Shown here piece by piece: positions 1 through 64,000 of a stretch of 64,000 bases of DNA. The notes under the pieces were generated by a model, which was given only the letters and a program-made list of their open reading frames with translations, was not told the DNA's origin and ran no database searches. The position numbers and the translations under genes are program-made. The DNA comes from Carya illinoinensis (Eukaryota > Streptophyta > Magnoliopsida > Fagales > Juglandaceae), in assembly GCF_018687715.1 (NCBI RefSeq), contig NC_056758.1, positions 35,931,467-35,995,466 on the forward strand, read 5' to 3'. Position 1 is the stretch's first letter. The number at the start of each line of letters is the position of its first letter.

Positions 1-2615
1 TGTATTTTATTATATGGAGATCCTGAATAACCATCTTCACTTGGTCTAAAACTAATTATTAGGCTACAGTCTTTTGCGGTTGCCGCTATCAAATAGTCCT
101 TTACAATCTTCAAGCTTTCATCCAAAGGAATGGAATGCAAAGATGTATATATCTGTGAAATTTTGTCTCCACCAGATTCTCTGCATACTGGACAAGACTC
201 ATAAATGATGTCATAATATGCATGAACTGCTCCTTCTATGTCAAAATTATCAAGCTTCTGGATCTCAAGAAGCCGATCCAGTACTCCAGACTTATAAACT
301 GTCTCGGAAACAAGCTGTAGGAAATTCTTTGTACGCAGGTTATTATCTGCCCAGATGACAGACTTGAGCGCATCTTCAAATGCTTCACTAATCACAAAAC
401 TAGTACTGTTCGCACCAGCACCCAAGGCCCCAAATATGAGAGAACCATTCAAGAATACCCTGAAATTATTCTGAGGGGTGTTAAAGAGACTGATAATAGC
501 TTTATCTATCCTTTCCTTGCACTTAGAGAACAGATCGATGGGATCATATTCGCTTAATTCTGATATCTGTAGCATGCATTGGAACAAACTAAAGTCAGAA
601 ACAAATGTCTAAAATAACATCATTAATGCAAGAGGTCTTATAAGCAAAAAAAAGATTAATAATTTCACAAATTCCCATGGAAAGTAGTATTGGATCCATC
701 GGATCGAACATAAAATATAAATGCAGATGAAGATAATTCAATAAAAACTAACTTGGTATCAAGATGAAAAGAAAGAATGTACCTCTCCTTGATGCAACTT
801 CAAGGCTTGGTGCATTCTAAATCGAGTAATGCTCCGTTTAATGGCATTTCTTTCTGATATGAATCTTGAAAAAGGGAGAAATCCACATTTGGGCTACTTT
901 TTGGGAAAGTGGAAGTGCAACAGAGAAAAAAAAAAGAATAAATATTATTGGTGTTTGATTTTGACATGTCACTCAGAGGCATAAAATGAAAAGGAATCAA
1001 ACTGCAAAGACAAGAATTAAGACGAAGGACATGGTAAGGGAGTGGAACCTTTATTTCAACAGATACACAGAGTTTACCGTTGAGGGTACCTGGCATGGAA
1101 AAGATGGAATTAACTAGCTATTTTTCTATACCAAATTGCAAACTACTTTGCATACCATGAGGGAGATTTGGGTGCTGGATTTAACCAAACTAGTTGTTTG
1201 CCAAAGATATTCGACGAAAGAATTCTAAGAAGGGTAGGCACCCATATATAGTCTACTCTTCCTATCAGAGTCCCACACTGGTATTTTCCTAAAGCATATT
1301 AGGTAGAATTAATGACAAAATTAATTACATTAACCATTGTGATCGAATATTTGACAAGTTCATATCTAGCAAGATTAACTACCAATTTTCTTTTTGTAAG
1401 TAATGTACGTTTGGGTGCTAATTATTCTGGCTCAAAAAAATAAGGTGAAACAAATGCCGTTGTGAGTCAAGATTAAAAAATAAGCCACCGATTTGAATTT
1501 TGCATCAACGTAAGGTTTCGGACCTAAGATTCTTTATGCCTGCTTGCTAAGTGTGACACAAAGGTGAGTTGCACACCTGTAAATTTTTTAAGTGTAACCT
1601 AGAGAAATCGCACCAAACAGTAATATCAAAGAGAATAAATTACCGCCAGGAAAAAGCGAATGATCAGTTAGGAGAAGCACAGAATCGCGATCCGTATCAG
1701 CCTTGGCAGCATCAACTCGCCAAGCAGGACGCTGACATATAACATTTTTCTCAACCGACTCCAGGAATTCCCTGGACACAAGGACACGCATCTGGAAAAA
1801 TTGATTGAAAGCCAAGGTCACAGAACTCACGGATAGACAAATTAGCGGACCAAAAAGAATGCCTCTAAAAATCACAAGATATAAACCATGTGCTAATATG
1901 TAACTGGAGAGTGGAGACGGAAAAAGCAGAAACCCAAAATTTCAACAAATGAATAAGTTCGCCACAGTGCTACTTTTTATCATTGTTCATGTTAAACGTC
2001 TTACAATGAAAAATAACAAGTTTCAGTTCCAGAATCCAAAAATGAGAGAAAGGACTCGGGAAGTGTACCCCGGCATCAACATGTTCGGAACCCAGGAGAG
2101 GGCTCATGACGTGCTGCACATATAGTTGGGCAGCAATTTCTTTGTTTGGGGACGATACGATGCCGTCTACGTCTCTCCATAGTAGCCGTTCCTGCGTGCT
2201 CAACGCCGTCGGACTCCTCACGTGCGGCGACCCGTTCCTCGGCGCCTTCGGTATCCGCATTACTTTCCCTATCTATACACGCAACATTATATATTTATAC
2301 AAATGGACATTTATACTAAGCTTCGAAAACGGCTACAATGAGGATTCAGATAAATGGAAAATATTTCGACTTTCAACCATTTGATTCGGTCAAAAACAAC
2401 TACGGAAAGAATAATTGAGGAATCGGAAGCAAGTAGGAGCGTACAAACGAGTGAGATGATCCGGTGTATGCGAGAACAAGATTAGCAGCTCCTTCGCCTC
2501 TGTAGACCCAGTCAACTGCGTGCTTCTGCTCTAGAACCACATCCTTATCGTCCTCCTTCAGATTAACAATACCTAATGGAGCTTGAATATTCGTTTCGAA
2601 ATTTGAAATCTCCAT
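1..2615 (-). CDS. IPK1: Inositol-pentakisphosphate 2-kinase, 5' part (exons 1-6, runs off left edge)
   Basis: Phosphorylates inositol pentakisphosphate at the 2-position to give phytate (InsP6), the last step of phytate synthesis. Exons on the minus strand: 2615-2445, 2272-2069, 1791-1644, 1089-1049, 893-783 and 566-1 (open at the edge). All junctions are GT-AG and keep the frame. The 413 residues seen compare with about 450 in Arabidopsis IPK1, so roughly 40 C-terminal residues are missing. Visible motifs: the nucleotide-binding glycine segment RGEGAANLV in exon 1; the family signature EIKPKCG split over exons 4 and 5; the block TPQNNFRVFLNGSL; the plant zinc site made of a His in GAVHAYY, the pair CPVC and the His of LHSIPL; and DESLKIVKDYLIAATAKDCS. 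The start is the first ATG of exon 1, 17 codons before the conserved core. No internal stop or frameshift, so probably functional. Family assignment is by recognition, not by search. Confidence 0.95.
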
Positions 2616-4097
2616 GTACCCCTAAGTAACCTTGCAAACCAGAAAAGCCCTATTTCCTCGAACAGAACCCCCAGCTAAGCGAATCGGCAAAAACGATGCT
2701 TTTTTTTTTGGCTGTGTGGAGTTGGAGACGCGAAGTATGAGAGGAAGTGAGAGCGTTTCTTTTTTCTGTATCCTACTATCTGCTTCTGGCTTTTACTTTT
2801 TGGGGAAGGAGTGGATGACTCGTTGAATTTGCCGTCATAATTGAAATTTCTTCCTTTCTTTATTTATTGTGTTTGTCGCGCGGCATGCCATTTTATTAGG
2901 ATATAATTATATTCAATTCACGATTCCTCTTTTGAAAACTTATTATGAGATTATTTCTATTAAATTAAAAGAAATGATTAAAGATATTTATCGTAATAGA
3001 GTATATAAATATTATATAATTTTTTAAAATAAATATATAATTTACATAAATAAAATTAATTTTTAATAATAGATTCTACCTTTTTTTTAAAACGATTATG
3101 TAACGTTTACATATTTTATAACTGTATGTAACATTACTTTTAAATTAAATAAAAAATATATTTTAAAACTTCAAAATTCAAAATATTTATTCTAATAATT
3201 ATATATGAGATTATAACTTATCTCGTAAATATTACATAACAAAAATACTAAATTTAATTATTTATATTCTTAACCTGTTTCAAAAGAACAAATTTATTTA
3301 TTATTCTAATTTTCATCATCTTCTTATTATTTCTTGATTTGGTATTAGATGATTGAAGTCAAATTCTCCAAATATTAAAGATGAAATTGCTGATCAAGGG
3401 AATTGGTTGGCTGTTTGAGTTACTACATAACTGTTCTTGGCGTATTATTGTAGAGTAATTTTTTTTTTTTAAACTGTATGGTATGAGGAAGTGGCTATTT
3501 AGGTGTATTTTATGTTGGATTTTGGGTTTAAAAGGGGCTGGTTTGAGTTTTAATTAAATAGACTAGAGGTATATTGGTTTGGGTTACTCATTGAATTGAG
3601 AAATGTTTATTTGCTTAGGTCGTGGTATTGTTAGAAGTTGGACTCAAGACTAAGATAACGCACTGCAAAGGTTGAGGTAACCGGAATTTTTATATTAGAT
3701 TTTGCATAAAGAGGAAATGAAATGAGGTTGACTTTTGAAAATATACATGTTTGTTTTTTAAAAGAAATCTGAAAAACAATTTCAATTATTTGTTCTGACA
3801 TTACTTGTGAACTTTGTATGAAAAATAAAATACTTTTGTCATGAATGATGTAGACATAAACTTATTTTACATATTATTTCTGAATTTTGTAAAAAATAGC
3901 AAAAATGAGATTCTTAAAATTTTGTTATGGTTAAAATGAGGATACTTTTTTTTTATTTTGTTGAATATATGAAATGATCTGAAATTACTCAATATTCTGT
4001 TTTCGATATGATGTGTAAGCTAAAAAACTTTGACATGAGTTTATGATTTTACATTTGAATATGATATGTTTTCGATGATTCGTTTGTTTTGTTTCTG
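2616..4097. other. IPK1 upstream region and AT-rich spacer
   Basis: The first 200 bp should hold the IPK1 5' leader and promoter; I see no clear TATA box there. From about 2830 the sequence is AT-rich, with short A or T runs and no open frame resembling a protein. Nothing else recognised. Confidence 0.5.
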
Positions 4098-4099
4098 TT

Positions 4100-4436
4100 A
4101 ACCATGAGTATAATAGTGGCATAACGTTTCACCATGAATATAATTGTGGCATATGGTCCCGTTATAGGTATAATAGCGGCATATAGACATAGCCTCATCA
4201 TGAGTATAATGTGGCACAATCTTACCACTTGGATGAAACATGAAATACAACCTCACCATAGGTATAATGTGGCACAACCCTGTCATGGGAGTGAAATATG
4301 GAATACGGCTCAATCAAGGGTATAATGGTAGTTTATAACCTTACCACAGGGTGAAACATGGTATATGGCCCAGCCATATGTATAATGGTAGTTTAAAACC
4401 CTATCACGAGAGTTAAACATTGTATTTATCTTGATA
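4100..4436. repeat. Degenerate tandem repeat, about 30-bp period
   Basis: About ten imperfect units of the type 'accatgagtataatggtggc...' follow each other up to the copia insertion site. Units alternate between a form with ATAATGTGGCA or ATAATGGTAG and a form with GTGAAACATGGTATATGG, so a roughly 60-bp double unit is likely. Open frames on both strands here are only a product of the periodicity. Confidence 0.65.
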
Positions 4437-4441
4437 TGATG

Positions 4442-5300
4442 TGTTGAACCCAAGGTTTCAAGTTTCATGTGATTATAAATCTACACATGGATTTTGATGA
4501 TAACAAATGAATTCAAAGAATAAAGGAGTTTCAAGCTCAAGTTGTTCACACAATAGAATCAAGCACATCAAAGAACCAAGCATGAGCAAGAAGTTCACAT
4601 TAAAGTCATAGAGTAATGTTGTAAATCTCTTAAAATTCAAAATTAGGATTAATGCTCAAAATTAATATTTTATCATAAAGCATTAAAATACATTTTTCCA
4701 CATGTGCATAAATATTTTTGAAAATTAAATTTGAAAATTTTGAAAGATGATTGATTGTCATCTTTTACATGTGCATGCCTTGATTAAAGGGTTGAATTTT
4801 GAAAATATTAAAGATGATTGATTGTCATCTTTCACATGTGCATATTTTATTTGAATATTTTCAAAAGTGATTGATGCTTTTTTAGACTTATACAAAAGGT
4901 AGATGATTTTGTTTGAAATTTTTTGAAAATGAAAGTGTGCTCATTTTGTCATATACAAAAAGTAAAAGATTAGGTTTGAATTTTTTAAAAAATAAAGTGT
5001 GCTCATTTTGTCATATGCCAAAAGTAAAAGATTAGGTTTGATTTTTTTGAAAAAGTGAATGATGTTGTCTTTGACAATTGAAAAAGAAGAACCTTTTATT
5101 TGAATTTTTTGAAAAAGTGAATGATATTGCCTTTGACATGTGAATCTTTTTAAATTTGAATATGAAGTCTCATATGCCTATAAATAGATCATTTGAGAGC
5201 TTCACATTCACAACACCAAGAGCATACAACATTCATTCAAAGTTTTCATTCTCTCTTCTCTAAGCATTGAGCCTTAATCCTTGTTCATTTTGAGAGATAT
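4442..5300 (+). repeat. Copia 5' LTR, left piece
   Basis: Aligns with 31528-32390 of the 3' LTR. It is cut at 5300 by the first giant-LTR element; the remainder resumes at 14620. Contains two copies of a hairpin (AAAGATGA and TCATCTTT arms around 4743 and 4813) and a direct repeat of about 60 bp starting GTGTGCTCATTTTGTCATAT (about 4936 and 4998). Confidence 0.92.
5176..5188 (+). promoter_or_regulatory. TATA box of copia 5' LTR
   Basis: CCTATAAATAG, also present in the 3' LTR at 32271-32281. It probably marks the U3/R border. The nested element starts about 115 bp downstream, within the presumed transcript leader. Confidence 0.6.
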
Positions 5301-8300
5301 TGTGACGCCCCCAAATTCCGTTTGGGATTGGACGGACATTTGAAGCGTCGAGACATGCAACACAAGGTTACCTGCCCCCGTTCATGACATATAAGATGCA
5401 ATAATCCTAACATGCATCTAACATTATGCAATATTCGCAGCGGATAATTTTTTTCTTTAGCAATACTATGCACCAAATTAAAATATCCCAAATACTTAAA
5501 ACATACTTCATATATAAAGATACATTGAATAACTAAGATCACAGAACTATTCCAAAATAGTTATGATCTAAAAGTACTGGAGATGCAACTCCATTGTACA
5601 AGTAGTAATTTAACTACTATATTAACCTTAACGACGCACCGTCGTTCAGTCGACTGTATCTAGTTGGTCAGCTCCTGATCTTCCTTCAGGTCCTGTAACA
5701 AGATCTACCATTCGGGGGGAATGGTAGTTGAGACTACCACAGTGAGATTTGATTACAAATCTCAGCAAGTTAACAAAAAACTTCCATACAGACTAATGAT
5801 GCATGTATGACAGTAAAAGCATAAATGCATAATCAAATTCATAAGTAATTAAAGTATAACTTAGCGTACAACATAGCATAATTGACATAGCTTAAATTGA
5901 ATCATGAACTAAACTTGACTTGACATGAATTTGATCTGAAACTTGACTTAACATGAACTTGCTCTGAAACTTGAATTAACATGAAAAATACATACTCCAC
6001 AGTTGTTGTGGCCCCATGTATTGTACGTGTAAATACATACTCCACAGTTGTTGTGGCCCCATGTATTGTACGTGTAAATACATACTCCACAGTTGTTGTG
6101 GCCCCATGTATTCTACGTGTAAATACATACTCCACAGTTGTTGTGGCCCCATGTATTCTACACAAACTTGACTTAACATTAAAAATACATACTCCACAGT
6201 TGTTGTGGCCCCATGTATTCTACGTGTAAATACATACTCCACAGTTGTTGTGGCCCCATGTATTCTACACAAACTTGACTTAACATTAAAAATACATACT
6301 CCACAGTTGTTGTGGCCCCATGTATTCTACACAAACTTGACTTAACATGAAAAATACATACTCCACAGTTGTTGTGGCCCCATGTATTTTACGCATCACA
6401 ATTGTAGTTAAATACATACTCCACAGTTATTGTGGCCCCATGTATTCTACACATCATATTGTACTCAAGATGAAATGTGATTGGAATACGAAAGGACTGA
6501 AGTCCTGACGTAACATAACGTGACTTGAACATAACTTAGAATACATGACCAACTTGAGATAGAAACATTTCGTAACATGGCATAACATATAATAGACAAC
6601 ATATTTAACATGACATACTTGCAACAGTGAATATTACATGACTTGACATACATGTAATAGATGGCATACTTAGCATGACGTACTTGTAAGGTACAGTAAT
6701 ACATAACAGAATATATTATGTAACAGATAAAAAATTGATGACAGAATAAATTCTGTATAATAGACAATTACGTGATAACTTGGCATGGCATGACATATAT
6801 GATAACACACATACATACACTGTAATTCCTTTATTTAGCACACATACACAGTAGACTGCTAGTAAGTTAAAAGCTAACTTACCTCGATCTCCGCGTTTCT
6901 TATAAAACTTCAAGTGCGATCACGAGGAACTGTAATTAGTAATTCTAAAAGTTAGAACTAAATCACTAATAATTTGAAATATGGAAAATACTAACTTAAA
7001 GAGTAAAATTTTTATTTTACTCTCTACATGTGGAAAAATGACTGTTTTACCCATAACTTAAGGATTTTGCATACTAACTCTAAAAGTTTCTAAAATTTAC
7101 ATTCCTCATGTAAATTTTATCCTAAACTTAAATATCAACTCAGAAAAATTTAAAACAAAACATAACTATGAAGAACACACTATGGTTGAAACATCCATAG
7201 GCCATTTCCCTTTATTTTTGTTGCAATTCCTTCCAACTTTAAAACTCATGCTTAAACCAAAATTTTGCAACAAACATCTTCCAATCCTAAGTTCAAAACC
7301 ATACTTAAAACATCCATTTAGAAAAAACTAATAATCAACACCAAACTTTTTTGTAAAAAGATCCAAGCACTTGAATCACAAGTTTTGACCTTAAATCAAA
7401 ACATCTCCAAGAATTTCAAAAATCAAATCTTACTTCTAACATATTCATAATATCATCCTAACATCAACCATGCTTTAAATCATCAAACTAAAGTCACCAA
7501 AATCACAAAATAACATTTGGAGTTTTTGGTTTTACACTTAGTCCAAAAACATAAACTTTTCCCTCAACTAGTTTTGATAAATCTCTTGATCTATGACTTA
7601 TAAATATATGATCTTCAAACCAAACCATCATATGGTTTAAAAAGATGTCCTAAAACATATATAAGCTTCTAATTCAAGATCATATGGTTAGAAATTAACC
7701 AAAACATAAATTTAGCCAAGAATATCCACACTTTGACTTATTTGAATATCTCTTTGCATAAAATTTCATATCTTTGAAACTAACATCAAATATCTTCAAA
7801 ATAATAATATAACATGTATATAAGATGTTTAGGATCCTCCAATAAAATTATCAAAGTCATTAGAATAGGTTTAGACCACCAAAGAGTTAAACTTTCTCAA
7901 AACAGAAACTGTTTTTCCTCTTCCAGTTTCTAAGTTTCTAAATCTAAGAACATCTTTCATCAAAACCTTTAATCATGCAAAAATCCTCAACCAATAGTCA
8001 CATATACATGTTAACAATACTCCATAAAAATTTCGGACCAATATCTATCCATTAGCTTGGTCAAAAACTCCAAACTATAACATATTCTCCAGTTTATCTC
8101 CCAGAATGACCTTTCTATAGTTTACACAATATTTGACTGACCAATGATCTTCAAATGGGGCAAATAAGATATCCATGTAAACTAGACTCAAAAAGGAACA
8201 ACTTATATGAAGGAGACTTTACGATAAAACACTTACAACGAAATGGGCATGCAAAAGACCTCCTAAAAGCTGTCCGAGAGAGAGTGTTTGATAATCTTTT

Positions 8301-8832
8301 ATTGGAAGGTGTAATTAGATAATTTCGTGGGGAGAGGTGGCTGGAGATAATTATGGATGAGATATGGAAGAGATGAGGCTGGAGTTGAGAGTTGAGTGTA
8401 GTTTTCTCCTACCCAAAATATCTATAAAAGATTATCTCATAATATTTTATCTAATAATATCTATAAAAATCAACTCAAAATATTTTTACCCAATAATATT
8501 CATGAAAATTACCTCAAGATATTTCTTTTTATCCAATAATATCTACAGTTTTAAACAGACGTTTTGATCGAAAATATAAAAAAATGTTATTGCGCCATAA
8601 GACTTTAAATAACCCTCCGAGTCTAATGGCACAAACCATAATACATTTTGACACTTCTAACTATCTCCAATAATCAAAAACACACTTCTGATACCATAGT
8701 AAATAATAACACTAACTATGTAATTAGACAAAAACCTATATGATTAATGGATTCGTGAAAACTTATGGGGTTTTCACGAGGTTCTTAAAGTTAATAGAAA
8801 TTTCACAATTGAATTTCTAGCGGGCTGTTACA
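5301..8832 (-). repeat. 3' LTR of giant-LTR copy 1
   Basis: Same length as its partner at 11083-14614, at a constant offset of 5,782 bp with no net indel. By eye I found only two differences (7374 A versus 13156 T; 7529 G versus 13311 A). Contains an array of nine palindromic repeats. Short open frames inside do not resemble proteins. Confidence 0.93.
5987..6455. repeat. Nine-unit palindromic tandem repeat in LTR (copy 1, left)
   Basis: Each unit of about 45-60 bp carries AATACATACTCCACA, then GTTGT, then TGTGGCCCCATGTATT. CCACA pairs with TGTGG around a 5-base loop, and the outer AATACAT pairs with ATGTATT, giving a stem broken by ACT and CCCC. Spacers are either short (ACGTGTA type) or carry an extra ACAAACTTGACTTAACAT segment. 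The last unit has ATTGTGG in place of GTTGTGG's first bases. Confidence 0.9.
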
Positions 8833-8844
8833 ATCTCCCCTCCT
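8833..8844 (-). other. Polypurine tract of giant-LTR copy 1
   Basis: On the minus strand AGGAGGGGAGAT directly precedes the LTR start TGTAACAG. This fixes minus orientation together with the PBS at 11068-11079. Confidence 0.85.
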
Positions 8845-9239
8845 AAAAAAAAGATTTCGTCCTCGAAATCGTAGTAAGTAAGAAATAACAAGTTAAGAAA
8901 TATGTGTTGCTTACCAACCTGGTGTCTATCCTGTATATATTTACCTTTGAGATTATGTCATTCCTTAACTCTCTTATTTTAATCAACAATTATATTATAC
9001 TTCTTTGCACAAGGTTGGCCAAGTTGTAACGACATACTCTCCAAACCTAAAACTTTAAGTAAATAATCTTCCGAAACTCTTCTTTAAAAAAGCATAGGTG
9101 ATATACTTTAAATGTTATTGTAAATACCATAGTTAGTAAAGAATTCATCAAAATTAAACCGTTAACCTCTCTCTTTTTAACAAAATCGGTGGCACGCTGT
9201 TTTAGACCAGACAACTCTGATCCGCGTGATTTTTATAGG

Positions 9240-9327
9240 TCTTCTGTAGTTGTCATGCGCCGCATAGCTACGACACTACTTTGTTCTTCTGTAATTGTCA
9301 GGCACCGCAGCTATGATACTACATTGC
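9240..9327 (+). repeat. A-B repeat pair upstream of antisense gene (copy 1)
   Basis: Two related units: A (45 bp, 9240-9284) and B (43 bp, 9285-9327), both starting TCTTCTGTA and holding TTGTCA(G/T)GC(G/A)CCGC followed by an AGCTATGA-type segment. Each unit is an imperfect palindrome. Copy 2 of the element has the arrangement A-B-A-B at the same place. The position, 55-140 bp before the TATA box, suggests upstream promoter elements; that role is inference. Confidence 0.75.
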
Positions 9328-9380
9328 TCTTGTCTCTTGTAGAGAAATGATTCACGAGAGGTGATTCGTCATAATTTTCT

Positions 9381-9389
9381 CTATAAAAG
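9381..9389 (+). promoter_or_regulatory. TATA box of antisense gene (copy 1)
   Basis: CTATAAAAG in a TC-rich context, 109 bp before the ATG at 9490. The same box at the same distance occurs in copy 2 (23779) and, with about 106 bp spacing, before the related copia frame (minus strand, 30469). Confidence 0.65.
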
Positions 9390-9489
9390 AATTATTCAGT
9401 TCATCTTCTTTCTCATCTCATCTTCTTCACTTTTCTGAAATTAATCTGCATTCTTACTCTGCAATCTCTTTCTGCTTACTCACTTTGCA

Positions 9490-9918
9490 ATGGCTCAGCA
9501 ATCTTCTCATTGCCAAAACATGAGGTATTCTGCACCTCGTTCCCCAGTTGTTTCTGCTTCTTCCATAGGTGCTATTATGCAATCAAATAATGATCTGACT
9601 AATAAGTCAGAAAATGAACTTATCTACGAGCTTGTGAGTCTCGGTACTCGATACTCATCAGCCATTGTTGCATATTCTCAGAGACTGCAATCCAGGACTG
9701 GTGGGGTTGACAAACTCCACGAGAGTATTTCTCTGCTTCAGAGGCTTCTTATGGAATCCAACATGAAGATAGAAGCAGTAAAGCGAGAGAACAGAGATTT
9801 AAAATCTTTGCTTAACTCTTCTTTTCGAGTGGCTACTCCTTTAGATAGGAGAGGCATGCAGATTTTTGAAGAGCAAGAACGTTTAAAGATTGAGGCAAAG
9901 AGCCTCAAATTTCTGTAA
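9490..9918 (+). CDS. Antisense ORF protein of giant-LTR retrotransposon, intact (142 aa)
   Basis: Function unknown; I recognise no named domain. The frame runs opposite to the element's own orientation. It begins MAQQSS and has a conserved central block (LTNKSENELIYELVSLGT then RYSSAIVAYSQRLQ, about residues 38-67). From about residue 72 on it is rich in Leu at heptad-like spacing and in charged residues (KLHESISLLQRLLMES, KRENRDLKSLL), as in a coiled coil. It ends KSLKFL. No signal peptide or membrane segment. The start is the first ATG after a TATA box and a TC-rich leader of about 80 nt; AATAAA follows 15 bp after the stop. Related frames: 23888-24316 (nearly identical, two stops), 29918-30355 (about 60% identical in the core, full-length match) and 30599-31051 (distant). 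A structural or nucleic-acid-associated role is possible; expression is not shown by the sequence. Confidence 0.8.
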   Translation: MAQQSSHCQNMRYSAPRSPVVSASSIGAIMQSNNDLTNKSENELIYELVSLGTRYSSAIVAYSQRLQSRTGGVDKLHESISLLQRLLMESNMKIEAVKRENRDLKSLLNSSFRVATPLDRRGMQIFEEQERLKIEAKSLKFL

Positions 9919-9932
9919 TTTTGCTTTATGAT

Positions 9933-9938
9933 AATAAA
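9933..9938 (+). terminator. Poly(A) signal of antisense gene (copy 1)
   Basis: AATAAA 15 bp after the TAA stop, followed by another AATAATA. Also present in copy 2 near 24331. Confidence 0.5.
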
Positions 9939-11067
9939 ATAATACTTCACAAATATTCATATTTGTGTTTCTATCTTCTGGTATATGTTTTATGTACTCC
10001 ATTTTATTTCTTTCAGGGATTTTCATATATATGACATGATCCAATGACTCATATAAATATGCATTTAATCATGCATATCCAAACTCTCAGTAATCTTCAA
10101 GTTAATAAAAACCTCAAGGAGTTCTACTGGTCTAGGACTAACTTACTTCTTTATAATCGCAACAATCAGTCATCTTCCTAGGTGGTACTTTGATAACTGA
10201 CCAGTTAATAACTTAAACTTGAAACTTTCTCTCTTATGATTGTCATAACTCTTCTATCCATCATAAGTTATCAATTATTCTAACTCTAAATAATTTGTTC
10301 CTAATGTTCACATAAATCCTCAAGACCAATATTTTACTCTCCATATAATAGTCTTCAAAAGAAGATCGATCTATGTATCCATAAAGATAGTGCTTTGCCA
10401 GAAATCATTTACTGGCGGTGTGGTAATACTATTATCATAAATGAATCCTACTAATGCTAAAGCTTCTCCTAATCAAATTACTCTTCCAAACACAATTTCT
10501 ATCGTATTTTTAGAATCAAAACAATTCTCCAAATATGTGGAATACCATTCATCAATCCTACATATCCTTTCTCATATTACTAAAATGTATTCTATATCTA
10601 CATTGGTATGAACAATAATACTTCTAATGAAAATTGTTACTCTTACCACTAGGGTAACAATTTAACTTCCAAGCTGAATTCTCAAGCACCACAATTAATA
10701 GAAACAATGACTCGTTTGAATCAAACAATGTACAATTTACCAACTCCAATGACTTGACCTACTCCAAAATAACAATAATGCAATACTACCATCAATTGCA
10801 ATCAGATCAACGTTAACTATGTTTACCTCAACTAATTCTTCATCCATCGGGGAAATTCTGATCCTCTTGATTGTTATCTCCCTTAGGATTCCGAGGTATT
10901 CTATCACGAGTCATGTGTCCCTTCTTGAAACACACGAGCATATATATTAAAACCACATACTACCCTTCGTATCTTAAGAAATTCAAGCCTACTGACGACT
11001 AAAATTTCAAGCCTAATGTTTGGTGCATTTCCTAAGGACATGTGGATTTACTGCCCAGAGACGTATT
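9939..11067 (-). other. Remainder of internal region, copy 1, with possible gag zinc-knuckle scar
   Basis: Mostly non-coding. On the element's sense (minus) strand at about 10865-10955 a frame reads VCFKKGHMTRD followed by IPRNPKGDN. This resembles the second half of a retroviral CCHC zinc knuckle (CxxCxxxxHxxxxC) with its first Cys lost and its last Cys replaced. Copy 2 has the same segment in worse shape (25250-25330). If correct, it is all that remains of gag. Confidence 0.4.
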
Positions 11068-11079
11068 GCTCTGATACCA
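11068..11079 (-). other. Primer-binding site of giant-LTR copy 1
   Basis: Complement reads TGGTATCAGAGC, the initiator-Met tRNA-type PBS of plant LTR elements, 3 bp inside the LTR that starts at 11083. Confidence 0.88.
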
Positions 11080-11082
11080 CCC

Positions 11083-14000
11083 TGTGACGCCCCCAAATTC
11101 CGTTTGGGATTGGACGGACATTTGAAGCGTCGAGACATGCAACACAAGGTTACCTGCCCCCGTTCATGACATATAAGATGCAATAATCCTAACATGCATC
11201 TAACATTATGCAATATTCGCAGCGGATAATTTTTTTCTTTAGCAATACTATGCACCAAATTAAAATATCCCAAATACTTAAAACATACTTCATATATAAA
11301 GATACATTGAATAACTAAGATCACAGAACTATTCCAAAATAGTTATGATCTAAAAGTACTGGAGATGCAACTCCATTGTACAAGTAGTAATTTAACTACT
11401 ATATTAACCTTAACGACGCACCGTCGTTCAGTCGACTGTATCTAGTTGGTCAGCTCCTGATCTTCCTTCAGGTCCTGTAACAAGATCTACCATTCGGGGG
11501 GAATGGTAGTTGAGACTACCACAGTGAGATTTGATTACAAATCTCAGCAAGTTAACAAAAAACTTCCATACAGACTAATGATGCATGTATGACAGTAAAA
11601 GCATAAATGCATAATCAAATTCATAAGTAATTAAAGTATAACTTAGCGTACAACATAGCATAATTGACATAGCTTAAATTGAATCATGAACTAAACTTGA
11701 CTTGACATGAATTTGATCTGAAACTTGACTTAACATGAACTTGCTCTGAAACTTGAATTAACATGAAAAATACATACTCCACAGTTGTTGTGGCCCCATG
11801 TATTGTACGTGTAAATACATACTCCACAGTTGTTGTGGCCCCATGTATTGTACGTGTAAATACATACTCCACAGTTGTTGTGGCCCCATGTATTCTACGT
11901 GTAAATACATACTCCACAGTTGTTGTGGCCCCATGTATTCTACACAAACTTGACTTAACATTAAAAATACATACTCCACAGTTGTTGTGGCCCCATGTAT
12001 TCTACGTGTAAATACATACTCCACAGTTGTTGTGGCCCCATGTATTCTACACAAACTTGACTTAACATTAAAAATACATACTCCACAGTTGTTGTGGCCC
12101 CATGTATTCTACACAAACTTGACTTAACATGAAAAATACATACTCCACAGTTGTTGTGGCCCCATGTATTTTACGCATCACAATTGTAGTTAAATACATA
12201 CTCCACAGTTATTGTGGCCCCATGTATTCTACACATCATATTGTACTCAAGATGAAATGTGATTGGAATACGAAAGGACTGAAGTCCTGACGTAACATAA
12301 CGTGACTTGAACATAACTTAGAATACATGACCAACTTGAGATAGAAACATTTCGTAACATGGCATAACATATAATAGACAACATATTTAACATGACATAC
12401 TTGCAACAGTGAATATTACATGACTTGACATACATGTAATAGATGGCATACTTAGCATGACGTACTTGTAAGGTACAGTAATACATAACAGAATATATTA
12501 TGTAACAGATAAAAAATTGATGACAGAATAAATTCTGTATAATAGACAATTACGTGATAACTTGGCATGGCATGACATATATGATAACACACATACATAC
12601 ACTGTAATTCCTTTATTTAGCACACATACACAGTAGACTGCTAGTAAGTTAAAAGCTAACTTACCTCGATCTCCGCGTTTCTTATAAAACTTCAAGTGCG
12701 ATCACGAGGAACTGTAATTAGTAATTCTAAAAGTTAGAACTAAATCACTAATAATTTGAAATATGGAAAATACTAACTTAAAGAGTAAAATTTTTATTTT
12801 ACTCTCTACATGTGGAAAAATGACTGTTTTACCCATAACTTAAGGATTTTGCATACTAACTCTAAAAGTTTCTAAAATTTACATTCCTCATGTAAATTTT
12901 ATCCTAAACTTAAATATCAACTCAGAAAAATTTAAAACAAAACATAACTATGAAGAACACACTATGGTTGAAACATCCATAGGCCATTTCCCTTTATTTT
13001 TGTTGCAATTCCTTCCAACTTTAAAACTCATGCTTAAACCAAAATTTTGCAACAAACATCTTCCAATCCTAAGTTCAAAACCATACTTAAAACATCCATT
13101 TAGAAAAAACTAATAATCAACACCAAACTTTTTTGTAAAAAGATCCAAGCACTTGTATCACAAGTTTTGACCTTAAATCAAAACATCTCCAAGAATTTCA
13201 AAAATCAAATCTTACTTCTAACATATTCATAATATCATCCTAACATCAACCATGCTTTAAATCATCAAACTAAAGTCACCAAAATCACAAAATAACATTT
13301 GGAGTTTTTGATTTTACACTTAGTCCAAAAACATAAACTTTTCCCTCAACTAGTTTTGATAAATCTCTTGATCTATGACTTATAAATATATGATCTTCAA
13401 ACCAAACCATCATATGGTTTAAAAAGATGTCCTAAAACATATATAAGCTTCTAATTCAAGATCATATGGTTAGAAATTAACCAAAACATAAATTTAGCCA
13501 AGAATATCCACACTTTGACTTATTTGAATATCTCTTTGCATAAAATTTCATATCTTTGAAACTAACATCAAATATCTTCAAAATAATAATATAACATGTA
13601 TATAAGATGTTTAGGATCCTCCAATAAAATTATCAAAGTCATTAGAATAGGTTTAGACCACCAAAGAGTTAAACTTTCTCAAAACAGAAACTGTTTTTCC
13701 TCTTCCAGTTTCTAAGTTTCTAAATCTAAGAACATCTTTCATCAAAACCTTTAATCATGCAAAAATCCTCAACCAATAGTCACATATACATGTTAACAAT
13801 ACTCCATAAAAATTTCGGACCAATATCTATCCATTAGCTTGGTCAAAAACTCCAAACTATAACATATTCTCCAGTTTATCTCCCAGAATGACCTTTCTAT
13901 AGTTTACACAATATTTGACTGACCAATGATCTTCAAATGGGGCAAATAAGATATCCATGTAAACTAGACTCAAAAAGGAACAACTTATATGAAGGAGACT

Positions 14001-14614
14001 TTACGATAAAACACTTACAACGAAATGGGCATGCAAAAGACCTCCTAAAAGCTGTCCGAGAGAGAGTGTTTGATAATCTTTTATTGGAAGGTGTAATTAG
14101 ATAATTTCGTGGGGAGAGGTGGCTGGAGATAATTATGGATGAGATATGGAAGAGATGAGGCTGGAGTTGAGAGTTGAGTGTAGTTTTCTCCTACCCAAAA
14201 TATCTATAAAAGATTATCTCATAATATTTTATCTAATAATATCTATAAAAATCAACTCAAAATATTTTTACCCAATAATATTCATGAAAATTACCTCAAG
14301 ATATTTCTTTTTATCCAATAATATCTACAGTTTTAAACAGACGTTTTGATCGAAAATATAAAAAAATGTTATTGCGCCATAAGACTTTAAATAACCCTCC
14401 GAGTCTAATGGCACAAACCATAATACATTTTGACACTTCTAACTATCTCCAATAATCAAAAACACACTTCTGATACCATAGTAAATAATAACACTAACTA
14501 TGTAATTAGACAAAAACCTATATGATTAATGGATTCGTGAAAACTTATGGGGTTTTCACGAGGTTCTTAAAGTTAATAGAAATTTCACAATTGAATTTCT
14601 AGCGGGCTGTTACA
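11083..14614 (-). repeat. 5' LTR of giant-LTR copy 1
   Basis: Near-perfect duplicate of 5301-8832, bounded by TG and CA on both strands. It also carries the nine-unit palindromic array (11769-12237). Confidence 0.93.
11769..12237. repeat. Nine-unit palindromic tandem repeat in LTR (copy 1, right)
   Basis: Same unit number and order as at 5987-6455, as expected of LTRs copied from one template in a recent insertion. Confidence 0.9.
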
Positions 14615-15094
14615 GATATAGTTTGCGCTGTATTGTTCTTATTTCACTCATTGAGGAGTGTTTTCTGATAACCTACCCACTATCAGCTCTTGTATCAGAA
14701 AAAGGGTGTGTATAACCCTTGTGTGTGTAGAAAGTATTCTACACGGGGAATAGTTGAATCACCACGTGTAAGGTGATTGCAAGTGTAGAGGGTGTTCTAC
14801 ACGAATCCTTTGTTGCGGTGTTGTTCAAAGGTGTAATAGGTTTCTATCTCCACCTGAAGGAGGTTGAATAGTGAATTTGGGAATCCTCAAGGGGTAGCTT
14901 GAGGCGAGGACGTAGGCAGTGGGGCCGAACCTCGTTAACATACTGAATTTGCTTCTCTCTTATCCTTACTCTTTATATTTATTGTTATTTCATATTTTGT
15001 TTATGTTTTATATTATATATTTGATTTATAATTGTTATTTTTTTTTAATACAACTCAATTCACCCTCCATCTTGTATTAGTCATCTGGGCAACA
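14615..15094 (+). repeat. Copia 5' LTR, right piece
   Basis: Starts with the duplicated gatat and continues the LTR cut at 5300. Ends GGGCAACA at 15094, matching the end of the 3' LTR at 32868. Combined length is 1,334 bp, against 1,341 bp for the 3' LTR. Confidence 0.92.
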
Positions 15095-15096
15095 AT

Positions 15097-15108
15097 TGGT
15101 ATCAGAGC
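15097..15108 (+). other. Primer-binding site of copia element
   Basis: TGGTATCAGAGC, 2 bp after the 5' LTR end; complementary to the 3' end of initiator-Met tRNA. Confidence 0.92.
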
Positions 15109-15153
15109 TAAGAGCTCTATTATAAGACTAACTATCTTTTGAGTTAAGATCTT

Positions 15154-16797
15154 ATGGCTAACATTTCAGTTTCGTTTGGTGAAGGTCAATCTAGCAGTCG
15201 GCCTCCACTCTTTTGTGGAGATAATTACTCATTCTAGAAAGTTAGAATGAGAATATTCCTTCAAGCTCAAGGTCGAGAAATCTGGAAATGTATTGTAAAT
15301 GGACCTTATATTCCAACAAAAGTGGTTGATGGAGTAAAGGTCAAAAAGGAAAAATAAGAGTTTAATTGTGAAGACGATAGACTTTATACTTTGAATTTAA
15401 CTGCTATGAATTTATTATTTAATGCTCTCAATGGAAATGAGTTTAATAGAATAATGACTTGTGTTACGGCAAAAGAAATTTAGGATAACTTGGAAGTTAC
15501 TTATGAAGGAACTTCGCAAGTCAAGGAATCAAAAATTTATATTCTTACTCATGAATATGAAATATTTAAGATGAATGATGATGAATCTATTTCTAGTATG
15601 CACACTCGTTTTACTAACATCATAAACAGCTTGACAGCTCTTGGCAAAGTTTATTCCAAGGTGAAGATAGTAAGAAAAATTCTCAACTCTCTACCAAAAC
15701 GCTGGGAATCAAAAGTGACAGCGATTTTTGAAGCTAGAGACCTCAAGAAGCTCGAAATCAATGAACTCATCGGGTCACTTATAACCCATGAGTACACATT
15801 GAAAATAGGAGAAGAAGAAGGAAAGCTAAAGAAGAGTTTAGCACTTAAAGCTGTTCCTCATGAAAGTGAAAGTGATGAAGATGAGGAAAATGAAGATAAA
15901 GATGAAGAAGTTGCGATGATAACAAGAAGAATTCAGAGGTTCTTGAAGAAAAATAGAACTCCTCCAAGTAAATCTTTCAAAAAGTTTTTCAAGAAAGATT
16001 CAAGTAAAAATGACACTTTAATTTGTTATAAATGCAATAAACCTGGTCATATCAAACCAGATTGTCCTCTGCTAAAGAAAGATCGAAACAAGGGCAAGAA
16101 AGCAATGAAAGCTACATGGGATGATGATTCAAGTAGTTCAGATAGTAAAGCAAGTAATGAAGAATCAGCAAATCTTTGTCTTATGGCTAAAGATAACATT
16201 GAGGTAACAAATCTTGATAATATTGAAGATCTTTCATATGAAAAGTTGCAAAATGTTTTAGAAGAGGTATATGAGGAATTTGAAAAATTGGGTATCAAGT
16301 ATACTGCTTTGAAAAAGAAAAATTCTTCTTTAATAAACGAAATTAAAATTTTAAGAAAAGAAAATATCATTTTGAAAGATGAAAATCTTGAATTGAATAA
16401 GAAGAAAACCGATTTAGAAAATATTGTTGAAAACTTTACGAATGGAAAAAGAAATTTTGAAAAATTTCTTGGTAGTCAAAGATTTGTTTTTGACAAGGCA
16501 AGTTTGGGATATATGCCAAAACAAAAATACAAACCTTATAAAAATTTCTTTGATAATCATTCTACATCAAAGACTAATATTCAAAATTCTTTTCATAAAA
16601 ATAATTTTGTCAAAAAATAATATTATTATAATCATTCAAGTTTTTCATATATGTCACATGCTATTTGCAATTTTTGTAATAGAAATGGTCATAATTATCA
16701 TACTTGTCCTATTAGAAGAAATCATAGAAGGACTATTAGGGCCATATGGGTACCTAAAAATCTTGTTTCTTTTAATACTAATAAATAAAGGACCCAA
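15154..16797 (+). pseudogene. Copia gag (capsid/nucleocapsid), broken
   Basis: ATG at 15154 opens a frame continuous to 16620 except for three stops: TAG 15235, TAA 15355 and TAG 15481. The two TAG sites fall where copia gag normally has Trp (NYSFW and EIWDNLE contexts), so they are TGG to TAG changes. The C-terminal half (15490-16620, 376 codons) is open. It holds a CCHC zinc knuckle, CYKCNKPGHIKPDC, and a long Lys/Glu-rich coiled-coil-like tail. After a stop at 16618 the same frame shows a second zinc knuckle, CNFCNRNGHNYHTC (16669-16710). No full-length Gag can be made from it. Confidence 0.88.
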
Positions 16798-16846
16798 AGA
16801 ACTTGGGTACCAAGAAAAATCATTTTAATTGTTTTTATAAGTATAC

Positions 16847-17848
16847 ATGAAGTCTTCCACAAGCAAAAACAAATGGTTTTTAGATAGTGGATGTTCAAGA
16901 CACATGACGGGAGACAAGACTGAGTTCTTTGATCTTAGATATAAAGAAGAAGGACACGTGACATTTGGAGACAACTCGAAAGGGAAGATCGTGGGAATAG
17001 GTAAAATTGGTAATGAATCTTCTCTCATAATTGAAGATGTTCTACTTGCTGAAGGTCTAAAATATAATCTTTTGAGCATAAGTCAATTATGTGATAAAGG
17101 ATTTACAGTTACTTTCAAAATAGATAAGTGCATTATTTTGAATGATCATAATTGTAATATTTGTTTTATTGCTTTTAGAAACAATAATGTTTATACAATT
17201 GATTTTGAAGAAATTACCTCACAAGATGTTATTTGCTTTTCAGTTCAAAATGAAACTAGTTGGTTATGGCATAGAAGATTAGGTCATGCCAACATGGAAC
17301 TTATTTCCAAACTTTCAAAAAATGATCTTGTGAGAGGTTTACCAAAAACATATTTTCTTAAAGACAAAATTTGTGATGCATGTCAATTTGGTAAACAAAC
17401 AAAAACTTCTTTTAAAACTAAGAAACATATTTCCACTACTAGACCATTGCAACTGATACACATGGATCTTTTTGGACCAAATAGAGTTGCAAGTCTAGGA
17501 GGAAAATATTATGTATTTGTTATTGTTGATTATTTCTCTAAATATACTTGGGTCATCTTTCTTGCTCATAAAGATGAGGCACATAATGCCTTTACCAAGT
17601 TATGCAAGAGAATTCAAAATGAAAAGGGCTATACTATTTCAAGAATCCAAAGTGATAGGGGAAAAGAGTTTGTTAATAAAAATATTGAAACATTTTGTGA
17701 TGAAAACGGTTTTGTGCATAATTTTTCTGCTCCTCGAACTCCTCAACAAAATGGGGTAGTAGAGAGGAAAAATAGATCTCTTCAAGAGATGGCAAGAACA
17801 ATACTCAATGAGAACAACTTGCCTAGTTATTTTTGGCCGAAGCGGTAA
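16847..17848 (+). pseudogene. Copia pol: protease and integrase core, broken
   Basis: Open for 333 codons. Order: aspartic protease with LDSGCSRHMTGD near the start; the integrase zinc region with a His pair (WHRRLGHAN) and CDACQFGK; then the integrase core with Asp in IHMDLFGP, Asp in IQSDRGKEF and Glu in PQQNGVVERKNR, the D-D-E residues. It lies in a different frame from gag. A single-base loss at the Trp-codon run near 17836 ends it early, and the next piece continues in another frame. Confidence 0.92.
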
Positions 17849-18972
17849 GTACTGCATGTTATGTTATAAATAGAGTTATGCTAAGGTCTAAGTTAGATAA
17901 AACCCCCTATGAGCTTTGGAATGAGAAAAAGCCCAACATTGGTTACTTTCATGTATTTGGATGCAAATGTTTTATTTTGAATGACAGAGATAATTTAGGC
18001 AAATTTGATGCAAAATCTGATGAATGTATCTTTCTCGGGTATTCTACTAATAGTAAAACTTATAGAGTATTTAATAAAAAGACTTTGACTGTACAAGAAT
18101 CTATGCATGTAGTATTTGATGAATCTAATTCTTCACTCTCCAAGAAATCTATTGATGAAGAAACAGGAGGTATAAATAATACGGAAAGTCTCAATCTCAA
18201 CAAAGAGAAAACAATAGAGGAAGTTCAACATGGAGCCATCAGTAAAGATCATCAAAATTTAATACAAGATGCAACCAAACAGTGGAAATTTGTGAAAGAT
18301 CATCCAGTGGAACAAATTTTGGGAGAACCTTCACAAGGTATAAGTACTCGATCATCTCTTAGAAATATTTGCAATCATACTGCTTTTCTATCTCAAATTG
18401 AACCCAAAAATATTGATGACGCACTTCTTGATGAATCTTGGATTCTAGCTATGCAAGAAGAGTTGAATCAATTTGAAAGAAATGATGTTTGGACACTTGT
18501 TCCTAGACCCAAAAATCATACTATTATTGGAACAAAATGGGTTTTTAGAAACAAGAAAGATGAGTCCGGAGTCATTACTAGAAATAAGACTCGACTTATA
18601 ACCCAAGGTTTTAATCAAGAAGAAGGAATCGATTATGATGAGACATATGCACCTGTCGCAAGATTAGAAGCTATTCGAATGCTACTTGCATATGCTTGTT
18701 ATAAAGATTTCAAACTTTTTCAAATGGATGTTAAAAGTGCTTTCTTAAATGGTTTTATAAATGAAGAGATATATGTTAAGCAACCTCCAGGTTTTGAAAA
18801 TCATATTTCCCCAAATCATGTTTTCAAACTTACAAAAGCACTATATGGACTTAAACAAGCTCCTAGAGCTTGGTACGAAAGACTTAGTGGTTTCTTGATT
18901 GAAAAAAGTTTTCAAGAGGAAAACTCGACACAACTCTTTTCATTAAATATGAAAATGATGATATTCTTTTGA
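17833..18972 (+). pseudogene. Copia pol: integrase C-terminus and reverse transcriptase N-half
   Basis: Continues the integrase (YELWNEKKPNIGYFHVFGCK, FLGYSTNSKTYRVFN) and then the RT: WVFRNKKDESG, YAPVARLEAIRMLLA, QMDVKSAFLNG, LYGLKQAPRAWYE. A frameshift near 18917-18922 ends the frame just before the catalytic YVDD, which lies in the next piece. Confidence 0.92.
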
Positions 18973-19418
18973 TTCAGATTTATGTTGATGATATAATATT
19001 CGGTGTTACTAATAAAAATATGTGTCAAGTTTTTGCTAAGACTATGCAGGAAGAATTTGAGATGAGCATGATGGGAGAACTTACATTCTTTCTCGGATTG
19101 CAAATTAAGCAAGCAAAAAGTGAGACATTCATCAATCAATTAAAATATATTAAGGAATTACTGAAAAAGTTTGGGATGGAAAATGCTAAGGAAATTGGAA
19201 CACCAATGAGCCCATCAACTAAATTTGATAAAGATTAATCCGGTAAGCCAGTTGACTCGAAAATATAACGAGGTATGATTGGTAACTTATTATATTTAAC
19301 AGCCAGTAGACCAGATATTATGTTTAGTGTGTGCTTATGTGCACGCTTTCAATCATATCCAAAAGAATCATATTTAATTGCAGTTAAGCGCATTCTTAGA
19401 TATCTTAGTGGTACAATT
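18969..19418 (+). pseudogene. Copia pol: reverse transcriptase C-half and start of RNase H region
   Basis: Contains the RT active-site motif YVDDIIFG and then FFLGLQIKQ. Two stops interrupt it (TAA near 19236 and 19267). The frame resumes with MIGNLLYLTASRPDIMFS and runs to 19418, where the second giant-LTR element cuts it. The codons at the cut rejoin across the insertion once one copy of caatt is removed. Confidence 0.9.
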
Positions 19419-22400
19419 TGTGACACCCTCAAATTCCGTTTGGAATTGGACAGACATTTGAAGCGTCGAGACATGCAACACAAAGTTACATGCCCCCGTT
19501 CATGACATATAAGATGCAATGTTCCTAACATGCATCTAACAATATGCAATATTCGCAGCGGATAAATTTTTTTCTTTAGCAATACTATGCACCAAATTGA
19601 AAATATCCCAAATGCTTAAAACATCCTTCATACATAAAAACTCATTGAACAACTAAGATCACAACACTAGTCCAAAATGGTTATGATCCAAAAAGTACTA
19701 GAGATGCAATTCAATCGTACAAGTAGTAATTTACGTTAATTACTATATTAACATTGATGTCGCACCGTCGCTTAGTCAACTGTGTCTAGTTGATCAGCTC
19801 CTGATTCTTCTTCAGGTCCTGTAACAAGATCTACCATTCGGGGGGAATGGTAGTTGGGACTACCAAAGTGAGATTTGATTACAAATCTCAGTAAGTTAAC
19901 AAAAAAACTTCCACACAAGCTAATGATGCATGGATGACAGTAAAAGCATAAATGCATAATCAAATTCATAAGTAATTAAAACATAACTTAGCGTACAACA
20001 TAGCATAATTGACATAACTTAAATTGAAATATGAACTGAACTTGACTTGACATGAACTTGATTTGAAACTTGACTTAGCATGAACTTGCTCTGAAACTTG
20101 AATTAACATGAACATGATATAAAACTTAACTTATCATGAACTTGTTCTGAAACTTGACTTAACATGAACGTGATATGAAACTTGACTTATCATGAACTTG
20201 TTCTGAAACTTGACTTAACATGAAAAATACATACTCCGCAGTTGTTGTGGCCCCATGTATTTTACGTGTAAATACATACTCCACAGTTGTTGTGGCGCCA
20301 TGTATTCTATACAAACTTGACTTAACATGAAAAATACATACTCCACAGTTGTTGTGGCCCCATGTATTCTACAGAAACTTATTTTTTAACTGCTTAAATG
20401 CACATTCCACAGTTGTTGTGGCCCATGTATTCTACGTGTCACAATTGTTGTGTCTCACGTAGTGTATGCATCACAATTGCTGTGACCCCATACATAAGTA
20501 ATCAAGATGAAATGTGACTGGAATACGAAAGGACTGAAGCCCTGACGGAACATAACGTGACTTGAACATAACTTGAAATACATGACCAACTTGAGATAGA
20601 AATATTTCGTAACATGGCATAACATATAATAGATAACATATTTAACATGACATACTTGCAACAGTGAATATTACATGACTTGACATACATGTAATAGATG
20701 GCATACTTAGCATGATGTACTTATAATGTACAGCAATACATGACAGAATATATTATGTAACAGATAAAAACTGATGACAGAATAAATTCTGTATAACAAA
20801 TAATTACGTGATGACTTGACATGGCATGACATATATTATAACACACATACATACACTGTAGTTCCTTTACTTAGCACACATACACAGTAGACTGCTAGTA
20901 AGTTAAAAGCTAACTTACCTCGATCTCCACGTTTCTTATAAAACCTTAAGCGCTATCACGAGGAACTATAATTAGTAATTCTAAAAGTTAGTACTAAATC
21001 ACTAATAAATTGAAATGTGAAAAATACTAACTTAAAGAATAAAATTTCTATTTTACTCTCTGCATGTAGGAAAATGATCGTTTTACCCATAACTTAAGGA
21101 TTTTGCATACTAACTCCAAAAGTCATCAAAATTTACATGCCTCATGTAAATTTTATCCTCAATTCATATATCAATTTAGAAAAATTTAAAACTAATCACA
21201 ACTATGGAAGATACACTATGGCCGAAACATCCATAGGTCATTTCTCTTGATTTTTGTTGCAATTCTTTCCAATTTCAAAACTCATGCTTAAACCAAAGTT
21301 TTGCAACAAACATCTTCCAATCCTAAGTTCAAAACCATACTTAAAACATCCATTTAGAAAAAGCTAATAATCAACACTAAAATTTTTTTTGTAAAAAAAT
21401 CCAAACACTTGAATCACAAGTTTTGACCTTAAATCAAAACATCTCCAAGAATTTCAAAAATCAAATCTTACTTCTAACATATTTACAATATCATCCTAAC
21501 ATCAACCATGCTTTAAATCATCAAACTAAAGTCACCAAAATCACAAAATAACATTTGAAGTTTTTGGTTTTACACTTAGTCTAAAAACAAAAATGTTTTC
21601 CTCAACTAGTTTTGATAAATCTCATGATCAATGGCTTAAGAAGGTGAGATCTTCGAAATAAAGCATCACATGGTTTAATGATGTGTCATAAATAGGATCC
21701 AACCATCAAACTTAAAATCACATAGCTAGAAAAAAAATAAACATGGATCTAATCCAAAAAATCAAATCTTAGGCCTAACCGAAATCCTCTTGCATAGAAA
21801 AATCATATATTTGAAACTAATACTAAATATCTCCACAATAACATTCTAACATGAAAATAAGAGATTTAGGATCATCATATAAAAATATCAAAGCTTTTAG
21901 AGTAAGATCAAACCTCGAAATATTCAAACTTTCTCCAAATAAAAACTGTCTTGCCACTTTCAGTTTTCAAGTTTCTAGATCTAAGAAAATCTATCATCAA
22001 AAGCTTTAGTCATGTAACAAAACCTCAATAAAAACTCTTAAACACATGCTAAGAACACTTCATGAAATTTTCGGACCAAGATATGTCCATTAGATTGGTC
22101 AAAAACTCCAAAACATAACATACTCTCCAGATTCACGCCCAGAATAACCTTTCCATGGTTAAAAATACTTTTGACTGACAAATGACCATGGAATGATACG
22201 AAAAATACATCTGCGGAAACTAGACTAAAAGAGGAACAACTTTTATGAAGGAGTCATCGTGTGAAAATACTTACAAATAGTTGAAAATCTCCACGCAAAA
22301 AGACCCATAAATCTGTCCGAGAGCTCTTTTGCTTTTCTCTCTAAGAACGGGATGAAGAAATTATTAAAGTGAAGTAAAAGTGTCTTGTACGACTCAAGAC

Positions 22401-23122
22401 TTCTGTAGGGGGATTATTTGGACCTTAATGATCATTGAGTGGAGGTGTGGCATGAAGTGAAGGATAGTGGGGGGCAAAGGACAAAAGCTATGGTGCATGA
22501 TGCTTGATGGGGTGGGTTCCTCCATACTATTGAGTGCAGCTTGTGGCAATGAATGATCTGCCAAGTGGGGGAGGAAACTTCTCCAAGAAGCTTTGCCAAG
22601 GTGGCCAAATTCGTGGGCCTCAATTTGGTTGAACAGATGAAAAAGATTTTGCTTAGGTGTCATGATCTCACACCTTGATTTCCTTCACAATTCCATCTAA
22701 TGGTTTCTTTTTGTGCCAAGTATTTAATACTATTAATTATTTGTGGTTAAAATCTTACCAAGTGTCCAAATAAAATTTCGCTAACCTAATTTGGACATTA
22801 CACACTGTGATTTTGAAAACACTGCGCTTAGTACGTTTACCGAGGTTACTATTCACTCCAAAAATAAACGTAATAAACTTAGTACTGAAAAATCTTAAAT
22901 ATTCAATTAAACCTAGTGGTGTAGACTATAATGTATTCTGACACTTCTAACTATCTCAAATAATTAAAATCGCATTTCTGACACCAAAATGAGTGATAAC
23001 ACTAACTATGTTGACAGACTAAAACCTATGCGATTAGTCGATTCGTGAAAACTTATGGGGTCTTCACGAGGTTCCTAAAACTAATAGAAAATTCACAATT
23101 AAATTTCTAGCGAGCTGTTACA
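19419..23122 (-). repeat. 3' LTR of giant-LTR copy 2
   Basis: Starts TGTGACACCC and ends AGCTGTTACA on the plus strand. Holds a short palindromic array (20226-20450). Confidence 0.92.
20226..20450. repeat. Four-unit palindromic repeat in LTR (copy 2, left)
   Basis: Same CCACA-GTTGT-TGTGG unit as copy 1, four recognisable units plus a degraded fifth (CACAATTGTTGTG). The partner LTR has seven. Confidence 0.85.
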
Positions 23123-23134
23123 ATCTCCCCTCTT
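23123..23134 (-). other. Polypurine tract of giant-LTR copy 2
   Basis: Minus strand AAGAGGGGAGAT directly before the LTR start TGTAACAG; one base differs from copy 1. Confidence 0.8.
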
Positions 23135-23549
23135 AAAAAAAAGCTTTCGTCCTCGAAATTGAAGTAAGTAAGAAATAACAAGTTAAGGAATAGGTGTTGC
23201 TTACCAACCTGGTGTCTATCACGTATATATTTGCCTTTGAGATTATGTCATTCCTTAACTCTCTTATTTTAATCAACAATTATATTATACTTCTTTCCAC
23301 AGGTTGGTCAAGTTGTAACGACACACTCTTCAAATTTAAAACTTCAAGTAAATAATCTTCCGAAACTCTTCTTTAGAAAAACATAGGCGATATACCTTAA
23401 GTATTCTTGTAAATACTAAAGTTAATAGAGAATTCATCAAAATTAAGCCGTTATCCTCTCTCTCTCTCTCTCTTTTTTTTTTTTTAAAAAAAAATTTGGT
23501 GGCCCTTTGTTTTAGACCAGACAACTTTGATCCGCATGATTTTTATAAG

Positions 23550-23725
23550 TCTTCTGTAGCTGTCAGGCACCGCATAGCTATGACACTACTTTGCTCTTCT
23601 GTAGTTGTCAGGCGCCGCAGCTATGATACTACATTGCTCTTCTATAGTTGTCAGGCGCCGCATAGCTATGACACTACTTTGTTCTTCTGTAGTTGTCAGG
23701 CACCGCAGTTATGATACTACATTGC
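23550..23725 (+). repeat. A-B-A-B repeats upstream of antisense gene (copy 2)
   Basis: Four units of 45, 43, 45 and 43 bp (from 23550, 23595, 23638 and 23683). They alternate between the GCATAGCTATGACACTAC form and the GCAGCTATGATACTAC form. Copy 1 has one A-B pair, so a whole pair was duplicated or lost. Confidence 0.85.
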
Positions 23726-23778
23726 TCTTGTCTCTTGTAGAGAAATGCTTCACGAGAGATGATTCGTCATAATTTTCT

Positions 23779-23787
23779 CTATAAAAG
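23779..23787 (+). promoter_or_regulatory. TATA box of antisense gene (copy 2)
   Basis: CTATAAAAG, 109 bp before the ATG at 23888, as in copy 1. Confidence 0.6.
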
Positions 23788-23887
23788 AAATATTCACTTC
23801 ATCTTCTTTCGTATCTCATCTTCTTCACTTTTCTGAAATTAGTCTGCATTCTTACTCTGCAATCTCTTTCTGGTTACTCAATTTGCA

Positions 23888-24316
23888 ATGGCTCAGCAAT
23901 CTTCTCATTACCAAAATATGAGGTATTCTGCACCTCGTTCACCAGTTGTTTATGCTTCTTCCGTAGGTGCTATTATGCAATCTAATAATGATCTGACTAA
24001 TAAGTCAGATAATGAACTTATCTATGAGCTTGTGAGTCTTGGTACCCGATACTCATCAGCCATTGTTGCATATTCTCAGCGACTACAATCCAGGACTGGT
24101 GGGGTTGACAAACTCCACGAAAGTATTTCTATCCTTCAGAGGCTTCTTATGGAATCTAACATGAAGATATAAGCAGTAAAGCGAGAGAACAAAGATTTAA
24201 AGTCTTTACTTAACTCTTCTTTTCGAGTGGCTACTCCTTTAGATAGGAAAGACATGCAGATTTTTGAACAGTAAGAGTGTTTAAAGATTGAGGCAAAGAG
24301 TCTCAAATTTCTGTAA
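23888..24316 (+). pseudogene. Antisense ORF of giant-LTR copy 2, two nonsense changes
   Basis: Exactly the length of the intact frame at 9490-9918 (429 bp, no indel) and nearly the same protein. TAA stops at 24170 (codon 95, where copy 1 has Glu GAA) and 24272 (codon 129, where copy 1 has Gln CAA). The first 94 residues remain open and include the conserved LVSLGTRYSS block. The absence of indels suggests the frame was whole when the element inserted, or until shortly before. Confidence 0.85.
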
Positions 24317-25465
24317 TTTTGCTTTATGATAATAAAATAATACTTCACAAATATTCATATTTGTGTTTCTATCTTCTGGTAGATGTTTTATGTGCTCCAT
24401 TTTATTTCTTTCAGTGATTTTCATATATATGACATGATCCAATGACTCATATAAATATGCATTTAATCATGCATATCCAAACTCTCAGTAATCTTCAAGT
24501 TAATAAAAATCTCAAGGAGTTCTACTGGTCTAGGACTAACTTACTTCTTTATAATCGCAACAATCAGTCCTCTTCCTAGGTGGTACTTCGATAACTGACC
24601 AATTAATAACTTAAACTTGAGACTTTCTCTCTTATGATTGTTATAACTCTTCTATCCATCATGAGCTATCACTTATTCTAATTCTAAATGATTTGTTCCT
24701 AATGTTCACATAAATCCCCAAGACCAAAATTTTACACCTTATATAATAGTCCAAAAGAAAATCGATTTATGTATCCATAAAGATAGTGCTTTGCCAAAAA
24801 TCATTTACTGGTGACGTGGTAATACTATTATCATAAATGAATCCTACTAAGGCTAAAGCTTCTCCTAATCAAATTACTCTTCCAAACACAATTTCCATCG
24901 TATTCTCAGAATCAAAACAATTTTTCAAATATGTGGAATACCATTCATCAATCCTACATATCTTTTCTCATATTACTAAAAGGTATTCTATATCTACATT
25001 GCTATGAACAATAATACTTCTAATGAAAATTGTTACTCTTACCACTAGGGTAACAATTCAGCTTCCAAGCTGAATTCTCAAGCACTACCACAATTAATAG
25101 AAATAATGATTCGTTTGAATCAAACAATGTACAATTTACCAACCCCAATGACTTGAACTACTCCAAAATAACAATAATGCAATACTACCATCAATTGCAA
25201 TCAGATCAACATTAACTATGTTTACCTCAACTAATCCTTCATCCATCAGGAAATTCTGATCCTCTTTATTGTTATCTCCCTTAGAATTCCGAGGTATTTT
25301 ATCACGAGTCATGTGTCCCTTCTTGAAATACACGAGTATATGTATTAAAACCACATACTACCTTTCATACTTTAAGAAATTCAAGCCTACTGACGACTAA
25401 AATTTCAAGCCTAATGTTTGGTGCATTTCCTAAGGACATGTGGATTTATTGCCCAGAGACGTATT
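24317..25465 (-). other. Remainder of internal region, copy 2
   Basis: Aligns with 9919-11067 of copy 1. No coding capacity apart from the weak zinc-knuckle-like scar on the minus strand (about 25250-25330, YFKKGHMTRDKIPRN). Confidence 0.5.
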
Positions 25466-25477
25466 GCTCTGATACCA
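25466..25477 (-). other. Primer-binding site of giant-LTR copy 2
   Basis: Complement TGGTATCAGAGC, 3 bp from the LTR at 25481. Confidence 0.88.
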
Positions 25478-25480
25478 CCC

Positions 25481-28400
25481 TGTGACGCCCTCAAATTCCG
25501 TTTGGAATTGGACAGACATTTGAAGCGTCGAGACATGCAACATAATGTTACATGCCCCCGTTCATGACATATAAGATGCAATGTTCCTAACATGCATCTA
25601 ACAATATGCAATATTCGCAGCGGATAAATTTTTTTCTTTAGCAATACTATGCACCAAATTGAAAATATCTCAAATGCTTAAAACATCCTTCATACATAAA
25701 AACCCATTGAACAACTAAGATCACAACACTAGTCCAAAATGGTTATGATCCAAAAAGTACTAGAGATACAACTCAATCGTACAAGTAGTAATTTACATTA
25801 ATTACTATATTAACATTGATGTCGCACCGTCGCTTAGTCAACTGTGTCTAGTTGATCAGCTCCTGATTCTTCTTCAGGTCCTGTAACAAGATCTACCATT
25901 CGGGGGGAATGGTAGTTGGGACTACCAAAGTGAGATTTGATTACAAATCTCAGTAAGTTAACAAAAAACTTCCACACAAGCTAATGATGCATGGATGACA
26001 GTAAAAGCATAAATGCATAATCAAATTCATAAGTAATTAAAGCATAACTTAGCGTACAACATAGCATAATTGACATAACCTAAATTGAAACATGAACTGA
26101 ACTTGACTTGACATAAACTTGATTTGAAACTTGACTTAGCATGAACTTGCTCTGAAACTTGAATTAACATGAACATGATATGAAACTTAACTTATCATGA
26201 ACTTATTCTGAAACTTGACTTAACATGAACGTGATATGAAACTTGACTTATCATGAACTTGTTCTGAAACTTGACTTAACATGAAAAATACATACTCCAC
26301 AGTTGTTGTGGCTCCATGTATTCTACGTGTAAATACATACTCCACAGTTGTTGTGGCGCTATGTATTCTATACAAACTTAACTTAACATGAAAAATACAT
26401 ACTCCACAGTTGTTGTGGTCCCATGTATTCTACGTGTAAATACATACTCCACAGTTGTTGTGGCCTCATGTATTCTACACAAACTTGACTTAACATGAAA
26501 AATACATACTCCACAGTTGTTGTGGCCCTATGTATTCTACGTGTAAATACATACTCCACAGTTGTTGTGGCCCCATGTATTCTACGGAAACTTATTTTTT
26601 AACTGCTTAAATACACACTCCACAGTTGTTGTGGCCCAATGTATTCTACGTGTCACAATTGCTGTGTCTCACGTAGTGTATGCATCACAATTGCTGTGAC
26701 CCCATACATAAGTAATCAAGATGAAATGTGACTGGAATACGAAAGGACTGAAGCCCTGACGTAACATAACGTGACTTGAACATAACTTGAAATACATGAC
26801 CAACTTGAGATAGAAATATTTCGTAACATGGCATAACATATAATAGACAACATATTTAACATGACATACTTGCAACAGTGAATATTACATGACTTGACAT
26901 ACATGTAATAGATGACATACTTAGCATGATGTACTTGTAATGTACAGCAATACATGACAGAATATATTATGTAAAAGATAAAAACTGATGACAGAATAAA
27001 TTCTGTATAACAAATAATTACGTGATGACTTGACATGGCAAGACATATATTATAACACACATACATACACTGTAGTTCCTTTACTTAGCACACATACACA
27101 GTAGACTGCTAGTAAGTTAAAAGCTAACTTACCTCGATCTCCACGTTTCTTATAAAATCTTAAGCGCTATCACGAGGAACTGTAATTAGTGATTCTAAAA
27201 GTTAGCACTAAATCACTAATAAATTGAAATATGGAAAATACTAAATTAAAGAGTAAAATTTCTATTTTACTCTCTGCATGTAGGAAAATGACCGTTTTAC
27301 CCATAACTTAAGGATTTTGCATACTAACTCCAAAAGTCATCAAAATTTACATGTCTTATGTAAATTTTATTCTCAATTCATATATCAATTTAGAAAAATT
27401 TAAAACTAATCACAACTATGGAAGATACACTATGGCCGAAACATCCATAGGCCATTTCTCTTAATTTTTGTTGCAATTCTTTTCAATTTCAAAACTCATG
27501 CTTAAACCAAAATTTTGCAACAAACATCTTCCAATCCTAAGTTCAAAACTATACTTAAAACATCCATTTAGAAAAAGCTAATAATCAACACCAAACTTTT
27601 TTTTGTAAAAAAATTCAAGCACTTAAATCACAAGTTTTGACCTTAAATCAAAACATCTCCAAGAATTTCAAAAATCAAACATTACTTCTAACATATTCAC
27701 AATATCATCCTAACATAAACCATGCTTTAAATCATCAAACTAAAGTCACCAAAATCACAAAATAACATTTGAAGTTTTTGGTTTTACACTTAGTCTAAAA
27801 ACAGAAAAGTTTTCATCAACTAGTTTTGATAAATCTCTTGATCAATGGCTTAAGAATGTGAGATCTTCGAAATAAAACATCACATGGTTTAATGATGTGT
27901 CATAAATATGATCCAACCATCAAACTTAAAATTACATAGTTAGAAAAAAAAAAAAACATGGATCTAATCCAAAAACATCAAATCTTAGGCCTAACCGAAA
28001 TCCTCTTGCATAGAAAAATCATATATTTGAAACTAATACTAAATATCTCCACAATAACATTCTAACATGAAAATAAGAGATTTAGGATCATCATATAAAA
28101 ATATCAAAGCCTTTAGAGTAAGATCAAACCTCGAAATATTCAAACTTTCTCCAAATAAAAACTGTCTTGCCACTTCCAGTTTTTAAGTTTCTAGATTTAA
28201 GAAAATCTATCATCAAAAGCTTTAGTCATGTAACAAAACCTCAATAAAAACTCTTAAACACATGCTAAGAACACTCCATAAAATTTTCGGATCAAGATAT
28301 GTCCATTAGATTGGTCAAAAACTCCAAAACATAATGTACTCTCCAGATTCACGCCCAGAATGACCTTTCCATGGTTAAAAATACTTTTGACTAACCAAAT

Positions 28401-29348
28401 GACCATGGAATGATAAGAAAAATACATCTATGGAAATTAGACTCAAAGAGGAACAACTTTTATGAAGGAGTTATCGTGTGAAAATACTTACAAATAGTTG
28501 AAAATCTCCACGTAAAAAGACCCATAAATCTGTCCGAGAGCTCTTTTGCGTTTCTCTCTAAGAACGGGATGAAGAAATTATTAAAGTGAAGTAAAAGTGT
28601 CTTGCACGACTCAAGACTTCTGTAGGGGAATTATTTGGACCTTAATGTTCATTGAGTGGAGGTGTGACATGAAGTGAAGGATAGTGGGGGGCAAAGGACA
28701 AAAGCTATGGGGCATGATGCTTGATGGGGTGGGTTCCTCCATACTATTGAGTGCAGCTTGTGGCAATGAATGATCTGCCAAGTGGGGGAGGAAACTTCTC
28801 CAAGAAGCCTTGCCAAGGTGGCCAAATTCGTGGGCCTTAGTGGGCCTCAATTTGGTTAATCAGATGAAAAAGATTTTGCTTAGGTGTCATGATCTCACAC
28901 CTTGATTTCCTTCACAATTTCATCTAATGGTTTCTTTTTGTGCCAAGTATCTAATACTATTAATTATGTGTGGTTAAGATATTGCCAAGTGTCCAAATAA
29001 AATTTCGCTAACCTAATTTGGACATTACACACTGTGATTTTGAAAACACTGCGCTTAGTACGTTTACCGAGGTTACTATTCACTCAAAAAATAAACGTAA
29101 TAAACTTAGTACTGAAAAATCCTAAATATTCAATTAAATCTAGTGGTGTAGACTATAATGTATTCTGACACTTCTAATTATCTCAAATAATTAAATCGCA
29201 TTTCTGGCACCAAAATGAGTGATAACACTAACTATGTTGACAGGGTAAAACCTATGCGATTAGTCGATTCGTGAAAACTTATGGGGTCTTCACGAGGTTC
29301 CTAAAGCTAATAGAAAATTCACAATTAAATTTCTAGCGGGCTGTTACA
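25481..29348 (-). repeat. 5' LTR of giant-LTR copy 2
   Basis: 164 bp longer than its partner, largely because its palindromic array (26285-26650) has about three more units. Confidence 0.92.
26285..26650. repeat. Seven-unit palindromic repeat in LTR (copy 2, right)
   Basis: Units at about 26298, 26341, 26402, 26448, 26510, 26556 and 26622. Several have base changes in the CCCC bulge, while the CCACA/TGTGG stem is kept. Confidence 0.85.
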
Positions 29349-29353
29349 CAATT

Positions 29354-29869
29354 AACCTAGGGTTATGGTACCCTAAGCACACATCTTTCGATCTAATCAG
29401 TTACACAGATGCAGATTATGCTGGCTGTAAAATAGATTGAAAAAACACTAGTGGAGCATGTCATTTCTTAGGTCATGCATTAGTTTCCTGATTTAGTAAA
29501 AAACAAAATTCTGTTGCACTATCTACTGCTGAGGCAGAATATGTTGCTGCGGGTAGTTGTTGTGCTCAAGTTCTCTACATGAAGCAACAACTTGAAGATT
29601 TTAAACTCAAGTATAATCACATTCCAATCAAATGTGATAATACAAGTGCTATAAATCTTTCAAAGAACCCAATACAACATTCTAGAACTAAGCATATTGA
29701 AATAAGATATCATTTTCTTTGAGATCATGTGCAGAAAGGCGATATAGTATTAGAATTCACAAACACACACGATCAGTTAGCAGATATTTTCACAAAACCT
29801 TTACCAGAAGATAGATTATGTATGATCAGAAGAGAAATAGGTATGATGCATGCTATGAATATCTCTTAA
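29354..29869 (+). pseudogene. Copia RNase H domain, broken by three stops
   Basis: Continues the copia pol after the nested element. Motifs: SYTDADYAGC (first catalytic Asp), LSTAEAEYVAA (catalytic Glu), KCDNTSAINLS (catalytic Asp), SRTKHIEIRYHF, DIFTKPLP. The stops TGA 29438, TGA 29489 and TGA 29720 sit where the family has Arg, Trp and Arg, so each is explained by a C-to-T or G-to-A change (CGA or TGG to TGA). The natural stop is TAA at 29867. Confidence 0.9.
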
Positions 29870-29917
29870 AAGATAGACTAGAGTCAATAAAAATAGAGAT
29901 AGATTTTTTAAATACTT

Positions 29918-30355
29918 TTACATAAACTTGAGATTCTTAACCTCATGTTTGAGACGCTCATTCTCTTCATACAATATCATGTCATTCTTATCCATGGGAA
30001 CCGGCAAGCAGAATGAAGAATCTAATAAAGATTTCAACTGTTTATTCTTCTGCCGAATGATTCCTTCCCTTGTGTGAGACTCTTGAACAATTCATTGAAG
30101 TACAATAATTTGTTCTTTGAGCTTTTCAACTTCATGATTTTTGGCTTGTAGCCGCTGAGAAAAAGCAACAATAGAGGAAGAGTAGCGAGTCCCAAGACTC
30201 ACCAAGTCATAAATAGCATCAGAATCTGACTTATTAGTCAGATTATTATTTTCTTGCTGCAACATGGCACCAATGGCAGCTGCAGAAAGGACAGGAGGTT
30301 GAGATGCAGAATACCTCATGGATGGATATAGAGAAATGTTAGAAGAATGAGCCAT
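29918..30355 (-). pseudogene. Antisense ORF A of copia element (145 aa, one stop)
   Basis: Lies between pol and the 3' LTR and reads opposite to the element. Starts MAHSSN. Residues around MRYSA, AIGAM, NLTNKSDSD and IYDLVSLGTRYSSSIVAFSQ match the giant-LTR antisense protein (9490-9918) closely. The similarity continues past a TGA at codon 88 (30094-30092) through QLKSLLDSSF and ERLKHEVKNLKFM to the final TAA, so both have the same overall length and C-terminus. The second half is coiled-coil-like. TATA box 106 bp before the ATG. Function unknown. The stop at codon 88 leaves an 87-aa product if expressed. Confidence 0.82.
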
Positions 30356-30460
30356 TGAGAAAAGAGTAGAATAATTAAAACGGGAATGCTGAAGGAATGC
30401 AGATGAGTTATAGAGATGAGATGAAAACTTGATGCGGATTGGATGAACTTCAGGACTGAT

Positions 30461-30470
30461 TTTATAGAGA
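30461..30470 (-). promoter_or_regulatory. TATA box of antisense ORF A
   Basis: Minus strand TCTCTATAAA. Spacing to the ATG (about 106 bp) and the TC-rich leader match the giant-LTR antisense gene. Confidence 0.55.
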
Positions 30471-30598
30471 TAGCATAAAGAATAAGACAAACTATTGTCT
30501 CTTCAAATCTTATTTAGTCAAAAAAAATACAACATATGTTGGACACACATTATCAAAAGTTTTCTTACTAAGCCAGCGAGATTAACAGTAGATTGTCC

Positions 30599-31051
30599 CT
30601 ATTTTTCTAGTAAACGATCAACCTCTGCTGTTATCTGTCGATGTTGACCTTGTATCTGAACCCTTTCTCGTTCCAGCTCCTCTATTCGTGGTTGCAGATC
30701 ATGAGCATACCAATCTGCAAATTTTTTCAACTCTCGGTTTTCTTACTTTAGCCTTTTATTCTCACTATCCTTATTAGCAAGCTTCTGTCGTAACTCAAAT
30801 ATTTGCATGTTAAGATGATCAATCTCACTCACCCTCGCCATTAACCTCCGAGACATGATCGTAACAGAGGCAGCATATTGACTACTGAGCATTCTTGATT
30901 CTGCAATAATCTCAGAATCAGCTTTACTAAAAAAACGGTTAACTGCTCCTATCATGGTATTGACGGCCTCAGGAGAGAAGATTGATGATTGATGCGTCAA
31001 GGGTTCCTGATTCAAGTCTGGAACATTAGTGGAAGAGAATTGTTCAGCCAT
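30599..31051 (-). pseudogene. Antisense ORF B of copia element (150 aa, one stop)
   Basis: Upstream of ORF A in the same antisense direction. Starts MAEQFSS, then SPEAVNTMIGAVNRFFSKAD, SEIIAESRMLSSQYAASVTI, MSRRLMARVSEIDHLN and a Leu/Glu/Lys-rich tail. The plan equals ORF A: short N-terminus, an 'IGA' segment, an acidic-Ser block, a Y-A/S-S block with SxRL, then a coiled coil with EN(K/R)xLK. Pairwise identity is low, so it looks like an old duplicate. TAA at codon 103 (30745-30743) interrupts it; the frame continues with ENRELKKFADWYAHDLQPRI to TAG at 30601-30599. TATA-like TGCTATAAAATA about 80 bp upstream. Confidence 0.68.
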
Positions 31052-31130
31052 TCTATCGTTGTGGAAAAACAGAACTCAGGTCAAGAAGCGATTATTTTTT
31101 TGGCATCCGATAGATGAAAATGATCATTAT

Positions 31131-31139
31131 TTTATAGCA
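31131..31139 (-). promoter_or_regulatory. TATA box of antisense ORF B
   Basis: Minus strand TGCTATAAA, about 80 bp before the ATG at 31051. Confidence 0.5.
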
Positions 31140-31513
31140 ACCCAGAGCCTTCAATCACGTTTGTCAACAACATCAGACGATTGTTTAAATATCCAGCCGC
31201 ACTAAATTCATAGAGTTAGGCCTCGAGACTTTGCAGCATTTGTCGGGTCATGGACGACTCCTTTTTCAATTATCTACAATGACTATTAAACGCATCATTT
31301 TCTTCAGTCCATTTACTTGTTGCCGATCCTTTTTAATGATGCCAAAAGGGGGAGAAGTTTTAGACTAAAACATTAACATTGTTTAAATTGCTAAACTTGT
31401 TATATATGCTTGGAATTATATTTATACTTTTGCTTGAAAAACTAACGCATATTTTCAGGGGGAGCTTAAGTATTAATACAGGTTTCAAGTTCTATCAAGT
31501 ATTTGTCATCATC

Positions 31514-31526
31514 AAAAAGGGAGAGA
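31514..31526 (+). other. Polypurine tract of copia element
   Basis: aaaaagggagaga, one base before the 3' LTR. Two further purine tracts (CCAAAAGGGGGAGAAG near 31344, CAGGGGGAGC near 31456) lie upstream, as in SIRE-type elements. Confidence 0.8.
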
Positions 31527-31527
31527 T

Positions 31528-32868
31528 TGTTGAACCCAAGGTTTTAAGTTTCATGTGATTATAAATCTACACATGGATTTTGATGATAACAAATGAATTC
31601 AAAGAATAAAGGAGTTTCAAACTCAAGTTGTTCACACAATGGAATCAAGCACATCAAAGAACCAAGCATGAGCAAGAAGGAAATAAGTTCACATTAAAGT
31701 CATAGAGTAATGTTGTAAATCTCTTAAAATTTGAAATTAGGATTAATGCTCAAAATTAATATTTTATCATAAAGCATTAAAATACATTTTTCCACATGTG
31801 CATGAATATTTTTAAAAATTAAATTTGAAAATTTTGAAAGATGATTGATTGTCATCTTTTACATGTGCATGCCTTGATTAAAGGGTTGAACTTTGAAAAT
31901 ATTAAAGATGATTGATTGTCATCTTTCACATGTGCATGTTTTATTTGAATATTTTCAAAAGTGATTGATGCTTTTTTAGACTTATACAAAAGGTAGATGA
32001 TTTTGTTTGAAATTTTTTGAAAAGGAAAGTGTGCTCATTTTGTCATATACAAAATGTAAAAGATTAGGTTTGAATTTTTTAAAAATGAAAGTGTGCTCAT
32101 TTTGTCATATGTCAAAAGTAAAAGATTAGGTTTGATTTTTTTGAAAAAGTGAATGATGTTGTCTTTGACAATTAAAAAAAAAGAACCTTTTATTTGAATT
32201 TTTTGAAAAAGTGAATGATGTTGTCTTTGACATGTGAATCTTTTTAAATTTGAATATGAAGTCTCATATGCCTATAAATAGATCATTTGAGAGCTTCACA
32301 TTCACAACACCAAGAGCATACAACATTCATTCAAAGCTTTCATTCTCTCTTCTCTAAGCATTGAGCCTTAATCCTTGTTCATTTTGAGAGATATAGTTTG
32401 CGCTGTATTGTTCTTATTTCACTCATTGAGGAATGTTTTCTGATAACCTACCCACTATTAACTCTTGTATCAGAAAAAGGGTGTGTATAACCCTTGTGTG
32501 TGTAGAAAGTATTCTACACGGGGAATAGTTGAATCACCACGTGTAAGGTGATTGCAAGTGTAGAGGGTGTTCTACACGGATCCTTTGTAGCGGTGTTGTT
32601 CAAAGGTGTAATAGGTTTATATCTCCACTTGAAGGAGGTTAAATAGTGAATTTGGGAATCCTCAAGGGGTAGCTTGAGGCGAGGACATAGGCAGTGGGGC
32701 CGAACCTCGTTAACATACTGAGTTTGCTTCTCTCTTACCCTTACTCTTTATATTTATTGTTATTTCATATTTTGTTTATATTTTATATTATATATTTGAT
32801 TTATAATTGTTATTTTTTTTAATACAACTCAATTCACCTCCCCTCTTGTGTTAGTCATCTGGGCAACA
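31528..32868 (+). repeat. Copia 3' LTR (1,341 bp)
   Basis: Uninterrupted copy of the LTR. Differs from the 5' LTR by scattered substitutions and small indels (for example GAAATAAG present near 31679 only here). TATA at 32271-32281. Confidence 0.93.
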
Positions 32869-32873
32869 TGATG

Positions 32874-34009
32874 CTTCGATGAAATATAAAGATAATATTT
32901 CAATTTACTATATGCCAAAGGATTTTTGGAATAAGAAAGCTTTTTTGAAAACTTTACCATGCTATTTTGTAATATATTTTGTTTTCTGTATTTTGAAAGT
33001 GATTGTTCAAATTCTGCATTTTGAAAGTAAAAGTTTTGTTATACATTTTGAACTTTGTAAATGCCTATATTTACATACTAGTATAGTTTATTTGCTTATT
33101 GAGTTGTTGATAACTCTTCCTATTATCACCATAACATTTTTTAAATGGCTTTGATGATATAACTAATGATCAATAATAGAGTATGTGACAAGAATAATTG
33201 AGAGTGGTGATCCAGTCCCTTGGAGTACTAGTGCTGTTGAAAGATTTAATTATTAAGTAATTTGATGTTAGTATGTTTAGATGATTATAAAGACTTAAGT
33301 ATTATTTCAATTCATTATATTTATAAAGATATATGGAGAAGTTAATTTATTTTATTTGAATTATTGTATAGAAGAATTGATGAATTAATATGTACAGCTA
33401 ATTATATTCCAGGAATTTATGTTTGATTTTGGAGCCTTTACAAATATATTTTGGACATGAAATTTATGATAAAAATTATTGAAGTGTTTATCAGGTTATA
33501 AGAGTTAGCTTTCTGAATCTTGAAACATAGAATATTATATGATGAAATAATAAAATAATAATAAAAATTAAGATGATGAGTAATATTAGTAAGATAAAAA
33601 AAACTGACCCCATTGACAGTATTGATGCACGACGAGTCCTCAGTTGTACGATGGGGAATAGAAGAGTACGAAAGTTGGAGAATGTCTGACCCAAAAGATA
33701 CAATCAATGGGATGCATTTCGTAGCCCAAAACCCCACGAGCCATCGTCATCTATTTCTAAAGGCCCATTAATAAAGATTAATCAACGGCCCAAAATTAAT
33801 CTTTTATTGTTAACTCCCGATTCTCACTATTTCAGCCATGGCAAATGATACTTTGGTCCCGGACCCAAATGACAAATGTTCGAACTTTTTTTCACTTTTT
33901 TGCACTCCCGTTAGTAAAAAATCATTTTTCTAATTATTATTTTTTAATTTAGGAGGTCTAATAACACTTGATTGGCATAGTTCAACCATATCCAACAATT
34001 ATATAAATA
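32874..34009. other. AT-rich spacer with a GCCCA cluster
   Basis: No frame resembling a protein. At 33723-33800 several GCCCA/GGCCCA motifs (site II type) occur within 80 bp with no recognised gene beside them. Confidence 0.4.
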
Positions 34010-34330
34010 TATAAGATGATATGAGATGAGTTGAGATAAGTTAAAAGTTAAATAAAATATTATTTAAATATTATTTTTAATATTATTTTTATTTTAAGAT
34101 TTGAAAAAATTGAATTGTTTATTTTATTTTATATAAAAATTTGAAAAAATTGTAATGATTAAATGAGATGATATAAAAATGATTCTAAAAACAAAACAGG
34201 CCCAAATTTCTGTACAAAATATAATAAATAATTCAATTTTTTAAATTTCAAAATAAAAATAATATTCTAATAATATTTTATTTAACTTTCATTTTATCTC
34301 ATCTCATTTATATTACCAAACAAAGCCTTT
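34010..34330. repeat. Inverted pair of MITE-like repeats
   Basis: 34010-34200 reads GAGATGAGTTGAGATAAGTT, then TTAAATAAAATATTATTT, GATTTGAAAAAATTGAATTG and so on. 34201-34330 is a shorter copy in reverse: its complement reads GGCTTTGTTTGGTAATATAA, GAGATGAGATAAAATGAAAG, TTAAATAAAATATTATTAG. The two form a head-to-head foldback. I associate this family with Fagales genomes. Confidence 0.65.
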
Positions 34331-36200
34331 AAAGTCTTCTCATAACAAAAAAAAGAAAAATATATTTCACGTTGTTTCCACTTAATGGCATGCAACACAA
34401 GGCTAGCAAAGACGAGCTGAAATCCATCATCAGGGAAAAGATCAGAAACACACAAAATGAAAAGGCATGGTACGTTTTAGGCAACAAACCGTGCACTTTG
34501 TCTAAAACATTTCTTTTAGATTGAATGAAACTATTCGAGGTGTGAGTGGCTCAGATTTTGAAACACTAATTATTGATATATATAAAATTTATTTTTTAAT
34601 TAATTATATTAGATTGGTGTTTATATTAATATGCAGTGATGGTTGTAACTAAATTTTTTTTATTATTTTTAACAAATTTAAGTACGAATCTTTTTTTTTT
34701 TTTTTTTTTAAACCTTGTGAATTGAAGGGAAAGTAGAAAAATAAATTCAAGGAGGATCAAATAGGCCGCGAAGGCCGGCGAGTGATGCAGACATGCGGTT
34801 TTGATTTGGCGAGACAGAGACGATGTTTACGTACTATTAAGAATGCTGCTAATCATGAGTCTCATGACTTTGTCCTTTTAAATTTAGAAAAATTATATTC
34901 ATAAGTTTCATATATTATATATTATTTTTTTAATTTTTTTCTTATTAAATATATAATATATGGATGATTAATAAAAGAATTCAATTATTTTAAAAATAAT
35001 AAAATTAAATAATTTTTTTAAATTAAAAAAAATGATATAAAATTATAGTGTAGGAATTTATGAATATCAAAGCTCATAAACTTATTGCTCGGGTTAGGAT
35101 TAAATTTTTTTTAAGATAAATTAAATACTGAGTTTTGTTTTGACTGCCACCACTAATCATTACATAATTCAAAGCCCTAAAAAAAACTTTTTAAAAAAAA
35201 AAACCTCTTAATTTTGTCAACATTTTTTGAAGATCCTTAGAACATTGAAGTGTATCAAGTGTGTATGTATATATATTAAAAAAATCCTTAGTTTTACGAG
35301 TTTTGCTAGGTATAAATAGATTTGGTACACCAATTCGCACATCAATAATTTTTTTTATTTAAAATAAAATATTAAAAAAAATTTAAAAGAAGAAGAAAAA
35401 TTTCTTATTTTATAAAAATTATTTCCATCTTCAATTCACGTCGTTTTATTAAATGTATGTCTTACATATTAATATTAATATACAAATTAATACAAACCTA
35501 TATAAACCCAAAAATGAAAAATACTAAATTAAATGAGATCCACATGATAAATTGCAAACAAAAACAAATCATGGCATAGCTGGTAGCTAGCTAGGGCACA
35601 CGCATGATGCAAACCATTTCCCTTCTAACCACGCCATCGATACTCTCCATTTAATTTTCTTTAAAATAACCTGGTCCAGACTTTTTTTTTTATAAGCAAA
35701 TATCATGATGTTGATATTGATGTTTGATAAAATGTCACATGTAAATTATGTAATAAAAGTATATAAGAGAAACAAACACCTTATTGTCACTAGCTAGTAC
35801 GCGTGACGTAAAGGCCAAAAAATAAAAACAAAAAAAATTGAAAAAAAAAATACTCATAAATGCAAATCCATCGGACCAAAGAGGACCCGCCACCTTACCA
35901 AAATCCTGATACAGCAGTCCGACATTCAGACTGTAAAGTAAAAATTAATCACAACTGAATGCCATGACTTTTCACACGTGTATAATTCCTTGCCCATCAC
36001 GTGGCCAGACTGCTAAATTAATAGGACTGGTCCCAGCAATAATGTTTTCATTTTCCTTCTTTCAATAATGTTTGACAATCCCGTGCTGCATGCCACAAAC
36101 TCTTGGTGGTCCGGCCAACCGTTGAATTTTAGTACCTTACAAAGGCTTACCAAATTCCTTATATTTGGAATGTGTTTACACCTTACCGAAGACGAGAGAT
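34331..36200. other. AT-rich spacer, nothing recognised
   Basis: Long A and T runs (for example 34690-34709) and no coding potential on either strand. Confidence 0.4.
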
Positions 36201-36345
36201 TCTATAAAATTAAATTTATAAATTGAATATTTTTATATGATATATTAGATCTATTTTATAATAAAAATAATTTTATAATTTAATATATCATATTAAGTCA
36301 TATTAATTTATAGATTTATTTTTATGAAATCTCTTTATAATTAAA
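36201..36345. repeat. Short dispersed AT-rich repeat, family 1 (copy a)
   Basis: Core TTAGATCTATTTTATAATAA, AAATAATTTTATAATTTAAT, ATCATATTAAGTCATATTAA, then TTTATAGATTTATTTTTATG. Related copies at 39931-40050, 42085-42205, 43975-44060 and 47281-47405. The ends are imperfectly inverted (TATAAATTGA ... TCAATTTATA in the better copies), so it is MITE-like. Confidence 0.55.
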
Positions 36346-36403
36346 ACATTTCTTTTAACATAAAGTTGACACATATATTAGCCTACCAAGTGCATTCATC
36401 ATA

Positions 36404-36928
36404 TGTTGGGTTGTGGAGCTTAATTGGTTTTGTGAGTTGGAAAAAGCGCAAACAAATTGTTCGCTCAATTGTCTTTTGACCATCCGTTCAAGTCAATGTT
36501 GGGTTGGTTGTTCGCTTGGGGCGCGCTCGACATCCACTTGATCAAATAATTCAATTTTGTCGCATTAGGATTTTTAGCACTTCTCTTTATATATATGTAA
36601 TGTTTTATTCTCTTGTTTAAGTGAGTGTCAGATTGAACACAGAGAGAGGCAAGAGGTATGAGAGCATATTGTGAGAGAGAGAAAATCCTAGAAAGAGAGA
36701 ATTGAGATTGTGTAAGTAGAGTGATGCTCTTATAACTCACTGCGTGATTGTAATCTCCTTTAGAATAAAATCTCCAGCAATTTTATAGACATAATCACTT
36801 TGCTGAACCACATTAAACACTGTGTGTTGTGTGTGTGCTTGATTATTGTGTTTTTACATTATCGTTTCACCATCTGTCTCGATACTGTTGTGTATGGGTG
36901 TAGTGACTCTGAGTGCTTTGCCAAAACA
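36404..36928 (+). mobile_element. Possible solo LTR (copia type)
   Basis: Begins TGTTGGGTTGTGGAGCTTAA and ends CCAAAACA, with near-matching 5-bp flanks (tcata 36399-36403, tcatt 36929-36933). It contains a TATA run (TTTATATATATG, about 36586) and AATAAA (about 36766) in LTR order, and the GTTCGCTTGGGGCGCGCTCG-type segment I have seen in Fagales LTRs. The single TSD mismatch and lack of an internal region keep this tentative. Confidence 0.5.
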
Positions 36929-36933
36929 TCATT

Positions 36934-38159
36934 TCACATTAGATTGATCATAACCACACACATGAGTTTTCACCTATTTCGAAATTAATATTTTCCTTCA
37001 ATATTTCTCTTCCTGATCATGATATATATTGCATCGGGCATGAGCATGCATGCATGAAGCATGAAGCTGGTCATTGAGATTTTGAAATGGGCAAAACTAA
37101 TTTTGTGGTTCTGATCATGATCATACAGTACTGATAAAAAGAATGGGATGATAATGTGTCAATTTCATGGTGTAAACATAAATAATTATTTCCTTAATTG
37201 TCAGAAAATGTTAAAAACTATTCAGATCATGATCATGTACGTAGATATATTTCATAACCTGTACTACTACTGTATCTCAGCAAATTATGCAATACTGCTA
37301 GCTAGATCGTGTAAAACATGTTTAATTTCCATGATGCACGTGTTTATTAGATTCTCACTAATTGGGGACCACAGTACCTTAATAATTGTTTTATTCAAAG
37401 CCATAAAACCTCAACCATGGAATTAATTGTTATGGTTGTCTGTACGTGTCGACCTAGTACATGTATACGAGCTGTTTGTTGTCCCAAATTCCAATTAGTC
37501 GGTAAGGAGAAGTACTTTTTATAGACCAATCCATTTAAACCGATGAAAGTAGTTGGTATTTAAGCATCAAAAACAGTTATACCAACTTAGATTCTCATAT
37601 TTCTTTTTAACATCCTAAACATTACAAAATAGGCTTCATTATTTGGTATTGATTATTGTAATTGGTATTTCAATGAGATACAAACCCTCATAGCTGAAAC
37701 TACCTCTTGTTATAAAAATTTAAATAGATAAGAAATGATAGATTTAATTATTTTTAATGCTCTAAGTTTTAGGCACGTTTGCATGCTGCAAAGCGGTCTC
37801 AATTGGTGGACCGGTGTTAAGAGCATTAATGGCATCAATATATATATTTAATTTTTTTGCTAAAAATTTAGCTACAAAAGCCTGCTTCTTGGCTATCTGA
37901 TGTAATCTATTTCTTATTTTCTTATACAATCTAAAACTACCAGTTTGGACAGGACAACCTTCTTTTAATTGTCTTTGTCAAAAATTATAGCATTCGTTAT
38001 TTAAACGAATTTTATTTTATTTTTTAATTTAAAAAAAAAATGAAAGAAAAATAATATGATTCATTGTTGCCTCCCGGCCAAACACGTTGCAGCAAGGATA
38101 ACCACAAGTTCACATTGGTCATTTGGTCAATTTCCTAGCGGTTAATTTCCTTAAGTCTA
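36934..38159. other. Spacer upstream of the methyltransferase gene
   Basis: No gene seen. Open frames at 36800-36988 and 37148-37426 have no family features. Confidence 0.4.
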
Positions 38160-38182
38160 GTATATACTCTATATATATACAT
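38160..38182 (+). promoter_or_regulatory. Likely TATA region of SABATH gene
   Basis: TATATACTCTATATATATAC about 200 bp before the ATG at 38376. Position is plausible; the exact start site is unknown. Confidence 0.4.
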
Positions 38183-38375
38183 AGATCAACATCTCCCTTT
38201 TGATCAAGTCCTCACTTGAGCTAGCGTTGGGATTTTGAGTGGGTGATCGACTCCTCCTCCCTCACCATTATTTCTTTGGTTAATAATTCGGAGGCTAGGT
38301 CGTGTGAGATTTTAATTAACTAGATAGATCAGCACTGCCATTTTCTCGATCAAAACCTCATTTTGCTTCTGAATT

Positions 38376-41300
38376 ATGGAGTTACTTGCGCAATCATTTC
38401 ACATGAACAAGGCCGTTGAAGGAACTAGTTATGCAAAGAACTCGAGTATTCAGGTTTGATTTTACTGATATGTCCTTTCTTTTCGTAGAGGAATATTATA
38501 TATATAAAATATGAGTTTTTTTTTTATTCTCAACTGGATGTATAGAGAATATCATACATATTCCTTAAAATTTGATTTGATTTATAAAATTTAAATTTTA
38601 AAATTTATATTCTAAATTAAATTATGTAATGTAATCATTTTATTAGATAATTTCTACACACCTATTTGAAAATATATATAAGAAGACGTAGATTATTTAA
38701 TATATTTATGATATATCTCAATGCTCGTTTTCGCGTGTTGGCCCGACTCCTCTTAAATAAATATCCTAACGCCTGATGGGACAAATCCATATATTTTTAA
38801 TGTTGCAGAGCAAGATAATATCAATCACAAAGTGTATTACTGAGGAAGCCATACTTGAAGTATTGTGCAAAAACTTGCCGGAGAGCATGGGCATCGCCGA
38901 CTTGGGTTGCTCATCCGGACCGAACGTTCTATCAGTGATCTCAAAGATAACAAATATCATATATGCCAAATGCAGCCAATCGGGACTTCCCAAGCCGCCG
39001 GAGCTTAGAATCTTCCTCAATGATCTTTATAACAATGATTTCAACGGCATCTTTGGCTCACTCCCAGATTTCTACAACCAAATGAAGGAAGTGAACGGTA
39101 ATAGTTTTGGGCCGTGTTTCATTTTCGGTGTGCCGGCTTCTTTCTACGGTAGGTTGTTTCCGAGCAACAGCCTGCATTTTGTGCATTCTTCTTCCAGCCT
39201 CCACTGGCTCTCTCAGGTTGGTAATGGTACCCATCGCATTATCCTCCCATGCATCATCAATTAATTACATGATAAAAAAAATAAAATGATATTTACAATT
39301 ATAGCATACATAAGCATCATAAATTTATTTTTAAAAAAAAAGAATAAAATATGAGACTTATTCAAAAAAAAAAATTAATTTTTTAAGGGTAAACCTCACT
39401 TTTTTATAAAAGAAGTGCATGACATTTACACTAAAGATATAATCATTCCAGCCTGGTTAGGTCTAGGGGAGTCACAAATTGAAAATTTCAGTTTATCATT
39501 TTTGTCGGACCAAACCATTAACTATCGGTCCAATTCCATCCATGAAATTTTTTTTCAATGTGTGTATATATATATGGTTAATGAAATTAAGTGATATTTT
39601 TAACATTTTATATATGCTTAATGAATGTTAAATAATTTCATTGTATATATAGTCAATGATGATCCCTTGAATGAAAATTACATAATTAACTTTTACATAC
39701 TATATAAAATAATATATGATATATATAATATTTAAAAATATATATACATTCGGTCGGTTTTAGTCTAGTCCAGTTTAAAAAAACCATACCCCGAGACCGA
39801 CCAATAAAACTATCGGTCTCTTTTGGTATAGTCCTCTTACAACTCTAATTTGCACAACTCGTGATTATATCTAGTATTACTTTGTAATAAATTTTTTAGC
39901 TACAAAGAAATGTTATAAAAGTATACTCATAAATTGACGTAACTTGATGTGATACGTTAGATTGTAAAACTAATTTTATTATAAAGTATGTTTATCTATA
40001 ATATGAAGTCACATCAATTTATAAATTTATTTTTACTAAATCTATTGGAAGTTTTGAAGGAATATATATAGGCCAAGAACTACTAGGGCCACCAAGAGGT
40101 GTCCCGAGAGTTCCTACTGATAAGTGCATTTTGTATATACGTTTTTGTTTTGTTTCTTTTTTAAAAACAATATGTTTTAAATCACTTTAAATTTTTTAAA
40201 AAATCAAAAATTTATTAAAAAAAAAATACTTCATTAACTATTAAGTGGAAAACAAAAATTCAAATCGATAAAATTTATCTTAGTTCATCGTGCCTTAAGC
40301 ATTTTCCATATATAGCATATTGTAAATTGAGGATGATAAATAATATTTTTTATTTATTTTTATATACAAGATTGGTTTGCTTCATGTTATTGGCTATTTA
40401 AAATGAATATATAGCTGGATGGTTACGTATGTACAGGTTCCTCCTGAGCTGGACGTGAAGGCCAGCACCGCCATAAACAAAGGGCATATCTACATATGTG
40501 AAAGCAGCCCACAAAACGTCTTAGATTCATACTATCGGCAATTCCAGAAGGACTTTTCTCTGTTTCTAAAATCACGTGCGGAAGAAATTGTTCCGGGAGG
40601 ACGCATGGTCTTAACGTTCATGGGCAGGAGATTTATGGATCCCACCATCGAGGAAGGTTGTTATAATCAGTTGGAACTTCTTGCACAAGCATTGATGAGC
40701 GTGGCAGCGGAGGTACGTTATATTATGAGAAATTTTATTGGTAGTTCTTAAGTGAGGATTATATGTGCATATTTTTTATTAAAAAAGAAAAAATATTATT
40801 TTAGAAATGATATTTTAATAATTTTAAAAAAATTAAAACATAAAATTGCTTATATCTGTATTATAATTTTTAAATGAAAACTGTACGTAGTATTGCTCTT
40901 ATATTATATGAAAAATTCTATTTGTAGTCTCCAAGTGATGGCTCTTTATTAAAAGAGAAAAAATATCATTTTAAGAGGAATATTTTAATAATTTTTAAAA
41001 ATGAAATTATCTATGCCTGTATTGCAGTCCTCAAATAGAAACTGTACATAGCATTGCTCATATTATATATATTAATAGAGTAATATTACATATAGTTATA
41101 AAATATATAAGTGTTATGTTATTATTTTAAAAAAAGTGAGGTCTATTATTAAAAAATTAATTTTTTTTTTACGTAAATTCTATATTTATTTACTTTTTTT
41201 TAAATGATTATGAAATACTTATACACTCACGACTAAAAGTATCATTTTCTTATTAATAAACTATTATATAAAAGACTACTACATGAGAAGAATGAAATAA

Positions 41301-42716
41301 TGTGGCATCAAAATCAAACCTTAGTACCGTACTCTTAAAGGAAATGCTTTATTTGCTTTGTGTTAAAAAGAATTTTTGTTTGAAGTAGATGACATTGAAG
41401 TTTTAGTTGCTTTGAGAGATAATCTTGCATTTAAGATTTTTCAATTTGATCTTAGAAGATGATTCTTTATCTGTGATTGAAGTTAGGATGATGCTATTAT
41501 GCCGCCCAGTGTTTATCGTTGGGCGTGCTGCCCTATGTATTTTTTTTTTTTAATTTCATTTCACATTTTTTAATATATTTAAATATTTTTAAGAAATAGA
41601 AAAAAAATATCAATACACTTAAAATTACTTTCTTAATTACTAAGTTAAAAAAAATAAAAAAAAAAATTTGTGACCAGCGGTCACTTTGAGAGGGTAAATG
41701 AAATGGACATACAAGTATTTTCCTTGAAGTTAATGGCTTTAAGGCACCTAACTTTTCTAGGCAGAGGAAGACGATATATGAGATTCAAATACTTCTTTCT
41801 TCTTTATTCATTTTTCTTTTTGTGGACTATTGACATACTTCGTTGGGAGGTAAGAGATTGAAGCATTCATTTACTTGCGAGGCATATTCGTCTAATGGAT
41901 GATACAGTTCAAAGATGGTCTCAATGTCCACATTTTATTTAGTCTAAACTCTTACTAGATTTTAATTTATAATTTCATGGTCATATGATTATGTTATTAT
42001 TATGAATGAAGTTGTTCTATTATTAACAAAAAAAAAAAAAAAAAAAAAGTGTTGTAGTTCCAAATGGAGATTACACAAAAATAATTTAACAAATTGACGT
42101 AGTTTCATATAATCTTTTAGATTTATTTTTATAATAAAAATAACTTTATAATTCGATAAATTATATAAATTCATGAATTAAGTCACATCAATTTATAAAA
42201 TTACTTACACGTAATTCATTTGTAATAGATTATATAAGAGTTGGTATGTTTATACACCTTGGCTTATAAATAGCATAATTCAGTAGCATTGAATTTACTT
42301 CTAGATGATTGTCGTTGAGTACTAAATTATTATTTGGTCAAGTACTGCAGGGTCTTATACCAGAGGAAAAAGTTGATACTTTCAACACCCCCTACTATGC
42401 TCCATGTCCCGAAGAAATAAAATTAGAGGTAGAAAAAGAAGGATCATTCGTGATGAATCGCCTTGAAGTTTTTGAGATTGATTGGGACGGAGGCTCGGCG
42501 GAGGCCTCTAACACAGTATCGATGGGGCGGCGAGTGGCGAAGTTGGTAAGGGCTGTGATTGAGCCAATGCTGGAATCACAGTTTGGAAGTGACATAATGG
42601 ATTATTTGTTTCAGAGGTACGAAAAGATTCTGGACAATCACTTGTCGAAGACTAGATCCAAGTACATAAACTTGGTCATTTCCGTTGCTAAAAATTCAGA
42701 AGGCCTTGGAAATTAA
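38376..42716 (+). CDS. SABATH family carboxyl methyltransferase (jasmonate/salicylate/benzoate type), intact
   Basis: Transfers a methyl group from S-adenosylmethionine to the carboxyl of a small acid such as jasmonate, salicylate or benzoate, in the cytosol. Exons: 38376-38453, 38809-39216, 40437-40712, 42351-42716. All introns are phase 0 with GT-AG ends, and the product is 375 aa, normal for SABATH enzymes. Motifs: SYAKNSSIQ at the N-terminus (SAM and substrate binding); DLGCSSGPN at residues 57-65 (SAM motif I); [26 protein letters not shown] at the end of exon 2; [12 protein letters not shown]; and [15 protein letters not shown] in exon 4. His stands before the aromatic-pocket Trp (LHW). 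Salicylate-specific SAMT enzymes have Met there, while BSMT and JMT types have His. Closest by memory to jasmonate methyltransferase-like members, but the substrate cannot be told from this. Introns 2 and 3 (1.2 and 1.6 kb) hold old repeats. Confidence 0.93.
39931..40050. repeat. Family 1 dispersed repeat (copy b), in SABATH intron 2
   Basis: Starts ATAAATTGACGTAACTTGAT and ends GTCACATCAATTTATAAATT. The ends are inverted copies of each other. Confidence 0.55.
41130..41258. repeat. Short dispersed repeat, family 2 (copy a), in SABATH intron 3
   Basis: AATTAATTTTTTTTTTACGT, CTATATTTATTTACTTTTTT, then ACACTCACGACTAAAAGTAT before CATTTTCTT. It aligns with 54595-54718. Confidence 0.5.
42085..42205. 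repeat. Family 1 dispersed repeat (copy c), in SABATH intron 3
   Basis: AAATTGACGTAGTTTCATAT ... AGTCACATCAATTTATAAAA; the middle matches copy a (TTTATAATAAAAATAA). Confidence 0.55.
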
Positions 42717-45700
42717 TTAATGAACCAACATCTATATAGCTTCTAATAATCTTTCCCTTCAACGTTTTAATTAATTAATTATATATCTTTTTGTCTTCTA
42801 CGTTTCTTTCCCTTCATGTTTCTGTAATCGAAATCACTTTATATCATCTACCATTTTGTCTTATTTTTTATATAGTATATTATATGTACTAATATTTTTA
42901 TTTACAAAATTCATTCTGTTAATTCTTTTTTTTTTTTTTTTATATATATGCTCTTGATGGAAGAATATTGCTTCTTCTGTTCCCGCCATTCTACACAATA
43001 TTGTATGACAGCCTATGGTATATGATGTGAATCATCATTTATTTCGAAAGTTTATATTTATACGTGGGTTAAATTACTCTTCAATAATCTATACATAAAA
43101 TATTTAATTAAATTGAATAAAATGTAAAGTCAGGATTGGAACTGATAGTATCTGCTCTAATAAACTAATACTATGTGAGTTACCATCTATTCCAAAAGTT
43201 TAAACTGATAAAAATAGATAAATTTTATTATTTAATTTATATTTAACCCACTATATATTTTCCATTACACATGGTTGGATTCCCACCACTTGCGACCTCG
43301 ACATTCTCGAAAGACTTATGAAGTATGACACACTTCATGTATACGCACTTTTTTCTTTGAAAAATGGAAAAGAAAACTTAAATCAAGAGCGCATATGGAA
43401 ATTCAATTTGAATAGTTGAAAATATCAACACATCATACACATGGTCGGAACTCCATGAAAACATGGAAAACGTGTTGGAATATTTATGTATGTCGAAAGC
43501 AGTCAATATATATGTTAGATCGGCACAAATTCATATATGTCTCTTGAAATTATTAGATTTTTGCCTTCATTTTCAGTGAACGTTTATACTTCATTGAACT
43601 CGATTATAGTCATTGGATAATTTGGCAAGAATCGGTGTTTATTATTGGGCTCATGCTGGCGTGAGTATACGGCCACTTAGTAGCCTTCTTAATATATAGA
43701 GCCCATAAAGAGACCAGAAAATAACTAGGGCCCGTAAAATTTGACATTCCATCGGCCACTAACCTCAAAGGGAGAGCTGAGCGGGCAATGCTAAGTTTGT
43801 GATGCAATAATACTCTTAAAGAGGTTTTTCATTCGCCACCGAGTTTTTCTATCGAATTGTATGAATTTTTTAAATTTTTTTAACTTAGTGGCGAATGAAA
43901 TGTTTTTAAATAAGTTTACTGATTTTACTTTTTTCAAATATTTAAATTGATTTAAAAAAATAAGTTTACTTGTCTTGTCAATAAAAATAATTTCACAATC
44001 TAACATATAACATCAAATTAAATTAGTCTATAAATTTGTTTTTATAGAATTTTTTATGATTAAAGTATTTATCTTCTAGATTAACAAGTGAATGTCCAAT
44101 GCATGCGACAAGAATCACTGAGGATGTTGGATGTATTTCGATTCATAAAGACGATTCAAAATCAGTTTATCTAGAGTACTCTAAATGCTTACTGGGTACC
44201 TGTTTGTGACGACTTGGAATTAAGCAGGCAGTGTACCTCGCATGGAATGTGTATAAGAATGGAGAGGGTTGAAAGTTCGTCGGGCATCGTATATTTTCAG
44301 TACCTAATTAAAAGCATGCGATTTTCCTTGCACTAAGGATGTATAATGTGCCTCAGTTACTCAACATTAAAACACATATAATTCTACCTGTACAATTATA
44401 TAGAATGAAAAATGATTTTTGAAGTCATTAAATGTATAAACGCCGCACAATTTTTTTAAAAAAGTAATAAAATACATAATCCACATAAAAAAATAAATTT
44501 TTTAAACAGGTCCGCTTCTAAGTAGTCCGGCTGATTATTTCTAATAAATAGCCCTCCTATTAGAATCAGCCACGTCAGAATTTATACTAAAAGAAAAATA
44601 GTCGCAGCCACACAAGATCAGCCCTACGCCTTTCAGACTCTTTTCATATCTGTCATTCGAATTGCACAAAACTGCATTTCCTTTTCGAAATTCATCTCAC
44701 CGAGACACAAGCAAATTGCAAACAGGAAGGGAACAAACGTAAATGAGACTCTTTTCTTGCATATCCATTTCTCATTCTGTGCAAGTACCCCATTTATCAT
44801 TCCAATATCTCCTCTTAAAGGAAACGAAGTAAGAATATATCCCCATACTTGAGGAAGTTCAAACCTAGATCAACTATTGTTTAATTCTTTAAACAATTTA
44901 CCTAGTTTCTTCTTCTACAGTATATTCGCCAATGTGTAGGTGGAGTGTAATCTTCTAAAAGTCATTAACAGATATGAAGCTGTCGTGCTTATGAAATTGA
45001 ATCATTCTCTCAAACCAAATAATTGTTTGGGTTCCAAAACTTTCAAATATAAATATCCTTTAAACCAAAAAAAATGTTTATGTTTCTGGAAAAGAAAATC
45101 TATCTAATTATATGCAGCCAAAACTTCTTTGGATTTAAAAAAAAAAAAAAATTAAACCCAAAAGAAGATAAAATCAGGCTAAACTTCTTTGCAAGCATAG
45201 GAAAATGCTTGAAAAGTTATCATTTCAGAAGCCCACCTACGTAATTTTGTAGTTCCCTCTCGTGGGATCTAGCAAATTTTCCCGTTGCTTTATTTCAATT
45301 TAGTGTTTATAGATCCCTGCAAGCATATCAAAGTTGCATCTAAATCCAAGCCAATAGTGTTCGCGTTTGTCTTTAAGGAAACCAATTCGAGTAAAAAATG
45401 CATATATTGGATTTTTCATATATAAAAAAAAAAAAAAAAAAAAAAAAACTAGTCTGCAACTTCCAGATTCGGAAGGGAAGAACAAAAATGGAAGAGAGGA
45501 AAGAAGAAGGCGGTAACAATCAAAGTTTATTTTTTTTAATATTGAAAATTCATGCTAGGCAAACATTCTACATTCTAATTGGGTGAGGTGCGGTCATATG
45601 AAAACAAAGATGTAATGCGTACGCGTCCAAATATTATTGGTTGGCTATTTTTAGTGGGTTATAAGCTCAATCGGTCAGAAGGTTTTCTCTTTTTTAAATA

Positions 45701-45936
45701 ATAGAACCCACTTTTCAAAAAAATTACACAACACTTATACATTTCATGACTATATAAGAACATCCTTATTGGTTTTGCCAAATGAGGATGTTGGTCAAAA
45801 TTTAAATTATTTGGTATAAAAAAGACTCACATTAGATTGAGCAAATATAAAATATTTTAGACTTTTGTTACAGTGATTGACTAAATAATGAAGACCACTT
45901 TCATTTACTGAAAATTAAAATATTACTTTCTCACTC
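42717..45936. other. Spacer after SABATH gene
   Basis: AT-rich. Holds a family 1 repeat (43975-44060), a 23-base A run near 45425 and no convincing gene. The 3' end of the methyltransferase transcript should lie within the first 200-300 bp. Confidence 0.4.
43975..44060. repeat. Family 1 dispersed repeat (copy d, partial)
   Basis: TCAATAAAAATAATTTCACA, CATCAAATTAAATTAGTCTA, TAAATTTGTTTTTATAG: matches the right half of copy a. Confidence 0.45.
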
Positions 45937-46062
45937 CTACACTTTCATTCCACCAATTAAAATATTAAAATATTCTATACTTTCATTCCACCAATTAAAA
46001 TATTAAAATATTCTACACTTTCATTTCACCAATTAAATATTAAAATATTCTACACTTTCATT
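45937..46062. repeat. Minisatellite, about 38-bp unit, three to four copies
   Basis: Repeated unit CTACACTTTCATTCCACCAA followed by TTAAAATATTAAAATATT, with one-base changes; the last copy is truncated. Confidence 0.85.
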
Positions 46063-48200
46063 TCAAAGGATTATATGACTTTTGAAAATATGTTTTTTTA
46101 ATACTAATTTAATTATAATATAATTGTTAATAATATTAAATTAGTAGAATAATAAAATGTGATAAAAATAATTTTAAAAAAATATTAATTAAATAATATT
46201 TTATTATTATATAAAGAATAAATGACTAATCTAATATAGAAATTAAATTTAGATAAAATAGATAAATATTAAAAATTATTAATATTAAATAAATTTAAAG
46301 ATAAATTTAGCCAAACCAACTAGGAGCTCTAAAGTATTACACATAAAATACAGCGTTTTGACTTTGTAAGCATTTATGTTGTCCATTCTTAGGGAATGCG
46401 TGATAATCAGATGCTGATTTGATATAACTTAGTTTAAGAACGGCTAGCTTGCTTGCTGAATATGGGAAAGGAATTCAATGAGACTTGGTCCATGTATGTG
46501 GTTGGGTTGTCCAAATTCAGTCTTTGGAGGTCCTACCCAGTTAATCAAATCAATCGTACCATTGTACCCTGACAATAGTATTATTAGCCAATCATTTTTG
46601 TTGATAGAATGTCTTTAAGATCGGTTGATTTCCTTATTCTACCAAGCATTAATGCTATTATTTATCCTAAACTTTGCTGACGTGTCACATTTTAAATGAC
46701 TTATCCATCAATCACTATTTAATGGCATCTATTCAAAATATCACACATCACTAAAAATGACTGAGGATGGTAAAAATTAATCCGAAAAAGTGCATCACTC
46801 CACTGCAAGTTGCGTGATTCAGTTGCTAATTATGTGACAAATGAAGGCATCCATGTTTGTTTGGAATGTGAAAAGCATTTAATCCAGTTCCAAGTACGTT
46901 GATGCTAGGCAATGTCACTAGCTTGCCTTTTTGCTGGAGACATTCAAAACTTACTGCATTCTGGAATCATCACCTCCTGCTATGTATGTAAACACAGTAA
47001 TGCAGATCACTTTCGAGTAGATGCAAGGTCCTCACTAATATGCACGCTTGTGGGGAATTCAAGATCCATCTTCAAGTAGATGCTAAATCCTGTCGTCTTA
47101 AAAAACAAAATCGAGAGGACGTGGCCCATCAGTTTGTCTTGACTCTTGTAGGCCCCGCTCAATAAAGCTCCACCTTCATCGGTAGGAATCGACTTTTTTC
47201 ACCTTCCAAATGCAATTAATAAGCATTAAAACTTAATTTGTATTAATATATATAAATATTTTAATTATAAATAAATTATATATAAATAAATTTATAAATT
47301 GACACCACTCGATATATTAAAATATAAAATTATTTTTAAATTTAATATATATATTATATAAAATCATATCAATTTATATATTTATTTTTATAAAATTTAT
47401 TTATAATCGTAGCTCTAATCAAAATAAATTTTTCGAGTGATGTTAAAGTGCAAAAATAAAAAATAAAATATTGCTTATGGAGAGAAATTACACTCGTAAA
47501 AACACTATAACCCATCCTTCACATTCAAGTCATACAGATTTGATTCCTTAAAGATGTATATAGACTCTATATTGGGAAGGGGATGCTGCGTCAGCATATT
47601 CTACCCATTTGGGTAGGTTGAAAAATAAATAAATCCTACCATTAGTAAAATCTTTACAGCTGTATGTTTTCTCATAAAGAGACTATTTTCTTGGCTCATC
47701 CCTTCAAAAAAAATGTGTTAAAATAATAAAGTAATGAAGGAAGCTCTCCTATCACTTACACCATCTACTTCTCCTATCACCATGTATTTGTCCCCATCGA
47801 TCATGTTCAGTTTTCATATGGACGAGACAAACCAAATATAAAAACGCTATATATTCGTGAGACGACATTAGTTTATTTATTTAATTTAGTATTAATATGG
47901 CCAATCAAAACAAAACAACTCATGTGTAACATTCATCTGTGGAGGCCAGAGCAAAAAGATTAAGAAGTGGGGGCATCATGGTAACAAATGTGGGGACAAA
48001 TATTCATTTTGATTAAGATTTGTTGCAGTATCAGGTTGCAACCAGGACTATATTTCTCTTATTTTAAGACGACTCGTGCTATTGTTTATAGTCATCCTCT
48101 TCGGTTATCTGTCACCAACTCATGACCGTAATTCATATCTGGTCATTTCAATTAATAAATTTTTCATTTAATAATGTTGGGCGGCAAAGACCAGAGACTA
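46063..48200. other. Spacer with one family 1 repeat
   Basis: No coding signal. Family 1 copy e lies at 47281-47405. Confidence 0.4.
47281..47405. repeat. Family 1 dispersed repeat (copy e)
   Basis: AAATTTATAAATTGACACCA ... AAATCATATCAATTTATATA: inverted ends with an AT-rich middle. Confidence 0.5.
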
Positions 48201-48209
48201 GAGAGAGAC

Positions 48210-48210
<1 letters not shown>

Positions 48211-48262
<52 letters not shown>
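48211..48262. repeat. (GA)n microsatellite, about 26 units
   Basis: Uninterrupted GA dinucleotides, followed by GTGAGAGAG. Confidence 0.95.
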
Positions 48263-48265
<3 letters not shown>

Positions 48266-51200
48266 GAGAGAATGTGTATGCAGTGCGTTTGTTGGTATGG
48301 AGAAAGTGTGAGGCCAGGGTGATAGCAATGGAAAAGGAAGCGTGAGATCAGCCATGCGACAAGAGGATATTATTGCTTGGTATAAAGACAATTTTGTTAT
48401 AGAGCCTAGGGTTTCAAAAAATTCTCTTTTTTTATGCGTTGTTTCAAACTTTTCCAAGTACCATCAGGTTACAGTTTGAAACGATTGGATTTTTATTGCC
48501 GAACGAAGGGATTAATAGTGCAGTCCACACCAGTACTCATCAGATATATTTTTTAATTAATATTTAAATGATTAAAATTTATTATTTCCAAGTTGAGTTA
48601 TATATAATTAAATTGATTTATTTTTATCTAATTTATGTAAGGTATCTGGAAAAAGAAGGCTAGCTTCTTCTAGCTCCACCATCATGATTGCAAATTAGGC
48701 TTTTAAAGAAATTTAGAGTAGCATTGCTAAAAGATGAAAGCTTTTATGCTAAAAACCCATTCATGATCTGTCTCCCTTTATAAGTTCAAGGTGTAAATGG
48801 ATTCACAGTACACGACTATTCCATTATTAATGCAACATCACAGTTTGACCAAAATCACAGCTTAGGACCACTCCTGAATATGAAATTCTGATCCCTAATA
48901 AATAATTCAAATCGAACTCTCTTTATTTTCCATCTCCCCCCCTTTCAACTCTGAATTATCATTAAGCATGCATTGAACTCCAAAGGCCAGACAATTAATT
49001 TGGTAATCATGCATGGGATCATTTGAATGTGTAGTACCAACCGGTTTAGAGAACATAATAATTACATATATAGTGACTGTCCAAATACCCAAAAGGAGAT
49101 GTTCATGTACGGATGAGGGAGGATACGTGCTTCTTCCACAACCAAAATAATTGAGATAATTATTTTGGTACAACTGTTGGTGGTTTGGCTAAAGTTCCAC
49201 AGGGAAAACTATATAACAAAGCTATACAAAAAGAGAGAAATGGTTGGTGCTATTATTAAAAAAATAAAGACTTCTTTATCTCTTTTGCTGCATAATGCCT
49301 ACAACCAGTTGGATGAGAGCAAGCTGAGGTGCGGCGCTGCTTCCTTCCACAAAAGAGCCCCATACATAATTACAAAAAAAAAGATACATTAAATATATAA
49401 TAAAGTTCGCCAAAATCCAATACCCCACAATTTACACAAAAGAGAGTGTTTTATGCAGTACTACACGGCCTCTCAATTACAAGTCCTTGGCTTTTCTTCT
49501 TCGATGGGGCCCCTAATTGACAGAAACAACAAATTAAAAGGAAGGGCGACAATTATGGGAACTGAAATGATATTAATGGAGGGGGAAAAGAGAATTCGAA
49601 GACTCACATGATCCCCACAAAGCTACAAAGGGTCATCATCATTGTGGAAGAGGATCATGTTTGTGGTAACTTAGATACATTCTGCAAATTATACTTTATT
49701 ATCCCACCCAAGAAGAAGAGAAGATCAGAAAGAAAAAGAAAGACGAGATTTTCCATGCTTTAGTGCATGTAATTATGAACGACCCAACTAAGGAAGATTA
49801 GCTGATTAGACAGTCTAGTACACTAGCAGGGCCTAAAGTGTAATGAAAGTAACTTTACATGAGAAGATTGCACACTTTTGAGTGTAAATTGAGAGCGGTA
49901 GACTGTGTCTCTCCATCATTTTGTTTTCTTTTTTTTTCCCCCATTATTTTAAATTAATGACATGATGCAATTTTAAATGCCCAAAATATTTCACTGTGTA
50001 AGGGACCATCAATCATATGATCATCACGGCCGTTGGGAAAATTTTGTGACTCTTTAATTAACAAAGCAAATCCCGTACTTGACTTTCCGCCTATTAATCT
50101 GCAGGCCGCCATGGCTTCCCTAGCTCGCTCGCTTTTTATTAATGCACTATGGATTGCTATTTATCTAATTATTAGTGGGGAAAATTCACTGCAAGGACTA
50201 AAAGCATGCATAGGTCATACTCATCAAAAACTGTGGACCACGGATGATGATTTATTACAATAATACCTTCTAAATAATTTTTACAATTTTGAAAAGAACA
50301 TTTGAAGACAACACTTGAATTCTATCATATTTAAGTTTATATTATTATTAAATAATATAAATTTTTATGTTGAATTACGGGAATTTATATATTTTATTTA
50401 TTATTTAATTGAACATCATCATGGGCCTTTCGATCATTCTGTTCGTCTCCTGCCCCACTAAAAATTTACATCAATAACTATATGCATTAAATTTTTTGAA
50501 ATCCACAAAACATATATATATATCTAACAATCTGTAAAACGTAAATAAAAATTTTCAATGTTTGGTGTTGCAGATCAATATATATACCAGGAAGAGTAGG
50601 TAACAATATAAAACTCAATTAAACAAATAGACGCAAACAAAAGGCCGAAAATTATCAATATCAAAGCACATGCGAATCTGCGATAAAAAAAAGTAGCATC
50701 ATCCCAGATTTTTCCAGCAAAAGAGATTTGAAGAAATCCCGAAACCAACGCTAGGGGTCCTAAACTCAATCTACTAGACGAAACATTGGAGGATTTGGGT
50801 TGACGTAGAAGTCACTTTCACTTCCAGTATGCAGAATTTCAAGTGCAAAAGCAGACAGATAGCAACCCAATAATCACGAATATGATACCGAAAAAGAAGT
50901 TATAATTCCTTCTTCTCCGTTGTCAATTCAATCCCCTTCCTTTATAATTTAACAAAGATGATTTAAGTAGAAGAAAAGGAAATAAATAAATTGGAAATTC
51001 CCCATGAATTAATTATAGATCCCAGCCTAACATGATAACCAATAATCCACCCACTGAAAAAGGCCAAAAAACCATAAGCAAACAAACAAACTAAAAAGAA
51101 TCTTGCAAAATAGAAGCTAGCCCAGTATATCTGCCTTTGAATTACTCCCTAATCCGGATTAATTCTGGTATCTGTTCAATTGGGAATCCGATAACTGATA

Positions 51201-51576
51201 CTTTTTAGCCTGAAAAATATCTGTAACTACATGGAAAACATTATCTTGGAAATCTGTCTGGAATAAGAACCCAAACCGAGTCTCAAACATTGGCAAAACA
51301 GACCAAACAACATAAGTTTCGAGGTCTGAGATTATGATCAACACAAGCACGCGTTAAACATTAACCAAACTCCTTAAAGCTGCCATGACATGTTAATTAA
51401 AACTTGAGAAACGGAATAAGAAAATCACTGTACATTCCTTTTCTCAGTTTATGATAACTAGGACTAGTTAGCACGAAAACCCAGATAGGTTTTCGTTCCT
51501 AATACGTAGTAATATCCATATATAGTAGTCGCCGGTAATATACTTCTTTCTTTTCCGTTTGTCGTTTTGCTGAGGC
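48263..51576. other. Spacer, no gene recognised
   Basis: Short open frames (for example 49165-49392 and 50033-50263) show no family features or codon pattern. The last 300-400 bp probably include the 3' UTR of the minus-strand gene that ends at 51577. Confidence 0.4.
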
Positions 51577-52380
51577 TCAGTACTTCTGGATGGCGAGGGC
51601 AAAAGTCGACTCTTTTTTCCGTTCTTCCTTACTCTCTTCCCTTAAAATTTTCTTTTTCTCTGCAATGAAGCCATCCACTCTGCGGTTGAAGTCCTCGTCG
51701 CTCAAGTTATCCACAGAGTAAGACCACGATCTTCTTGATGATTCTTCACCGGAAATCACCAATTTCCTGCATATCTCCGTCCCTGATCGCCGTAACACTC
51801 GTCGAGACCTCTCCTCAATTCGTTTCTCGAATTTCTCGGATATAGTCCTCCGATATCGACTTTTACACAAAGCCTTCTCACTGACCGCAGAAACTCTCTC
51901 CGACTGAATTGGAGAGACCGAAGGCTTGCTGACAAGAGAAACTATGCGATCTTCCTCATGAACCGGAGAGACAGCATTGTCGGAGCAAACGATGTGCTTG
52001 TCACGAAAGGTCTCTTCCTGCGTCGGTGGCTCCTCGCCAGGGGCGAACCTCCTGCTAGAGTCATTGTGTTCGATGAACTCTTCGTAGACATCGGACGTAG
52101 AGTCCCTTTCGCCGGGGTAGTAGGCGTATATGCTTAAAATAAGAATAATGATCATGACAAGAAGGAGGACGTATAAAGTGCAATCAAATATGGCGATGAA
52201 TCGCCGGAGAGAATTGCGGGCTGTTTCCACTGCAACGGGAACCAAGGTAGCGGATATCGAAAGCACAAACGTCAGAGCAGCACAAATTTCGAAAATCCAC
52301 CTAAGGTTTCGCTGCCGATTATACCTTTTCAAAGCATTGGCTTTCTCAACCTTGACGCTATCAATTTCGTACGAAGCCAT
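51577..52380 (-). CDS. DUF4408/DUF761-type plant membrane protein (267 aa)
   Basis: Single-exon gene of unknown molecular function. N-terminal region: a basic stretch, then two hydrophobic segments at about residues 28-52 (WIFEICAALTFVLSISATLV) and 62-88 (FIAIFDCTLYVLLLVMIIIL), the DUF4408 layout. Middle: hydrophilic, acidic then Ser/Arg-rich, probably disordered. C-terminus: NLSDEDFNRRVDGFIAEKKK at about 225-244, the DUF761 signature of plant proteins related to cotton fiber expressed proteins. The first ATG opens the frame directly before the conserved N-terminus. Base composition and clean length suggest an active gene. No functional claim beyond probable membrane location can be made. Confidence 0.85.
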   Translation of the reverse strand: MASYEIDSVKVEKANALKRYNRQRNLRWIFEICAALTFVLSISATLVPVAVETARNSLRRFIAIFDCTLYVLLLVMIIILILSIYAYYPGERDSTSDVYEEFIEHNDSSRRFAPGEEPPTQEETFRDKHIVCSDNAVSPVHEEDRIVSLVSKPSVSPIQSERVSAVSEKALCKSRYRRTISEKFEKRIEERSRRVLRRSGTEICRKLVISGEESSRRSWSYSVDNLSDEDFNRRVDGFIAEKKKILREESKEERKKESTFALAIQKY

Positions 52381-52748
52381 CTAGTGATATGTATGTTTCT
52401 AAAAGCACAAAACGGTTCGCCGGGAGAATATAAGGAAGTGATCAGTTGTACGTACTTATAAATAGGAAGTGCAGAAAATGGTTTCAGGGTTGGGTATTAT
52501 ATCTTTGGGAGAGAAGAAGAAGGAAGGTATTACGAAGCGGAAAGATTTCCGAGAAATTAAACGGAGTGCGAGAAAAGTAAAGGAAGGGAGAGAACACTAG
52601 GGACATAGAGTGGGAAGAGGAGGAAGACGTAGCTCTTTAAATTATAAGCTGCTACCTGCGAACTGTAAGGTTTAGCTTAGTATTTGCAACTTTAAGAATT
52701 TTTGGGCTGTCTCAGGATGGCATGGGTGGAGAGAAAGATCCACGGCTC
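52381..52748 (-). other. 5' leader of the DUF4408/DUF761 gene
   Basis: Purine-rich on the plus strand (pyrimidine-rich leader on the transcript strand). A second TATA-like TATTTATAAG lies at 52464-52455, only about 75 bp before the ATG. Confidence 0.4.
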
Positions 52749-52760
52749 CTTTTTATAGAG
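52749..52760 (-). promoter_or_regulatory. TATA box, DUF4408/DUF761 gene
   Basis: Minus strand CTCTATAAAAAG, a full consensus TATA box about 370 bp before the ATG; would give a leader of roughly 340 nt. Confidence 0.5.
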
Positions 52761-53313
52761 ATAGCTCTGTTCAATAATGCATCCCTGGTTTATTTTTCAA
52801 TTTTCATTTATTTTTATTTTTTTTAAAAAGTTGAAAACAGTACTATCTTAATTTCTTTATCTCCCAGCCAAATAATATATATTTGTTTATCTAATTCCAC
52901 TTTTATTCTTACATTTTATCATTTTTAATAATATTACTAGATATATTTCAGATTTTCACAGAAATGCAACAAAGAAATATAGAGAAATAACATCATTTCT
53001 CCATCTCGAAAATGAGAGTGTAGGGAAGGAGGAGTGGGGGTAAGGCTAGTGAAGCTTCTGCACATGCTGCGAACGCCAACCATACTGTAGCATGACTGGG
53101 ACTGGGACTGGGACTCCGCGGGTAAGTAGCGCCCATAGGTGCGCTGACTGCAGACAACTCAAGAACGGACACCGGCGGTTGGCAACGTGTCATTTCTCAC
53201 CGTCTTAATTTGTGTTATTTATATACTAATTAATTAATTATTTATTTTTTTGAACTTTTTTATAGTTATATAATTGGAAAATGATAGGGATCCCCTTCAT
53301 TTTTCCCACTCCA

Positions 53314-53531
53314 ATTTTTTTTTTAAGTTTTTTTATATATTGATTAAGAAAATATTGTTTAATAATATTGTAAATTTTTTTCATTTTTTAAAAATATTTA
53401 AAAGTGTTTTTTTTTTGTTCTTCATATCATTTTTTTAAAACTTTTAAATATTTTTAAAAATAATAAAATTCATAATATTATTAAATAATATTTTCTTAAT
53501 CATAATGTAAAAAAAAAATTTAAAAAAAAAA
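53314..53531. repeat. Foldback element, two arms of about 100 bp
   Basis: The left arm (53314-53420) and the complement of the right arm (53431-53531) share TTGATTAAGAAAATATTGTT-type sequence, TAATAATATTGTAAATT and TTTTTAAAAATATTTAAAAG with few mismatches, around a short loop containing TTGTTCTTCATATCAT. MITE-like; no clear target duplication seen. Confidence 0.85.
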
Positions 53532-54590
53532 AGTTGAGCAGGATGCTTAAATGAGATTTTCCAACAGATTCCTTAGCATCACCCTAATTGGATACCTAGC
53601 ATCACCCTATATAATTTCAACCACGCATGTCTTTTTTCTCAGTGGGTAGTAATATAAAAAAATAATAAAAAAAATGAATAAATTAAGAAACCGTGAGAAT
53701 TTTTCATTGTCATGAGAGATAGGACTTTCAACCCGAAGATCCGGAAAGCGGGGCCTGCAAGGGTAGCTCATGAAATTCCGAAAAAGCGAGATAGAAAAAG
53801 GAAAAAAAAAACCGAGATGATAACATTGCAGCGTTGAGACAAACAGGGGTATGAATAGAAATGAAATTTGAGAAAAGTTAATAAAATATAATTAAAATAT
53901 TAATTTTATTTTAAAATTTTAAAAAAATAATTAATTACTCATATTTTATAGAAATTTTTTAAAAAACTATAATAATAACTCTCGATCCAAACAATCCAAG
54001 TCAAGAACTCGAGCTAGCCTTGGCCGTGGGGCTGAGGAAACCCATGATTCATTGATTGATTCAAACTAATCATAAGGGACATCTGCTGATCGCGTAAAGG
54101 TTACGCTCAATCGAAACAAAGCCTGACTATGACCAGAATGAATAGGCAGTGGAAGAGGGATGCCACATGCGTTTACCTCTGCAGCCTGCAGGTATGAACG
54201 AACGAATGAATGAAACAGTCGCACTTCCATTCGCCAGTAGTCTCAGATTGTTGTGGACGCACCATAGAACACAAAAAGAGTCAAGTCAAGCGACAGACAC
54301 GCCAAATATGATGTTCCTACATTTAATATTCTAAAAAGGGACAAGGGAAAATACAACCCTCACGGTTTGGTTTCTTTCTCATACTTTTCCACTAAGGGTT
54401 CTCTGCTTTTTCCTGGATCTCTCAAGGAAAATGGATTTAATCCCGTCCTCTGCTTTTTTCTTTCCTTGAGTGTGGGGACAGGGAGGAGCAGTGATAACTT
54501 CACCTTGTAGGGAATGCGTTTTGAGGAATCTATTTGTATAAATAAAAAAGCTGTAGATTTTATCTTTGACCAACATTATAGGCAGTGGTA
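53532..54590. other. Spacer with MITE remnant
   Basis: 53865-53990 resembles the 34010 repeat family (AAAAGTTAATAAAATATAAT, later ATAATAACTCTCGATCCAAA). Otherwise no gene seen. Confidence 0.4.
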
Positions 54591-54594
54591 GAAT

Positions 54595-54718
54595 GCGTAA
54601 ATATGGTAGAATTATTTTGAAAATAAATAAAATTAATTTTTTATCATATAAAATTTATATTTATTTATATTTTTTAAAATAATTATACTGACACGTTTAC
54701 ACACTAAAACTATCATTT
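54595..54718. repeat. Family 2 dispersed repeat (copy b)
   Basis: AATTAATTTTTTATCATATA, TTATATTTATTTATATTTTT, TTACACACTAAAACTATCAT: same order as copy a at 41130. Confidence 0.5.
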
Positions 54719-57475
54719 CTTTTTAACTTTTGCCTTTAGGTCGTCACAGAAAGAGATCGAAGAGTTTTTAGATCGACCATTTTCATGGTGTTGATTGATT
54801 GGTCACCAAAAGAAGAATTTAATTTGAAAGTTAAAACATGGGCCCGGCAGTGAAAACGACGATTTAGTTCTACTTGTTTAAAAACTGGCCTTTTGTTTTT
54901 GCTACAAGAAGGGATCCTAAAAGAGGGGACGCATGCCATTTAATTAGACGCCCTTGAAGTAATTATTAATCAAATTGTCTTGTCCAGTTTCAATTGGATT
55001 AGGGAGAAGAAATACATCATCATGTCATCTTCTCCATCAAACAAATACAATTCTTAGAACAGTAGTTGAGGTTTTAGCCTGCATGGCATGCAAAACATGA
55101 TCGATCAACCGTAAATCTAAAACAGAGTTCTGGAATTTGAGCACTTGGGGGAGGCTTTTGTACGTCAGTTAGGTTTCCGTATTATGGGCCATTTGCAGCC
55201 ATGCAGTGATAAGGAATCAGCGGTATAGTAGAGCAGACAAGAAAACATATAAATGTTCCCGTGTTCAACGCGCGCTTCTACTAATTCCAACATTACTGGT
55301 CCCTTTTTTTCCATGGCTTCGTGATTAAGTAAGTGATTACTGACTAGGATTTAGGTAGACAGATGATGTTGGATTGGGGTAATTTTAGGGTAATAGGAAA
55401 AAAAAGAAAAGCTACATTTGGACGGGTCCCAGAAAATAAAGAAAGGGAGAATATTATATGTGGATCTCGATCTAGGGCTTTGTTTATACGTTGATCAGCC
55501 TCTTTTTAGGCCAACATTTCCTGAGGATTTTGACATATTTATTTGAAATCATGTTGCCTGCCACTTTCATTGTAATAGTCATTCAAACCCAACTTATGCT
55601 CGTGCCACCTTGCACCTACTAAGTAGATTTATATTCATGATCTCCAAGTTCTACTGATCTTCATAAACAAAAATAAAGTAGTAATAATTAGAGATTAGAA
55701 TTTAGAAGTCCTAGCTAGCTCGATCGAGTGCAAAATTAGAACTGGCAATTGCCAACTAATCCCACCAAATTGTACCCAATATTTGCCTGAAATTTAGTAA
55801 TCCAGACTGTGATAGAATTGGAATTTACATGAAGACATTAGTTCCATGACAATTTATTTCATTTGGATGTAATATCATGTGGAATTTGACTGATAATGAC
55901 CTCGTACTCATGTAGGTCCGTCCATGATGTCTGTAAGTGAAGGAATAGTACAATAATCGGCTTATAAACCAAAGGTAGTTGCCGTGTCGCAGAAGCCGGT
56001 CATAGAAATAAAGCAGATCAATTTATAAAGAGGAGAAAAGAAGCGTATTTATTTATTTATTTAAATGAGGGTGAAAATTATGATACAATTCCATCAAGCC
56101 GCCCTAGTCTTGTTCATGTAATCATATTTGCTTTGGACACCTGTCAACACTCACCATATATGCACTTTGTGACAAGGTGATCATCTTCATCAAGTGATCA
56201 TCCAGAAAGATCATAGAAACTTTAGCACGAGATGGACTTCAACTTCATAGAATATAATATATATTTGTGTTATATTATTGCTTAGGGCCACAAGTAGGCA
56301 AGATAAAGGCATTAAAAGTGATGGACAGTAGTCCCAGTATTAGTCCATGAATGCAAGTTGAGAGTCTGGAACCCCGACCTGTACGTTTTGAAAATACCCG
56401 TGAAACAACTAATTATATATCCCTATCATTTAGGATCAAATCATGCATCTTTATACAAAAGTTGATAAAAGAATCGATATATCCACTTCTACATGTGATA
56501 CACACATATGAGATATGATTTTATCACAGAAATGTAGATAAAAGAAGAGTACTGTATATATGTGATTAGCCAGGACATTGAGAAATTAGCTGAAGAGGTT
56601 ATGTGTATATATATCATTAATATATATATATATATATAGATAAGACTCAACTCCTTTTTTCGCATTCTAATTACTAGTGGCTTGGTGGAGTGGGTGACAC
56701 TTTCTTTTTCCTTTTTCTTTTTTTTTTTTTCTCCTCTCTTACCGATCAATTAATGCTAGGTAAACAGGTGTATATATTCAAACCACTAGTATAAGGATAA
56801 AATGCCCCCTTATGAAATGTAATGGAAAGTTGATCATGAAAATGTCACTCAAAGATCTTACATAAAATATTTATTGTTGACTGTTTCTCTTATCTTTTCT
56901 GCATTTTGGTTGAAGTATAGTTCTGAATTTATGGTGTTGGATTTTTGAAACTTTAGCAACACTTGATTCTAAAAGGGAGGATGGGATAGTAAAATGGAAT
57001 TAGCCCACCTACATCATTGGGGGATAAAGTGTAATTTATCCTAAATTATATATATGTGTATCTCATTGATGTATATAGATAAGATTCAACTCCCTTTTTC
57101 ACATTCTAACTAGGTGGCTTGGTGAAGTGCGTGACACATTGCCTTCTTGATCTTCTTCCTCCTTTCTTTTTCTTTTTAATTTTTTGTTTGTCAAAATGCA
57201 ACGGCCTGCAGCCTTTTATAGATTAAGCGCCACGTCTACGTTTGGTTGCCTTGTTCCACATGCTCTGTGTGATTTGATGCGAGAGATCATTCCAATAATA
57301 ACACGGTGTCATTTTGTATTCCCGATTCCCAAAAATGAATTTGCCACGCGTCAATGCATGGGTGGTAATATTTGAAGTTTCGTAGGATTTCATTATCAAC
57401 TTTCCGGCCGCCTGTTATCATGCATGACGATGCAGCTTGGGATGTAGGGACAAAAACATATTTTGCTGAGAAAGA

Positions 57476-57645
57476 CAGTTGTAATAAAATATTATTAAAA
57501 TATTAATTTTTAATATTATTATTATTTAAAAATTTTAAAAAAGTAAATTAAAATTTAAAAAAATTATATTATTTATAATATTTTATGTAAAAATTTAAAA
57601 AATATATTTTAGTATAATGATTTTTCAATACAAACGATTTAAAAC
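57476..57645. repeat. MITE remnant related to the 34010 family
   Basis: GTAATAAAATATTATTAAAA, then TTTAATATTATTATTATTTA, later TATTTTATGTAAAAATTTAA and TATAATGATTTTTCAATACA: same order of blocks as 34010-34200, without clear termini. Confidence 0.45.
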
Positions 57646-58048
57646 TTTTTCTTTTAATATTGTTATTTTTAATTTTTCTGACTTGAAACGGAGCGAAGAG
57701 GGTTTGCTAAATACTCTTAATATAGGCCTTGTTGAACTAGAATTTATTATTGGGAGGTAGACCGTAGGACAGTGAAATGGAGAAAAATGAGCAACGTCCA
57801 AGTAAGAAGAGTGGAGTCCTACCAAATAAAAAGGAATATCATTATCGTAAAAGCCAACTTTGAGGGAGAGATGATTGAGTTCATGGAAGAGAAAATATAT
57901 GGCCCATTAATTTCATAGGTGTTAAGAAACTAAAATTGCAGAACTAAATCAATGAATGAGGACCACCAAACTTTTGAGGAACATGATGTTCAAAACCCAG
58001 CCCTAGCCAAGTGGCATCCACCTACCGCTAATCTGCTCGAGGTTTCAT

Positions 58049-58052
<4 letters not shown>

Positions 58053-58081
<29 letters not shown>
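58053..58081. repeat. (AT)n microsatellite
   Basis: About 14 AT units. Confidence 0.95.
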
Positions 58082-58084
<3 letters not shown>

Positions 58085-59298
58085 ATGTCGTGACTCGTGA
58101 GCCTAATGCGTGTGTCATGAGATATAATAATATGAAAAGTAAAAGGCTTACTGATTTCATTAAGTAGTGCTCCTCATTGCCACATGAAACTCAAGCTGTC
58201 ACATGAAATTTGGCTGTGGGGGGATGAAAAAGTCAAAAAGTTTATGCCATGCCATTATGATCAGGTTATATTTTTATTTATTTTTCTCACCCAAAAAAAG
58301 AAAACAAACAGTAAAGAAATTAAATAACGAGAGAAGTACGTTGTAATTTTCGTAATCGTACCACGTAATGATCAAATTAATGCTCGATCTTAGCAGACAT
58401 TAAGATCATGAAATTTGTAATCAGTGCACAAGTTTCGCTTTCACTTGAGATTCCGTACGTCCGCATCACATGGAAGAAAATAATAATATGTTTCGGCGAT
58501 CCTTTGAATAATAGTACCCACAAGTACAGTTGTTTTTTGAATCACAAAGTACAAACAGCCTGGGCAACAACTATTTTGGGACGTAAGGCCCAAGGCCCAA
58601 AATGATAAAATGATCCAAAACTCAAGAGGATGTTATAGAGATGACTAATGGGCTGTGTTAGTGGCCACTGGCCCAGATTGCATAACAACGATATAAGTAC
58701 TTCGGATTAGGAAAAATAAGCATTTCTTTAAATGATTGATTGGCGAAGTTTTGGATTGCACTGTGTATTCAAATCTGCATTATCTATTCATGTTCATCTC
58801 CTTACAAATTGGGTGAAGGATTTCTTTCAAGTTTAAAGTAATTTGCGTTTCTAGCTTGATTTGCTCAGATGCAATGATGTATCTTCAAATTATAAAGGAA
58901 AAACGATTGACATTTTGAGGGAACATGCCGTGAATAACAATCGAGAACTGTAGGAGCACCCATAATTCTTTCATCCTCCCAAAGAACAAAAACAGATCTG
59001 GCTAAGTAGCTTCCTGACAACTATCTATCTTATGCAATCCTTTCTCTTTATTTCTCATTGGAGTTATGCTACTTTTACTGCGTAAATTGTAATCATCTGT
59101 TAATTGACCATTTCTTAAAAATATATCGTCCAAAAGTAACGATGAAGAAGGATAAGAATGGCGAAGGCCATAAAAACAACTAATTAAGAAATGTATCTTT
59201 CAGAAGCAACACTCCCCTAAAACCGAAAATGTAGCATATCAATGCTTGCTTGTCTGTGTGCTGTGTGTTTATAATAGTTGTTTTGGGAGTAGAGTTAT

Positions 59299-59300
<2 letters not shown>

Positions 59301-59333
<33 letters not shown>
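59301..59333. repeat. (CT)n microsatellite
   Basis: About 16 CT units. Confidence 0.95.
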
Positions 59334-59336
<3 letters not shown>

Positions 59337-59984
59337 ATAAGTAATTTTGGGGGTTTCAATTCTTACCAATCTTTCGGAAGCAAGTCAAGCAACTACTCCC
59401 CAAAAACCAGACTTCTAGCATATCAATGCATGCTTTTGTGTGTGTTTATGGTAATTCATAATGACATTCTTAATATGATTTTACAATGCATGTACACTGG
59501 CATGCAGAAGAGATGTGGATGGTGAAAAGAAAAGAAAATCTAATGAAGGAATAACAGAATGAGGTCAATTTTTGATCCGGCAAGTGTGACTGCTACAGCA
59601 GGAACCGATAAAAAGGCAATTCATGGATCTTCTCAGAGACAACTCTTAATTTTTCAAGGTTCTGTTAATTCAATTTTGGTTTTTATTTTTATTTTATTGT
59701 TATCAACTATGAACAACATCTTGAACAGTTGAACTTCAAGCTTCAGAATCCAGGCATGGCTCAGCGTTGTGGGTCAAACCAAGCACTTGCACAAACAGAT
59801 GATATGCATTTCACTCTTGAGGTATTTCCAGAAACATATAAAAATATGCATTCATTCGTAACAACTAACAAGGTATGCACCAACAATTCACATTTCACAT
59901 GTCAGGAAACGCTTAACAAATCCATAGTTTCTTTTGCAACTTTCCTCGTTCCCACGAGAAGCGAAAGCACTGCGAGTTCTTCAT

Positions 59985-60499
59985 CTACTTCTTCTTCCCA
60001 GTTCCTTTGATCGAAATAGGTTTGCCCTTAGAGGGGAGCACAATCTCCCCTTTGAGAACAGGGATCTCCATGATCTCCGATAGCCCGGCATACTTCTTGC
60101 GGAACTTCTCGACCTGGTCGGCGTCAACGAGGAGACCCGAACGGTTGCCGAGATAGAAAGGGTGGTTGCCCGACCACACGTCAACGGTGTACTCCTTCTG
60201 GGTCCCGCCGGTGGTCATCACCAGTACGCCGTTGCAGTACACCTTGGCATCCTCATGGAACTCCGGGTGTATGTCCTTCTTCCTGCACGTCACCACCGGC
60301 CGGTAATGCCCTGCTGCTCTCACCTGAAAAAGAAGTAATTCGACAATTAAAAAAACAAACAAGTGTTGCTTAAATGTTTTGATAATCGGGGGGTTGATAG
60401 AGTAAGTTTTAGAAGAGATTCTACCTTGTTGATGACAGGGGGATGGGGAGAAGGGCAGGGTTTTCCTCGAAGGAATGTGTTGGTTAGGCTCACCGCCAT
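59985..60499 (-). CDS. RPL31: Plastid 50S ribosomal protein bL31c, precursor
   Basis: Nucleus-encoded component of the plastid large ribosomal subunit. Two exons, 60499-60425 and 60323-59985, with a 101-bp phase-0 GT-AG intron; 137 aa. Exon 1 plus the start of exon 2 gives a Ser/Thr/Pro-rich, acid-poor N-terminus (MAVSLTNTFLRGKPCPSPHP), fitting a plastid transit peptide. The mature part starts near VTCRKKDIHPEFHEDAKVYC and contains VMTTGGTQKEYTVDVWSGNH, PFYLGNRSGLLVDADQVEKF and AGLSEIMEIPVLKGEIVLP, with a Lys-rich end (GTGKKK). This agrees with the Arabidopsis plastid bL31 as I remember it. Intact and probably essential. Confidence 0.95.
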
Positions 60500-60587
60500 T
60501 TCTGTGTTTGTGTGTGGGAAATGGGTGATGAAGAACGCCTGCGAGTGCGGATGAGATTTTGTGCTTGAGGATTCAAAATTACTTTAC

Positions 60588-60756
60588 AGCCCATACATTT
60601 TGTCTTTTTTGTTATTATTATTGTAAATATATTGGTCAAAGATGTGGGCTCAGGGTTTGGGGACAAATGGGTTCAGATTCAAAACCAATAAAAGCCCATA
60701 CTTTGGACCTACGTTAAAGCTTTTGGGTCTGCTTACAACTTCAACTTTTTTGGGCT
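60588..60756 (-). promoter_or_regulatory. Site II and telo-box-like motifs upstream of bL31c
   Basis: TGGGCT or its complement occurs at 60588-60593, 60645-60650, 60693-60698 and 60751-60756, with CCAAACCCTG (telo-box-like) at 60660-60651. In plants, site II (TGGGCC/T, bound by TCP factors) with telo-boxes is typical of ribosomal and organelle-protein promoters, so the match to the gene is good. No TATA box seen, as usual for this class. Confidence 0.6.
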
Positions 60757-60851
60757 ATTCCGGGCCTTACGTTTACTCGCATGAACCTAGCAAAAAACGT
60801 GTCACATAAACGCTACACCAATAACCTCAGCCCCATGTGTCACATAACTTG

Positions 60852-60879
60852 TTCTCTCTCTCTCTCTCTCTCTCTCTCT
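60852..60879. repeat. (CT)n microsatellite
   Basis: About 14 CT units. Confidence 0.95.
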
Positions 60880-62593
60880 ATGGGGTTCTAGTGATTCCAA
60901 GACCCATGAGCTCCGCTTTTATCAAGCATTATCCTCCATGCGTTTGTGAAATAACGTTTCACCAGATGCCACTCACGACTCGTACATCATTATTTTTAAA
61001 GACTTCAAATTGTTGTCGATCGTACTTGTGGTTGATATTCACTGCACTTTGTTTTGTGTCGCCTCTCCTTTTGAAAGGGAGTTTTCATATTTCTGTGCTG
61101 CAGACTAGATTGAAATCTCTGCGATGTCGTAAACTCATGCTGTTTCACTTCATGTGATACGACTTTTTGATTTGTTGGCTTGGAATGGCTTTGTGGCGAT
61201 TCGTGTGTATCTAATAAGGAAATGTCTTGATACATATCAATTTCATAAAAATAAATTTATAAATTAATATATCAATTTTATATGGCCAACCCAGATGACC
61301 CCTTAATTGAGCTTCTAGGAGCACTCTAGATATCATATTATATTAAGATATAAGTAAGGTGAATAATTCACATTCGGATTTGAATCCAAATCGCACGTTG
61401 AAATTCTCTTGATTTTTTTTTAATATATATATATTTTTGGAATATAAGAGGGATAAAATATATAAAACAAGTTTTATAATATTTATTTTTATCTATATAA
61501 ATATTTTAGATAATATTAAAATTTGAGTAAAATAAATTCATGTCTCTGTGAATTATTATCAGATAATCCTTCAACTCCAGAGCCATACTTGGGTGTTAAA
61601 TTTAATAAAATTGCATGGTCATTACTTAATAACATGGGTCGACAGGCACACCACGTCGTTTGTGATCGCCATCAATGGTCCATGGATTAAGCTTTCACAG
61701 CTCGATTTTCTAAACCGAATCTTGCTTCATATAGCACGGGGCCCGAAATTCACCCAAAATTATCCCCACGCTAATATTTTCCAGTCAAAACGACTCATAA
61801 CTTTATAGATGACTTCAGTTTTAAAGGAAAAACGCAGTTTTTTCTCATGTAATTGTGTCGTTACGTACATTTAACTAATGCACATGGCATACCATTAGTC
61901 TCTTTTAATATAAATAATAGTAAAGAATGGCCAAATTCGAAAAAAAAGAGGAGTCAGTTGAAGTTGCCAGCAAGGAGTTTCACATTTCGTTAAGGACTCG
62001 TTCGTTCAGATGCCAGAGAAGTCCGCTCCATAGCAGCCGTAGGGTGTGGAGTCAAATGTGTTACAGGGAGAGAACACCACAAAGTGCATAGTGTGGAATG
62101 GTAAAACCCAAGTATCATGGCAACTTGATGGGGTTTTCTCGTAATGGCTCGCAAGCCAATAATAGTATTTTCACTACCTTCGCCATCATCATCGGCATTG
62201 TCACTCTCTCAATCAAACACCTATCGCCTTCTGGGCTGACCATAAGCTCTCACTTTGATCACATTTCCCCACTGTCCACTTTTGTGGTCAGAGCTACCTC
62301 TATCAAAGTTTCGATCTTCTTCTTTTTTTTTTGGCTACTGGGTGCTTCTGATTCTTCGTTTCAGGCTGTTTTTCTGATCCAGATGTTGCTTTTGGGGTTC
62401 GTTACTTTTGACGTGTTTTGTGATTTTGAAAGGTTGGGACCTCTGTGAAAGTCGTTTGGCTTTTTCCTTGGATTGCACTTGTAGTATTTCAATTTTCCTC
62501 AGATTTCCTAGATTTTCCATTCATTGCTGTTGCTTTGAATAAAAATCTCTGAAAAACGGTCATCTAGGAATTTAATTTCTTGGTGGGTAAGCC
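60880..62593. other. Spacer and probable promoter/5' UTR of the AGPase gene
   Basis: No gene seen between. The stretch 62300-62593 is T-rich and directly precedes the AGPase ATG, so it probably includes the 5' leader. An open frame at 62098-62448 is hydrophobic only because of T-rich runs. Confidence 0.4.
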
Positions 62594-64000
62594 ATGGATT
62601 CTTGTTTTGCGACACTGAAGGCCAACGTTCATCCAGTCAAAGTGTGCAGAGGAGTTGGGAATACGGGAACGGGGTTTTGGGGTGAGAGTATAGGGGTGAG
62701 CCTAAAAGGCAGGGATTTGAGTGCACAATTCTTGAAGAGCTCGGAAAGTGAAAGGAGGAGGGTTAATAAAGTTAAGCCCGGTGTTCCCTTCTCTGTTCTC
62801 ACACCAGATATCAACAAGGAGGTTGTGGTAAGTGAATTCCGAGCAACGTCAGTCAAATCAGATTTGAGCTAAATTCTTTTTATTAATTGGAGGTGGCACT
62901 AGACTCTCACGGTTGCATTAAAATTTTGATCTTAGACATTGCAGGCCCCCATTTTTGAGACTCCAAAAGTAGACCCGAAAAATGTAGCTTCTATCATACT
63001 AGGTGGAGGTGCTGGAACTCGCTTATTTCCTCTTACCAGCAGAAGAGCCAAGCCCGCGGTACGATATCACTACTCGGGGCTCTGTGATCTCAAATTTACC
63101 CATTTTACCAACTGATGACTTAGAAGTTTCTTTCTTTATTTTATTTTTCTTGTTTGTGTAATATAAAATGGATTGCACGCAGACCCAGTAATAGGGAAAA
63201 TAAAATGGTTTTAAAGGGTCGATTGTGAAGTTGAATATGATCTGCGGGTGGAAGTGGGATTTTATTATCCGATATGATCTGCAGGTTCCAATTGGGGGGT
63301 ATTACAGGCTGATCGACATCCCAATGAGTAATTGCATCAACAGTGGCATAAAGAAGATATTCATCTTAACACAATTTAACTCGTTTTCCCTCAACCGTCA
63401 CCTTGCTCGCACATATAATCTCGGGAATGGTGTTAATTTTGGAGATGGTTTTGTGGAGGTATGATATAAAGGCAGATAGAATACGTTCGAGTTTTCATGT
63501 TCTAGGAAATGCATAGTACTTGATGAATTGTAACTTTGTTATAGTCATTTAGAAATTCGAATCTTTCTCAATTTCCTCAGGAATTATGATGATTTTAGTG
63601 GATGTTCTTTGATGATTTAAAGCCTAACATGATGGACAAACAGGTTTTGGCTGCCACTCAAACACCAGGAGAAGCAGGGAAGAGATGGTTCCAAGGAACA
63701 GCAGATGCCGTGAGGCAATTTATATGGGTCTTTGAGGTGCGTAATTATGATTTTAAATTAATTCCAAACATTATATCCTCATAATACATATTTGGCTTTT
63801 TCATTCAAGCAGGATGCCAAGAACAAGAGTGTGGAGCATATATTGATACTGTCTGGTGATCACCTCTATAGGATGGACTATATGGATTTTGTGCAGGTAA
63901 TTATTTTTTATCTACTTACTGGTGGAAGATTTCATCTAGTATTTGGTTACATAGCTGGAAAATCCTGCTACCTGCAGAGGCATGTTGACACAAACGCTGA
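62594..64000 (+). CDS. Glucose-1-phosphate adenylyltransferase large subunit, 5' part (runs off right edge)
   Basis: Regulatory subunit of the plastid heterotetramer that makes ADP-glucose from glucose-1-phosphate and ATP, the committed step of starch synthesis. Exons: 62594-62827, 62945-63058, 63285-63458, 63644-63736, 63813-63896 and 63978 onward. All introns seen are phase 0 with GT-AG ends. Residues 1-80 or so ([17 protein letters not shown]...) are the plastid transit region. Then come [20 protein letters not shown] (nucleotide-binding loop), [60 protein letters not shown] and [27 protein letters not shown] in place of the small subunit's KKRAKPA, and GGYYRL, mark the large-subunit branch. 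The N-terminus recalls the ApL1 class, which is uncertain. Uninterrupted so far; about 195 residues beyond the transit region are seen of roughly 450 expected. Confidence 0.95.

Follow-up and report, generated by a model that had tools for sequence, protein, structure and literature searches.

We analyzed a 64,000-nt stretch of DNA from pecan, Carya illinoinensis (hereafter the window), in which two giant-LTR elements, GL1 and GL2, are nested inside a copia element (Table 1). The copia element is bounded by the TSD TGATG (4437–4441 and 32869–32873, read from the flanks), and its pol is split by GL2, with the pol tail lying at about 29351–29869. Pfam searches identified copia-type gag, integrase and RT domains in the element (PF14223, E = 1.2e-18; PF07727, E = 2.3e-53), together with PF00665 (E = 4.7e-19) in the copia frame preceding RT. 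The junction and PPT hallmarks published for Sireviruses of the SIRE lineage (PMC2829016) were also found, the PPT octamer being exact at 31347 and 31457 while the terminal one at 31518 has one change and is followed by AT and then TG. Other Sirevirus traits described in PMC2829016 are repeated LTR motifs with a CGG core and a polyC integrase signal. With junction, PPT hallmarks and copia-type domains all matching, the element is, by its sequence features, of Sirevirus type. According to the available text of the sources (PMC2829016, PMC3599292), a sense env-like gene is frequent among Sireviruses but not found throughout the genus, whereas the window element has two antisense genes in that position instead. 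No sense env-like gene was found between pol and the 3' LTR (29870–31527), where the longest sense open stretch is 66 codons, and a sense env remnant within this linker was rejected because none was found.

GL1 and GL2 are whole insertions, each with its own TSD. The two LTRs of GL1 differ at 2 of 3532 positions, while those of GL2 are 93–95% alike, with indels, and a repeat pair was seen at 18 of 20 further giant-LTR loci. We found no gag or pol frame in the internal region of GL1 (8833–11082), in which the single frame of at least 100 aa, antisense ORF aside, straddles the LTR border (11013–11324). LARDs are defined by long LTRs and by lacking gag or pol; GL1 is similar in its 3532-bp LTRs and absence of gag and pol frames but differs in carrying one conserved antisense gene and in the length of its internal region (2250 bp). 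Element polarity, originally read from PBS and PPT positions, was confirmed by the copia LTR/PBS junction on the plus strand and by the giant-LTR PBS core on the minus strand of both GL1 (at 11068) and GL2 (at 25466).

Table 1. Positions of elements, hallmark motifs, antisense frames and putative promoters in the window
Feature	Position	Strand	Details
Sirevirus-type copia element	4442–32868	+	LTR match, flanks, hallmark motifs
Copia 5' LTR, first part	4442–5300	+	Resumes past GL1 at ~14620–15094; self-comparison
Sirevirus 5' LTR/PBS junction CA/ATTGG/TATCAGAGC	15093–15108	+	Exact match to published motif
Sense-strand gag, integrase and RT frames of copia element	15490–18972	+	Pfam and frames
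Sirevirus PPT octamers AGGGGGAG (multiple)	31347–31525	+	Upstream of 3' LTR
Copia 3' LTR	31528–32868	+	Self-comparison, flanks
Giant-LTR element GL1	5301–14614	-	LTRs 5301–8832 and 11083–14614; TSD GATAT
GL1 PPT	8833–8846	-	Purine run adjoining 3' LTR
GL1 PBS, TGGTATCAGAGC on minus strand	11068–11079	-	
Giant-LTR element GL2	19419–29348	-	Inserted in copia pol; LTRs 19419–23122 and 25481–29348; TSD CAATT
GL1 antisense ORF	9490–9918	+	142 aa, open
GL2 antisense ORF	23888–24316	+	Two in-frame stops
Copia antisense ORF A	29918–30355	-	145 codons, one TGA in window copy
Copia antisense ORF B	30599–31051	-	150 codons, one TAA in window copy
Module common to GL1 and gag-only family	9114–10117	+	~79% identity, indel near 10011
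Putative TATA box, GL1 antisense ORF	9382–9387	+	-108 from ATG
Putative TATA box, ORF A	30461–30466	-	-111 from ATG
Putative TATA box, ORF B	31131–31136	-	-85 from ATG

The sequence-only reading of the window had described four related antisense frames encoding proteins of 142–150 aa. Their antisense orientation held, as did the proposed match between ORF A and the giant-LTR protein (54% identity over 133 aa, E = 1e-50), but three of the four carry in-frame stops, leaving the GL1 ORF as the only open one, and ORF B is considerably more distant (29% over 112 aa, E = 2e-10 in pairwise comparison with the other antisense proteins; 28% with large gaps against ORF A). Because of its coiled-coil composition, the kinship of ORF B is weaker than these figures look, and it may be linked to ORF A and the giant-LTR protein only weakly, as a distant relative.

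Three carrier families with a common gene orientation

A third family carries the antisense gene, consisting of TR-GAG-like, gag-only elements of ~5.5 kb with short LTRs. Both copies read end to end (E1 and E2) have two LTRs, a TSD and gag as the sole sense gene, which is open over 313 aa in E2 and split by a stop in E1. This gag reached the Pfam cut-off for zf-CCHC (PF00098) and for no other gag family, is unrelated to the gag of the Sirevirus (no significant match; best E = 0.10) and is accompanied by a primer-binding region that differs from those of the other carriers. We found no pol frame in the stretch flanked by the two LTRs in either E1 or E2, although a decayed pol of another lineage could escape such a search. 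Sirevirus gag and pol pieces had no match at loci L042–L048, and their matches at L049 fall outside the gag-only element, in a neighboring copia. In one relic (L047), B-like and A-like antisense frames adjoin gag-only-like sequence.

TR-GAG elements likewise have LTRs and gag as their lone sense gene (PMC8704663, PMC7765848), but the pecan element adds an antisense gene, of which the available portions of these papers and of PMC4608283 make no mention for TR-GAG. For Sireviruses and TR-GAG elements alike, the accessible parts of the open-access literature contained no report of an antisense gene. The word 'antisense' refers to knock-down constructs in PMC3036077, to lncRNA classes in PMC7765848 and to read-through or antisense transcripts near genes in PMC4608283.

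The antisense gene lies on the 3'-LTR side in all three carrier families. At 19 of 20 giant-LTR loci, the PBS and the ORF were on opposite strands, and at none did they share a strand; ORF A was antisense between the pol tail and the 3' LTR in all 12 Sirevirus 3' regions, which were chosen by their ORF A; and in all 37 pairs from the gag-only family, gag and the antisense ORF occupied opposite strands, the ORF lying downstream. One of the objections foreseen by the sequence-only reading, a sense-strand location in related elements, was not observed at the loci examined (0/20 giant-LTR loci, 0/37 gag pairs). All 67 pairs of ORFs B and A had both frames on the same strand, 696 bp apart in 64 of them.

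Outside the gene and its surroundings, the carriers have little in common. DNA similarity between giant-LTR and gag-only elements is limited to a ~1-kb segment containing the gene and a single match of 43 bp elsewhere. Between the giant-LTR and copia elements it covers the ORF and, to a lesser degree, the putative promoter region. Each carrier differs from the others in its LTR ends, primer-binding region and gag. A putative TATA box was found at -108 or -111 in all nine copies compared (-108 in 6/6 giant-LTR, gag-only and relic copies; -111 in 3/3 Sirevirus copies) and likewise at -111 in 10 ORF A frames from 12 Sirevirus loci. Approximately 150 nt upstream of ORF A and the giant-LTR ORF can be aligned, TATA included, with a score reached by 0 of 500 shuffles under 1/-1 scoring and by 21 of 500 under 2/-3; at the 1% level, the upstream homology therefore passes with the first scoring and not with the second. 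At the level of sequence comparison, these data establish the homology of the ORF A, giant-LTR and gag-only proteins, their orientation and the dissimilarity of their carriers outside the module.

Selection on the antisense protein and its predicted nature

Genome copies were found via protein similarity, and the best 150 of over 4,000 candidates were scored for stops by eye. The giant-LTR ORF had no stop in 148 of 150 copies (the top scorers among 4,614 candidates), which argues against a chance frame, and stops were also absent from 134/150 top-scoring copies of ORF A and 144/150 of ORF B. In the gag-only family, 59 of the top 150 copies of the antisense gene contained a stop. Ratios of dN/dS, proposed earlier as a check, were 0.19 between GL1 and GL2, 0.39–0.43 between giant-LTR and gag-only copies and 0.31–0.41 between either of these and Sirevirus ORF A; the full range outside relics (0.19–0.47) is below 1 in this set of copies chosen by protein similarity. 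Both openness and dN/dS are biased toward conservation because of that choice and the restriction to the top 150. Within these alignments, the ratios show purifying selection on the antisense protein. Among recent Sirevirus copies, pN/pS in the coding frame versus another frame was 0.437 versus 0.456 for ORF A, which is barely better, and 0.255 versus 0.307 for ORF B, both being higher than the pol tail (0.156).

The antisense protein is predicted to be a coiled coil, with helices at residues 41–112 and 117–140 in a structure model of mean pLDDT 78. It has no accepted Pfam domain above cut-off and no functionally named homologue among the matches listed. Similarities to HAP1_N (E = 4e-4; 20 bits versus a cut-off of 33.9) and, for an ORF B relative, to ZapB (2e-5, below cut-off) were treated as coiled-coil similarity, and the best match to a known fold by sequence (E = 0.025) was rejected as coiled-coil noise. 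Searches of viral contigs revealed no relatives, and those of prokaryote contigs gave a single match, 18 residues long and from an archaeal bin, which we attribute to chance. One homologue (P0026), from a 673-bp contig assigned to Streptomyces clavifer, is probably plant contamination.

Some plant carriers of antisense ORFs are of the gypsy class. Antisense additional ORFs (aORF-3R) have been described in Ty3/gypsy elements, including Grande gene23, RIRE2, Retand TRP28 and PvRetro13 (PMC7264820, PMC11963269, PMC4093653), and reviewed as plant accessory genes of unknown origin and function (PMC7264820). Like these (PMC7264820), the pecan genes are antisense to gag-pol and lie in the interval that separates the coding genes from the 3' LTR. 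Unlike these, whose known plant carriers are gypsy elements in the available text of the sources, they reside in Sirevirus copia, gag-only and giant-LTR elements. The known proteins are labeled TRP28/PF04195 or SMC, whereas the pecan proteins had no PF04195 among the matches listed (25 of 57 families in one search), and TRP28 family membership was rejected. Grande gene23 is driven by a promoter of its own and gives a nuclear product (PMC7264820); the pecan genes have a putative TATA box at a fixed distance. In rotifers, one type of accessory ORF3 occurs across unrelated retroelement classes (Rodriguez et al. 2017, PMC5408684), but the hosts are animals, the types are enzymatic or env-like and no antisense cassette with its own promoter is described in the available part of that report.

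Proposed gene movement and its alternatives

The presence of one antisense gene in three families suggests a trade in accessory genes among retrotransposons. Our main reading, to which we assign a probability of roughly 70%, is that a cassette holding an antisense accessory gene and a promoter for it has been passed among at least three LTR-retrotransposon families and maintained by selection. Its carriers would be an autonomous-type Sirevirus with B and then A in tandem, a TR-GAG-like element whose sole sense gene is gag, and a giant-LTR element without gag or pol frames. Besides the gene, the cassette would include the TATA promoter and flanks; template switching between co-packaged RNAs, or recombination of nested copies, might have carried it from one family to another, and the B–A tandem may represent the older state. 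The direction of transfer is not settled by the protein tree, because it is unrooted and 7 of its 19 inner branches are well supported.

Gene movement and a deletion derivative had been left side by side by the sequence-only reading. In a common-descent reading, reduction by deletion would have turned pol-bearing relatives into the gag-only and giant-LTR elements, and the gene would have been inherited vertically while the LTRs diverged. Non-autonomous elements commonly arise from autonomous ones, the place and strand of the gene are identical in all three carriers and the giant-LTR and gag-only modules remain ~79% alike beyond the ORF. However, homology ends around the gene module, the carriers differ in LTR ends, primer-binding regions and gag as described above, and no pol-bearing relative of the giant-LTR or gag-only elements was met among copies picked by protein similarity. 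The evidence favors movement and makes an origin by deletion, from a pol-bearing relative not yet seen, less likely; we consider common descent unlikely.

It is improbable that the antisense transcript acts as RNA, through double-stranded RNA or promoter interference, with the frame being incidental. Antisense promoters without coding frames have been reviewed (PMC7264820), and the 300 bp past the ORF in giant-LTR copies are no less conserved than the ORF itself, which a protein model leaves unexplained. Such a role fits poorly, however, with dN/dS values of 0.31–0.43 between families at dS 0.3–1.15, with the whole-length alignment of the ORF A and giant-LTR proteins and with top copies mostly without stops.

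It is also improbable that several retrotransposon families captured the same host gene independently, even though insertion of a gene copy could result in an antisense gene with its own TATA promoter. One cassette relic without recognized LTRs (L045) lies ~6 kb from a frame that resembles a host VIN3-like gene, but it is 87% giant-LTR-like and has a stop, and hence looks like an element fragment and not the source gene. The promoter and downstream flank are also common to the carriers, and the searches gave no Pfam family above cut-off and no functionally named homologue among the matches listed. Although the window is a nest of elements, an artifact in which a piece of one was inserted in another is refuted by the separate TSDs and by many unlinked copies with the same arrangement.

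Returning to the cassette, a fuller version of this reading is tentative and, in our estimate, somewhat short of even odds: a two-gene antisense cassette, with a promoter for each gene, would be a selfish module swapped among unrelated LTR retrotransposons, helper and parasites alike, encoding a trans-acting anti-silencing or regulatory coiled-coil protein. The product might dimerize, be transcribed independently of the LTR and act in trans on element RNA or chromatin, in regulation or anti-silencing, and an element carrying the gene might survive better. Such selection would leave a non-autonomous element cut to LTRs and one gene, the minimal carrier.

The occurrence of the same antisense gene in Sirevirus, gag-only and giant-LTR elements indicates that genes of this kind can pass from one retrotransposon family to another. 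These carriers would amount to a natural experiment, in which the part kept and shared, a promoter and a protein of ~145 aa, is the part that matters, and an element retaining this gene alone would make the function of such proteins directly testable.

Antisense frames and their carriers in the window

The copia element of the window contains gag, integrase and RT domains of copia type, together with the Sirevirus junction CA/ATTGG/TATCAGAGC (compared as a motif with the published hallmark) and a repeated AGGGGGAG PPT, the terminal PPT having one change; both features are Sirevirus hallmarks in the sections of PMC2829016 consulted. Nested within it are two giant-LTR (GL) elements, GL1 and the older GL2, which PBS and PPT place on the minus strand. 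The giant LTRs hold tandem repeats with units of 45, 62 and 107 bp (window 5986-6453 and 11768-12235), nearly perfect in parts of GL1.

The sequence-only reading had proposed four frames encoding related proteins, each antisense to its carrier. All four are antisense, but only the GL1 frame is open, with two in-frame stops in the GL2 copy and one each in the copia frames ORF A and ORF B. Their relatedness likewise held in part: ORF A and the GL1 protein share 54% identity across 133 aa, whereas ORF B is distant, at 29% over 112 aa to the GL1 protein and 28% to ORF A in a gapped alignment.

Coordinates of the elements and frames (window positions unless a locus, L0xx, is named)
Feature	Position	Strand	TSD	Remarks
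Sirevirus-type copia element	4442-32868	+	TGATG	
GL1	5301-14614	-	GATAT	two 3532-bp LTRs, 2 differences; inside copia 5' LTR
GL2	19419-29348	-	CAATT	LTRs 93-95% alike with indels; inside copia pol
GL1 antisense frame	9490-9918	+		
ORF A	30355-29918	-		
ORF B	31051-30599	-		
Gag-only family members	L042+L048, L043, L044, L046+L049			~5.5 kb
INSAGIVSF... stretch	L042 2909-3322			oriented with antisense ORF on +
INSAGIVSF... stretch	L043 2852-3331			oriented with antisense ORF on +
INSAGIVSF... stretch	L044 3006-3401			oriented with antisense ORF on +

Copies across the genome and a third carrier

We searched the assembly of origin (674,387,116 bases, 17 contigs) for further copies. Among the best 150 candidates for each protein, with stops counted by eye, 148 GL copies (of 4614 candidates), 134 ORF A copies (of 4616) and 144 ORF B copies (of 4202) had no stop, counts that are biased toward open copies because only top scorers were scored. 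A and B are a fixed tandem, with 67 pairs within 3 kb among the best 150 places of each, all 67 on the same strand and 64 with 696 bp from the B ATG to the A ATG. Within 12 copia 3' regions picked through ORF A matches, ORF A always lies antisense between the pol tail and the 3' LTR (without a stop in 11), and ORF B is present in nine (without a stop in six). The other three (L036, L037 and L041), in which the 3' LTR begins ~600 bp earlier, are perhaps a B-less subfamily. Of 20 fetched GL loci, 19 have a PBS on the opposite strand from the ORF and none has one on the ORF's own strand; the PBS at L014, one of the 19, belongs to an adjacent unit.

Head-to-tail arrays of 4-6 units were also observed, with spacings of 5.3-6.1 kb for giant-LTR elements (G000 C6:3554358-3581580, C3:45111345-45134401, C11:10623660-10648313 and C5:9920203-9937632) and 7842 bp for Sirevirus (C1:15282936-15306896). 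The ORFs listed in them have no stops, and the pattern is one that unequal recombination between LTRs would give.

Matches to a more distant query led to a third carrier, a TR-GAG-like family with LTRs of ~0.34-0.42 kb, here called gag-only, whose sense gene is a gag with a CCHC knuckle and in which no pol frame was found. Its primer-binding region is CGTTATCAGCACGA, and both copies read end to end (E1 and E2) have the TSD ATTTT. Its antisense ORF shares 74-75% identity with the GL protein. The best 150 of 1658 gag places and the best 150 of 4559 ORF places gave 37 pairs within 6 kb, in all of which the ORF is downstream of gag and on the other strand; 91 of these best 150 ORF copies had no stop by eye. 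No significant similarity was found between this gag and Sirevirus gag. Similarity to GL at the DNA level extends only over window 9114-10117, interrupted by an indel close to 10011, plus a single match of 43 bp to the GL LTR; the common stretch comprises the gene, its putative promoter and the downstream flank. Another open stretch, 132-160 codons long (INSAGIVSF...), recurs on the antisense strand downstream of the antisense gene, and a frame that we take to be a CC-NBS-LRR-like resistance gene adjoins E1, just outside it (L048, G000 C10).

Selection, putative promoters and history of the gene

Pairwise dN/dS was 0.19 for GL1-GL2, 0.21 for the two gag-only copies, 0.39-0.43 for GL versus gag-only and 0.31-0.41 for either versus Sirevirus A, with dS up to ~1.15; pairs involving L045 and L047, relic copies of the gene module, gave 0.21-0.62. 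Pooled pN/pS was 0.33 across 30 GL ORFs (two from the window, the other 28 retrieved through protein similarity). Recent Sirevirus copies gave 0.44 for A (n = 13), 0.26 for B (n = 10) and 0.16 for the pol tail (n = 13), the test for A being weak at this short range because another reading frame yields nearly the same value. The selection argument is carried by the deeper comparisons, not by these recent copies.

Across 20 GL loci, 100-bp windows diverged by 0.7-2.5% at 9433-10232 and 1.9-2.3% at 10533-10932, with 2.2-9.6% reached in the remaining windows. Divergence was lowest at the ORF end and in the following 300 bp (0.7-1.2% at 9933-10232, just past the antisense ORF, versus 1.1-2.5% in the ORF windows), which may reflect a terminator, a function of the sense strand or sampling.

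A TATA box lies at -108 in each of the six copies compared from GL, gag-only elements and relics; the three Sirevirus copies compared and 10 printed ORF A frames from the 12 loci have it at -111. The ORF B box is at -85 in this window's copy and, at -85 or -86, in five of six printed open copies, L040 being without it. When GL1 ORF and copia ORF A were compared, the score of the ~150 nt upstream was reached by 0 of 500 shuffles under 1/-1 scoring and 21 of 500 under 2/-3, and that of the downstream flanks by 6 and 0 of 500, respectively. Because the results differ by scoring, sequence homology of the A and GL upstream regions is supported, though not overwhelmingly; the ORF B upstream region gave no significant alignment to either.

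In an arbitrarily rooted protein tree (22 rows, seven of 19 inner branches well supported), Sirevirus A (100/99), gag-only (98/91) and GL plus L045 (98/99) form groups, and L047 joins GL and gag-only at 85/81. L045 (with L050, G000 C8:3671610-3680110) is a cassette relic, 87% to GL with one stop, and no recognizable LTRs were found in the fetched stretch; ~6 kb away lies what is presumably, by appearance, a VIN3-like host gene. In L047 a B-like frame that contains two stops (47% across residues 59-133) lies farther upstream than the A-like frame, ~0.7 kb separating their extrapolated starts, and gag-only-like sequence follows downstream. That L047 retains both frames beside such sequence suggests that the two-gene tandem formerly existed outside Sirevirus, and that the loss of B preceded the spread of the GL and gag-only families. 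We favour transfer of the gene module over descent, because the carriers have this module in common yet differ in LTRs, PBS region and gag.

The predicted protein and its putative role

No Pfam family reached the cut-off for the antisense proteins, where cut-offs were shown, and a sequence search for a relative of solved structure found none. The predicted model (pLDDT 78) has a disordered N terminus, a 72-residue helix and then a 24-residue helix, which we read as a putative coiled coil. A family-A profile recovered 23 proteins from a large protein set, including complete GL-, gag-only- and Sirevirus-like members of 142-148 aa, the related P0025 and P0026 (119 aa) and several fragments; three of the 23 bear gene names from Carya illinoinensis. 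Most sit on short contigs, which might be transcripts. P0026, whose 673-bp contig is filed under Streptomyces clavifer, is probably plant contamination in a bacterial assembly. ORF B had one relative in the set (P0027, 95%).

Transcription of the antisense gene, opposite to the element, probably starts at a promoter of its own, and expression would therefore be independent of an active LTR. The predicted coiled-coil product probably oligomerizes and works in trans, its target being element RNA, particles or chromatin. Because selection maintains the gene in elements without gag and pol, it may aid its carrier, either via cis-preference or through poorer spread of copies that lack it. Our leading, still tentative, reading of its role is regulation or anti-silencing (probability roughly 0.4): likeness to Grande gene23, a gypsy antisense gene with its own promoter and a nuclear product according to the sections of PMC7264820 consulted, would point to nuclear regulation. 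A role in particle assembly seems less likely.

Antisense ORFs as such are known, being described as additional ORFs of gypsy elements in the consulted parts of PMC7264820, PMC4093653 and PMC11963269. In the portions of the literature searched, no antisense gene was reported for Sirevirus or TR-GAG elements or as common to such families in plants, and the nearest concept there was ORF3 sharing among rotifer retroelements (PMC5408684).
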